64,000 bases of DNA, taken from NCBI GenBank assembly GCA_003024175.1, contig MDYQ01000010.1, positions 165,245 to 229,244 on the forward strand, given 5' to 3'. The notes under the pieces are model-generated. The model worked only from the letters and a program-made list of their open reading frames with translations, did not search any database and was not told the origin of the DNA. Source of the stretch: Planoprotostelium fungivorum (lineage: Eukaryota; Evosea; Variosea; Cavosteliida; Cavosteliaceae). Position 1 is the first letter of the stretch. Each line of letters begins with the position of its first letter. The translations under genes were made by a program, and so were the position numbers. Shown here in pieces: positions 1 to 64,000 of the stretch.

Positions 1-3000
1 GTCATTCATGATGATCTGTTCTATGGTGAGTGGTAAGGATGATATCTGTCCTTGAAATCGATTATGGCTGATGTCCACGGTGGATAACAACTTTGCACTG
101 CCGAGATTCATCATGGTTCCCTCCAGTTGATTGCGGCTGACGTTGAGATGGACTAATTTGAGATTGACCGTAGAGATTGGGACTTGTCCGGAGAACATGT
201 TGTCGCTGTCACCATCAGCTCTCCACAAGTATTCTTGGAGTTTCCTTACCTCACATCAAAGTACCTCAGAGAAGTACCTATGTTAGATAGCCAATCGAGT
301 GATCCTACAAAGAAGTTTTCGTGCAGATCTACCACATTCGGATCGGATAAGATGGCGGGGACCTCTCCCTCCAGCTGATTGTTAGACAGATCCAAGACAG
401 ACAGAGATCTCAGAGCTCCCACTTCTCTCGGTATCGCACCCGTGAGTAAATTACTAGTGAGATTTAAACTCGACAGACGAGAAAGCCTCCCAAATTCAGG
501 AGGGATCTACAGTCGAATCAGAACTACCCACGGACGAACTCTCACTCGTCCGGATAGATAGTTGTTGGACAGATCGATGGTCTCTATCAGAGAACAGTCG
601 GCCAGCGAGGGATCTATGCTTCCGCTCAGAAGATTTCCATTGGCGGAGAAAACACGGAGCTGGGGTGGGAAAGCGGTGGGAAGTCTTCCGGTAAAATAAT
701 TGTGTGACAGGTCCAATTGACTCAATACGGGATTGGGCAATATAAAGTTGATTCCACCGGAGAATTGATTGTGGGAGCTGTCTACGTTCAATATTCTCCG
801 TGCATCGCATCAACCGTGCTCACATATTGAGGTAATTGAGTCCGATGAGTGAAGCGATGACGGTAGGTAGAAGCCCATTCAAAGCATTATCTGAAGCTGA
901 TTAAAATGTCGAATGAGACATCGTGATGAGAATCACCTGATAGATCGAGGTAAGTTGTGTACAAGAAACCAGTACTCCAATAAGCTAAACCATATCCACT
1001 CAGTTGATTGCTGCGCATACTGATGTACTGTCTGCATCAGCTCCGATCCTACCCTTTCATCTCACCTGAACATTGTACAGACCCTTCGCATCCGGTAGGG
1101 GCCCGGTCAATTGATTGTAAGACTGTGAACATCCGTCAGCTAGTTATCCGATTTATATGAAGAGGCTCACCATATCGATGGTGATAACACTGTACATGGT
1201 ATCATAAGCGTCCTTTGGGATATATTCGAAAGAATTATTCGCCGCATAGATCTCCAACAGGTACGGAGAATAGCCTGGCGCCGCACCTGTGCCAAGGTCA
1301 AAATGACGACACCATCGCACGATATCACCCGTAAACCCATTGTACGCGATTTTTAAGGTCTGTAGTGTGGGTATGGCCGAGAGGGCCTGAGGTAGCTCCC
1401 CCGTGAATCGATTCGAGGTGAAGATGAGCGCGTTGATCAGGAGCAGATTGGCAATTTCATCCGTCAGACTACCCGATAGACCGTTGTAAGAGACATCGAG
1501 AACTTGCAAGAGGGGTAAACTCATGAGACATTGGATGTCTCCTTGTAGAAAGTTCGATCCCAAATTGAGATAAGATATCTGTGTCAGTTGAGAGAAAGTG
1601 TTGGGGATAGATCCATTAATGTAGTTGTAACTCATGTCTAGATCTGACCATCGGTGAATCTTCACGTGGATTTCGATGATACATCACATGTGAGGCTGGC
1701 GACGCTACCGAGGCAAGGTGGAATGACAGACTCTACGTTGTTTACGGAGATGTCGAGGTGGTCAAATTGCGGATAGTTGCAGAGGAACGTGGGGATTTCA
1801 CCGGAGAATAAGTTATGACTGAGATCGGCGTATTGGATACTAGTAGATAACTCGGGAATACCTCCGGTAAAGAAATTGTTTGTCCGTGGAGACGTCAGAA
1901 TTTTCGAGGAATTTGAATCGACTCACCAAGTCAATAAACTACGTAGGGTCAATACAATCGATAACGTGTGTTGATATCACCTGCAGTCCGGATAATTTGG
2001 AGAAATTCGATGAAATTTCTCCGGAGAAGGAGTTCGAACCTATGATGACCTGCCTCAACTGCGGACCTATGTCGAAAAGATCTTCCGGAAGTGTTCCGGT
2101 CAACTGATTGGTTTTACAACCAATGTGCTGTAATGAACGACCCCACAGCAGTGGCAGACTACCTGACAAAAGATTTCCAGAGAGATCGAGATGTTGGAGC
2201 TGATAGATCGTCAAGAGAAGTGGTGACGCCATATCACGTCACCACATCCGATTGTACCAGGGAGGATAATATCGGACCTTGAAAGTTGTTGTAGGATAGA
2301 CTGATGTACACGAGAGACGTGAGATTTCCCAGAAAATCCGGGAGAGTACCTGTGAGAGATCATCACTTCTCTTGACATCATATGGCATCGAGATACTGAA
2401 GACAGTACCTTTCATGAGGTTGTGACCCAGATCCAAATGTTGAATGAGAGATGAATTCTGAAGGGGAAGGAGTGATCCAGTGAGAGAGCAGCGGAAGGCA
2501 TCCAGGGTGAGTAAATTGCTATGATGGTTCATATACCACTCGCCACATGTTGTTCCACCTGTTCGATGATAGACTGTCGAGAGAGCCTTTGACGTATGTC
2601 TCTGAGACGTTTAGATACGTTAACCCCGGCACACCAGAGAAATTGGGTAGATATCCGCTCAACCGATTTAACGACACGTCGAGTGATCTACCGTCAGATC
2701 AGACGAAACGATCGGAATTTGTCATGATCCGTCGTCACTCACACGAGAGAGGTTAACTGCTGCAGACCGTCCATAGAGCCAGTCAGACCGCAGTTGGATA
2801 CGTGAAGTGTCTGCAGGTTGCCGTAGTGAGTGAAAGTTGACAAGGGAACGCGCAGTCGATTCCAATCCAGGTGGAGAGACGTCAGACTCTCGTTGTAGAT
2901 GGGTCCCAGGTTATAGATGGCATTGTAAGACAATTTGAGGACTCTAAAGATGGTGTGAAAAGCATGCGTTGGGAAGATCGTCGGCCTCACCGAAGATGAA

Positions 3001-3745
3001 GAAGGGTGGATAGATCGATGACGGATCCGGACAGTTGGTTCTGTGAGAGGTCGATGGTCTGGATATTGGAGAGTCTACAGTCGTTAGACGATGAAACGAA
3101 AAGGACTAGCCTTTACCTTAGGATTTGAGAAGAAACGCTGCCACCGATTGCATTAGAAGTCAGTATCAGTGACTGTATGGAAGATGGAAGGAGCGTCAGT
3201 AACCCATCCAAAGACCCATTCAGCTCGTTACCACCTCAGAAATTTCAAAAGACGATCACGTGCTCCTGTTTCACCAGCATCAAGTAATGTGAGGTTGTAG
3301 TTTTGAGTGAGGTTGGGTATGGCTCTATAAAATTGGTTGTAAGACACGTTCAGATGTGAAAGACTCGACAGTGCGGACAGACCATCCGATAGTCTCCCTC
3401 CCAGATGATTGAGAGAGACATCCAAGGAGGTCAGATTAGCGAAGGAGGAGGTCCAAGATCCATCGAGCGTTCCACTCAAGTTGTTGTTGGTCAGAGAGAG
3501 TGAAGAGATGTAGGAATCTCGACATGCGACTCCAAAGTATCTGCATGAGTCAGTGCCTCGATCAATCCATCCGGTGTTGTTCTTCCACATCGGACCTAGT
3601 GAAAGAGGTCATCACGTATTCCTTCCTGCTTCATCTCACCCCCTGCGAGGTGAAATAGGTTTTGGAGGGCATCGAGGACAGCTGCGTCCGTGCCCAACTG
3701 ACTGAGAACGTAAAGAGGATAGAGAAGAAGGAGTGTGGCCCTCAT
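1..3745 (-). CDS. secreted leucine-rich-repeat protein (receptor-like), 5' part
   Basis: A run of extracellular plant-type LRRs (LxxLxLxxNxLxGxIP) is read on the minus strand in several exons: about 3590-3228, 2990-2739, 2532-2239, 2232-1939, 1665-1153 and 791-507. The ATG at 3745 opens a hydrophobic signal peptide ([18 protein letters not shown]). A 44-nt intron starting GTGAG then leads to a cysteine-containing cap with [19 protein letters not shown], the usual LRRNT pattern WxGVxC. Repeat examples are [13 protein letters not shown] and [12 protein letters not shown]. The 3' end lies outside the window, so a transmembrane segment or kinase cannot be judged. Exon joins were not all resolved, so some frame breaks could be decay rather than introns. 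Role: probably ligand binding or adhesion at the cell surface (family inference). Confidence 0.8.
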
Positions 3746-4277
3746 CTTCTCCTGTTGCGGTTGTGGAATATCTGGTACCTCCCAGATTTAGATTGAGGAA
3801 TGTCAAATGTGAGGTAAAGCCTTGACAAGCTCAAAACATCTTTGCAAGAAATATGGCATGTGACTGCAATGTTTGAGCGGATTAAACTTAAAGCAGCAGT
3901 GTCGTGACAGTCCGACATAATGCGCTCGCGGCAATTGGTCCGACTGCAGCGACCTGAGTTTCCTCGGATCCCACATCGACCAGGATAGAGAGGGAATCTG
4001 ATAGTGCACAATGTCTCAATTTACATTGAATGTGTCCTTCAACTATCGTTGGATCATATTCTGGCTTACATCATCGTTCACTGCCAGGATGAGTTTAGAA
4101 GCTGCAAATGAATCTCACATTTAATGACTGCGAGTGAACAGAACTGATCGTGTGAGTCCTGAACAGGATTGAGAAAAGAGCGATGACCTTCTGAGTTCCC
4201 CGAATTGCGATATCACGTGACCTCCTACTTTGGCAAGAAAAATCAAGAAAGATCACATCCGCACATCACAAGGCACC
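3746..4277. promoter_or_regulatory. intergenic gap between divergent LRR and UXT genes
   Basis: This 532-bp stretch lies between two divergently transcribed start codons and must hold both promoters. A minus-strand open frame at 4009-3803 has some protein-like segments but no convincing start or splice partner, so no gene is called. No repeat or RNA gene is seen. Confidence 0.4.
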
Positions 4278-4936
4278 ATGTCAACAAAGGGAGCAATGTC
4301 ATCAAATACAGAGCAAGCGAGATTATTAGAAGAGAGACAGAAGAAGATCTTAGAGTATGAGCGATTCATCGATGAGCGATTGAAAGTCGATCTGCAACAG
4401 ACATTAGAAATTCGTGATAAAATTTATGATAAGCTCTCCCAATTGTGAGTGTATTTCTCATCATAGTTAATTCTGATGAGATCTGTAGGGTAGAATTACG
4501 AACAAAGATCCAAACGGTGAAAGAAGAGAAATTGAGCGAAATGAAGACGATGATCAACCTGGGAAGTGAGATCTATGTTCAAGCCAACGTGTGAGATCAA
4601 GTGATGGTTGTTCACAACACTAATGGACGACAGTAAGGACACCTCGAAGATCTACGTCAACGTAGGTCTAGGATTTCACGTAGAATACACTCTCGACGAA
4701 GCGTTAGACTTCATTTCAACGCGTGAAGTTTTATACAACAAGTGAGTCTCTCGTCATTCGATCGATTGACACAAGCACAGGAGAGCAGAAGAGGTCACAC
4801 AGAAGGCAGCCAAAATCAAGACGCAAATCAAACTGGTGAGAACAAGAAAAATAGTTGACCACTTCTGACTTACACATCACAGTTCTATGAGGGCTTAGCT
4901 CAATTGATGAATCTTCCAATACAAGACAACCAATGA
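4278..4936 (+). CDS. UXT: UXT-like alpha-type prefoldin subunit
   Basis: Spliced product of about 150 residues with the alpha-prefoldin layout: N-terminal coiled coil (RQKKILEYERFIDERLKVDL), a beta hairpin region containing DTSKIYVNVGLGFHVEYTL, and a C-terminal coiled coil ending MNLPIQDNQ. Human UXT has the matching DTSRIYVALGYGF and ELTLAEAL segments (from memory). In vertebrates UXT belongs to the prefoldin-like/R2TP cochaperone complex. The first intron is 4445-4488 (44 nt). The start was set at the ATG at 4278 because the frame upstream of it has no ATG; a second in-frame ATG at 4299 is an alternative. The stop lies 12 bp from the stop of the convergent kinase gene. Confidence 0.85.
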
Positions 4937-4948
4937 ATTCTCCACAAT

Positions 4949-5977
4949 TTATCTCTTCATGTTCTTCAGTAGAGCCAACACTTGGCTCGACACTTGATCG
5001 GGTGATGCCTCTCCCGATATCTGATGCAGCCTTCTCAATTCGGATGTCTATGTCTCTTGTGAGGGACTCTCTCTAACGTCATCGTTTCACCTGACTCGAT
5101 TCCTTCATGATGCCTGAGACATCGCCATCGACAAAGAGGTAGCTGTGCAGATTCGAATAGGCGGGCCACACCTGTTTGAATCATCAGTTCATCTTGACGA
5201 TCCGTCTGATGGACGATGTGACGCACGTATTCATCGAAGTAACCGGGAGGATCCTTCCACCAACCCCCACCCTCTATGATGTACCCTCCTCGTCTTCAGT
5301 TTTACATGCTATGACTCTCTTCACCTGATCGGCTCTCTCTTCTGGCTTTGAGAATGGAATAGGGAGCCGTGAGGAAGATCATCTCATCGAATAGAGAGAG
5401 GAGTCTCTCCCTCGTGGGTGATGAAGTCGATTGAAGAGACGACGACACGTATGGATCGCTGTCTAGACTTCCAAAGAGGAGGAATCCTTCTACGATGATC
5501 AAGATGGTCGATGCGTTCCAACCCTCTTTGATCTGCATGTTGTCTCAGAACACGAAGAGAAGAGGATGATTCACCAAAAGAGCTCGTGTTTCGTCTAATC
5601 TCTCGTTAGAGAGACTGCCATTTGTTGCATCCTTGCTGTCTAATTGAACCGGATTGTGTTTGGTCGTTTCTATTGCGGATATGAAGTCCTCCCATCGTAT
5701 AGATGTTGGAACATCCCAGTGTTGCTCTCCCTTGTGGGGGTGTATGGGGATGTCTGCCTCCTTCTATATTTGGCCATTGAGACACTTCATGGACTCGCAC
5801 CTACCTTATAAAAATCGTCCTGGTGGATCGTAATAGTGTTTGGAATGACTTGAGAGAGATGTGATGTCAGAAGTGATTTACCACTGGAAGAAGGGCCCCT
5901 ACGCATATCAACTCGGATCGTGCACGCTTCACCTCTCACGAGATACCAATGCACAAGACCCTCTTCTCTTCCGCCAT
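4949..5977 (-). CDS. NMRK1: nicotinamide riboside kinase (NRK/NMRK family)
   Basis: Minus-strand exons join into a small P-loop kinase. It starts at the ATG at 5977 with MAEEKRVLCIGIS; an intron follows, and the next exon supplies the Walker A GPSSSGKS. Then come ITIHQDDFYK (family QDDFFK), HWDVPTSIRWEDF, the strand ILIIVEGFLLF (human ILIIEGFLLF), FLTAPYSILKARRESR (lid/arginine region) and GWWKDPPGYFDEYV (human PPDSPGYFDGHVW). The C-terminus reads VLALLKNMKR before the stop at 4949. The reaction known for the family is ATP-dependent phosphorylation of nicotinamide riboside to NMN, in NAD salvage. All key segments are present, so the gene looks intact with about five short introns. Confidence 0.87.
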
Positions 5978-6171
5978 CTTCGTCTCTCCCTTCGCGAATT
6001 TATACGAACATCCCACACGTCCCGTCCAGATATAGGAAGGACTTCGCAGGATATAGACAATCTTGGGAGCAGTAGACACGTCTTACACAACCAAATCACA
6101 TACAAAGACTTGTTACAAGGGTATTTTATGTGCGATGCTCAAGCGTATCGAAAATGAAAACGCCTATGCGT

Positions 6172-6717
6172 CTAGTTGCTGTTTCCAGAGTAGTCGGCTC
6201 CGGAGGCCTTCTTGACTCTTTGGGCCAGCTCCTCAGCGTTCAGATCGGCTTGGGTGGTGGCGTGGAGCTCGATTCCGAAATCCTTGACGACCTACATGGA
6301 GGTCAGACGATGCATAGTTGAAGGAATCGAAAGAAGAAGAAAAGAGGTACGTACCGACTTGACGGAGGCCTTGTGGACGGACATCTTGGCGCGCTTCAGG
6401 GCACCGACACCCTCACCGCACCAGGAGATGAAGACAAACTTGGCACGCTTGGACTCGGCGTCTCCAGAGGTGACGCGGACAAAGGCGTATTGGGCCTGGT
6501 CGTCCTGGAAGTGTGACTTGACGGCATCGAGATCTCCTGAGCCCTTGGCCTGGACCTTGATGGCGTTGCCCTCGTATCCGTAGACAACCCTGAAGGTTTC
6601 GTTTGAGAAAAAGAAGGACGGAGAGGAAGAGGGAGAGACTCACCAGTCGGTGTTGTTGCTGTCTTGACGGACCTCCTGGTAGGCCTGGGCGAGTTCGGGA
6701 TCAGATACGTCGGCCAT
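6172..6717 (-). CDS. COTL1: coactosin, ADF-homology actin-binding protein
   Basis: Three exons on the minus strand give about 140 residues beginning MADVSDPELAQAYQEVR and ending KKASGADYSGNSN. Internal landmarks are YAFVRVTSGDAESKRAKFVF, ISWCGEGVGALKRAK and MSVHKASVK, followed by VVKDFGIELHATT. These are coactosin rather than cofilin features: SKR.KF followed by W.GE, and the GA.Y tail. Start, the ISWCGE block and tail resemble Dictyostelium coactosin more than human COTL1, from memory. Coactosin binds F-actin and counters capping in the cytosol. Introns lie near 6294-6355 and 6595-6643. Length equals the family norm. Confidence 0.93.
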
Positions 6718-7236
6718 TGTTTCTGTCGAAAATAAGAGACTGGGGGGAGATGAAAGAGATGGAGGCAGGGAAACGAGGGATTCGCTAGGCAGCGATCCTG
6801 CTTAGGGACAACAGAGATGGAAGACCTACCTTCTTAGACTATCTCTAGTGTTGGGTTTTTTGAAATGATCCGCAACGAAAGCAGCTCTGTTTCGGAGATG
6901 TCGACACCGTTCCGTCGTCCTCCAAATATTGGTTCCAAAATCTATCCGATCTTGGAGGACATTTTCCAATGAGGACAAACGAGCACTTCCGCGTTGTATA
7001 CCTCTCATCACATGCACTCGCCCTGCGACTATCAGTCTCTCCCTCTCTCCTTCCTCTATATCGTCTCTGCCCTCAGTCGAGTACATCGCCTCTCGCTGCG
7101 ACCTCTGAACTTCAAAACAACGTGGCACCATTTCCGTGCTTCCTGGTCCGCCTGTGATCACGTGACTGATGACTTGTCGCTTCCCTTTGTTTGGCGACAC
7201 TATCGGCTCTCTTTGCGCCTATTCGTCTTCGATTCC
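6718..7236. other. upstream region of coactosin, no supported gene
   Basis: Several overlapping open frames occur on both strands (for example 7200-6826 minus), but none shows recognisable protein sequence or a clear exon series. The stretch next to 6718 presumably contains the coactosin promoter and 5' UTR. Confidence 0.35.
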
Positions 7237-7467
7237 TCATACGATCGAGACATACCTAACGAGGTGTGACCTCAGGGGATGGAAGGGGTTTGCTTTCAGC
7301 TGGCAGCACATTTTATCATATGAGGATCGGTAAGCGTCCACGCCTACGATGAGCGGAACGATCATATCGCACCCTATTCTATTATATGGGAAGGGAGCGA
7401 CGAACATGTATGAGAATGCAAGAACATCATCTGTCAACTGTTCCGATATCGTTGAGCACACCTCCAT
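7237..7467 (-). CDS. possible short hypothetical protein
   Basis: An ATG at 7467 opens a 76-codon frame (MEVCSTISEQLTDDVLAFSY...) with mixed hydrophobic and charged content. I recognise no family. A splice site near 7257 could extend it into the frames below 7200. It lies between the coactosin and EF-hand genes, all on the minus strand, where a small gene would fit the spacing. It could equally be a chance frame. Confidence 0.25.
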   Translation of the reverse strand: MEVCSTISEQLTDDVLAFSYMFVAPFPYNRIGCDMIVPLIVGVDAYRSSYDKMCCQLKANPFHPLRSHLVRYVSIV

Positions 7468-7657
7468 AGATGATCATACTTTAGAGTAGCTCAAGTCCTC
7501 AGTGAGAGTTAAACATTTACATCAGGTAAATGGCTCATGTTTATTGTGATGCACATCAGATAGAGTTCATACCTCAGGTATTCCACTGCACGCAAGGAGA
7601 ACTCATCCACATCACAAGGGGCTCAGAAAATCAAGATCATTGGATGGATCGTACTTT

Positions 7658-8909
7658 TCACACCATAGACTGAGCTCGATCAGAGGACGTCTTTCCACAG
7701 GAGAACTCACTTGGTTTGTCATTCGAATGTACAGAGGAATAAATTCATCGAAGCTGATCTGACCGTTACCATCTTTATCGTACGCACTGAATTGCGAATC
7801 TACAAACCTGTGATCTATTCAGTGCTTCGTAACAGGAGAGGCTCACTCTTGTATCATCTTTGGTGTGGCATTTTCCCCCATAACAGAAATGAGAATTGCT
7901 TTCAACTCTTCTTTGTCTATGAATCCACTCTGATCTACGTCTGATCTCGCAAAGTGAGCGTGAGCATCACTGAGCTCGTCCAAAGTCAGCTGCCTTTTGA
8001 TCTCCTCCAAGGATAGATTTGGGGACATATTCAGAACTCTTCTTCCATCAGAGATCCAAACGAAGGACAGTGTTCATCACTCACCTGGGCTCTGGTGGCT
8101 TGATCGACGGCGTCGAACGGAATCTCGGCTGCTGAAGGACTGTGAGAAGGTTTCCTAACACTGACGGGGTAGACTCACTCCCTGATCGACGTGAAGACGG
8201 GAATACAGACCGATGAAGTCTCTGCAGCGAAGGCCACGCGATGTATCGAGGGTTTGATCGGCAAATTGAAGATCAACGATGTATTGCATCGGTGCGGCGT
8301 CGTTTGACTTGGGCAATAGCGTCAGTAACAAGTCTCTGACTTTCACTTTGTCAAGGACACCTATCCGTGGTCAGTTCATCTCTTCATGATACGTGATCAC
8401 CAGTCTTCTGTGTATCAAATTCTTCGAATTTATGCTCGATCTCTTGTCGCTGTCCATTCGTCAACTCTGACTCTGCGACAACTTTCCAGGGTGCATCCGA
8501 TTCATCGACATTGACCGTTGTACTGTATGTCTTAAATAATCTCGATCCTGCCTGTGTCATCAACGGACATAGAACGCTCGTGATGATCATCCCACCTGTC
8601 ATACCTCTAGCTCTGCTATTGAAGGGCCTCCCGGCGAATCCTTTTGACGATGTGTTATATATAGGGGCTCTATTCGACACGTTTGTCACCGAGGGTGGAT
8701 CGAGTGGAATTTCTGAAGGTACAGGCTGAACTGACGGGATATACTATCGAAGTTATCATCCGATGTCGAGACGACCGACTCACAGAGACAGCCGACGACT
8801 TCTGTTCCTCAGCGAATAGGTCATCTTCTACAAGTGGAGTGTTTTTGGTATCTGAAGGCAACAACTTATTCACTACAGGTTTGGCAAACTTGGGACTGAA
8901 GCCACCCAT
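7658..8909 (-). CDS. EF-hand calcium-binding protein
   Basis: The ATG at 8909 starts MGGFSPKFAKPVVNKLLPSD, an acidic low-complexity N-terminus. Exons then give an EF-hand-like pair (KFEEFDTQKTG...VLDKVKVRDLLL) with degenerate loops. A C-terminal pair follows with canonical 12-residue loops DVDQSGFIDKEE and DKDGNGQISFDE. The final 42-nt intron leads to RMTNQSMV and the stop at 7658. Introns of about 40-60 nt separate at least six exons. The best description is a four-EF-hand calmodulin-superfamily protein of roughly 250 residues in which the C-terminal lobe binds calcium. The long basic N-terminal extension (SKGFAGRPFNSRARG) is not typical of calmodulin. The partner is unknown. Confidence 0.75.
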
Positions 8910-8984
8910 CCTTCTCGAGGTCGTGGCCTGCTATCCGTTATTTATTTTTGGAAATGACAAGTTTTAATTTTACGGAGACACAAG

Positions 8985-11033
8985 ATGAGCGGTTACGGAA
9001 GGACCAATTTGAATGAAAGACATAACGATGGCGACAGTCAACACTCTCAGGTGTGTCTGGATGAAATAAGCATGAGAGCATCGCCCGAAATGTGAGGTGG
9101 TGTGAGACATGCACGTTACCTCTAAAATAGTGCTGACGGATGCTAGAACCATCATTCTCACAATCCGAAGGAACAGATCGACAGAGGAACCGAGACATCA
9201 TCATCTGTGAGGTGAGATCGCTCTGAAGGTGTCGATAAATTGAAGAAGCTCTACAGTCAGAGAAAGAAGAGAGTACCACAGAAGAATTTAGAAGAAAATA
9301 CGACACAGAGGAATGAGGAAAGGGACAATACAAGTGCCGAGAGACACGAGCCGGAGAGAGAGGATGACACGTTTGGGGAAGGAGTAGTAGAAGGAACAAC
9401 AAATGATCAGACGAAGGGGAAGAAAGGGACAAAGAGGAAGAGAGCACCAGAAGTGAAGAAGACTGAGGAGGAGATCAAACAGCAGAAGGAAATCAAAAAG
9501 CAGAGGAAGAAAGAGAATAAGAAGAAGAGAGCACCAGAAGTGAAGAAGACCGAGGAGATCAAACAACAAAAGGAAATCAAAAAGCAGAGGAAGAAAGAGA
9601 ATAAGAAGAAGAACAAAGAAATGAAGAGACAGAACGAGGAGATGCAGAGAGAGAAGGAAGGAGAGCACGGGAGGGATCCAATGTACGGTGGAGAATACAG
9701 AAACAGAGGAGAGCACAGAAGAGAGTATGAAGGAGAGCACCAAGGAGGGTACAGAGAATACAGAGGATATCCAGACAGAGGAAACTACGGAGAGGAGTAC
9801 ATAGGAGGCTATAGAGGAGATAATGGAGGAGGCTACAGAGGAGATTATAGAAGAGAATACACCGGAGGACAAGACTACATGGACAGAGGAGGCTACACCA
9901 GAGGGAACCACCAACGAGGATACACAGAGGGAGGAGGATATAGAGAAGGAGGAGGATATAGAGGAGGAGGAGGATATAGAGAAGGAGAATACACAGAGGG
10001 AGGAGGATATAGAGGAGGAGGAGGATATAGAGAAGGAGGAGGATATAGAGAGGGAGGAGGATATAGAGAGGGAGAATACACAGAGGGAGGAGGATATAGA
10101 GGAGAATATAGAGAAGGAGGAGGATATAGAGAGGGAGGAGGATATAGAGGAGGAGAATACACAGAGGGAGGAGGATATACCTTCAGAGGAAGAGAAGAAG
10201 GATGGAACCACGATCAGGGGAGAGTTCCATGGGATCCAAGAGATAATGGATGGGACCCAAGGAGAAATAATGGACGGGATCCAAGGAGAGAACCACCCCC
10301 GATAGACATTCTACCCAATGACCAGATCTATTGTGATGAACTGCCTGAAGGTGAGGAGAGAGGAGAGAAGAGAGGAAATGAAGAGAGACAGTGATCAAGA
10401 AGAAGTACAAAGCGGCGGGGGTGTTGATCCTATCGAAGGAGGCAAGACATTGGATCTTACTGGGATGCGAAGACCGAACGAGAAAGAAGGACGGAAACAG
10501 AGTGTGGTCCCACTTTGGAGGCAAGAAAGAGCCCAAGGTGAGAGGGAGAGGAAGGGAGAGATTGACGGGTGCAGGATGAAGAAGATCCGATGAGAACGGC
10601 ACTGAGAGAGTTGATCGAAGAGACTGGAGGAGTGCTGCGAGAATACGAGGGAGAAGTGACGAGGGAGATTCGAAAGAGAGAATGTCCAAAGATCTGGAAC
10701 AAGAGCGGAAAGTATGTCATCTACGTGGTCCGAGTCAGGGACATCCACTGGGACATCAATCAACGGTTTCAAGAGAGGGTGGTAGACCCCAGCATCGATT
10801 GTGATCAGGTGAGGACGAACGGAAGGACGTCTGTCGGTGACTCAGATCAGACCGACATCGATTGGGTGGAGGCATCTGCTGTCCTCGCGGCCACTTGCCA
10901 TCCCGGGCTGATGTTCGATCACAAGGGGAGATTGGAACAGTTCTCTCGGTATTTCAAAGAGTTACTTCGGTGTTCAGTCGGTCCCACGTCCTATCTCTCG
11001 CAACTCTTATCTACACCTCATCGAATGGAATGA
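8985..11033 (+). CDS. low-complexity YRG/GGY-repeat protein fused to a Nudix hydrolase domain
   Basis: The ATG at 8985 (MSGYGRTNLNERHNDGDSQ) begins two short exons that splice into a long exon at about 9254. That exon encodes a charged Lys/Glu segment with two tandem copies of a block starting RAPEVKKTEE, then about 130 residues of GGYREGGGYRG / EYTEGGGY repeats, then WDPR repeats. A short intron (about 10351-10391) joins it in frame to a Nudix fold: VIKKKYKAAGVLILSKE, HFGGKKEPK, then RELIEETGG after another intron. This is a Nudix box with G and E spaced two residues wider than the standard pattern. YVIYVVRVRD, TDIDWVEA and the C-terminal helix follow. Family activity is hydrolysis of X-linked nucleoside diphosphates. 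The Arg/Tyr/Gly repeats suggest RNA binding or condensate behaviour (inference). Confidence 0.82.
9940..10176 (+). repeat. tandem GAGGAGGATATAGAG-type coding repeat
   Basis: Imperfect 15-bp units (consensus GGAGGAGGATATAGA with AGAATACACAGAG variants) are repeated about 15 times inside the Nudix-fusion gene. They encode alternating GGYRE, GGGYR and EYTEG motifs. The strong purine bias on the plus strand makes long spurious frames on both strands. Confidence 0.9.
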
Positions 11034-11063
11034 GAGATAAAAATTGGCAATCCGTTTTTATGA

Positions 11064-13190
11064 TTATCTCTGGCTCTCCCACGTTTTGATCGTTCCATCT
11101 TGTGAACAACTGATGACATCAGATGAGAAGAGAAGAGAATCTCACCTCGCGGCCAGCATTTGGTTCTTGTTCCAAACGGCAGAGTAAACCATATTCGTGT
11201 GACCCTGCAGCTTCTGCAGTAGATCACCCGACTCGATATCCCAAATATATACACATCCATCCTCCGATCCCCCCAATACGAGAGTCTCATCCGCACCAAA
11301 GGAACAACGCACGAAATTCTTCGTCGTGTTCTGATGGCCTTTGAATCTCGTCACTGGTCTCGCCTGTTGTCTTCAGTTGGCTTATCCTATGAGACAGACT
11401 CACCGTGGACATCTCCCACAGACGATTCGCATTGTCTTTCGATCCACTGAGGAGCATCGTTCCGTTCGAATTGACCTCCACGGAAGTGACTTCACCCAAG
11501 TGAGAGGAGATGGTTCGAACGCAGATTCCACTGCTGATGTCCCAGAACTTGATGGTGCTGTCCTTTGACCTGCACATTCTCACTCTTCTCTCTCTGTGTC
11601 AATCTCACCCCGTGATGATGAGGTTGCCCGATGGATTGAATATGGCGCGGGAGACTGATGAATTGTGGCCCACGAAAGTTCGGATGTTCTGCCCTGTCGT
11701 GATATCGAACAGACGCACCGTCTTATCGTAGCCTCCGGTCACCACGTGATGCTGTCTTCTCTCAATGTCTCTCCTCCTTCGTCTTCTCACCTGTCCGGGG
11801 TGGAATTTGGCAGAGTAAACGTCACCCTTGTGACCTTCCAGGGTGTGGCTGGTCTGATAAGCAGTGTCGTAGGTATCTGAAAACCTCCATATCTGCCCGT
11901 CAGATTCATCTCTTTCTATTCCTCACCTTCGAAGTGGAATCACCAGAAGCAGATACGATGATATCACCCAGAGAATTACTATCCACGTCCCAGATTCTCG
12001 AAGTGTGACCTCGCATGGTAGAAATGTGTCTCCCCGTTTGTACCTTTCTTCTTCAATCGATGTCATTGTGATAAAAAATCACCTCCCACAGTCTGATCAT
12101 GTTATCGCTAGATCCTGATATGATGTTGACACCGCTGGATCCCACGAAGGTGAGACATTTGATGTTGTCAGTGTGTCCTGTGAACGTGTTCTTTAGTTCG
12201 TTGGGTAGTGTGAAACCCTTGTAGTCAGTCATGAGACTGAGGCTATCAGCGATGCTCATCTCTTCCTCTCACCCCTTGATCTGTGGTGCCAATCTGGAGT
12301 GATGAGAGTGGTTGTCGATCTGATAAGCCACGGCCTGTTTCATCAGATCCATCAATCTGCACCTGAATGCGTGTCACCCTCCATTTTCATATCAGATGTA
12401 CCGTGATATCGTAGATGCGTTCTCTCGTTGCATCTCTGAAAGAAACGATCACAGTATCACATCTCACCTTCTTCCCTCCACACTTCTCTCTCCGTAATTC
12501 TTCTGAGTGGAATTTGTATCTAGACCCAACATGGATGTGAATTGTTCCACCAGCTTCGCACGAGACGTCGATTTATCCGTATCCCAACTCTGTCCTCCTT
12601 GAGTGAACATTCGTACACGGACACACCTTGAAAGATGGAGCGTCTTGTACGGATCGACAGGTGAGTAGATAACATAAGTCTCTGAACTCCTCGGAATCTG
12701 CTTGTCTACCCTCCAACGGTTTCAGTCTCTCGCAGAGATAACCGAACGCCTGTCTCTCTTCAATTGAAATTCCTTTACGATTCTGATGTGAAGGTGATGC
12801 TCCTCTGATCGTGTTGTGATGGTCTCTCGTTCGTGCCTCACCTTTTGATATTCTTGTTTTTCGATGAGTTCAAAGTATCTCTGTTTGTACACGACGTAGA
12901 GAAAGCTCTTGAAGTTCTTGAATGCATATTTGGTGCACAGCTTCTCTACTTCAGTCCAATCTCCCTCTGCATTCAAATTTCAACCGTCGATTTCCTTATC
13001 GTCCATCACCTTCGATGGCTTTCTTCGCCCTCTTCAACAGGACCAACTTTGCCAATTGTTTGTCTAAAGATGTATGCGGTGTCTGTATATCTGCTTCTTG
13101 CTGTAAAACAAGGGCTGAACTGGCGTATCCCTCTTGCTTCAGATACTCTGCGATAGATGCAATGATTTCCTGCATTGAATCATAAATCAT
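11064..13190 (-). CDS. LisH-CTLH-WD40 repeat protein
   Basis: The ATG at 13190 opens a LisH motif (IIASIAEYLKQEGYASSALVLQ). A CTLH-like helical segment follows (WTEVEKLCTKYAFKNFKSFL, FELIEKQEY), then a linker, then at least six WD40 repeats. Visible signatures are GHTDNIKCLTFV...IRLWE, GHTSRIWDVDS, GHKGDVYSAKFHPG...VRLFD, GHNSSVSRAIFNPSG, STIKFWDISSG, CVYIWDIESG and the last blade LAASCSQDGTIKTW ending in SQR. The last intron had to be placed so that SCSQDG is restored. Architecture resembles WDR26/GID7 or SMU1-type scaffolds; I cannot say which subfamily. It converges on the Nudix gene with 30 bp between stops. Confidence 0.85.
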
Positions 13191-13354
13191 TGACGACTAA
13201 CAATACACACTCTTCGAATATCTTGTTGCTGTGGATCAAATTTCAGGGATTGGACTGTCTCATGAGCCATCTTGTCCTCGGAGAATTGAAAATTGGTTTT
13301 ATTCCGAAGATCCAATCATCAGATCACAGATTTCATTCCACGCATCTTTTAAAC

Positions 13355-13510
13355 ATGGACCCCAGCCAATTCGAAGAAGGAAAACAAAGCACCGTGAAGG
13401 ATGCTCTCAGCACATTTGGCACATTAGTGGCCACCATCGTCGGCCTCAGATTGACGAGCCGAGCTGTCCAATACGGACTGGAGGCTGCAGGATTAGAGCA
13501 TTGGCTGTAA
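13355..13510 (+). CDS. small single-pass membrane protein, TOM5-like candidate
   Basis: An intronless 51-residue ORF with an ATG start: an acidic N-terminus (MDPSQFEEGKQ), one hydrophobic helix (STFGTLVATIVGLRL), and a short C-terminal tail. Size and layout match small tail-anchored subunits such as TOM5/TOM6, but there is no diagnostic motif, so this is a guess from shape. It is divergent from the WD40 gene with 164 bp between start codons. Confidence 0.5.
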   Translation: MDPSQFEEGKQSTVKDALSTFGTLVATIVGLRLTSRAVQYGLEAAGLEHWL

Positions 13511-13699
13511 TAGCAATCGATTGAATACACTCTTTGGATATCGTTATTGATAATCAGATCTTCTCACCACATCTCCCTGCTTCTTCCACAACATATCGTA
13601 ATTGTTATGAAATTGAACCTCTAACATGTGCCCTCTGGGAATCGTTCCAATACTCGGATTGGAAGGCTCAATGGAAACGCATCGTATGTCCCCATTTCA

Positions 13700-14599
13700 C
13701 ACGCCCATACATCAACACAAACCACATGCTCACCCCACTCAAGATTTTCTTCTGCAGATTGAAGAATGTCTGCATACCAATATCAACGGTCGGCTCTCCA
13801 GTGTTCGAACAGCCATCACAAGTAAGTCATGATGATGATGAAATTCCTGTCAACCATTCATAGGCCTTCCCTCTCGAACGATTGCACAAATTAGACAACA
13901 TGACAGAGAACTCTCTCGTGGCCTTTCAGATCATCGTACAGAAACACATGGATCACGTGCAACACCAATTCGTGCAACATTCGGGCAGACGGTACGCTGA
14001 TTCGATTTGCACCGAGTGAATCGAAACAGCGGAATTCGAAGGAAGAAGGAGAGGAAAGCCGGGGCTTACCACCTAGAGAAGGTGAAGAGAGGGCTGGAAG
14101 TAGAGTCTGAAGAGATCAGACGGTCTCTGTTTCAGAAGAGACATCGGTTGCCAAACAGATCGAAAGGTACATGAGAATTCAGTTCATTCCTCTGACACCA
14201 TGCAGGGAAAAAGTATGCAGACTCTTTCGATCAGACAGAGATGAACTCCATTCGAGTGGACAGGAGAGAAGGAGACTTCGCCTTCTCCGCTGAAACGCTA
14301 AAGAGAGCAGAGGAGGCCCTCGCCACTCTAACGAAGCTGGCAGAAAGAGAAGTCATCGGTGCCAAGCTGGGTGAGAAGGAGTACCCGAGAGAGGGGACTG
14401 AAGGGTACAGCGGAGTACAAGAGAGTGATGGACAGGAGATATTTATTGCAAGGCATCGAAGAAGCCCTATCACACCAACAGCGAGAGCTGATCCAAGAAG
14501 AGGAGATGCTCAAGTACCACCTGTTCGTATCGCTGGAGCACATACATTATTACGACATCCGCTTGAAACAGATCCAAGTGGCACAACGAACAGTGTAAT
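13700..14599 (+). CDS. helical coiled-coil protein, BAR-like layout, start unresolved
   Basis: From about 13863 the exons chain cleanly: FPLERLHKLDNMTENSLVAF, then KMDH-like helices, GIRRKKERKAGAYHLEKVK, a helix with EEIRRSLFQKRHRLPNRSK, DRREGDFAFSAETLKRAEEA, and AEYKRVMDRRYLLQGIEEAL. It ends QIQVAQRTV at 14599. Introns of 36-40 nt have consistent phase (for example GTGAGAAGG to GGTACAG, 40 nt). Nearly everything is long amphipathic helix with basic patches, which suggests a BAR-type or tethering coiled-coil protein; I do not recognise the family. Candidate exons between 13620 and 13810 disagree in phase with the rest, so the true N-terminus is not established. Confidence 0.6.
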
Positions 14600-14678
14600 C
14601 ACATGAACAGTATTCGATGTTATGAATTTATTAGACGGTTCGTCGTGGGTGTAGTGATGTGGTGCATTGCTGAGACGT

Positions 14679-17600
14679 TTACTTGGTTTCGTTGGCCGTC
14701 GTCTGCGTAGTCTGCTGTTGTTCGTTCATGTTCACTATTGCCTGTTGTACCATCGCTTCTCTGTCCTTGCTGGTCAACCTTCCTCTTCCCGCTCCCTGCT
14801 GAAATCCCTTTCCTCCGTCTGCTGGTGTGGGTTGTCTGCTTCTGTTCAGAACATACGTCCAACTGTCATAGAGATACACACCTCAGCAAGAAAACGTCGG
14901 GAGAACCGGAACCGGGAGGTCTCTGCACTCTGGCTCTGCTCTTGGGAGTGAAAGCCTCACTGCTGCTCCTGAGGCCACCGCTGGATCGGAGCCCCGTGGT
15001 CTGGGGAGAATGGACGGGGAGGCCGTTGAGGGAGGTACCGAGACCGGGAGAATTCCTCGCGTTGAGTTGGATGCCTGGGCTGCTGAAGGAGATGCCCTGA
15101 CCAGACTTACGGATGCCCTGAGCCGACAGAGTCTTCGTTCTGGGGTTGACTACGGTGTGGAATTCCACTTGGTCTCCGGGGTTGAGAGAGACACCGCCTC
15201 CCACCTCACTCTGGTGGAAGAAGATCTCCTCTTGAGATGCCGCCAACTTGATGAATCCAAAGTTCTCCTTGGTTGCAGCCACGACACCCATCTCAGTGTG
15301 GGGGACAATGTTTGTGGCTCTCAGGTTCTTTGTTCTGGGGTCTTCAACGATGTTGAAAGAGACACGGTCACCCTTTCGGAGGGTGTATCTCTGATCAACA
15401 TCTTCTCCGTTGAAATCAATGAGATCGGGTGCCTCCTCGGTACCTTCCGTTTTGTACGAGATCTTTCCTCCGTATCCTTCCCTTCCCCTTCCTCTCAGCT
15501 CTCTGTCCACTGTTCCCGTGTGCTTTCCTTCGAGGACCTTCACCTGACACCGTCAGATCTTCCTCCTCTCTCTCCTCTCACCGGAAACTTTACGGAGCCC
15601 TTGGACAATGGCTTGATGCGGATGGCGAGGAGCTTCTTGAACCATGAATTCTTCACGACGGAGAACTCGAGCTCCATGCCGGGTGTGATGGCGTCTGGGT
15701 TAGCCACCTCAGAGAAGTGGAAGTAAACCTCCTCGTCTCGATCGGTACACTTGATGAAACCGAAAGAGTTCTTCACGGAGGAAACAACTCCGACTTCACG
15801 GGGGAGTTGGGTGGGGGTCACCAGCTCGACGTTCACGGCCGATCGGGTCTTGGTTCTCTTGTCTGTCGCCACGTTGAATCCAACGATATCTCCGGGCCAC
15901 AAGGCCAGCTGAAGAATCGCATCAGAACACTATCACAAAGAGAGAGAGAGAAAAGTACAACAATGAGAGAGATAGGAGAAACGTATGACAAAGAGAGATG
16001 AGAGAGAAGAGAATTTTCACCTTGGTGTCCTTCACATCATTGCAACCAAAGGTGACGGTCTCGTTCTTCTTTCCACTGGGGGTGTTGATCTCGTACTCGA
16101 TCATTCCGAGATCGGAAGGTTGTCTCTTTCCAGTGTAACCAGTCTGTCCGGGCTTGCACTCTCGGATGACAATTCCCTGCAGTCTAGAGTCGCTGACGTC
16201 CTCAAACTTTACAGTTCCCGCGTTGAGCAGGTGGATGTGTGCCGCCTTCTTCTTTCCGGTCCTCGAATCGGGCACGATGATGAACTGTACCTCCATTCCA
16301 GGGTGGATGTCCTTCTCTCCCGTGGTCAGAGATTCCAACAAGTTGTTGTCCTGCCCTCATCAATTTCTCTCCCCTCTCTCCTTCTCACCTCGAAATCGGT
16401 AAAGTGGAAGAACAAGTCTTCGTCTTGTTCGGCACACGTGATGTGACCGTAGTTCTTCTTGACGGAGCAGACGACACCCATCTCTACCTTCTCAGTCACT
16501 GCAGTGACAAGGGTGATGTCACTGGCGTGCTTCCTTCCGTTCCTCTTGTCAATGAGAACGGTGCACTCTATCTCGTCTCCGTATCGGAGGAAAGGGAAGA
16601 CTCTGCCCATGTTGGTGTGGTTTCGAATGTCCTGGAGACCAAAGAGGAGGGAATCCGTACCCTCGGGGGTGTTGAATGTGATGACACCCTTGTCTTCGTC
16701 CTCTCTTCGTGTGAAGGGAGAGGCACCGAGTGGGGTGGGGAAATTGGGTGACAACTCCCTCTGTACGGTTCCACGGACTCTCTCTTCGTGCTGAACGGTG
16801 AAGGAGACGGTTCCCTTGGGAAGTCCTCTCACACGTACGGCGCAAAGTTTTCCGGCCCTCTCATCGTTGGCGACGGTGTACTCGACTTCTACACCCTTGC
16901 TGATCTCCTGGCCCCTCTGGAGCAGGACGACGTCTCTAAAGTGGAAGTAGAGGGATCGGGGGGAGTCGCAGCATCGGATGAAACCGAAACCGTCCTGCAT
17001 CTCTCGTCAACGTACGATCTCACATGTGACTCGTTGTAGACGAACGAGAGTAGAGGGAAAGGGAATAGATAGAGTACATACCTTGACGGAATGGATGACA
17101 CCGGTCTGTCTGTCACCACCGAATCGCATGAGGACGACGTGAGCGGCACACTTTCCCTTCAATCTCCTGTTGTAGACGATATCAAACTCCACTTCATCCT
17201 CGGGGGCGAGGGGGACTCTGGGCTCGTCGAGATCCATGGGACCAAAGCGTAACTGCTCCACCGTGTCTTCCGTGGTACGGTACGCCACGACACCGAAATC
17301 GTTCTCGTCACTGTGCTCTGAGATTTCTCTGAGGATGATACCCCTGACCTTCTCTTGGATCGTCTCAGTGAAGACGACAGAGCCCTTGGGCAGGAGGGAC
17401 AAGTTGACTGCAGAGAGTTTGTTCGTGCGTGTGTCGTTGACGACGTGGAAGGAGACCTCGTTGCCCACACGGATGGAAGTGATGAAGGCGTGGAGTTCCT
17501 CTGAGTTGAGGGGCTGGGGGGGAATGAGGGAGGTGCAGTGGAAGAAGATATCTTCCTCTCGATCGACGCAGCGGACGAAACCGTAGTTGTCTTTGAGGAG

Positions 17601-18384
17601 GCAGATGACACCGAGTTCTAATGGGACAGTGGCATCGACGGGAACGGGGATGGGGTGGACGCCCGAAGCTCGGAGGGAGGTGCCCGTCATGATGCCGGTG
17701 TTGCTGCTGCGGAGACCACCGGAGGAAGAGGTGAGGGGGTGACCGGTGGCGAGGGGGGAGCCGATGGCACCGGGGGGCAGAAGGCCGGTGTGAGATTGGG
17801 ACAGACCACTGCGGGGGACGTGGATGGCGGGAGAGCTGTTGAGAGAGCCAGAGTTGAGACCGTAGCGGGGAGCGTCACCGCGAATGTCTGCGTATGGGCC
17901 GGTGGGATTGTAGGGTGCATTACCGAAAGAGCTGTTGGGTGGAAATCCTCCCTGTCTGTTGGTCTCGGATCAGTCTTTCGTCCGTCCATCGTGCAGATAA
18001 ATAGAAAGATGTGAGAAAACTAACCCGTTTGGATTGAAAGTGGCAACACTGGGGAAACTGCGCGTGAGTGCGCCTCTGGACTGAGATTGAGCAGCTCTGA
18101 GGGACATGTTAGACAGACCCTGAGGAAGATTCTCCCAAGGCTTAGAGCCGAGGGGAGCGGATGATCCGGCTGTTAAAGCTGGGGCGATGGAGCCCGTGAT
18201 TTCTCCTCCTCTACCTCCTTCCCAGCCCGGTGGAGCACTGCTGCTCACTAGGTTCTGCTGGCCCTCATAAGAAGGGACTCCTTGCTGCTATTCAACGCAT
18301 TCAGTACTCGTTCCACAGTGCAACTTTGATTCAGAAACACAAGATTTCAAGAAATACGGTTACCTCAGATGGATTCGACGACAT
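14679..18384 (-). CDS. CSDE1: CSDE1/UNR, multi-cold-shock-domain RNA-binding protein (left copy)
   Basis: The ATG at 18384 (MSSNPSE) splices to a Gly/Ser/Pro-rich N-terminus. Nine cold-shock units then alternate between canonical and non-canonical types. The five canonical units are NYGFVRC...DIFFH, DGFGFIRC...LYFHF, NYGHITC...LFFHF, SFGFIKC...VYFHF and NFGFIKL...IFFHQ. The four non-canonical units open RGIILREISE, RGTVQRELSP, QGIVIRECKP and TGTVDRELRG. This 5+4 alternation is exactly that of animal UNR. The C-terminus has SUZ-C-like RQPTPADGGKGFQQGAGRGR and a Gln/Thr tail ending at 14679. UNR binds purine-rich RNA and couples mRNA translation and decay in the cytosol. Introns are short; one lies at about 17001-17090. 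Only the part above about 16076 can be compared with the right-arm copy. Confidence 0.92.
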
Positions 18385-18783
18385 TAGTGTTGTTTGTTTC
18401 TTCGCCGTTCGTTCACTTACGTTGAGGTTATTGATGTGTTGTGCGCTTCGGTTATGTTCACGCGATGTGGCAGAGCGTCGTTCCGCCTTTTCTTTTCCCC
18501 TTTAAGAACCGAGTGTTCTAGAAGAATCACTTCGAAGGGTGTTTCCTGTGGACAACTACCGTTGACTCTTTGGTTGTCTCCTCGTGGAGGATGAGAATGC
18601 TCCCCAACAGACCAGTTCTCCGTTTGTGAAACAATGTAGACACCCGTGCTCTCTTTACAAACGTCTTGTCCACTTTTTCCGATTTGTGTATACTTACTCG
18701 CAAGGAGTGTACCGCTGGGCTCTACACAACAGACAAGAGTTGATCGATATATCTACTCTTTTTATAAAATATATAAGATATAT
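18385..18783. promoter_or_regulatory. gap between EF-hand gene 3' end and CSDE1 start (left arm)
   Basis: A 399-bp stretch upstream of CSDE1 on the minus strand. No gene is seen. An AT-rich block near 18750-18785 (TATAAAATATATAAG) lies at the EF-hand stop and may carry its poly(A) signals. Confidence 0.4.
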
Positions 18784-19633
18784 TCAGAATAACGTTTTCA
18801 GGTTCGGGTCTCGGCTGAAGGCAGTTACAATTTCGTCTCGTGTGAGTTTCCCATCATCATTCGAGTCCACAATCCTATCTCAAGTGAGAACAACACTCAC
18901 GACGCTTGCCTCTCACCCGAAAATCTTTCTTACAGATTCTTCCACCGTCTTCCTCTGGTTCGGTCCACCCTTCCCGTCTGCCTTTGATTTGGCGAGTGAA
19001 AACCTGAGCAACTCTTCGTGTGTAATGGCTCCGTCTCCATCTTCGTCGTACACTGATATACATACTATCGATCGTCAGTGATGAATGGCTCTGAGCGTCA
19101 TTGAGCACTCACGGTGAGCAAACTGCTCTGCACTCTTTGGCAGGATGAGGACCAAGACGAATTCAGCGAACTCCATCAGGCCGTTACCATCCTTGTCCAT
19201 CATGCGGAACATGTTCCTTGCATCTTGTTCTTTGCCTAACGATTCAATTAATACTCCAGTGGCTCAGAGTGAACATGGTACAAAGCGTGAACACCCTTAA
19301 CATCACGAGAACAGCTCGTGGTTCATCATCACGCGCATAGTCCAACGATGATTCTTATAATCACCTATTGGGATATTGCTCTGCCTTACAAAGCGCACAA
19401 ACTCATTGATGGTGAGTCTTCCCGTCGGTGTGATGCCGTCCCACACCGTCTTCCTGATATCCAATCATTTGGCAATCGAGAGGCCGACATTAGGCCGTTT
19501 GGCTCGAGAGTCTCGGCACGATTGGGACTCACCAATACTTGATGTCTTTATCTGGTACGTCTCTCCCTGAATATTTCTTGATGGTATTGATATCGTCGTG
19601 AGAGACGTTGCCAGTTGAGGCACCGCAGCCCAT
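18784..19633 (-). CDS. N-myristoylated EF-hand calcium sensor, calcineurin B/NCS type (left copy)
   Basis: The ATG at 19633 gives MGCGAS, a fit to the N-myristoylation rule MGxxxS with a nearby cysteine for palmitate, so membrane attachment is likely. Four EF-hands follow. The first is degenerate (WDGITPTGRLTINEF); the other three have full loops DKDGNGLMEFAE, DEDGDGAITHEE and DSNDDGKLTRDE. The protein ends AFSRDPNLKTLF. An intron splits the W codon before KTVWDG. Size (about 185 residues) and layout suit a calcineurin B or neuronal-calcium-sensor relative; I cannot separate the two. It is divergent from WRAP53 with 129 bp between starts, so a shared promoter is likely. Confidence 0.85.
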
Positions 19634-19762
19634 GAACGAGCACCGTTCCGAGTGCTAAAAATAAAATCTCAGATTAGGAAAGAGGAAATTGCATTTATTT
19701 ACAACCCGCCTCCCACGCATATGATGTGATGTGATTGCGAATCAATTGTGAAGCTAGTAGAA

Positions 19763-21265
19763 TGGAGGCTGGTTTCAGTATAGATTTTCCATACTTTTCA
19801 GCACCGATCTTCTTTGGATATGAAGAATATTCGGCTGTAAAACATAACAACTTTCTGAAGCTAGGTCGTTGGTAAACAGACATATGTTGAAACAAAGTTC
19901 TCAAACTCCAACAGGTCCCCTGATGGATTATGTTTCCTGACAAGCAGTGATGACAACATTCTCAGATTGTTTGAACTGTATCCACAAAATTTTGAATGGA
20001 TGACGATACTATTGTGCTTAATTCGATAGAAAAGACCGCAGAGTTTTAGTGGAGAGCAACCAGTGGAAATGAGATCAGTTCTAGTGATGAATGAGGCAGA
20101 AACGATATATGATTTCTGCTGGTACCCTGGCATGAGTTCGACAGGTGAGAGAATCGAAGCTTGATCTTCTCTATCATGACCGACAGGTGAATAGATTCTG
20201 CCACTTGTAAATTTGTAGCATCGAACAGAGATCATCCCGTCCATCTGTGGGACGCTTTCACGGGTAAAATCATCGGCTCTTACGTTGGAAGAAACGAAAT
20301 GGATGAGGTCTCTCTTGTTCGTCATCTGATTTTTTCTCAATCGACTGGATAGGTCATCGCCGCTATATCCACTTCGTTCAATTTGAGGGGAGATAAACTA
20401 TATTGCGGATACAACAATTCGATCAAGGTGTAGTTGGTAGACGGTGAAGAATCTGAATGGAATAGGTATTCGACACGGAGATCGGGGGAAACACTGGAAT
20501 CAATCTCGCAGCCAGAGGAAGGGACAAAAAGAAACAGAGGGTGAGAAGAAAAGATGAGAGATGAGTGACTGTTCAGGGGATGATGTCCACCATCAGCTTT
20601 GCAAACAACAGTCATCTATTTGCAGTCGGTGAGTCTTTGTGTTTGCGCGTGGAAATGAAGGAGGATAGGTTGTTATTCCAATCGAGTCATTCTGTACAGC
20701 GAACAGGCACCGAACGAAATCGCCATGGATTTCGACACCAGTAGTTCAGGAAACGGAGTGACACAAGTGATGAAGGCTATATGACCATCCAACTGATGTC
20801 TCAGGTGTTGTTCTCTCCTGATGGACAGTATCTGTTCGCAGGTTCACGCAGATCCCACGAGATCCTGGGATGGGATCTGAGGTACACAGAGTCACCCCTC
20901 TATCGCTTACCGAGGTTCGTCTTCCTTCTTGTCATCGAATGACCAAGAGAACAGGAAAGTGACCACCAGTCAAAGATACACCTTCGACATCGTGTGTGAC
21001 ACAGAGCGGTGCCTCTTGATCACACCGAGTGAGGGAGAGATACTGGTCTACGATCTCACGCACGATGGCTCCTTACTGACCTCAAATCCATCCGGTGAGT
21101 ACGCCTCTTGATTCAGGCGTTGATGAAGGAACAGGATCCATCAACGGGTGTGCTTATCATCCTCACTCACCTTACCTCGCCACCACACACGGAGAGAGGA
21201 GGGATCCTCAAGTGAGTATGTCTGTCGAGAGAGAGGTGACCATCGTAGATCAATGGAGATGGTGA
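19763..21265 (+). CDS. WRAP53: WRAP53/TCAB1 (WDR79) telomerase and scaRNP WD40 protein (left copy)
   Basis: The ATG at 19763 starts MEAGFSIDFPYFSAPIFFGY. A 43-nt intron joins TYVETKFSNSNRSPDGLCFL to SSDDNILRLFEL (human SADNILRIYNL). Diagnostic segments follow: ETIYDFCWYPGMSS (human ETIYDYCWYSLMSS), NRDHPVHLWDAFTG, GDKLYCGYNNSIKVF, VLFSPDGQYLFAGSRRSHEI then LGWDLRY, and KVTTSQRYTFDIV (human EVTTNQRIYFDL). The C-terminus reads VTIVDQWRW. In animals the protein binds CAB boxes and brings telomerase RNA and scaRNAs to Cajal bodies. At least eight short introns are present. The exact C-terminal exon is less certain than the rest. Confidence 0.9.
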
Positions 21266-22587
21266 GGGGAGCACAACGGTGGGAGGTGAGGGACTCGGGA
21301 GGGTCACAGCTGAATCGCACAGGAATGGATGGATTCTGCGTCTATGCCACACATCACACAGCGATCGCCAATCAAGATGGAATGGAGGCTCAATGAGATA
21401 CACTGTCGTCAATCTATCCATTGATTGAAAAAGCATTCATGCTGGCCTCCTGTGATAAATATTGACGTGGCTTTTGTTGTGCACCCTATGAAATTCGGAT
21501 TGGTGTACGTTTGGAACTGTTACCATATAGTCGCTGTCGTCGATTCTGATGACGATTCGCTCGAAGTGGCAGCGAATTGGTGCATCGTGGCGTTGTCTGT
21601 CGTTGTGATGACACTGACGGAGAATGTCCATTTGGATGGCGCGTACCCTCCTGTTCCTATCACTGACATACACCTCAATGGGTACGAACACCCCGTCACA
21701 ACAGGCGCAATCGGAGCCACCATCTGATTCAACAAACAACAATATTTGCCAATCGATCCTATCCCTTCGAATCAGGTGAGTTGAACCAGCACAACAAATC
21801 TGAATGATGTCTCCATCCACATGACGAGTCTGTTCCAAAGAGAGGACATTTACAATGCAATCAATCGAGAAGCTCACCAGACACAAGATTTGCAACGTGC
21901 CTCTAATACGCAGACATAGGGGTACGTTATATGACTCAGCCCTGAAGATAAGACCTCGAGATCAGCCTACAACAATATCATTGTTCAGCTGAAGGCGAAC
22001 GACAATACTCTGAGGCCTCGCCTACCTCTTTCTAGAGTGTTCTCTCCTATCTTCCGGTTTCACCCTGGAGGCTCCTTCCACATTCACGCAAAATTAATCT
22101 CATGATCAAGCAGGTCTGTCGCTGGAGGAGGACGACACAAAGGAGTCGGCGGTCGCTGCCATACCTGAGCCAGGATGGTGAATCAAAGGTGGCAAAGTCT
22201 AGCCAAAAGTCGGAACGAGTGATATAAACGTTTCGAATTCCATACATCTGTATCATATTAGAATGGTCAAATGAATTGACTGGAATATAAGAGATGTTCC
22301 AAGCAAGAGTGCTGAACGTATTTCGACGTGATCACAGCTGCATCATTGTGTTGGTCTTTTAGAAGGATTGTCGAAAGAATGAGACGAAACATCGCATGAA
22401 GACTGATGAAATGAAGAAATAATGTGAGAGAACATACTTTTTCATCTTCTCCCACAACGTTGTGAGCTCTTTCTTGGAAGAGCTTCGCGGGTAGGAAAAA
22501 AGTGGTTGCGAAATTGTACTGCATATTGAGAATAACACCGAGAACTACAACGGAGTGAGACCTCCCACAAAAACAATCAGATTAGAA
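21266..22587. other. diverged intergenic segment with about 577 bp more than the mirror copy
   Basis: A gap of 1.3 kb with no recognisable gene. Its mirror in the right arm (58066-58810) is shorter. The extra sequence lies about 21685-22262, and what remains on both sides shows scattered mismatches and small indels. An ORF at 21895-21437 (minus) has no homology I recognise. Confidence 0.6.
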
Positions 22588-24507
22588 ATGATCAACCTTC
22601 TGAGATCAGCCCAGAGCATTAATCTCGCTCGCAATACAGTATCGCATGTCAAGACAAATGTCATAAGTCCTGTAAAACAGTCGGCCCTCATCAGGAGTAA
22701 CATCGCTGAAGGTCAAGCCAGAGGCAGCTACGCAACATGGAGTTCTGCATCTAGAGATGAAAAGACAGCTATGATCGCTCCACCCGTCACCTTACAGAAG
22801 GTTCTCGGTGGGTCATCTATCATTCAGATGAAATGCTAATCATTCAATCAGGTCCCTTCAAAAACAAGAAGAGGGCTCTATTTTGGATATTGGGTGCGGT
22901 TGTTGCTGGAACTGGTGTGGCTGTCGCGAAGTCTTGGCAGAAAGGTCTGTTTGGTTGGCTCTTTCCTCATTGATATTCATGTTGTTCAGAGAAATACGAA
23001 GAGGCAAACTCAAAACAAGATGAGGCTTTGTTTCCAGACGAAAGGAAACAACTGATCTATGACACCTGGACTGTAATAGCTTCTAGTGAGTTCAATCATT
23101 TACCAAATCGTTGTTATATCCAATTGGGCCATACAAAGAACATGATTTGATCGAAGTATATCGCTACAGAGCGGTAGACATAGAGGAGACAGATCGATTC
23201 TCATAGCGCAAGAGACTGAATGACACAGCACCAAATGCTTCAGAAGAGATGATCAGAGACAATCGAATCATCGAGTTGTTCGTCGATGGATTCACTGACG
23301 AGCACTTGTGCATCATGGCCCTTTCCGTGTTAGCCGGTGAGTGGAATCACAATGACGGGCGTTCATCGAAGGACAGCTCAGCCCCGATTCAGAGAGAGCA
23401 TCGCCAAGCAGCTGCCATACGATAAGATAGCCGATCGAAGGTTCTCCATGAGCGACGTTGCAGTGGCGGGTCTCCTATCCAACCTCCTCTCTGAGATCTC
23501 TCAAGACCGTGAGTGCAATCGTCTGAGGATTATTCCCTTCACTCTCTGACTCGGACAGCCAAGGCGATTCACTACATGGATGACAAGGGAGTCATCAGCT
23601 TCCTGGGTAACGTCTTGCAGTTGGGTATCCCACCCATCTCTGAGAAGGCAGCCTTGGCCTTGAACAACATCGCGAAACGAAGTGAGGAGATACTCCTTCT
23701 CAAGTCTGAACGAGTTAGCCAATTCGGTGGAGAGTCTATTGGAGTTTATGGATCCCCTGTGTGATTTCGCCGCAACGAAGACACCCGAATCGCATCCCGC
23801 ATTAGAAGTGATCGCTCAGGTGAGGACTCTTTGAAGACTATCATCTCACTACATCTTCAGCTCGTTGAGCAGCGAGACGTCAGCAACAGCAACGCATTCA
23901 AGTCCAAGTTGGACGCTGCCATCAAGCGCCAGAAGTTCTCCGAGGGAGATTTGTCCAAGTTGAAGAAGACCGCAGAGAGGATCAAGAACCAACCGACAGA
24001 GAGGAAAGCACTGTCCCCCTACAAGGTCGCCATGGAGGGAATCGCCAACGGTGCCTTCATCAGTCTCGTCTGGGGCTCTCTGAGATGGACCATCCGTTCA
24101 TGTGAGTCCTCTCGTCTCACTCGTTCTCACTCCATCAGGGAGGAACCAGATACGCACTCGCGGTGAATTGGGCAGAGTGTTGCTGGCAAGAGTGCCTCTC
24201 ACCGTCCTCGGTTCCTCTCTGTTCGCCCTTCCTTTCCTGCTAGAGCATTCTCTCGTAGAGGTGAAGTCCATTCCATCCATCTGGGCTGAGATCCAAACAG
24301 CCAGAGTACCGAGTGGACGGAATCTCCAAGAACGAGCAGAAGAGTATGATCTCGTCAGGTGCTGTGGCAGTGTCCCACGTGGCTACAGCCTACGTGGCCC
24401 TGTCCATAGCCCCATTCTCCCTCGTTCCGGGACTGTTCACTGCTCTCTTCTGGTTGTCTCACAGTGCAGAGCTGGCGAAGAAAGAGAGAAAAGAGAGAGA
24501 GGAATAA
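22588..24507 (+). CDS. mitochondrial-type ARM-like protein with C-terminal membrane helices (left copy)
   Basis: The ATG at 22588 gives a basic, Ser-rich leader (MINLLRSAQSINLARNTVSH) like a mitochondrial targeting sequence. After a 44-nt intron comes a membrane helix (ALFWILGAVVAGTGVAVAK). A helical-repeat region follows (ELFVDGFTDEHLCIMALSVL, DVAVAGLLSNLLSEI, GVISFLGNVLQLGI, ALALNNIAKRSEEI), then a charged linker. Three hydrophobic stretches near the C-terminus (GAFISLVWGS, LTVLGSSLFALPFLL, VALSIAPFSLVPGLFTALFW) end in AELAKKERKEREE. I do not know the family. The ARM-like repeats with terminal membrane helices suggest an inner- or outer-membrane scaffold (inference). It converges on MRPL15 with 16 bp between stops. 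Confidence 0.7.
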
Positions 24508-24523
24508 AAGGTGTCCTTGATGT

Positions 24524-25611
24524 TTATTCCTTCTTTGTGGAGTTGTAATGCTCAATGTCAGCCATCAACTTGAGGTGCTTGGGTGAGGTGAATTGTCCCC
24601 AGTCGTCAAACTTCTCTCTGTCCTGCAATTTGGCTGCTGCTCTCGCAGGTGCCTTCAAAAATTTGTCTGGCTATGACCATTCAGTGATGACCAGATGGGT
24701 GCTACACACGTAGAGTAGATAACGAAGTCCAAGGCGATTGTAGTACATGGTCGTCACGGTGCCTCCCGCCTTCTCTACGGCTTCCCGTGCTGACTGAGAT
24801 ATCGCAGTCACCTACCCAGTTAAGAGACAGTGATACTCTTTCTCTCACCTCCAATCGGATGGGTTGCTTCAGACCTTCAGGTCCTGCGTGATTGATCAAT
24901 CGATGAGAGATTTGAATACTGAAGAGGTTGACGAAAGATTTGAATAGTGAAGAGGTCGATGAATGGTAAAGAATGAAGAACTGAGGATCATACCTTGTCT
25001 GGCGAGAACCTTGAGACCCTCCTTGATGTGAGTGACGCACTTGGTGTCCTTCAGTGTCTTCATGGTGATGGTCTGGTTGGGATCGATGCGGCCACGGTCG
25101 ATCCACTCTTGGATCTTGTTCAAGTTGACATAATCATACTCCTTTTTGAATCTGTCCTCGTCAACATCTGGACTCGATCCAAAAGCTCTCACGTTCCATT
25201 GGAGAAACCGTATTTCCTCATTCTCTTGAAAAGAGGTGTCTGTCCTCCCTCGAAGGAGGCATGAGGCTTACGCGATCCACTTCTGGAGTTCTGACCCTTG
25301 TGTCCTCTTCCACAAGTCTTTCCTTTTCCAGATCCAATACCTCTTCCCACTCGTTTCGAACGATAGTGGCTACCGGGATTGTCAGCCAAATGCTCGATCT
25401 TGAGACGATCTCTGCCTGGATCGTTCTCTATTGGCTTGAATATCACATCGTCTAATGTTGTCCTCGAAGTGGCGATTCCTCTAACAGTTTGAATTCTTGG
25501 AAAGTGAAGAGAAGGGGTCTTCTGTCTAGAGGAGATGTTGACTGAGGCCTTCTTCAATGAGAGAGGTACACTCTTGACTGGTGCAGACACCAGAGACCGC
25601 AGCATCATCAT
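24524..25611 (-). CDS. MRPL15: mitochondrial ribosomal protein uL15m (left copy)
   Basis: The ATG at 25611 begins an arginine/serine-rich mitochondrial leader ([20 protein letters not shown]). The bacterial L15 core follows: [27 protein letters not shown], then [17 protein letters not shown]. Later exons give [42 protein letters not shown] and the tail [19 protein letters not shown]. These are the signatures of uL15, with a eukaryotic C-terminal extension. It is a structural part of the large mitoribosomal subunit. The stop lies 16 bp from the stop of the convergent ARM/TM gene, and the start is 72 bp downstream of the synthase stop on the same strand. Confidence 0.93.
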
Positions 25612-25682
25612 CTCTCGATATGTGTGATCCGCTGATCTGAATAATTTTTTGAATTTATTTTAATGGTCGCTCATTTTATTTC

Positions 25683-26904
<1,222 letters not shown>

Positions 26905-26998
26905 GATGGTTGAGACGTTCTGCTTCTCCTCTCGATAATTGTCACTTGTAGACGGACACGATTGTGCGGTATAACGCTTCGAAAACAAATCATCTGAG
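26905..26998. promoter_or_regulatory. bidirectional promoter ACL5/FAM32A (left arm)
   Basis: Only 94 bp separate two divergent ATG codons, so both promoters and both 5' leaders must share this segment. The mirror copy is 53655-53748. Confidence 0.6.
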
Positions 26999-27466
26999 AT
27001 GAGCGACGCATACGATGTACCAGGAGGAAAGCTGAAGTTGAAGGGAGTCACAAAAAAGTGAGTGAGTATATATAGAGCCTTTCCATCTGATTTGTCAGAA
27101 AAGGGGCGAGCCTCGTAAAGAAAAAGACGCCAACTAAAGAGGAGGTACCAGCGCCAAAGATAGTCCTCCCAGAAGATCCTCGAACTGAATCACAAAAGCG
27201 ATATGATGAGATTCAATCGAAGAGGGTACGGATTTAAGTGCGTGCTTTTTCACTCATCACAAGCAGGAGATGGATCAGATCAAGAAGAAGGCATCCAAAT
27301 CACACAAACAAAAGGTGAGAGAAGAATCATCCTCGAAGATGACCAAGGTATAGGTAGAAGAGTTCAACAAATACCTCGGCTCACTATCTGAGCACCACGA
27401 CATACCCAAGGTGAATCATTTCGATTGTCTACGCTCTCTGAGATACATCAGGTTGGACCAGGATAA
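26999..27466 (+). CDS. FAM32A: FAM32A-like nuclear protein (left copy)
   Basis: Five exons from the ATG at 26999 encode about 98 residues. The N-terminus has the family GGKLKLKGVTKKK motif (human GPLKLKG). A lysine-rich middle follows (VKKKTPTKEEVPAPK), then the hallmark C-terminus KKASKSHKQKVEEFNKYLGS and LSEHHDIPKVGPG (human KASKTHKQRVEDFNRHL and TEHYDIPKVSW). FAM32A is a small protein reported at the spliceosome active site in humans. Every intron is GT-AG and 40-50 nt; the first begins at 27058. The last codons VGPG come from a tiny terminal exon. Confidence 0.9.
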
Positions 27467-27537
27467 GCCAAACATTGTGTTCTGTGCAGTGGAGAGAAAT
27501 GTGATAAACAACAGACGACAGAAGGTGTATGATCATC

Positions 27538-30532
27538 TCATTCGTCGTCACTGTCTGGACCTTCGTCAACTAGATCCGCTTCCTCTCCCTTTGCTGCCTC
27601 CACTTTGTTGTTCTCTCCCGTCTTTTGAGGAGTGGCTGTGGATGCCTTCTGAGGAGTGGCTGTGGATGCCTTCTGAGGAGTCGCTGTCTTCTGAGGAGTC
27701 GCTTTCTGAGGAGTGGTTGTCTTCTGGGTGGATGCCTTCTGAGGAGTAGCTGTCTTCTCTCTCTTTCCTTCCTTCTTTTCAATGGACTGAGGGCTCTGCA
27801 TTCACTTAGCTCCACTCTCGCATTCCCGATCCTCACCTCTCCTGCTTTTCCTCTCTTTTTTGACGGTCCCTCCGGTGTCCCTATCCTTCTCTTCTTGGCA
27901 TTGGTCTCCTCTTCTCTCTTCTCTTCCTTTTCTTCCTTCTCCTCCACTTTCTAGTTCGCTTGTCATCCCATGCCTAATGTCTTCGGTCTCACCTTTTCTC
28001 TTCTAGAGGTGACTGTATAAGGTAGTACCGATGTTGGTGTTGCCTCTACTCTTCTTTCTTCCTTGTCTTCTTCACTCTTCTCCTCTTCTTGATCTTCTAT
28101 GGAAGTGACCTGTAGAGGATGAGGAGATGAAGAAGGATGATTGTGAGTACCTCCATGGGAGCGTAGGACTGGAGATGAGTGGAGGTGGGCTTGAGAGCAG
28201 AGAGAGGAGATGTCTCCAGGTGGAATGGAACAGTGAGCTTGTTGACGATGAGAGGTGGTGCTCTGGGGTGAATGGACAATTCGCAGGTGGACACCGCAGC
28301 GGCACAGAAGAGGGAGATCTGTGGAGCGAGTGAGGGGCGAAGGATGTGATGAGATGACCTGCTGACTGGGATCGTTTCTTCCCTTGCTGAAGATGGCTAA
28401 AGCGTAAGACAAGACGGAAGGCTGATTGGCGACAGGTGAGAGGATGGAAGTCAACAGGCACTTCATCAAAGCGAGTCTGACAGAGGGTGGTATCCTTGTC
28501 TCTTGAGTGGCGATGACACACACGATGAATATGACTCACAGGATGGATGGATCCAGGAGAATGGAACACAGGAGGGTGTCCAGTTCGCACCGAATGGTGT
28601 AGGGGAGTACAGTTCCGGAGTATTGGATGATGTTCATGAATGCTGCGTGGGTCACTTACCATCCACTCCCCTCCTCTCACCTGTGAGAGCAGCGAGGATA
28701 TTCTTCTCCTCACTCTGGTTCATGGTTCTCACTTTTTGGACGTTCTTACTGCCCAACTGCTCCTCGCTCGTCTTCTTTTGTCTCTTCACCTGTTCTTTTC
28801 AGTTCAAATTGTTGATCTTCGGCAGATGTGATGCGATGTAACGATAGATGCTATGCCATATAACGATAGATGCTATGCTGTGCAATTCTTTGCTGTTGTG
28901 ACCCACTTGCATGACGATGGTATTGGAATCTCTTCTGCTAGCTAAGAAAGAGGATAATTGGCCGTAGAGGGATGACAACACTGCAGTCGACACGGAAGAT
29001 GCACCATGGATCCCAAAGAAACTGACAAAATAGCTGCTGCACTTGTAGACTTCCTCTCGCAACGAGGGACTATCCTCTTCAGTGGAGTCCATGGGATCAC
29101 CCTCACCTGGTCTGAGTGTCCTCCAGGCCAGCCAGTAGGAGAGAGGTGATGTCAGAGAGGAAAGGTGACAGAGCTGTTCTGACAGATAGCAAGAGGGAGG
29201 ACAACAGACGGTAAGAGCACGTGTGAACATGTGAGAACAACTTTTCAGTGTCAGACAACATCGAGAGTGCGAAGATCACCATGGTTCGATCCACATCGTC
29301 CAGATCAGTGTCGATCTTCTGAGACACGGTGACGTGATCGTGTTCTGGTGTCAATCCTCTCTTGATCAATCGAACGTAGTCGTGAATGGGAACTTGAACT
29401 TGTAGTTCTTCTCTCTTCTCATCAGCTCCCTTCTCCTTTCAGTGTGATTTCTCCTTATGACTCACCAATAGAACGGATGATAACTTGAGGAGAGAGGAAT
29501 ACTGACTCGCTAAGACGTTGGCATCGTTTCGAACGGATAACAGCGACGATAAGTGCTGGTCATCAGAGATATCTTGGTATCTATGTAGTGTCAACTTGTG
29601 TGGAACAATTGGACAGACAAAAGAGTCTCACGGTTGATCATCCACGCCAGTGTAAATAATACCCAGCAGATAGTGAGAGCCTCGGATCGCTCTGTTGGCA
29701 GTGCGAGTCCACGAACTCTCATTGGTGGAGGCTAACTCTGCCAACGTGATGATGCTCTCTGTCCTCGTCTCTTCAGACTCTGTGAGAATCTATTCATATT
29801 CAGTGTTCTGCAGTGATCGTGTCTTTCTTTACCTGGTTGAATAAAAGGTCCTCGATCTTAGGCAAGAGAGACTTGAATGCATTTGGGTGACATCTCGATG
29901 ATAGCCGAAGTGCTTCCAGTGCTTCAGATCTGCTAGTTAGGATTGATTTCTCCACAACCTTCACTATCATGGGCACTAGTCTGGGCACGTGTAGATTCAG
30001 CATTGCTCTCTTTGTTTCAGCAAAATGACATCCCCTCTCAATTAATTCGGCAGTTGTGAGAGCCAATAAACCTGCAATCATCAACTCTCCCCTTCTCACA
30101 CTTCATACCCGAGGTGATGTCAGCTCTGCCTCTCTGGACTGATATCAGTCGTGATTATGCGATGTAATTAAGCCTCACTTTCAACATGTCGGTGAGTTGT
30201 TTGATCCATGGTTCAAGGTGCTCGCTCAATTGTTGTTGTGTACAACTGGATATACTTTGTCTCCAAAGACATAACCCAGCCCAAACAACCTCCCACTGAA
30301 GTGTTGAGATGGAGATGAGAAGCGATCACACCTTTTTGTCTTTGGCCAAAGAAGAGACCTTTGTCAGCCATTGATTGCATTGCTTCTGTTCCGCACGATC
30401 GCCGGTAGAGAGAGCTCTCGTCAAAAGTTCATCTTGAGAGAGAACCGTGAGAACGTAATCTAATCTATCTAGGGGGTTGTCTATTCCCTCTGCGAAGAGG
30501 TCCTTCTTGATCAGCTCTGTCAGGGTGTTCAT
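27538..30532 (-). CDS. RIX1/PELP1-like helical repeat protein with charged TPQK tail (left copy)
   Basis: The ATG at 30532 starts MNTLTELIKKDLFAEGIDN. A RIX1-like helical solenoid follows: WEVVWAGLCLWRQSI, HLEPWIKQLTDML, LNLHVPRLVPMIVKVVEKS, SEALEALRLSSRCHPNAFKS, LLPKIEDLLFNQ, DRTMVIFALSMLSDTEKLF. These fit the RIX1/PELP1 pattern (alternating helices, a CHP.AF..LLPKIE..L segment), the large-subunit pre-ribosome and SUMO-linked complex. The C-terminal third is low complexity: Lys/Glu runs, then ATPQK repeats, then the acidic end VDEGPDSDDE. The assignment rests on pattern and layout, not a diagnostic motif; another nuclear HEAT protein is possible. It has many short introns. Confidence 0.6.
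27615..27780 (-). repeat. ATPQK/STATPQKA coding repeat (left copy)
   Basis: About seven TPQK units sit in the RIX1-like tail, some as 24-bp direct repeats encoding STATPQKA. TPxK motifs are typical of nuclear DNA-contacting tails and CDK-type phosphosites. The mirror copy is about 52873-53038. Confidence 0.75.
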
Positions 30533-30842
30533 CTTGTTCGATTCTCAAACCTCGAATCTGGAGACTACAACGAGGAGGGAGATGAGGATTCGTAGGTGAG
30601 ATGGTTCCAAGAATGAGGGCTCTTCCATTTCGTCGAAAGGAAACCTTTTCGGATCAACAGATCGCCCCTCATTTCTGCGAATCTTCCTCCACATCTTCCG
30701 AGGAAATCGCAGTGGTATCTGCATCACATTGTCGCAGTTGCTCTCTGCGAATTCGTAATTGCTCAGCGATGGGAGGCATTTTCAAACATCAACGATACCT
30801 TCAACCCCAACTTGTGAATAGAAACCAATACAACATAAAAAA
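30533..30842. promoter_or_regulatory. divergent gap RIX1-like/BTG with a 36-codon ORF (left arm)
   Basis: A 310-bp interval between divergent starts. On the minus strand an ATG at 30779 opens MPPIAEQLRIRREQLRQCD, 36 codons ending at 30669. It may be an upstream ORF or an unrecognised first exon of the RIX1-like gene, since it is helical and charged. Confidence 0.35.
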
Positions 30843-31442
30843 ATGCCAGAAGCCACGAGAGAATGCGAAGTTGCGAGCTGCTGGTGGACGAGTCAGCTGG
30901 ATACTGGCGTGGCTCCACCACTCACTGAGGACCAACTCTCGAAGTTCCAAATGGCTCTTCAATCAATACTGGAACAGCGCTACGATAATCACTGGTGAGC
31001 CGAGCCCACCTTTCTCCACCATAAGGAAATCTCGTTGAACCATGTCTTAACCTTTTGAAAGGTACCCAATAGACCCAGAGAGAGGCACAGCTTACCGCTC
31101 CATTAGCTCAGAGGGGCGAAGCATGGACCAAGTGAGTTATAAAACTGAGCGAGATAATAGACTCACAATAGAAAGGTTATCACACAAGCCGCTCGTCTTT
31201 CTGGTATTCCAAACATTACGGGGCGTCTTAAAGTTCAGTGCATCATGTGGGTGGACCCCTCCTCAGTGAAGGTTGCCTTCTCGCATGCAAAGAAGCCCAA
31301 CATCATTTGGCAGAGAAATGAAGAGGGAGTAGAGCAACTCACATGGCGTCACACAGGAAACTCTGCACACATCAACCAAAGACTAGTCAACTCGAATTTG
31401 ACACGGGAGAGTCTGTTGGAAGTGCAGGAGATTGTATCATGA
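30843..31442 (+). CDS. BTG/Tob domain protein (left copy)
   Basis: From the ATG at 30843, three exons give about 165 residues. Box A is present as LEQRYDNHWYPIDPERGTAY followed by RSI (human BTG: [20 protein letters not shown]). Box B is GRLKVQCIMWVDPSSVKVAF (human LSVWIDPFEVSYQI). The helix TEDQLSKFQMALQSILE precedes box A. The C-terminus is a divergent tail (HINQRLVNSNLTRESLLEVQ). BTG/Tob proteins bind the CAF1 (CNOT7/8) deadenylase and speed mRNA turnover. The W-Y-P and W-D/V-DP residues used for that contact are kept. It converges on BolA with 50 bp between stops. Confidence 0.87.
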
Positions 31443-31492
31443 GATAAAGAGAGTATTGTACCATACTGAGCGTAGTCCTTTTTTGCGCCAAT

Positions 31493-31748
31493 TTATTTGG
31501 GTGCCTTCGTCGTCAGTGTGAGAGCGTGCATGTTCTTTAGCTCCTCTGATAAAAGTTCGTTAACCATTCTATGTTGCTCTACTAATCTCTTTCCTGCGAA
31601 GAGAGGTGACTCTACTTCTACACGAAACGAAGCACCACAACCACCTGATATGAACCTCAATCACACCACTTCACGATCTACGGGCACCTGATACATCTTG
31701 CACTATGACTTTTTCTGTGTTGAGTGAGGTCTTCAGTAGCTCAGACAT
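31493..31748 (-). CDS. BOLA2: BolA-family protein, BOLA2 type (left copy)
   Basis: Two exons: MSELLKTSLNTEKVIVQDVSG, then GCGASFRVEVESPLFAGKRL, VEQHRMVNELLSEELKNMHA and LTLTTKAPK. The C-x-S-F-R-V strand, the F.GK.L.E/QHR.VN helix-turn motif and the invariant HA before LT.T are BolA signatures. The conserved H in EQHR and the Cys of GCG are the [2Fe-2S]-glutaredoxin ligand candidates. Length (about 70 residues) matches cytosolic BOLA2; no mitochondrial leader is visible. Monothiol glutaredoxins are the known partners. Confidence 0.9.
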
Positions 31749-32129
31749 TCGTTGCTCTCTGTCTATAATTTGGCCATAGTTTCGAAGGGCTGAATACACG
31801 TTAGACTCTGAAGATCACAGCGGTATACCTAATCTGGGCCTGTGTTGCAGGAGGGTGACCCCACGAGAGATGCGGAACATGATTTGATCACATGAACCGT
31901 TTTCTTGAAGATTAAATCTTTTTATTCCTAGAGGCCTTCTCAGCTCCCCGTATCAGTTTTCCAGTGATTGGATTGATGATGATGCTCGTCTGCACTCTCT
32001 GGTTTCATTTGTTAGGAATTTCAATCCAGATGGCCTCACTTTATCCCTCTCTCGGGGTGCACTCTGATCCTCTCCTGGTGGAAGTGCTCGATGCTTCTGT
32101 TTCTTATCAATGATACATTCCAAACTTGT
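31749..32129. other. diverged intergenic patch BolA/Sfi1-like (left arm)
   Basis: A gap of about 380 bp with no gene. It differs from its mirror (48515-48904) by many substitutions and a net 9 bp, unlike the flanking sequence, which looks identical. Confidence 0.6.
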
Positions 32130-35100
32130 TCATTTCACTTTGGTACAGGTATGCCAACGAGAAAGAGTGGTTTTTGTTAGCCTCTTTAGGTAGTGATGGG
32201 TCGCGAGATGAGATAGTATATCATCGTTCTCTCTGTGCATGTTCATCAATAGAACACTGAGAGGCTCACCTGTCGTGTACTGCTCCCCGAATAAGTGAGA
32301 TCTTGGGTTGTGATCGTTCGTTCGGTGGTTGATGTGCACTCGAATGGCTCTTTCCTCTGAGATAGCTCAGAGGAGCGAGTGTGACGAACTATTCACCCTT
32401 TGTCAACTGGCTTCTGGGACTTAAAGGACATAGCCCTTCTCAGTGCTGTCGCAGAGCTGACGTGCAGTCTCCAGGCTTCAAGTATTCTGCTCTTCTTCTG
32501 TGCATCCATGTACTGGGTGATGTGTACCATCCTCTGGTACTCATCTCTCCTCGAGGCTATGAATTCTCTCCACCTCTTCGATCCATCAATGCCGTTCGTA
32601 TTGTTCATACACACCTGGAAGCATGAGAGTCTGAGCGCTTTCCTCTGTAGAGCGAGGTGGTTCCACAGTAGAAGGATGTCGGAGGCTCTATCCCTCATTC
32701 TCTTGTCTTCCCATAGTTGCACTTGCAGGGCGTGCCTCCAGGCCGATAATGCCATGGACAGAGTACGGCGCTCCGAAATTCTGATGGCGCAATACAATTT
32801 CCATCTACACAACTTGAGTCTCATGGCCTCTCTGTTTCTTCTGTGCATTGCTTCGTTGTTCCTCCGTCTCCCTTCCGCTGCTTCTCTTCTGTATCTCATC
32901 CACTGTTGGAATGCCTCGCACAATTTCCTATGATGTACGATGGCTAACAACCTAGATCTTCATAAGGGATGTTTCGCACTCTACCCACCCTTCGATCTTG
33001 ATTCTTGTCTGGATGCAACGTTCATACACAGAGATCCAACAGAATAAGGTCCGCTTACACAGCATCTTCATATGTCATCGAACGGATGATTGGCTCTCTC
33101 ACCCTATCAGCCTTCTCGTTGTCCTGGTCTATTTGTAATTTCCACTTCTTCAGCATCAGCCACGCTTTCTCTGTTTCTTTCTTCTCGTAATGAATGATTG
33201 CCTTTTGTTCACGATACTTATGTTCTCTTAACTGAGACAGCTGGTGAATCCATCTCTGCGGTGGATGAGTGTCAATCGATCGTCATATACATCACTTTAA
33301 GGCTAATTTTTTTAAGGATTTGATAGTAGAAAGCAATTGCTCTCTCTTCGTTCTGCGAAGCAAGTCTCGTCTGTTGCACTCGTTGATGCCAGATATTCAT
33401 CCAGTGAGAGAGGTGAATCAATCTCCATCGTTCTCTCATTTGCTCCATCTTTCTGTTCTGCTCTACGATATCCCTGGTTACATTCCTCCACTGCGTGAAC
33501 ATCTTAGGGATCTTAATGCTGCAAAAGAATGCCAATGCTCTCCGCCTATTCTCTTGGGCATGGCAGAAGCGCTTCCATCTGATAGGTCAATGAGTGATAG
33601 AGTCAATGAGTGATAGTGATAGAGTGATGGAATGATGGTAATAGAGTGATAAAGCGAAGAGAATCACCCCTCAAAGGCCATCCGTTGAAGATGTAACCTC
33701 TGCGATTGTCTACACCTCTCGATACACCTCCGGTGATACTCTCTGATGTGAAAGGATTTGAACCAGATAGCAAAGGAGGACGACACGAGGGACCTTTCGC
33801 GGTACGAGAGTGCGATCCGGTGGAGCTCGTCTCTTTGCTTGGATCGATTGAGTAGATGGACCCATCCTCTCAGGCAATCCTCTTTGATCCTCCTCTCCCT
33901 CTGCTCCCGCATGGCCCACATCGCTTGACTCTGCAGTTGGGAGAATCGCGCTACGAATGGCTCAGATGCGATGATTCACCTCCTCACCTCGATGTCTCCA
34001 AGCACGAAAACAGTGCCCAGCTCGGATGTACAGACTGGTCGTTTGGAAGCGTGTGACCATCAACTCAGATTCCCTCTTTCCCTCGCACACTCCCATCCAC
34101 CCCCTCAAGCATCTTCTGACCAGCTTTCTACAAAAGAAGATCCTCACAGTCTTCATCTTATTCCTCTCATCCTGCCGCGTTGAGATACAGGAGCCATGTG
34201 CTCTTACCGTTCTCCTCCTCGCCTCATTGGACCACTCTATGATGATCCTCTTCATGAATGTCCTCCTCTTCTCCTCGGCGTGTCTCTCCCCCAACAGTTC
34301 TTTTCGTCTCGACGAGGTGATCATCTGCTTCCAATGATGAATGACTCTCGAACGACTCTTCCGCGAGTAGAATGTGTCAGCGAGTACCCTCTTCATCTCT
34401 TCCGCTCTCCTCTCGTGTGTAGTGTATCTCCATCGCATCAAGACACTCTCTGAGCAGAATCACGTTGTGTTTCTGACGGCATCTCACCTCGACATCTTCT
34501 CGTGTAAAATTCATCTGCGATCTTCATCTGACGCATTCCCACTGAATATTTGTTCCATCTCTCCAATGCTTCCCCACACTTCTTTCGCTCATCATGATTG
34601 ATCGCAATCTGAATGAGTGAGCGCCATCGCGCGTGCACATAATACATACTTGATAAAATTCAGCCACACGACGGGATTGCGTATCTGTGCAATCTCTCCA
34701 TCCCGAGAATGCCTCCTCCATGACCTTACGTTCTCTCTTCTTTTCGATAGCCTCCCCCGTTCTCCGTAACTTCTGTTCTTTGAGCGTGTACATTCGCCAT
34801 GTTGTCAAGTATCTTTCTACTCTGAGTTGAATCGAATCAGTATCGCTCACTTCTTTGCATTAGCACTGTTCATGAACAGTGCAGCTCTATGGTTGTATAA
34901 TCTCCTCTGTGCCTTCTGTATTGCATAGGCCTTCCAAACTCTGATCACATCCAACATCCTCTTTTCGTCTTTCTCCTCTCTACACCTCTTGACCAATTCC
35001 TCTTGTCTTATCCTCCTCTGCGCGACAAGCCTCCACGCGACGAGGTGCTTCGATTTTTCTTTCTTTCTTCTTACTTCCTTCTTATGATCACTCATCTCCT

Positions 35101-37755
35101 CTTCTAGTATCCCTCACCTCAGTTGTCCGCTCTCTCTGCTTGACCTCCTCTACAGCCCACCTCCAGCTCTCTAGCACTCGTCTCATCTCACTGGCTCTTC
35201 TCTCTTCGATCGCACTCTGTTCTATTTCCCTGTGCCTCTTCTTTCGGTTTGTGATCATACACCACGAATGGAACATGTGTCTGATGATCGTTTTCGTATG
35301 ATGTGAAGCTGCCAATTGAAGTCTCTTCCTCCTGTCCCGGACTCTCAAGACGAATTCGTTATCGCGTCAAGGTTGTAGTTGAACATGAGGAAACGGTCGA
35401 AGACAAAGGATATTTTCCATCTAGCGATGATATGGTGCAGTAATGTCTTCTCTCTTCTCTTTGAGCTGACTACATACTGTATGGATATAAACTGTGCTGG
35501 GTTAACTCTTTCCATCCATTCTTGTCTCACAATCTGAGTCTTTGTGTACGTCCTCCAGATATCGAATGAGCGAGATAGAGCATTACGTTTCCTCAATTGC
35601 ACGAGTGCCCGAAGAGAAGCTCTCGTCCTCGTGGCATCCACCCAAGTTCTCCAAACACTGATCCTCTTCTCTCTCCTCCTCATCTCTAAGATCTCATCTG
35701 CCATCACACCCAGTTGTTTCTTTGATGCATACCTTCTCCACTCCTTAAATAATCTTTTCTTCAGATTCAACTCATCACGAGACTGTTTGAATCGGTGAGC
35801 GATGTCATTTCCTCAGAACTGACCTTTGCGCGATGGAGATCATCCCGCTTTCTCCTGCAGAGCGACACATACATCCTCCACTTCTCCAGGAAGAGTTGAG
35901 TCTGTCGCAACGTGAAATGCACAAATGCTCGGCGGGTGTCTCGTTTCTGATGATCATGAATTCCATCCGATTCTTTCTTCCTACCATTCGATATGAGGAA
36001 TGCCACACTTGCCATGCTCGCTTCGTTGCATCACAATTCATGATGGATTCGATCCGTTGAATTTTCTGTCTCTCATCTCTCTTTGCTATACAAGCAGCCC
36101 TCCACCTCTGTACGATAAATCATCTTTCATTTTCATCGTCCCCACATGCATCACTTCTCTTTTGATCCACCGCTGTCGCTTGCTTGTTATTATATTTATC
36201 CTCGCTCTTGTCAATATCTGTCTGTCAGCTGCATTCTTCCATCGATTTAGAAGTCATAGGAATGAGTCGTCTCACGTGGAGTCTATGAAAATAGTCTGCG
36301 ATTAATCGCTCTTGGATTCTGTTCTGCATGTCTAATCTTCTCCGTACTCGATCGATCCATGCCGTCATCACTTGGTACAGAGTCCATTCATTCAACTCCG
36401 ACACGGCACTCGATAACCTTCTCACTCGTGTGGGTTTCCATCGTTCTATTACATCTGTATATGACGTCAGCAATGAATTGTCAATCAGCTGAGCTGACGG
36501 ATGTCTGATCAATTGAGCTCAATGATGAATAGAACCTGATGGATGTTGGGCATGAATGTCTAGCGAATGCATATTCACATCCAGAGATCCATTCATCCAT
36601 CGGAAGATGAGCCGGGTTTGGACAGGCGTGAGGATTGGAACTCGCAATGATCTCTTGGTGTATGCTCTCCAGGCTGAGAATAATCTCTCCACCAACTTGG
36701 ATCGGGAGAATCGGTCGATCACCAGAGTGCGATAACGGCGTCTTCCCCTCATCATGGTATATAATTGCACTTGCTTGAACGTTCTCCTCAGCGTGCTTAT
36801 TCTGTGTTTCTCTCTCGCCATTTCCATCTGCATCTCTCTGTACTGAACCACATATCTCCACTAATCATTTCTTAGACACACCATCTGCCATTGATCACCT
36901 GATATAAATGGGTTCTAGCTACAGACCTCTCCCAGAAGAGAAGAGCATTCATCCACTTCTGAACAGTTGCTCCTCTCTCTATTTGGGCAACATGCGTCAC
37001 ACTGCAGATCTCAATACAGATCTCAACAGCCAATCACCTTTTCCATTGTCGAAAGCATTTCTGGATCGTTCTAACTCTATGGTACAATACTGCTTCAGTC
37101 TGTGATGGCTTCCCTCTATGCCGGTCTGTCGGAGTATGAGTCAAATACGATGACCACCATACGTTTTGCCATCATGGAGCTATTTCCAGAAGCTAGCATC
37201 TCCTCGAAAAGATTTCGATTCATCGATCCTATCATAGAAAGGGTGGAGACAGGAGTCATGTCCCTTCTTAATCGTATTGGGGCATCTGAATCCCTTCCAA
37301 TATATTTCTCTCTTCATTTCGTTAAGTTCTTCCCTGGTCGGTCACTCACATGGATATATCTAGGTCTTGGGATGAAGACAGTTGTTCGACTTGGAAGATT
37401 GATGGGTTAATCGTCTCTCTGTTGACAGACTTGGAGCGCATGATCTTCGGTGTGGAGAGTGAGGCAATCAGTTCGGAAAGCCCCAAAGGTTGAACAGGAG
37501 CATGATCCACCACTCTCATCTACTTCCATTGACATTCGTCTTCGATTTAGCTCACCTCCTCCTTCATATAAAGATCATCTAATGTATACTTGAGGTTTGC
37601 AGTCTTCAAATCTTCACCCTGTGGTGCAACTCTTCTACCAATTTGACGATCCATGCAGAGTTGCGTTTGGTCGATCCTGTTTTCGTGAGCCATGTAGAGA
37701 GCATTAGAACACCTTTCTGAAAGTGTCTTGTTTCGTTGATGCATTAGCGTGCATC
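32130..37755 (-). pseudogene. Sfi1-like centrin-binding repeat gene, 5'-truncated left copy
   Basis: Successive minus-strand exons encode about 20 or more Sfi1-type helical repeats with the pattern of a hydrophobic pair, then W(K/R), about every 30 residues: CRWKLYC, LSAWRHALQV, LEAWRLHVSS, FAIWFKSFH, FRAWRHRGEE, LRGWMGVCE, FSGWRDCTD, FSAWRAYTKR, KEWRRYASKK and LEKWRMYVSL. Such repeats form one long helix that binds centrin at centrioles, basal bodies or spindle poles. The copy stops abruptly at 37755, where homology to the right copy ends and spacer DNA begins, so the N-terminal coiled-coil exons and the promoter are missing. The innermost exon (MHQRNKTLSERCSNALYMAH) has the intact frame that the right copy lost. 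The last exon (32339-32130) carries four residue changes relative to the right copy. Confidence 0.75.
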
Positions 37756-37815
37756 ATAGTAAAAGGGAATATTATATTCCATTTCTCTACAACTCTCCTT
37801 GCACTGAATGCTGAC

Positions 37816-37885
37816 CTCCTGGTATATATCACCAACTGCAAGCTAGATCCCTATCTAGCTTGCAATTGGTGATATACACCAGGAG
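37816..37885. repeat. 33-bp-arm perfect-style hairpin in spacer
   Basis: Arms 37816-37848 and 37853-37885 are reverse complements with two mismatches around the 4-nt loop CCCT. The left arm begins CTCCTGGTATATATCACC and ends AAGCTAGAT; the right arm begins ATCTAGCTTGC. It lies 60 bp from the palindrome boundary. Confidence 0.9.
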
Positions 37886-38299
37886 CAGAGGACTGCTGAA
37901 TTTGTCTCCTCTTATTACCCCTTTGGCTTGGGTGAACCATTTCTCAATCATATTGTTGTCACTTGATCCTCTGATTTAGTGTCTAATTCTTCATTCATAT
38001 CATTCATGTAGTAGTGAATGAAATAAATCTCACCTTCATGCCAAAGCTGTCCCCAAATCAGGTGGCATCCTGCTTCATCAGTTGTGCAGATGCATATATC
38101 AACACTGGATTGCCTGGAAAGCAGAGGAAGGTACCATTGGGAGGAGGATACAAAAAGCCACCCATAACTTCTTGTTCAGGTTCATAAATGTGAGTCTTCT
38201 TTGCAGAGTGTGGGGCTGCTGTAATTGCACCTGGTATATAGACTGATCAACCAACACATCTCATCATGTGGTGAGGGTAGACTGATATTCATAGATGAC

Positions 38300-40130
38300 C
38301 TGAAATATCATCAAAATTATTCTGTGCAATCCTGCACCTTTTCAAAATCCTGCCAGTGGACCTTGTTGCTGGTTTCGTGTATTGTGAAGGGAATTCTGTA
38401 CTCCTTGATAGCTGGACTGAGCATGTGGTACAGTATGGTGATGTGTCCATCATTCAAGTACAAACACCCTTTAAATGAGAAGTCCTGCAGCTTTTCTCTC
38501 ATTCTAGTCCCTTCTAACAGTGACAGTGAGACATTAGCAAGACTGTACAGTACTAATTGCTTCCCATCTTCTCCAAATGAGCTCAGAATCTGTTTTGGCT
38601 GGATTCATTTCATCATTCATTTGACAATTATAGGAACATACCTTATACATATTGGCAGACTCTATCTCAAAAAATCTCTCAAGGATATCAGTTCTTGTTT
38701 CAATGGGGGTACTTTTCAAGCACAGAGACCATTGCTTCCAGCATTCTTGGTATTGCCCCATACTGATTGAGGAGTGTCCAAACCTTTGAGTCCTGAAGTG
38801 CAGGGTGGCTGTTGATGGTCTGGAGCTTGTAACATATTCCCAGAGTGTGGTCAGCAGATGAGAGTGGTAGCTGTATATCTTCTGTTGTAAAGTTGCTGAT
38901 GGCAAAGAATTGGAATTGCTCTGGAAGGAGGGTTCTGGCAAAGATGGGTACAATATATGTCTTGAAGTGTGCTGTGATGGTTGTTGAGTCCTCTTTTGAG
39001 ATCTGTTCTGTCATGAGCTGACATCATCTGTTGGCTCAACTTCTTAATGGTAGCCCCAATATATTTGTATACCTCAACAGTCCCAAAGGATCTGGCAGAT
39101 AATGTACCATTGTTGCAAGTTGCCCAGGAGCAGCCTTGACTGAAGCATATGAATATCCTTGACACAACAAGATTGTCAAACTCTTCTCCTTCCCAAGAGT
39201 CTCCATTCCCAAGACTGAAAGTGATGTATACATAGTCATGGATTGACTCCTTAAACTCCTTGTCTAGTTCCTTTGGTGCACCAGAAGAATACAATTGGCG
39301 CATCACTCACTTCTTTGGCCAGTGCCTGCATATATGCTCTCAAAATGAATAGCATAGTAGTTTTCCAAATTCCTGCAAGTCCACAGAGATATCCCAGTGT
39401 GTGCTTCTGCTTCACTGACTCCAATTGGTTCATCCAGTTGTTCTTCACAATGTTGAAAAGTGCCTTGATTGTATTCTGGCAGTCTTCAATTGGTAAGTCA
39501 ATGTTCCAAGGTGGCAGAGAGTTATGCCAGCTTGCAAGTTTTGATGTAGTTGAAAATCTACCAAACTTGAAAACATAGTCAAAACATATAATTAAGCAGC
39601 CAAAAACCCTTCGAGGCCTCTTCTGTGTGGGAGAGTAGAGGCTCTAGCTCAAAAGGGAGAGTGAGTTGGGTGTGTGGTGTGTGGTCACCACATAAGAACC
39701 AAACAGTTCAATGAGTCTCTGTTTATCAAGAATGATTTCTAACCAAAGAAAGCCAGGTGTTCCTTTTCAATGAATGTGCATTGAATGTGTTTCTTGGTTG
39801 CTGAATTTTCACTGAATTTTCTCCAAGTTTTCCAATTTGTCAATGATGTCAAATGTTGGGCACAACAGGGTCATTGTACCAACTTGGCCAGGGGCAGGGT
39901 GGAGTGTGATGGGATGGCTGGGGTCTAGAATGAAGGCACTGGCAATGTTAGCAATGATGTTGGCATCATTGTTTGGAAAAAATAGGCCAAGAGATAGATT
40001 GTGTAATGGTAGAGGTCCTCAATACCATGACACCAGATCTGACAGACATGCTCAAAGAAGATAGATCATCAATAATAAGCTGCAGCGTGTGGATATTTGT
40101 CTACGTCCTCCCCATCCTCTGTCCTCTCAC
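38300..40130 (-). mobile_element. decayed element with P-loop NTPase-like remnant
   Basis: Minus-strand protein-like fragments lie in shifting frames. FKFGRFSTTSKLASW leads into NTIKALFNIVKNNWMNQLES and GYLCGLAGIWKTTMLFILRA, a Walker-A-like loop with W replacing the usual G before KT, preceded by a Tyr/Leu-rich strand. Then DAPIVFFWCTKGT, PGQLATMVHYLPDP, LLPEQFQFFAISNFTTED and YGAIPRMLEAMVSVLEKYP. An upstream piece reads ANIASAFILDPSHPITLHP. The arrangement (P-loop, then a G/A-x-PR-x-LE helix) recalls the NTPase module of CRN effectors and trypanosome RHS proteins, which spread with mobile DNA; that match is inference. Frame shifts and stops show it is not a working gene. Composition is AT-richer than the flanks. 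Confidence 0.5.
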
Positions 40131-40487
40131 GCTCTGACCAGTTGCATTGTAGATAGCAGCCAGGATTTTAGATATTGAATAGATTGGACATGTGAAATGT
40201 GTTGTGTCTAGTGATAGGTTGTACTCAACATTCTCAAACTCCTTGTGAGCCCACCATAGATTAAAATAGTCCTACTCCTTTTTGCTATCAGGAGTAAATT
40301 TGTAGACGGCTGGTGCGAGCATATCCTTCAGATTGGTCTTCTTCTTTAAATTAAAGCTGCTTGTTGCAGATACAATTGTAACAGTAGACCGTCTTCCAGA
40401 GAATACATCCAGGTTCCTTGAGGTAAGCACTGGTTGATCTGCTCGCTATAGACAGTGCAAGCCTCATTGTTCATGGCAACTCAATGA

Positions 40488-40763
40488 AGAGAAGTATACT
40501 TCCATCACCTTTGTGATACTGGCATACCTGGCTATCTCTATCTCTCAAAACAAGCAAAGGATGCCATCAAATCTCGTATCAAGGAGGACCGTGCTGATCT
40601 ATTCATCACTGCGGGCAAAAGAAATCTCTCTGTGAATGATAGCCCTGCTCAGCACAACAGTTCAAACATCGTTGGTCTTCGTGCTCTTAAAATTTGGGGT
40701 CTCGATCTCTCGCAGGGTGGTGACGATTCTTTTGAGTTCCATGCTTTACCACAAAGTCTATAG
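40488..40763 (+). pseudogene. orphan open frame of unknown origin in spacer
   Basis: A 91-codon frame without an ATG start: VYFHHLCDTGIPGYLYLSKQ, AKDAIKSRIKEDRADLFIT, IVGLRALKIWGLDLSQGGD. It looks like real protein with balanced composition, on the strand opposite the NTPase-like remnant. No family is recognised. It may be a second fragment of the same inserted element. Confidence 0.35.
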
Positions 40764-41147
40764 ATATAAAAGTGATCAGACTGTCCTCTTCAAAGTCAGT
40801 TGCAGTGCTGTCTTCAAATAATAAACTGACTATGTAAAGTGTGCTCTGAACACACAGATAGACATCAAATGGTTGCAAGGAGATGTATAGGTAAGAGAGG
40901 GATGTACAAAAAACATGTTCTCAGCAAATGACAACAGAAACACAACATTCAAGGCCCACCCACATGCCCTCATCAGCCTGTGCCTCTGTGAGTTCAAACG
41001 ATGAGCAGCCGACCATCTTAAACTGATCACAGGAAGCAAGTTGTAGATAAATGCACTATAATATTCCTTTTTTATGTGATGTAAAAAAGGTCCATAAAAT
41101 TCTTGTGATCCATGCACCCGCATGTATGAGATCTGCGCGCTCCCTCC
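40764..41147. other. spacer segment upstream of the Sfi1-like gene
   Basis: No gene is seen. It must contain the promoter of the gene starting at 41148 unless that lies inside the inserted element. A segment at 41057-41078 (ACTATAATATTCC...) loosely mirrors 37756-37776 and could be an element end. Confidence 0.35.
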
Positions 41148-44100
41148 ATGATGATACAAACTATTATTCGTAAGTCAATTCATTTATCAAACTCAAATAA
41201 CGCAGCAATTCCCGGAGGCAAGAGGAAAGTCAGAGGAGGAGAGATGACTTGGAAAAGATAAGACAATTCAACGCGAAAGAGCGAGAGAGAGCTAAAAAGC
41301 ATTGGAGGGAGACTCAGGCCAAGAGGGAGTGAGAAATGCATCTTCGGAAAGTTTCAGTTAACACAATCAGACAGCAGCAAATCAGAGAACAGAAACAAAA
41401 GGAAGCAGAAGAAAGAAGAATAACAGAAGCTCTTCAAAATCGAAAAGAGGGTAAGGAGAAGGCTGTGGGGCAATTTCGGGATTTTCTAAGGAAACAACGC
41501 ATTGAAAGAGCAGACCGAGCAAAAGAGCAGAGCTGCTATATACCTCCATTGGGTTCGCCACCAATTGAGATTATGGAGGAATACAGACCAGTACAGCACA
41601 ATACACAATATACATTTGAACCCTACCAGCAGCATTCCAAGACGATTCAGAGCTTGGTGTCACCCAGTGCTCTACCTCTGGGATATCGATTGTCCGCAAT
41701 TGCCCAACCGATGTCGGAAAGGATCATAGACAGAGATAAGAGAAACTTGGAACAAGTGAGACGCTGTTCTTTTCTGAGATGACAGAGAAAAGATCGAGAG
41801 ATCAAGAAAGATGAGAGCCATGATGGAGACGAGAGATGAAAGAGAAGAAGAGTACCGGAGACTAGCTGTGGAGAATATCCAAGTTCAACACCAATTATCC
41901 GAGAGACGTGCAGTAAGACGCGCCGTTCGAAAAAGATTGTTCTGATTTGCTACCAGTCGGACATCATGTATACTCATCGCAGCAACAAACCAGATCCAAT
42001 GTCCATGACAATGGGACCTCTCCACGAGCGTAAAGTGAAGGTGTTATTGTTTGCAAAATGAAGTTAACGATTCGAACAGAAAGACGTGGAAAATCGACTA
42101 TCTCATGAAGAAATGAGACTGTTAGAATCACTTAAGCAATTGGAATTGGCCGGACATAGTCAACGGAATAAAATATCCAATCTCCTGAATGAGCAAGTGG
42201 AAGAACAGAGATGTCTCATGGAGAAGCAAGTGGAGGATGCCAGAATGAGAACGGAACTTATAGCCAAGAAGGAAGCAGCACGAGCAAAAGAAGAGGAAGA
42301 AAGGAAGAAACAAGAAGAGGCGCGATACAGAACACAAATCGAGGTGAAGCACTCGACGGGTATTTGATATAACAGAGAAAAAGCTACAAAAGAATAAAAC
42401 GGCAGCACAAGATCAGAAGGGTGCGGTTCAATCGCGTATTCGCAACCGAAACCATCAGATCAACATCCCAAAGCCCGTACATAGCAAGGTTAGTGATTCC
42501 TGGCTCAGCTGTTTAAGTCTGAGATAGGTGGCAATTGAAGGAAAGGATCCACCAAGAAAAGAGAGGAAGAAATGGGAGAGAAGCGCTGTATTTGTACCAC
42601 AACCCATGGAAACCATTTCTTTCTTCCCAGAAGAAGAGAACTCTCAACCCTCTCAAACCATACCAAAACCCAACAGTGAGCTCTACTCCAATCCACCAGC
42701 TGAGATGAATGTGACAATGAACAGATTGGCAGAAGACACAATCCACGGAGAGAGAACAGGCTGATTGCTCTCTGGAGACTGAGAATCCTCGGGTCCAGAA
42801 TGGCATCATCTACATTGACCCCAAGTATAAAAATCTTTTTTGATCCTTTTTGTCTTCCCGCCAGATTCGAAAGTCTTGCTTTGGAAGATGGCACGCTGAT
42901 GCATCAACGAAACAAGACACGTTCAGAAAGGTGTTCTAATGCTCTCTAACATGGCTCACGAAAACAGGATCGACCAAACGCAACTCTGCATGGATCGTCA
43001 AATTGGAAGAAGAGTTGCACCACAGGGTGAAGATTTGAAGACTGCAAACCTCAAGTATACATTAGATGATCTTTATATGAAGGAGGAGGTGAGCTAAATC
43101 GAAGACGAATGTCAATGGAAGTAGATGAGAGTGGTGGATCATGCTCCTGTTCAACCTTTGGGGCTTTCCGAACTGATTGCCTCACTCTCCACACCGAAGA
43201 TCATGCGCTCCAAGTCTGTCAACAGAGAGACGATTAACCCATCAATCTTCCAAGTCGAACAACTGTCTTCATCCCAAGACCTAGATATATCCATGTGAGT
43301 GACCGACCAGGGAAGAACTTAACGAAATGAAGAGAGAAATATATTGGAAGGGATTCAGATGCCCCAATACGATTAAGAAGGGACATGACTCCTGTCTCCA
43401 CCCTTTCTATGATAGGATCGATGAATCGAAATCTTTTCGAGGAGATGCTAGCTTCTGGAAATAGCTCCATGATGGCAAAACGTATGGTGGTCATCGTATT
43501 TGACTCATACTCCGACAGACCGGCATAGAGGGAAGCCATCACAGACTGAAGCAGTATTGTACCATAGAGTTAGAACGATCCAGAAATGCTTTCGACAATG
43601 GAAAAGGTGATTGGCTGTTGAGATCTGTATTGAGATCTGCAGTGTGACGCATGTTGCCCAAATAGAGAGAGGAGCAACTGTTCAGAAGTGGATGAATGCT
43701 CTTCTCTTCTGGGAGAGGTCTGTAGCTAGAACCCATTTATATCAGGTGATCAATGGCAGATGGTGTGTCTAAGAAATGATTAGTGGAGATATGTGGTTCA
43801 GTACAGAGAGATGCAGATGGAAATGGCGAGAGAGAAACACAGAATAAGCACGCTGAGGAGAACGTTCAAGCAAGTGCAATTATATACCATGATGAGGGGA
43901 AGACGCCGTTATCGCACTCTGGTGATCGACCGATTCTCCCGATCCAAGTTGGTGGAGAGATTATTCTCAGCCTGGAGAGCATACACCAAGAGATCATTGC
44001 GAGTTCCAATCCTCACGCCTGTCCAAACCCGGCTCATCTTCCGATGGATGAATGGATCTCTGGATGTGAATATGCATTCGCTAGACATTCATGCCCAACA

Positions 44101-47100
44101 TCCATCAGGTTCTATTCATCATTGAGCTCAATTGATCAGACATCCGTCAGCTCAGCTGATTGACAATTCATTGCTGACGTCATATACAGATGTAATAGAA
44201 CGATGGAAACCCACACGAGTGAGAAGGTTATCGAGTGCCGTGTCGGAGTTGAATGAATGGACTCTGTACCAAGTGATGACGGCATGGATCGATCGAGTAC
44301 GGAGAAGATTAGACATGCAGAACAGAATCCAAGAGCGATTAATCGCAGACTATTTTCATAGACTCCACGTGAGACGACTCATTCCTATGACTTCTAAATC
44401 GATGGAAGAATGCAGCTGACAGACAGATATTGACAAGAGCGAGGATAAATATAATAACAAGCAAGCGACAGCGGTGGATCAAAAGAGAAGTGATGCATGT
44501 GGGGACGATGAAAATGAAAGATGATTTATCGTACAGAGGTGGAGGGCTGCTTGTATAGCAAAGAGAGATGAGAGACAGAAAATTCAACGGATCGAATCCA
44601 TCATGAATTGTGATGCAACGAAGCGAGCATGGCAAGTGTGGCATTCCTCATATCGAATGGTAGGAAGAAAGAATCGGATGGAATTCATGATCATCAGAAA
44701 CGAGACACCCGCCGAGCATTTGTGCATTTCACGTTGCGACAGACTCAACTCTTCCTGGAGAAGTGGAGGATGTATGTGTCGCTCTGCAGGAGAAAGCGGG
44801 ATGATCTCCATCGCGCAAAGGTCAGTTCTGAGGAAATGACATCGCTCACCGATTCAAACAGTCTCGTGATGAGTTGAATCTGAAGAAAAGATTATTTAAG
44901 GAGTGGAGAAGGTATGCATCAAAGAAACAACTGGGTGTGATGGCAGATGAGATCTTAGAGATGAGGAGGAGAGAGAAGAGGATCAGTGTTTGGAGAACTT
45001 GGGTGGATGCCACGAGGACGAGAGCTTCTCTTCGGGCACTCGTGCAATTGAGGAAACGTAATGCTCTATCTCGCTCATTCGATATCTGGAGGACGTACAC
45101 AAAGACTCAGATTGTGAGACAAGAATGGATGGAAAGAGTTAACCCAGCACAGTTTATATCCATACAGTATGTAGTCAGCTCAAAGAGAAGAGAGAAGACA
45201 TTACTGCACCATATCATCGCTAGATGGAAAATATCCTTTGTCTTCGACCGTTTCCTCATGTTCAACTACAACCTTGACGCGATAACGAATTCGTCTTGAG
45301 AGTCCGGGACAGGAGGAAGAGACTTCAATTGGCAGCTTCACATCATACGAAAACGATCATCAGACACATGTTCCATTCGTGGTGTATGATCACAAACCGA
45401 AAGAAGAGGCACAGGGAAATAGAACAGAGTGCGATCGAAGAGAGAAGAGCCAGTGAGATGAGACGAGTGCTAGAGAGCTGGAGGTGGGCTGTAGAGGAGG
45501 TCAAGCAGAGAGAGCGGACAACTGAGGTGAGGGATACTAGAAGAGGAGATGAGTGATCATAAGAAGGAAGTAAGAAGAAAGAAAGAAAAATCGAAGCACC
45601 TCGTCGCGTGGAGGCTTGTCGCGCAGAGGAGGATAAGACAAGAGGAATTGGTCAAGAGGTGTAGAGAGGAGAAAGACGAAAAGAGGATGTTGGATGTGAT
45701 CAGAGTTTGGAAGGCCTATGCAATACAGAAGGCACAGAGGAGATTATACAACCATAGAGCTGCACTGTTCATGAACAGTGCTAATGCAAAGAAGTGAGCG
45801 ATACTGATTCGATTCAACTCAGAGTAGAAAGATACTTGACAACATGGCGAATGTACACGCTCAAAGAACAGAAGTTACGGAGAACGGGGGAGGCTATCGA
45901 AAAGAAGAGAGAACGTAAGGTCATGGAGGAGGCATTCTCGGGATGGAGAGATTGCACAGATACGCAATCCCGTCGTGTGGCTGAATTTTATCAAGTATGT
46001 ATTATGTGCACGCGCGATGGCGCTCACTCATTCAGATTGCGATCAATCATGATGAGCGAAAGAAGTGTGGGGAAGCATTGGAGAGATGGAACAAATATTC
46101 AGTGGGAATGCGTCAGATGAAGATCGCAGATGAATTTTACACGAGAAGATGTCGAGGTGAGATGCCGTCAGAAACACAACGTGATTCTGCTCAGAGAGTG
46201 TCTTGATGCGATGGAGATACACTACACACGAGAGGAGAGCGGAAGAGATGAAGAGGGTACTCGCTGACACATTCTACTCGCGGAAGAGTCGTTCGAGAGT
46301 CATTCATCATTGGAAGCAGATGATCACCTCGTCGAGACGAAAAGAACTGTTGGGGGAGAGACACGCCGAGGAGAAGAGGAGGACATTCATGAAGAGGATC
46401 ATCATAGAGTGGTCCAATGAGGCGAGGAGGAGAACGGTAAGAGCACATGGCTCCTGTATCTCAACGCGGCAGGATGAGAGGAATAAGATGAAGACTGTGA
46501 GGATCTTCTTTTGTAGAAAGCTGGTCAGAAGATGCTTGAGGGGGTGGATGGGAGTGTGCGAGGGAAAGAGGGAATCTGAGTTGATGGTCACACGCTTCCA
46601 AACGACCAGTCTGTACATCCGAGCTGGGCACTGTTTTCGTGCTTGGAGACATCGAGGTGAGGAGGTGAATCATCGCATCTGAGCCATTCGTAGCGCGATT
46701 CTCCCAACTGCAGAGTCAAGCGATGTGGGCCATGCGGGAGCAGAGGGAGAGGAGGATCAAAGAGGATTGCCTGAGAGGATGGGTCCATCTACTCAATCGA
46801 TCCAAGCAAAGAGACGAGCTCCACCGGATCGCACTCTCGTACCGCGAAAGGTCCCTCGTGTCGTCCTCCTTTGCTATCTGGTTCAAATCCTTTCACATCA
46901 GAGAGTATCACCGGAGGTGTATCGAGAGGTGTAGACAATCGCAGAGGTTACATCTTCAACGGATGGCCTTTGAGGGGTGATTCTCTTCGCTTTATCACTC
47001 TATTACCATCATTCCATCACTCTATCACTATCACTCATTGACTCTATCACTCATTGACCTATCAGATGGAAGCGCTTCTGCCATGCCCAAGAGAATAGGC

Positions 47101-48514
47101 GGAGAGCATTGGCATTCTTTTGCAGCATTAAGATCCCTAAGATGTTCACGCAGTGGAGGAATGTAACCAGGGATATCGTAGAGCAGAACAGAAAGATGGA
47201 GCAAATGAGAGAACGATGGAGATTGATTCACCTCTCTCACTGGATGAATATCTGGCATCAACGAGTGCAACAGACGAGACTTGCTTCGCAGAACGAAGAG
47301 AGAGCAATTGCTTTCTACTATCAAATCCTTAAAAAAATTAGCCTTAAAGTGATGTATATGACGATCGATTGACACTCATCCACCGCAGAGATGGATTCAC
47401 CAGCTGTCTCAGTTAAGAGAACATAAGTATCGTGAACAAAAGGCAATCATTCATTACGAGAAGAAAGAAACAGAGAAAGCGTGGCTGATGCTGAAGAAGT
47501 GGAAATTACAAATAGACCAGGACAACGAGAAGGCTGATAGGGTGAGAGAGCCAATCATCCGTTCGATGACATATGAAGATGCTGTGTAAGCGGACCTTAT
47601 TCTGTTGGATCTCTGTGTATGAACGTTGCATCCAGACAAGAATCAAGATCGAAGGGTGGGTAGAGTGCGAAACATCCCTTATGAAGATCTAGGTTGTTAG
47701 CCATCGTACATCATAGGAAATTGTGCGAGGCATTCCAACAGTGGATGAGATACAGAAGAGAAGCAGCGGAAGGGAGACGGAGGAACAACGAAGCAATGCA
47801 CAGAAGAAACAGAGAGGCCATGAGACTCAAGTTGTGTAGATGGAAATTGTATTGCGCCATCAGAATTTCGGAGCGCCGTACTCTGTCCATGGCATTATCG
47901 GCCTGGAGGCACGCCCTGCAAGTGCAACTATGGGAAGACAAGAGAATGAGGGATAGAGCCTCCGACATCCTTCTACTGTGGAACCACCTCGCTCTACAGA
48001 GGAAAGCGCTCAGACTCTCATGCTTCCAGGTGTGTATGAACAATACGAACGGCATTGATGGATCGAAGAGGTGGAGAGAATTCATAGCCTCGAGGAGAGA
48101 TGAGTACCAGAGGATGGTACACATCACCCAGTACATGGATGCACAGAAGAAGAGCAGAATACTTGAAGCCTGGAGACTGCACGTCAGCTCTGCGACAGCA
48201 CTGAGAAGGGCTATGTCCTTTAAGTCCCAGAAGCCAGTTGACAAAGGGTGAATAGTTCGTCACACTCGCTCCTCTGAGCTATCTCAGAGGAAAGAGCCAT
48301 TCGAGTGCACATCAACCACCGAACGAACGATCACAACCCAAGATCTCACTTATTCGGGGAGCAGTACACGACAGGTGAGCCTCTCAGTGTTCTATTGACG
48401 AACATGCACAGAGATAACGATGATATACTGTCTCATCTCGCGACCCATCACTACCTAAAGAGGCTAACAAAAACCACTTTTTCTCGTTGGCATACCTGTA
48501 CCGAAGTGAAATGA
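41148..48514 (+). CDS. coiled-coil/Sfi1-like centrin-binding repeat protein spanning spacer and right arm
   Basis: Tentative start MMIQTII at 41148. Short introns with consistent phase join charged coiled-coil exons (RRRDDLEKIRQFNAKERERA, REQKQKEAEERRITEAL, EKAVGQFRDFLRKQRIERAD), a proline-containing linker, a second coiled coil (NRLSHEEMRLLESLKQLELA) and the piece NGIIYIDPKFESLALEDGTL, which crosses into the arm at 42887. The Sfi1-type W repeats described for the left copy follow, ending CTEVK at 48514. At about 42949 the sequence reads CTCTAACATGG where the left copy has CTCTACATGG; the extra base puts a stop in frame straight after CSNAL. So the only copy with its 5' exons has a frameshift, unless it is a base-call error. 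Sfi1-like proteins scaffold centrin at centrioles and basal bodies. Confidence 0.7.
48270..48291. repeat. 9-bp stem hairpin in last Sfi1-like intron (right copy)
   Basis: TCCTCTGAG and its complement CTCAGAGGA flank a 4-nt loop inside the short intron before the last exon. The mirror copy is 32353-32374. Confidence 0.8.
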
Positions 48515-48904
48515 ACAAGTTTGGAATGTATCATTGATAAGAAACAGAAGCATCGAGCATTTTCACCACGAGAGGATCAGAGAGCACCCCGAGAGCAGAG
48601 GGATAAAGTGAGGCCATCGGGGGGATTGAAATTCCTAACAAATGAAATCAGAGAGTGCAGACGAGCATCATCATCAATCCAATCACTGGGAAACTGATAC
48701 GGGGAGGGGCTGAGAAGGCCTATAGGAATAAAAAGATTTAATCTTGAAGAAAACGGTTCATGTGATCAAATCATGTTCCGCATCTCTCGTGGGGTCACCC
48801 TCCTGCAACATAGGCCCAGATTAGGTATACCGCTGTGATCTTCAGAGTCTAACGTGTATCCAGCCCTTCGAAACTATGGCCAAATTATAGACAGAGAGCA
48901 ACGA
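48515..48904. other. diverged intergenic patch Sfi1-like/BolA (right arm)
   Basis: A gap of 390 bp without a gene; the counterpart of the left diverged patch. It differs by roughly one base in ten by eye, with several small indels. Confidence 0.6.
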
Positions 48905-49160
48905 ATGTCTGAGCTACTGAAGACCTCACTCAACACAGAAAAAGTCATAGTGCAAGATGTATCAGGTGCCCGTAGATCGTGAAGTGGTGTGATTGAGGTT
49001 CATATCAGGTGGTTGTGGTGCTTCGTTTCGTGTAGAAGTAGAGTCACCTCTCTTCGCAGGAAAGAGATTAGTAGAGCAACATAGAATGGTTAACGAACTT
49101 TTATCAGAGGAGCTAAAGAACATGCACGCTCTCACACTGACGACGAAGGCACCCAAATAA
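48905..49160 (+). CDS. BOLA2: BolA-family protein, BOLA2 type (right copy)
   Basis: The mirror of the gene at 31493-31748, with the same two exons, start MSELLKTSL and end TTKAPK. No difference from the left copy was seen in the coding part. Its upstream region lies in the diverged patch, so the two copies may have different promoters even though the proteins are the same. Confidence 0.9.
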
Positions 49161-49210
49161 ATTGGCGCAAAAAAGGACTACGCTCAGTATGGTACAATAC
49201 TCTCTTTATC

Positions 49211-49810
49211 TCATGATACAATCTCCTGCACTTCCAACAGACTCTCCCGTGTCAAATTCGAGTTGACTAGTCTTTGGTTGATGTGTGCAGAGTTTCCTGT
49301 GTGACGCCATGTGAGTTGCTCTACTCCCTCTTCATTTCTCTGCCAAATGATGTTGGGCTTCTTTGCATGCGAGAAGGCAACCTTCACTGAGGAGGGGTCC
49401 ACCCACATGATGCACTGAACTTTAAGACGCCCCGTAATGTTTGGAATACCAGAAAGACGAGCGGCTTGTGTGATAACCTTTCTATTGTGAGTCTATTATC
49501 TCGCTCAGTTTTATAACTCACTTGGTCCATGCTTCGCCCCTCTGAGCTAATGGAGCGGTAAGCTGTGCCTCTCTCTGGGTCTATTGGGTACCTTTCAAAA
49601 GGTTAAGACATGGTTCAACGAGATTTCCTTATGGTGGAGAAAGGTGGGCTCGGCTCACCAGTGATTATCGTAGCGCTGTTCCAGTATTGATTGAAGAGCC
49701 ATTTGGAACTTCGAGAGTTGGTCCTCAGTGAGTGGTGGAGCCACGCCAGTATCCAGCTGACTCGTCCACCAGCAGCTCGCAACTTCGCATTCTCTCGTGG
49801 CTTCTGGCAT
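49211..49810 (-). CDS. BTG/Tob domain protein (right copy)
   Basis: Inverse duplicate of 30843-31442: start at 49810 and stop at 49211, with both BTG boxes intact. Convergent with the right BolA copy, 50 bp between stops. Confidence 0.87.
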
Positions 49811-50120
49811 TTTTTTATGTTGTATTGGTTTCTATTCACAAGTTGGGGTTGAAGGTATCGTTGATGTTTGAAAATGCCTCCCATCGCTGAGCAATTACGA
49901 ATTCGCAGAGAGCAACTGCGACAATGTGATGCAGATACCACTGCGATTTCCTCGGAAGATGTGGAGGAAGATTCGCAGAAATGAGGGGCGATCTGTTGAT
50001 CCGAAAAGGTTTCCTTTCGACGAAATGGAAGAGCCCTCATTCTTGGAACCATCTCACCTACGAATCCTCATCTCCCTCCTCGTTGTAGTCTCCAGATTCG
50101 AGGTTTGAGAATCGAACAAG
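49811..50120. promoter_or_regulatory. divergent gap BTG/RIX1-like (right arm)
   Basis: A 310-bp interval identical in layout to 30533-30842. It includes the 36-codon ORF, here 49874-49984 on the plus strand. Confidence 0.35.
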
Positions 50121-53115
50121 ATGAACACCCTGACAGAGCTGATCAAGAAGGACCTCTTCGCAGAGGGAATAGACAACCCCCTAGATAGATTAGATTACGT
50201 TCTCACGGTTCTCTCTCAAGATGAACTTTTGACGAGAGCTCTCTCTACCGGCGATCGTGCGGAACAGAAGCAATGCAATCAATGGCTGACAAAGGTCTCT
50301 TCTTTGGCCAAAGACAAAAAGGTGTGATCGCTTCTCATCTCCATCTCAACACTTCAGTGGGAGGTTGTTTGGGCTGGGTTATGTCTTTGGAGACAAAGTA
50401 TATCCAGTTGTACACAACAACAATTGAGCGAGCACCTTGAACCATGGATCAAACAACTCACCGACATGTTGAAAGTGAGGCTTAATTACATCGCATAATC
50501 ACGACTGATATCAGTCCAGAGAGGCAGAGCTGACATCACCTCGGGTATGAAGTGTGAGAAGGGGAGAGTTGATGATTGCAGGTTTATTGGCTCTCACAAC
50601 TGCCGAATTAATTGAGAGGGGATGTCATTTTGCTGAAACAAAGAGAGCAATGCTGAATCTACACGTGCCCAGACTAGTGCCCATGATAGTGAAGGTTGTG
50701 GAGAAATCAATCCTAACTAGCAGATCTGAAGCACTGGAAGCACTTCGGCTATCATCGAGATGTCACCCAAATGCATTCAAGTCTCTCTTGCCTAAGATCG
50801 AGGACCTTTTATTCAACCAGGTAAAGAAAGACACGATCACTGCAGAACACTGAATATGAATAGATTCTCACAGAGTCTGAAGAGACGAGGACAGAGAGCA
50901 TCATCACGTTGGCAGAGTTAGCCTCCACCAATGAGAGTTCGTGGACTCGCACTGCCAACAGAGCGATCCGAGGCTCTCACTATCTGCTGGGTATTATTTA
51001 CACTGGCGTGGATGATCAACCGTGAGACTCTTTTGTCTGTCCAATTGTTCCACACAAGTTGACACTACATAGATACCAAGATATCTCTGATGACCAGCAC
51101 TTATCGTCGCTGTTATCCGTTCGAAACGATGCCAACGTCTTAGCGAGTCAGTATTCCTCTCTCCTCAAGTTATCATCCGTTCTATTGGTGAGTCATAAGG
51201 AGAAATCACACTGAAAGGAGAAGGGAGCTGATGAGAAGAGAGAAGAACTACAAGTTCAAGTTCCCATTCACGACTACGTTCGATTGATCAAGAGAGGATT
51301 GACACCAGAACACGATCACGTCACCGTGTCTCAGAAGATCGACACTGATCTGGACGATGTGGATCGAACCATGGTGATCTTCGCACTCTCGATGTTGTCT
51401 GACACTGAAAAGTTGTTCTCACATGTTCACACGTGCTCTTACCGTCTGTTGTCCTCCCTCTTGCTATCTGTCAGAACAGCTCTGTCACCTTTCCTCTCTG
51501 ACATCACCTCTCTCCTACTGGCTGGCCTGGAGGACACTCAGACCAGGTGAGGGTGATCCCATGGACTCCACTGAAGAGGATAGTCCCTCGTTGCGAGAGG
51601 AAGTCTACAAGTGCAGCAGCTATTTTGTCAGTTTCTTTGGGATCCATGGTGCATCTTCCGTGTCGACTGCAGTGTTGTCATCCCTCTACGGCCAATTATC
51701 CTCTTTCTTAGCTAGCAGAAGAGATTCCAATACCATCGTCATGCAAGTGGGTCACAACAGCAAAGAATTGCACAGCATAGCATCTATCGTTATATGGCAT
51801 AGCATCTATCGTTACATCGCATCACATCTGCCGAAGATCAACAATTTGAACTGAAAAGAACAGGTGAAGAGACAAAAGAAGACGAGCGAGGAGCAGTTGG
51901 GCAGTAAGAACGTCCAAAAAGTGAGAACCATGAACCAGAGTGAGGAGAAGAATATCCTCGCTGCTCTCACAGGTGAGAGGAGGGGAGTGGATGGTAAGTG
52001 ACCCACGCAGCATTCATGAACATCATCCAATACTCCGGAACTGTACTCCCCTACACCATTCGGTGCGAACTGGACACCCTCCTGTGTTCCATTCTCCTGG
52101 ATCCATCCATCCTGTGAGTCATATTCATCGTGTGTGTCATCGCCACTCAAGAGACAAGGATACCACCCTCTGTCAGACTCGCTTTGATGAAGTGCCTGTT
52201 GACTTCCATCCTCTCACCTGTCGCCAATCAGCCTTCCGTCTTGTCTTACGCTTTAGCCATCTTCAGCAAGGGAAGAAACGATCCCAGTCAGCAGGTCATC
52301 TCATCACATCCTTCGCCCCTCACTCGCTCCACAGATCTCCCTCTTCTGTGCCGCTGCGGTGTCCACCTGCGAATTGTCCATTCACCCCAGAGCACCACCT
52401 CTCATCGTCAACAAGCTCACTGTTCCATTCCACCTGGAGACATCTCCTCTCTCTGCTCTCAAGCCCACCTCCACTCATCTCCAGTCCTACGCTCCCATGG
52501 AGGTACTCACAATCATCCTTCTTCATCTCCTCATCCTCTACAGGTCACTTCCATAGAAGATCAAGAAGAGGAGAAGAGTGAAGAAGACAAGGAAGAAAGA
52601 AGAGTAGAGGCAACACCAACATCGGTACTACCTTATACAGTCACCTCTAGAAGAGAAAAGGTGAGACCGAAGACATTAGGCATGGGATGACAAGCGAACT
52701 AGAAAGTGGAGGAGAAGGAAGAAAAGGAAGAGAAGAGAGAAGAGGAGACCAATGCCAAGAAGAGAAGGATAGGGACACCGGAGGGACCGTCAAAAAAGAG
52801 AGGAAAAGCAGGAGAGGTGAGGATCGGGAATGCGAGAGTGGAGCTAAGTGAATGCAGAGCCCTCAGTCCATTGAAAAGAAGGAAGGAAAGAGAGAGAAGA
52901 CAGCTACTCCTCAGAAGGCATCCACCCAGAAGACAACCACTCCTCAGAAAGCGACTCCTCAGAAGACAGCGACTCCTCAGAAGGCATCCACAGCCACTCC
53001 TCAGAAGGCATCCACAGCCACTCCTCAAAAGACGGGAGAGAACAACAAAGTGGAGGCAGCAAAGGGAGAGGAAGCGGATCTAGTTGACGAAGGTCCAGAC
53101 AGTGACGACGAATGA
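50121..53115 (+). CDS. RIX1/PELP1-like helical repeat protein (right copy)
   Basis: Inverse duplicate of 27538-30532, same exon frames from MNTLTELIKKDL to DEGPDSDDE. The TPQK tail repeat number is unchanged between copies, which is notable because such repeats usually drift in number. Confidence 0.6.
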
Positions 53116-53186
53116 GATGATCATACACCTTCTGTCGTCTGTTGTTTATCACATTTCTCTCCACTGCACAGAACACAATGTTTGGC

Positions 53187-53654
53187 TTATCCTGGTCCAA
53201 CCTGATGTATCTCAGAGAGCGTAGACAATCGAAATGATTCACCTTGGGTATGTCGTGGTGCTCAGATAGTGAGCCGAGGTATTTGTTGAACTCTTCTACC
53301 TATACCTTGGTCATCTTCGAGGATGATTCTTCTCTCACCTTTTGTTTGTGTGATTTGGATGCCTTCTTCTTGATCTGATCCATCTCCTGCTTGTGATGAG
53401 TGAAAAAGCACGCACTTAAATCCGTACCCTCTTCGATTGAATCTCATCATATCGCTTTTGTGATTCAGTTCGAGGATCTTCTGGGAGGACTATCTTTGGC
53501 GCTGGTACCTCCTCTTTAGTTGGCGTCTTTTTCTTTACGAGGCTCGCCCCTTTTCTGACAAATCAGATGGAAAGGCTCTATATATACTCACTCACTTTTT
53601 TGTGACTCCCTTCAACTTCAGCTTTCCTCCTGGTACATCGTATGCGTCGCTCAT
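53187..53654 (-). CDS. FAM32A: FAM32A-like nuclear protein (right copy)
   Basis: Inverse duplicate of 26999-27466, start at 53654, with identical exons and tail HDIPKVGPG. It is 71 bp from the convergent RIX1-like stop. Confidence 0.9.
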
Positions 53655-53748
53655 CTCAGATGATTTGTTTTCGAAGCGTTATACCGCACAATCGTGTCCG
53701 TCTACAAGTGACAATTATCGAGAGGAGAAGCAGAACGTCTCAACCATC

Positions 53749-54970
<1,222 letters not shown>

Positions 54971-55041
54971 GAAATAAAATGAGCGACCATTAAAATAAAT
55001 TCAAAAAATTATTCAGATCAGCGGATCACACATATCGAGAG

Positions 55042-56129
55042 ATGATGATGCTGCGGTCTCTGGTGTCTGCACCAGTCAAGAGTGTACCTCTCTCATTGAA
55101 GAAGGCCTCAGTCAACATCTCCTCTAGACAGAAGACCCCTTCTCTTCACTTTCCAAGAATTCAAACTGTTAGAGGAATCGCCACTTCGAGGACAACATTA
55201 GACGATGTGATATTCAAGCCAATAGAGAACGATCCAGGCAGAGATCGTCTCAAGATCGAGCATTTGGCTGACAATCCCGGTAGCCACTATCGTTCGAAAC
55301 GAGTGGGAAGAGGTATTGGATCTGGAAAAGGAAAGACTTGTGGAAGAGGACACAAGGGTCAGAACTCCAGAAGTGGATCGCGTAAGCCTCATGCCTCCTT
55401 CGAGGGAGGACAGACACCTCTTTTCAAGAGAATGAGGAAATACGGTTTCTCCAATGGAACGTGAGAGCTTTTGGATCGAGTCCAGATGTTGACGAGGACA
55501 GATTCAAAAAGGAGTATGATTATGTCAACTTGAACAAGATCCAAGAGTGGATCGACCGTGGCCGCATCGATCCCAACCAGACCATCACCATGAAGACACT
55601 GAAGGACACCAAGTGCGTCACTCACATCAAGGAGGGTCTCAAGGTTCTCGCCAGACAAGGTATGATCCTCAGTTCTTCATTCTTTACCATTCATCGACCT
55701 CTTCACTATTCAAATCTTTCGTCAACCTCTTCAGTATTCAAATCTCTCATCGATTGATCAATCACGCAGGACCTGAAGGTCTGAAGCAACCCATCCGATT
55801 GGAGGTGAGAGAAAGAGTATCACTGTCTCTTAACTGGGTAGGTGACTGCGATATCTCAGTCAGCACGGGAAGCCGTAGAGAAGGCGGGAGGCACCGTGAC
55901 GACCATGTACTACAATCGCCTTGGACTTCGTTATCTACTCTACGTGTGTAGCACCCATCTGGTCATCACTGAATGGTCATAGCCAGACAAATTTTTGAAG
56001 GCACCTGCGAGAGCAGCAGCCAAATTGCAGGACAGAGAGAAGTTTGACGACTGGGGACAATTCACCTCACCCAAGCACCTCAAGTTGATGGCTGACATTG
56101 AGCATTACAACTCCACAAAGAAGGAATAA
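55042..56129 (+). CDS. MRPL15: mitochondrial ribosomal protein uL15m (right copy)
   Basis: Inverse duplicate of 24524-25611 with the same exons, leader peptide and tail (HYNSTKKE). Two functional-looking copies of a stoichiometric mitoribosomal protein would be unusual if both are expressed. Confidence 0.93.
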
Positions 56130-56145
56130 ACATCAAGGACACCTT

Positions 56146-58065
56146 TTATTCCTCTCTCTCTTTTCTCTCTTTCTTCGCCAGCTCTGCACTGTGAGACAAC
56201 CAGAAGAGAGCAGTGAACAGTCCCGGAACGAGGGAGAATGGGGCTATGGACAGGGCCACGTAGGCTGTAGCCACGTGGGACACTGCCACAGCACCTGACG
56301 AGATCATACTCTTCTGCTCGTTCTTGGAGATTCCGTCCACTCGGTACTCTGGCTGTTTGGATCTCAGCCCAGATGGATGGAATGGACTTCACCTCTACGA
56401 GAGAATGCTCTAGCAGGAAAGGAAGGGCGAACAGAGAGGAACCGAGGACGGTGAGAGGCACTCTTGCCAGCAACACTCTGCCCAATTCACCGCGAGTGCG
56501 TATCTGGTTCCTCCCTGATGGAGTGAGAACGAGTGAGACGAGAGGACTCACATGAACGGATGGTCCATCTCAGAGAGCCCCAGACGAGACTGATGAAGGC
56601 ACCGTTGGCGATTCCCTCCATGGCGACCTTGTAGGGGGACAGTGCTTTCCTCTCTGTCGGTTGGTTCTTGATCCTCTCTGCGGTCTTCTTCAACTTGGAC
56701 AAATCTCCCTCGGAGAACTTCTGGCGCTTGATGGCAGCGTCCAACTTGGACTTGAATGCGTTGCTGTTGCTGACGTCTCGCTGCTCAACGAGCTGAAGAT
56801 GTAGTGAGATGATAGTCTTCAAAGAGTCCTCACCTGAGCGATCACTTCTAATGCGGGATGCGATTCGGGTGTCTTCGTTGCGGCGAAATCACACAGGGGA
56901 TCCATAAACTCCAATAGACTCTCCACCGAATTGGCTAACTCGTTCAGACTTGAGAAGGAGTATCTCCTCACTTCGTTTCGCGATGTTGTTCAAGGCCAAG
57001 GCTGCCTTCTCAGAGATGGGTGGGATACCCAACTGCAAGACGTTACCCAGGAAGCTGATGACTCCCTTGTCATCCATGTAGTGAATCGCCTTGGCTGTCC
57101 GAGTCAGAGAGTGAAGGGAATAATCCTCAGACGATTGCACTCACGGTCTTGAGAGATCTCAGAGAGGAGGTTGGATAGGAGACCCGCCACTGCAACGTCG
57201 CTCATGGAGAACCTTCGATCGGCTATCTTATCGTATGGCAGCTGCTTGGCGATGCTCTCTCTGAATCGGGGCTGAGCTGTCCTTCGATGAACGCCCGTCA
57301 TTGTGATTCCACTCACCGGCTAACACGGAAAGGGCCATGATGCACAAGTGCTCGTCAGTGAATCCATCGACGAACAACTCGATGATTCGATTGTCTCTGA
57401 TCATCTCTTCTGAAGCATTTGGTGCTGTGTCATTCAGTCTCTTGCGCTATGAGAATCGATCTGTCTCCTCTATGTCTACCGCTCTGTAGCGATATACTTC
57501 GATCAAATCATGTTCTTTGTATGGCCCAATTGGATATAACAACGATTTGGTAAATGATTGAACTCACTAGAAGCTATTACAGTCCAGGTGTCATAGATCA
57601 GTTGTTTCCTTTCGTCTGGAAACAAAGCCTCATCTTGTTTTGAGTTTGCCTCTTCGTATTTCTCTGAACAACATGAATATCAATGAGGAAAGAGCCAACC
57701 AAACAGACCTTTCTGCCAAGACTTCGCGACAGCCACACCAGTTCCAGCAACAACCGCACCCAATATCCAAAATAGAGCCCTCTTCTTGTTTTTGAAGGGA
57801 CCTGATTGAATGATTAGCATTTCATCTGAATGATAGATGACCCACCGAGAACCTTCTGTAAGGTGACGGGTGGAGCGATCATAGCTGTCTTTTCATCTCT
57901 AGATGCAGAACTCCATGTTGCGTAGCTGCCTCTGGCTTGACCTTCAGCGATGTTACTCCTGATGAGGGCCGACTGTTTTACAGGACTTATGACATTTGTC
58001 TTGACATGCGATACTGTATTGCGAGCGAGATTAATGCTCTGGGCTGATCTCAGAAGGTTGATCAT
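56146..58065 (-). CDS. mitochondrial-type ARM-like protein with membrane helices (right copy)
   Basis: Inverse duplicate of 22588-24507. Start MINLLRSAQSI at 58065. Upstream of the start the two arms diverge: here an in-frame ATG at 58149 would add MGKKWPEIVRITKNYNGVRP, which the left arm does not offer. The shared start is preferred. Confidence 0.7.
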
Positions 58066-58810
58066 TTCTAATCTGATTGTTTTTGTGGGAGGTCTCACTC
58101 CGTTGTAGTTCTTGGTTATTCTCACAATTTCAGGCCACTTTTTTCCCATCCGTGAAGCTCTTCCAAGAAAGATCTACGTTGGGAGAAGATGAAAAATTAT
58201 GTTCTTCGTTTCATCAGTCATGATGCGATGTTTCGTCTCATTCTTTCGGCAATCCTTCTGAAAGATCAACACAATGATGCAGCAGTGATCACGTCGAAAT
58301 ACGTTCAGTACTCTTGCTTGGAACATCTGTTCCATTCCAGTCGATTCATTTGACCATTCTATTACGATATTCGTACCCATTGAGATGTATGTCAGTGATA
58401 GGAACAGGAGGATACGCGCCATCCAAAGGGACATTCTCCGTCAGTGTCATCACAACGACAGACAACGCTATGATGCTCCAAGTCGCTGCCACTTCGAGCG
58501 AATCGTCATCAGAATCGATGACAGCGACTATATGGTAACAGTTTAAACGTACACCAATCGGAATTTCATAGAGTGCACAACAAAAGCCACGTCAATATTT
58601 ATCACAGGAGGCCAGCGTGAATGCTTTTTCAATCAATGGATAGAGTTGACGACAATGCATAGAGTTGACGACAATGCATCTCATTGAGCCTCCATTCCAT
58701 CTTGATTGGTGATCGCTGTGTGATGTGTGGCATAGACGCAGAATCCATCCATTCCTGTGCGACTCAGCTGTGAACCTTCGAGTCCCTCACCTCCCACCGT
58801 TGTGCTCCCC
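58066..58810. other. diverged intergenic patch (right arm)
   Basis: A 745-bp gap with no gene. Relative to the left arm it has point differences, lacks about 577 bp net near 58375-58380, and has a 20-bp local duplication (GAGTTGACGACAATGCATA) at about 58640-58680. Confidence 0.65.
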
Positions 58811-60313
58811 TCATCATCTCCATTGATCTACGATGGTCACCTCTCTTTCGACAGACATACTCACTTGAGGATCCCTCCTCTCTCCGTGTGTGGTGGCGAG
58901 GTAAGGTGAGTGAGGATGATAAGCACACCCGTTGATGGATCCTGTTCCTTCATCAACGCCTGAATCAAGAGGCGTACTCACCGGATGGATTTGAGGTCAG
59001 TAAGGAGCCATCGTGCGTGAGATCGTAGACCAGTATCTCTCCCTCACTCGGTGTGATCAAGAGGCACCGCTCTGTGTCACACACGATGTCGAAGGTGTAT
59101 CTTTGACTGGTGGTCACTTTCCTGTTCTCTTGGTCATTCGATGACAAGAAGGAAGACGAACCTCGGTAAGCGATAGAGGGGTGACTCTGTGTACCTCAGA
59201 TCCCATCCCAGGATCTCGTGGGATCTGCGTGAACCTGCGAACAGATACTGTCCATCAGGAGAGAACAACACCTGAGACATCAGTTGGATGGTCATATAGC
59301 CTTCATCACTTGTGTCACTCCGTTTCCTGAACTACTGGTGTCGAAATCCATGGCGATTTCGTTCGGTGCCTGTTCGCTGTACAGAATGACTCGATTGGAA
59401 TAACAACCTATCCTCCTTCATTTCCACGCGCAAACACAAAGACTCACCGACTGCAAATAGATGACTGTTGTTTGCAAAGCTGATGGTGGACATCATCCCC
59501 TGAACAGTCACTCATCTCTCATCTTTTCTTCTCACCCTCTGTTTCTTTTTGTCCCTTCCTCTGGCTGCGAGATTGATTCCAGTGTTTCCCCCGATCTCCG
59601 TGTCGAATACCTATTCCATTCAGATTCTTCACCGTCTACCAACTACACCTTGATCGAATTGTTGTATCCGCAATATAGTTTATCTCCCCTCAAATTGAAC
59701 GAAGTGGATATAGCGGCGATGACCTATCCAGTCGATTGAGAAAAAATCAGATGACGAACAAGAGAGACCTCATCCATTTCGTTTCTTCCAACGTAAGAGC
59801 CGATGATTTTACCCGTGAAAGCGTCCCACAGATGGACGGGATGATCTCTGTTCGATGCTACAAATTTACAAGTGGCAGAATCTATTCACCTGTCGGTCAT
59901 GATAGAGAAGATCAAGCTTCGATTCTCTCACCTGTCGAACTCATGCCAGGGTACCAGCAGAAATCATATATCGTTTCTGCCTCATTCATCACTAGAACTG
60001 ATCTCATTTCCACTGGTTGCTCTCCACTAAAACTCTGCGGTCTTTTCTATCGAATTAAGCACAATAGTATCGTCATCCATTCAAAATTTTGTGGATACAG
60101 TTCAAACAATCTGAGAATGTTGTCATCACTGCTTGTCAGGAAACATAATCCATCAGGGGACCTGTTGGAGTTTGAGAACTTTGTTTCAACATATGTCTGT
60201 TTACCAACGACCTAGCTTCAGAAAGTTGTTATGTTTTACAGCCGAATATTCTTCATATCCAAAGAAGATCGGTGCTGAAAAGTATGGAAAATCTATACTG
60301 AAACCAGCCTCCA
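58811..60313 (-). CDS. WRAP53: WRAP53/TCAB1 WD40 protein (right copy)
   Basis: Inverse duplicate of 19763-21265. The signature blocks ETIYDFCWYPGMSS, HPVHLWDAFTG and VTTSQRYTFDIV are unchanged. Only sequence after the last coding exon (below 58,810) diverges from the left copy. Confidence 0.9.
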
Positions 60314-60442
60314 TTCTACTAGCTTCACAATTGATTCGCAATCACATCACATCATATGCGTGGGAGGCGGGTTGTAAATAAATGCAATTTCCTCTTTCCT
60401 AATCTGAGATTTTATTTTTAGCACTCGGAACGGTGCTCGTTC

Positions 60443-61292
60443 ATGGGCTGCGGTGCCTCAACTGGCAACGTCTCTCACGACGATATCAATACCATCAAGA
60501 AATATTCAGGGAGAGACGTACCAGATAAAGACATCAAGTATTGGTGAGTCCCAATCGTGCCGAGACTCTCGAGCCAAACGGCCTAATGTCGGCCTCTCGA
60601 TTGCCAAATGATTGGATATCAGGAAGACGGTGTGGGACGGCATCACACCGACGGGAAGACTCACCATCAATGAGTTTGTGCGCTTTGTAAGGCAGAGCAA
60701 TATCCCAATAGGTGATTATAAGAATCATCGTTGGACTATGCGCGTGATGATGAACCACGAGCTGTTCTCGTGATGTTAAGGGTGTTCACGCTTTGTACCA
60801 TGTTCACTCTGAGCCACTGGAGTATTAATTGAATCGTTAGGCAAAGAACAAGATGCAAGGAACATGTTCCGCATGATGGACAAGGATGGTAACGGCCTGA
60901 TGGAGTTCGCTGAATTCGTCTTGGTCCTCATCCTGCCAAAGAGTGCAGAGCAGTTTGCTCACCGTGAGTGCTCAATGACGCTCAGAGCCATTCATCACTG
61001 ACGATCGATAGTATGTATATCAGTGTACGACGAAGATGGAGACGGAGCCATTACACACGAAGAGTTGCTCAGGTTTTCACTCGCCAAATCAAAGGCAGAC
61101 GGGAAGGGTGGACCGAACCAGAGGAAGACGGTGGAAGAATCTGTAAGAAAGATTTTCGGGTGAGAGGCAAGCGTCGTGAGTGTTGTTCTCACTTGAGATA
61201 GGATTGTGGACTCGAATGATGATGGGAAACTCACACGAGACGAAATTGTAACTGCCTTCAGCCGAGACCCGAACCTGAAAACGTTATTCTGA
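60443..61292 (+). CDS. N-myristoylated EF-hand calcium sensor (right copy)
   Basis: Inverse duplicate of 18784-19633, with MGCGAS start at 60443, the same three complete EF loops, and stop at 61292. Confidence 0.85.
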
Positions 61293-61691
61293 ATATATCT
61301 TATATATTTTATAAAAAGAGTAGATATATCGATCAACTCTTGTCTGTTGTGTAGAGCCCAGCGGTACACTCCTTGCGAGTAAGTATACACAAATCGGAAA
61401 AAGTGGACAAGACGTTTGTAAAGAGAGCACGGGTGTCTACATTGTTTCACAAACGGAGAACTGGTCTGTTGGGGAGCATTCTCATCCTCCACGAGGAGAC
61501 AACCAAAGAGTCAACGGTAGTTGTCCACAGGAAACACCCTTCGAAGTGATTCTTCTAGAACACTCGGTTCTTAAAGGGGAAAAGAAAAGGCGGAACGACG
61601 CTCTGCCACATCGCGTGAACATAACCGAAGCGCACAACACATCAATAACCTCAACGTAAGTGAACGAACGGCGAAGAAACAAACAACACTA
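61293..61691. promoter_or_regulatory. gap upstream of CSDE1 (right arm)
   Basis: A mirror of 18385-18783. No gene is seen; it presumably holds the CSDE1 promoter and EF-hand 3' UTR. Confidence 0.4.
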
Positions 61692-64000
61692 ATGTCGTCG
61701 AATCCATCTGAGGTAACCGTATTTCTTGAAATCTTGTGTTTCTGAATCAAAGTTGCACTGTGGAACGAGTACTGAATGCGTTGAATAGCAGCAAGGAGTC
61801 CCTTCTTATGAGGGCCAGCAGAACCTAGTGAGCAGCAGTGCTCCACCGGGCTGGGAAGGAGGTAGAGGAGGAGAAATCACGGGCTCCATCGCCCCAGCTT
61901 TAACAGCCGGATCATCCGCTCCCCTCGGCTCTAAGCCTTGGGAGAATCTTCCTCAGGGTCTGTCTAACATGTCCCTCAGAGCTGCTCAATCTCAGTCCAG
62001 AGGCGCACTCACGCGCAGTTTCCCCAGTGTTGCCACTTTCAATCCAAACGGGTTAGTTTTCTCACATCTTTCTATTTATCTGCACGATGGACGGACGAAA
62101 GACTGATCCGAGACCAACAGACAGGGAGGATTTCCACCCAACAGCTCTTTCGGTAATGCACCCTACAATCCCACCGGCCCATACGCAGACATTCGCGGTG
62201 ACGCTCCCCGCTACGGTCTCAACTCTGGCTCTCTCAACAGCTCTCCCGCCATCCACGTCCCCCGCAGTGGTCTGTCCCAATCTCACACCGGCCTTCTGCC
62301 CCCCGGTGCCATCGGCTCCCCCCTCGCCACCGGTCACCCCCTCACCTCTTCCTCCGGTGGTCTCCGCAGCAGCAACACCGGCATCATGACGGGCACCTCC
62401 CTCCGAGCTTCGGGCGTCCACCCCATCCCCGTTCCCGTCGATGCCACTGTCCCATTAGAACTCGGTGTCATCTGCCTCCTCAAAGACAACTACGGTTTCG
62501 TCCGCTGCGTCGATCGAGAGGAAGATATCTTCTTCCACTGCACCTCCCTCATTCCCCCCCAGCCCCTCAACTCAGAGGAACTCCACGCCTTCATCACTTC
62601 CATCCGTGTGGGCAACGAGGTCTCCTTCCACGTCGTCAACGACACACGCACGAACAAACTCTCTGCAGTCAACTTGTCCCTCCTGCCCAAGGGCTCTGTC
62701 GTCTTCACTGAGACGATCCAAGAGAAGGTCAGGGGTATCATCCTCAGAGAAATCTCAGAGCACAGTGACGAGAACGATTTCGGTGTCGTGGCGTACCGTA
62801 CCACGGAAGACACGGTGGAGCAGTTACGCTTTGGTCCCATGGATCTCGACGAGCCCAGAGTCCCCCTCGCCCCCGAGGATGAAGTGGAGTTTGATATCGT
62901 CTACAACAGGAGATTGAAGGGAAAGTGTGCCGCTCACGTCGTCCTCATGCGATTCGGTGGTGACAGACAGACCGGTGTCATCCATTCCGTCAAGGTATGT
63001 ACTCTATCTATTCCCTTTCCCTCTACTCTCGTTCGTCTACAACGAGTCACATGTGAGATCGTACGTTGACGAGAGATGCAGGACGGTTTCGGTTTCATCC
63101 GATGCTGCGACTCCCCCCGATCCCTCTACTTCCACTTTAGAGACGTCGTCCTGCTCCAGAGGGGCCAGGAGATCAGCAAGGGTGTAGAAGTCGAGTACAC
63201 CGTCGCCAACGATGAGAGGGCCGGAAAACTTTGCGCCGTACGTGTGAGAGGACTTCCCAAGGGAACCGTCTCCTTCACCGTTCAGCACGAAGAGAGAGTC
63301 CGTGGAACCGTACAGAGGGAGTTGTCACCCAATTTCCCCACCCCACTCGGTGCCTCTCCCTTCACACGAAGAGAGGACGAAGACAAGGGTGTCATCACAT
63401 TCAACACCCCCGAGGGTACGGATTCCCTCCTCTTTGGTCTCCAGGACATTCGAAACCACACCAACATGGGCAGAGTCTTCCCTTTCCTCCGATACGGAGA
63501 CGAGATAGAGTGCACCGTTCTCATTGACAAGAGGAACGGAAGGAAGCACGCCAGTGACATCACCCTTGTCACTGCAGTGACTGAGAAGGTAGAGATGGGT
63601 GTCGTCTGCTCCGTCAAGAAGAACTACGGTCACATCACGTGTGCCGAACAAGACGAAGACTTGTTCTTCCACTTTACCGATTTCGAGGTGAGAAGGAGAG
63701 AGGGGAGAGAAATTGATGAGGGCAGGACAACAACTTGTTGGAATCTCTGACCACGGGAGAGAAGGACATCCACCCTGGAATGGAGGTACAGTTCATCATC
63801 GTGCCCGATTCGAGGACCGGAAAGAAGAAGGCGGCACACATCCACCTGCTCAACGCGGGAACTGTAAAGTTTGAGGACGTCAGCGACTCTAGACTGCAGG
63901 GAATTGTCATCCGAGAGTGCAAGCCCGGACAGACTGGTTACACTGGAAAGAGACAACCTTCCGATCTCGGAATGATCGAGTACGAGATCAACACCCCCAG
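61692..64000 (+). CDS. CSDE1: CSDE1/UNR multi-cold-shock-domain protein (right copy, cut by window end)
   Basis: The ATG at 61692 gives MSSNPSE, followed by a 90-95-nt intron to QQGVPSYEGQQNLVSS. The first five cold-shock units and part of the sixth (RLQGIVIRECKPGQTG) are visible; the window stops inside it. Sequence matches the left copy throughout. Confidence 0.92.

Follow-up and report, generated by a model that had tools for sequence, protein, structure and literature searches.

Does the last part of contig C30 in the Planoprotostelium fungivorum assembly hold a large palindrome of a chromosome, or are two versions of one locus joined there head to head? We analysed a stretch of 64,000 nucleotides (hereafter the window), which comprises bases 165245–229244 of C30; the assembly as a whole totals 36,859,091 bases over 471 contigs. 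The initial annotation had leaned towards a genuine palindrome and had named the misassembly of haplotypes as its main rival. Because of the contig end, the apparent secondary joining of C30, small alternative contigs elsewhere and a transposon-like breakpoint, we no longer share that preference, and the former rival is now the reading that we favour as probable.

Inverted arms, their divergence and their genes

Self-BLAST of the window paired a left arm on the forward strand (16076–37752; 21,677 bases) inversely with a right arm on the reverse strand (42891–64000; 21,110 bases) across a spacer of 5138 bases. The pairing comprised two segments (16076–21688 with 58370–64000 at 99.25% identity, and 22251–37752 with 42891–58369 at 99.45%), and no other self-match was found in the window at E ≤ 1e-20. 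The arms of over 21 kb around a 5.1-kb spacer that had been described earlier are thus present in the assembled sequence, in which the window contains no N characters. Highly similar arms in inverse orientation, with a spacer between them as in a palindrome, were therefore found; unique flanks bounding both arms on one chromosome were not, the right flank being absent from the assembly. C30 has 229,244 bases and window position 64000 is its last base, so the right arm ends solely where the contig stops. Of the palindrome first annotated at 16076..64000, the inverted pair stands and the right-hand outer boundary does not. A position at a chromosome tip was also considered and is unsupported, as inspection by eye showed no telomere-like repeat within the final 300 bases (compare the CCCTAAA repeats at the start of C305).

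We then compared the arms base for base. Three tracts (16076–21228, 22541–31792 and 32246–37636 in left-arm coordinates; 5153, 9252 and 5391 bases, respectively) are identical, with zero differences across 19,796 aligned bases, and every one of the 76 differences between the arms (62 substitutions, of which 41 are transitions and 21 transversions, and 14 indels) lies inside three patches diverged by 2.6–6%. On the forward strand, the first patch (21229–22540, partner 58113–58847) contains 43 substitutions in 715 aligned bases (6.0%) and 10 indels, one of which consists of 562 bases found in the left arm only. The second (31793–32245, partner 48399–48860) contains 16 substitutions in 453 aligned bases (3.5%) and three 3-base indels, and the third, which abuts the spacer element (37637–37752, partner 42891–43007), 3 substitutions in 116 aligned bases (2.6%) and 1 indel. 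When the 76 differences were placed randomly over the arm in 10,000 draws, the longest identical run had a median of 1334 bases and a maximum of 3481, compared with 9252 observed; an earlier randomisation with 66 differences gave a median of 1482 and a maximum of 5304. These results agree with the earlier description of arms identical over most of their extent with discrete patches of divergence. A coding constraint on the second patch, considered in view of its 3-base indels, was dropped because all six frames of the 1-kb stretch analysed contain stops. The mosaic of 0% and 2.6–6% divergence is compatible with alleles subject to patchy loss of heterozygosity, and equally with palindrome arms in which gene conversion has been patchy; neither an amplification hairpin nor a read error accounts for it.

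The outer end of the left arm is spanned by ORFs with cold-shock domains (14869–17969, reverse strand), which we interpret as a CSDE1-like gene. Pfam placed cold-shock domains on either side of position 16076 in this left copy, and the ORF crossing 16076 matched CSDE1 itself only below threshold; a gene of this type at the outer end, as initially annotated, is therefore upheld at the level of its domains. The right arm apparently stops inside the same gene, the right copy of which is cut by the contig end. At the other end of the left arm, a coiled-coil/Sfi1-like gene appears from its ORFs to be cut at the end of the spacer element. The duplicated gene set, previously called complete, is consequently incomplete by the cold-shock-domain gene and apparently also by the coiled-coil gene. 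Above the cut-off, Pfam detected cold-shock domains and an L15-type ribosomal protein (PF00828), and below it RIX1 and BTG; no match to the WRAP53 or BolA family was obtained in 40 distinct unspliced ORF pieces, some of which lie outside the arms, and these names, like the earlier count of about ten genes, stay candidates. Ten of these ORFs (nine in or touching the spacer or the first patch, and one in an arm) matched no Pfam family, and an Rfam search of the window returned 0 matches.

The repeated element at the inner breakpoint

The bulk of the spacer is a repeated element (37752–41081, forward strand) with terminal inverted repeats (37752–37794 and 41039–41081, 84% complementary). Nested repeats lie between these ends, long pieces of which are 88–93% like copies in C260, C308, C37, C369 and C318. 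Homology between the arms stops at 37751/37752, that is, at the terminus of this element. Among the matches listed, the left end was counted by hand at 39 places outside C30, 23 of which begin exactly at 37752, and the right end at 39 further places; the bases upstream of 37752 vary from copy to copy, and 37752 is therefore the element terminus.

Between the element and the right arm lies a stretch of 1.8 kb (41082–42890, forward strand) that is single copy in the genome search and is joined to the right arm only; the left arm is thus followed by the element, then by this stretch and finally by the right arm in inverse orientation. Judging from its ORFs, this stretch may be the 5' part of the coiled-coil gene, running into the right arm. 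The five-base flanks of the element in the window are unequal (gcgtg and taaaa). Four other pairs of element ends were picked by hand for comparison, each pair being presumed without proof to belong to one element, and stretches with single or unpaired ends (including those on C142, C417 (two), C470 and C440) were left out. The five-base flanks matched in one of these four pairs (C377) and not in the other three (C95, C245 and C236). Since unequal flanks are thus also found in three of the four other pairs, the missing duplication in the window is weak evidence and is not diagnostic.

Probable secondary joining and apparent alternative versions in the assembly

Contig numbers in this assembly track decreasing length, with outliers. 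In ranks 21–41, 15 of the 21 contigs measure 90.9–99.7 kb and six, C30 included, measure 144–253 kb (the scripted count flags five outliers, as C21 begins its envelope). The same pattern was observed in ranks 300–342, where 32 of 42 contigs follow the trend and 10 are far longer (C337, with 120,844 bases, was omitted from this script and would be an eleventh outlier of 43). As C30 has 229 kb and its rank neighbours mostly 91–100 kb, it was probably joined after the primary assembly. We infer that the contigs were named by length and that some, including C30, were joined later; however, the argument from length order indicates joining and not the wrongness of the joins, which may be correct.

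Two of three small contigs tested, from the 471 in the assembly, start inside another contig as alternative versions with an identical overhang. C260 starts inside C179 (42,393 bases) with an overlap of 5856 bases at 100% by rounding, small differences falling within the final 60 bases, and then diverges. C339 starts inside C297 (32,954 bases), with which it shares 532 bases at 100% and, after these, collinear pieces at 88–96%; further copies of this cluster lie in C345 and, inverted, within C297, and C339 could therefore be a paralogue. The start of C318 is repeated (99% like the end of C163 over its first 394 bases, and 94% like C58 over its first 723), and the rest of the 6000 bases tested is single copy, so that C318 does not clearly qualify as an alternative version. 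Short exact end overlaps are a trace typical of graph assemblers, and among 46 contig ends compared, a single pair (C315 and C318) showed one, with 55 exact bases. The assembly thus seems to hold some loci in alternative versions that share identical overhangs, and the right arm of C30 resembles such a version, the last 5153 bases of the contig being an identical tract.

Genome searches with three arm pieces were also carried out. Pieces 25189–27189 and 35000–37740 each occur in exactly two places, both in C30, and piece 20500–23000 matched its two places in C30 together with short repeat matches elsewhere. A further locus holding these genes in single copy, which the initial annotation had envisaged, was accordingly not seen with these pieces. 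To the left of the arm, no near-identical copy of 1–9000 was found in the genome, 10001–16075 gave only short repeat matches elsewhere, and 1–3783 is related to sequences on C173 (83%) and C40 (69%). Comparison of the window with the 50 kb of C30 leftward and with pieces of four small contigs yielded no further match of at least 120 bases at E ≤ 1e-10.

We therefore consider it most likely that C30 contains an assembly-level inverted join, at the repeated element, of two versions of one locus. False joins of contigs representing haplotypes or alternative versions are a known problem in draft assemblies of non-haploid genomes. The two versions would be either alleles, in a nucleus that is not haploid, or variants that coexist in the culture. 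One version would be the left arm, terminating in the element, and the other an alternative contig of about 23 kb (41082–64000) made up of the single-copy stretch and the right arm; the inner end of the latter would likewise have met such an element, and the two would have been joined there head to head. The joining of C30 after primary assembly, the allelic nature of the patches and the falsity of the join are each presumed in this proposal. It is favoured by the fold-back that reaches the contig end, where the arm apparently stops within a gene, by the breaks in length order, by the small contigs with identical overhangs and the exact end overlap, and by perfect tracts lying beside diverged patches.

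Several observations nevertheless weigh against such a join. The stretch 41082–42890 is single copy, whereas two full haplotypes should have duplicated it or collapsed it elsewhere, and neither 1–9000 nor 10001–16075 has a second version. No copy identical to the spacer element was present among the matches listed, and it is not apparent which other copy it could have been confused with; an assembly that places an exact tract of 9252 bases twice should manage to cross 3.3 kb. Moreover, of the small contigs, C318 does not clearly represent an alternative version and C339 is possibly a paralogue. C30 thus resembles falsely joined haplotype contigs in its place at a contig end, its clustered allele-like differences, its kilobases of identical overhang and the repeated element at the join, and differs from them in that its 1.8-kb stretch occurs once and in that it is known from assembled sequence alone.

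Chromosomal alternatives and consequences

A real inverted duplication, with the transposon at an asymmetric centre and present in at least one chromosome, is possible, although we regard it as unlikely. It could have arisen by alternative or one-ended transposition, in which one end of an element located 1.8 kb past the arm became attached to a new target, at 37752, on the homologue or the sister chromatid; recombination between two oppositely oriented copies of the element is another possible origin. In alternative transposition the breakpoint is expected exactly at an element terminus, where the arm homology was found to stop; a single-copy stretch on one side only, in a window free of N characters, also agrees with this explanation. 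The unequal flanks are expected where the two element ends differ in history, but they are not diagnostic, given that only one of the four other pairs matched. Arms derived from two homologues would account for the diverged patches. In the part of the work on maize Ac/Ds that is cited here (PMC3744419), alternative transposition yields such products, namely flanking inverted duplications together with elements that lack matching target duplications. C30 resembles the sister-chromatid form of these events in that a transposon end borders its inverted duplication and the element flanks do not match, and differs from it, so far as that account extends, in its patchily diverged arms and in its element, a candidate without an established family, transposase or target duplication. 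On the other side, the partner junction that would be expected from departure from an intact site was not found as an exact copy (14 places showed 1–2 mismatches), the outer boundary is missing, and a false join at two copies of the element would give the same anatomy. The more specific proposal, in which at least 21 kb were duplicated in inverse orientation fairly recently, through the joining of one end of a TIR transposon to a new target on the homologue, the transposon forming the asymmetric centre and the arms homogenising by conversion, is rather unlikely.

An old chromosomal palindrome, the arms of which are kept alike by gene conversion with the three patches as unconverted tracts, is improbable. 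The 19,796 exact aligned bases beside patches of 2.6–6% are what such conversion would leave, and the third patch abuts the spacer, where conversion would be limited; the GC content is also higher in the arm than in the spacer (0.478 and 0.426), though the spacer is mostly repeated element. For the human Y palindrome P6, the portion of the report used here (PMC3723533) infers conversion tracts that reach at least 9023 bases, and gives an arm divergence of about 0.02%. P6 and C30 share large, mostly identical arms and a non-duplicated spacer; however, the P6 arms are uniformly diverged at that level throughout, with read-depth support, whereas those of C30 show patches of 2.6–6%. There is, in addition, neither an outer boundary nor a relative for comparison, and alleles predict every one of these signs equally well. 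Among protists, laboratory stocks of Dictyostelium carry large duplications, one of them inverted and some with repeats near a breakpoint, according to the section of that study cited here (PMC2643946). C30 shares with these an apparent large duplication and a repeat near its breakpoint; the Dictyostelium cases draw on a finished genome and on copy numbers from microarrays, whereas that of C30 comes from a draft assembly only.

The incorporation into the contig end of a long read with a hairpin or a missed adapter, or of a chimera of DNA amplification, would explain why the fold-back sits there. We rejected it as highly improbable since such a product would lack the 5-kb asymmetric spacer and the clustered, allele-like differences between the arms, an argument that the initial annotation had already made against a simple hairpin read.

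If the join is false, as we favour, the genes of the C30 end are counted twice, and the last 23 kb represent an alternative form of a single locus. Care would then be needed in this assembly with contigs out of length order and with small contigs whose sequence recurs inside others. Should the duplication prove genuine instead, C30 would clearly illustrate how the end of a transposon can naturally seed a large palindrome in a single-celled eukaryote, the arms here being partly homogenised.

Sequences left of the arm and the left-arm insertion

To the left of the inverted repeat, the open reading frames at 1-3783 were judged by eye to be leucine-rich-repeat-like, and the DNA of this stretch has relatives on two other contigs of the assembly, C173 (83%) and C40 (69%). 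A long open reading frame at 9216-10394 consists of charged stretches and short glycine/tyrosine/arginine-rich repeats, and is followed at 10566-11030 by a weak, sub-threshold NUDIX match. Within the arms, a 562-base insertion (21689-22250) is present in the left arm only, and parts of it are matched by short repeats elsewhere in the genome.

Telomere-type repeats and a multi-copy cluster on other contigs

CCCTAAA repeats open contig C305 (positions 1-130), so telomeres of the TTTAGGG type are probably present at the ends of the chromosomes. A multi-copy cluster was observed at C297:16636-29947, C345:11968-16142 and C339:1-6000, where the copies are both direct and inverted and most pieces are 79-96% alike.

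Repeats in the spacer and an element-family copy in C377

The spacer contains a near-perfect hairpin at the edge of a nested repeat (37816-37885; arms of 33 bases, 94% complementary, with a loop of 4 bases), the sequence of which was found again adjoining nested copies in C260, C308 and C37. Also in the spacer, an approximately 195-base repeat (39672-39870) has over 20 further copies across the genome, with 92-96% likeness among the matches listed.

An element-family copy at C377:1756-5138 is bordered at both ends by matching five-base flanks, TAAGT, and is possibly an intact insertion. If so, this copy would fix the target duplication length.
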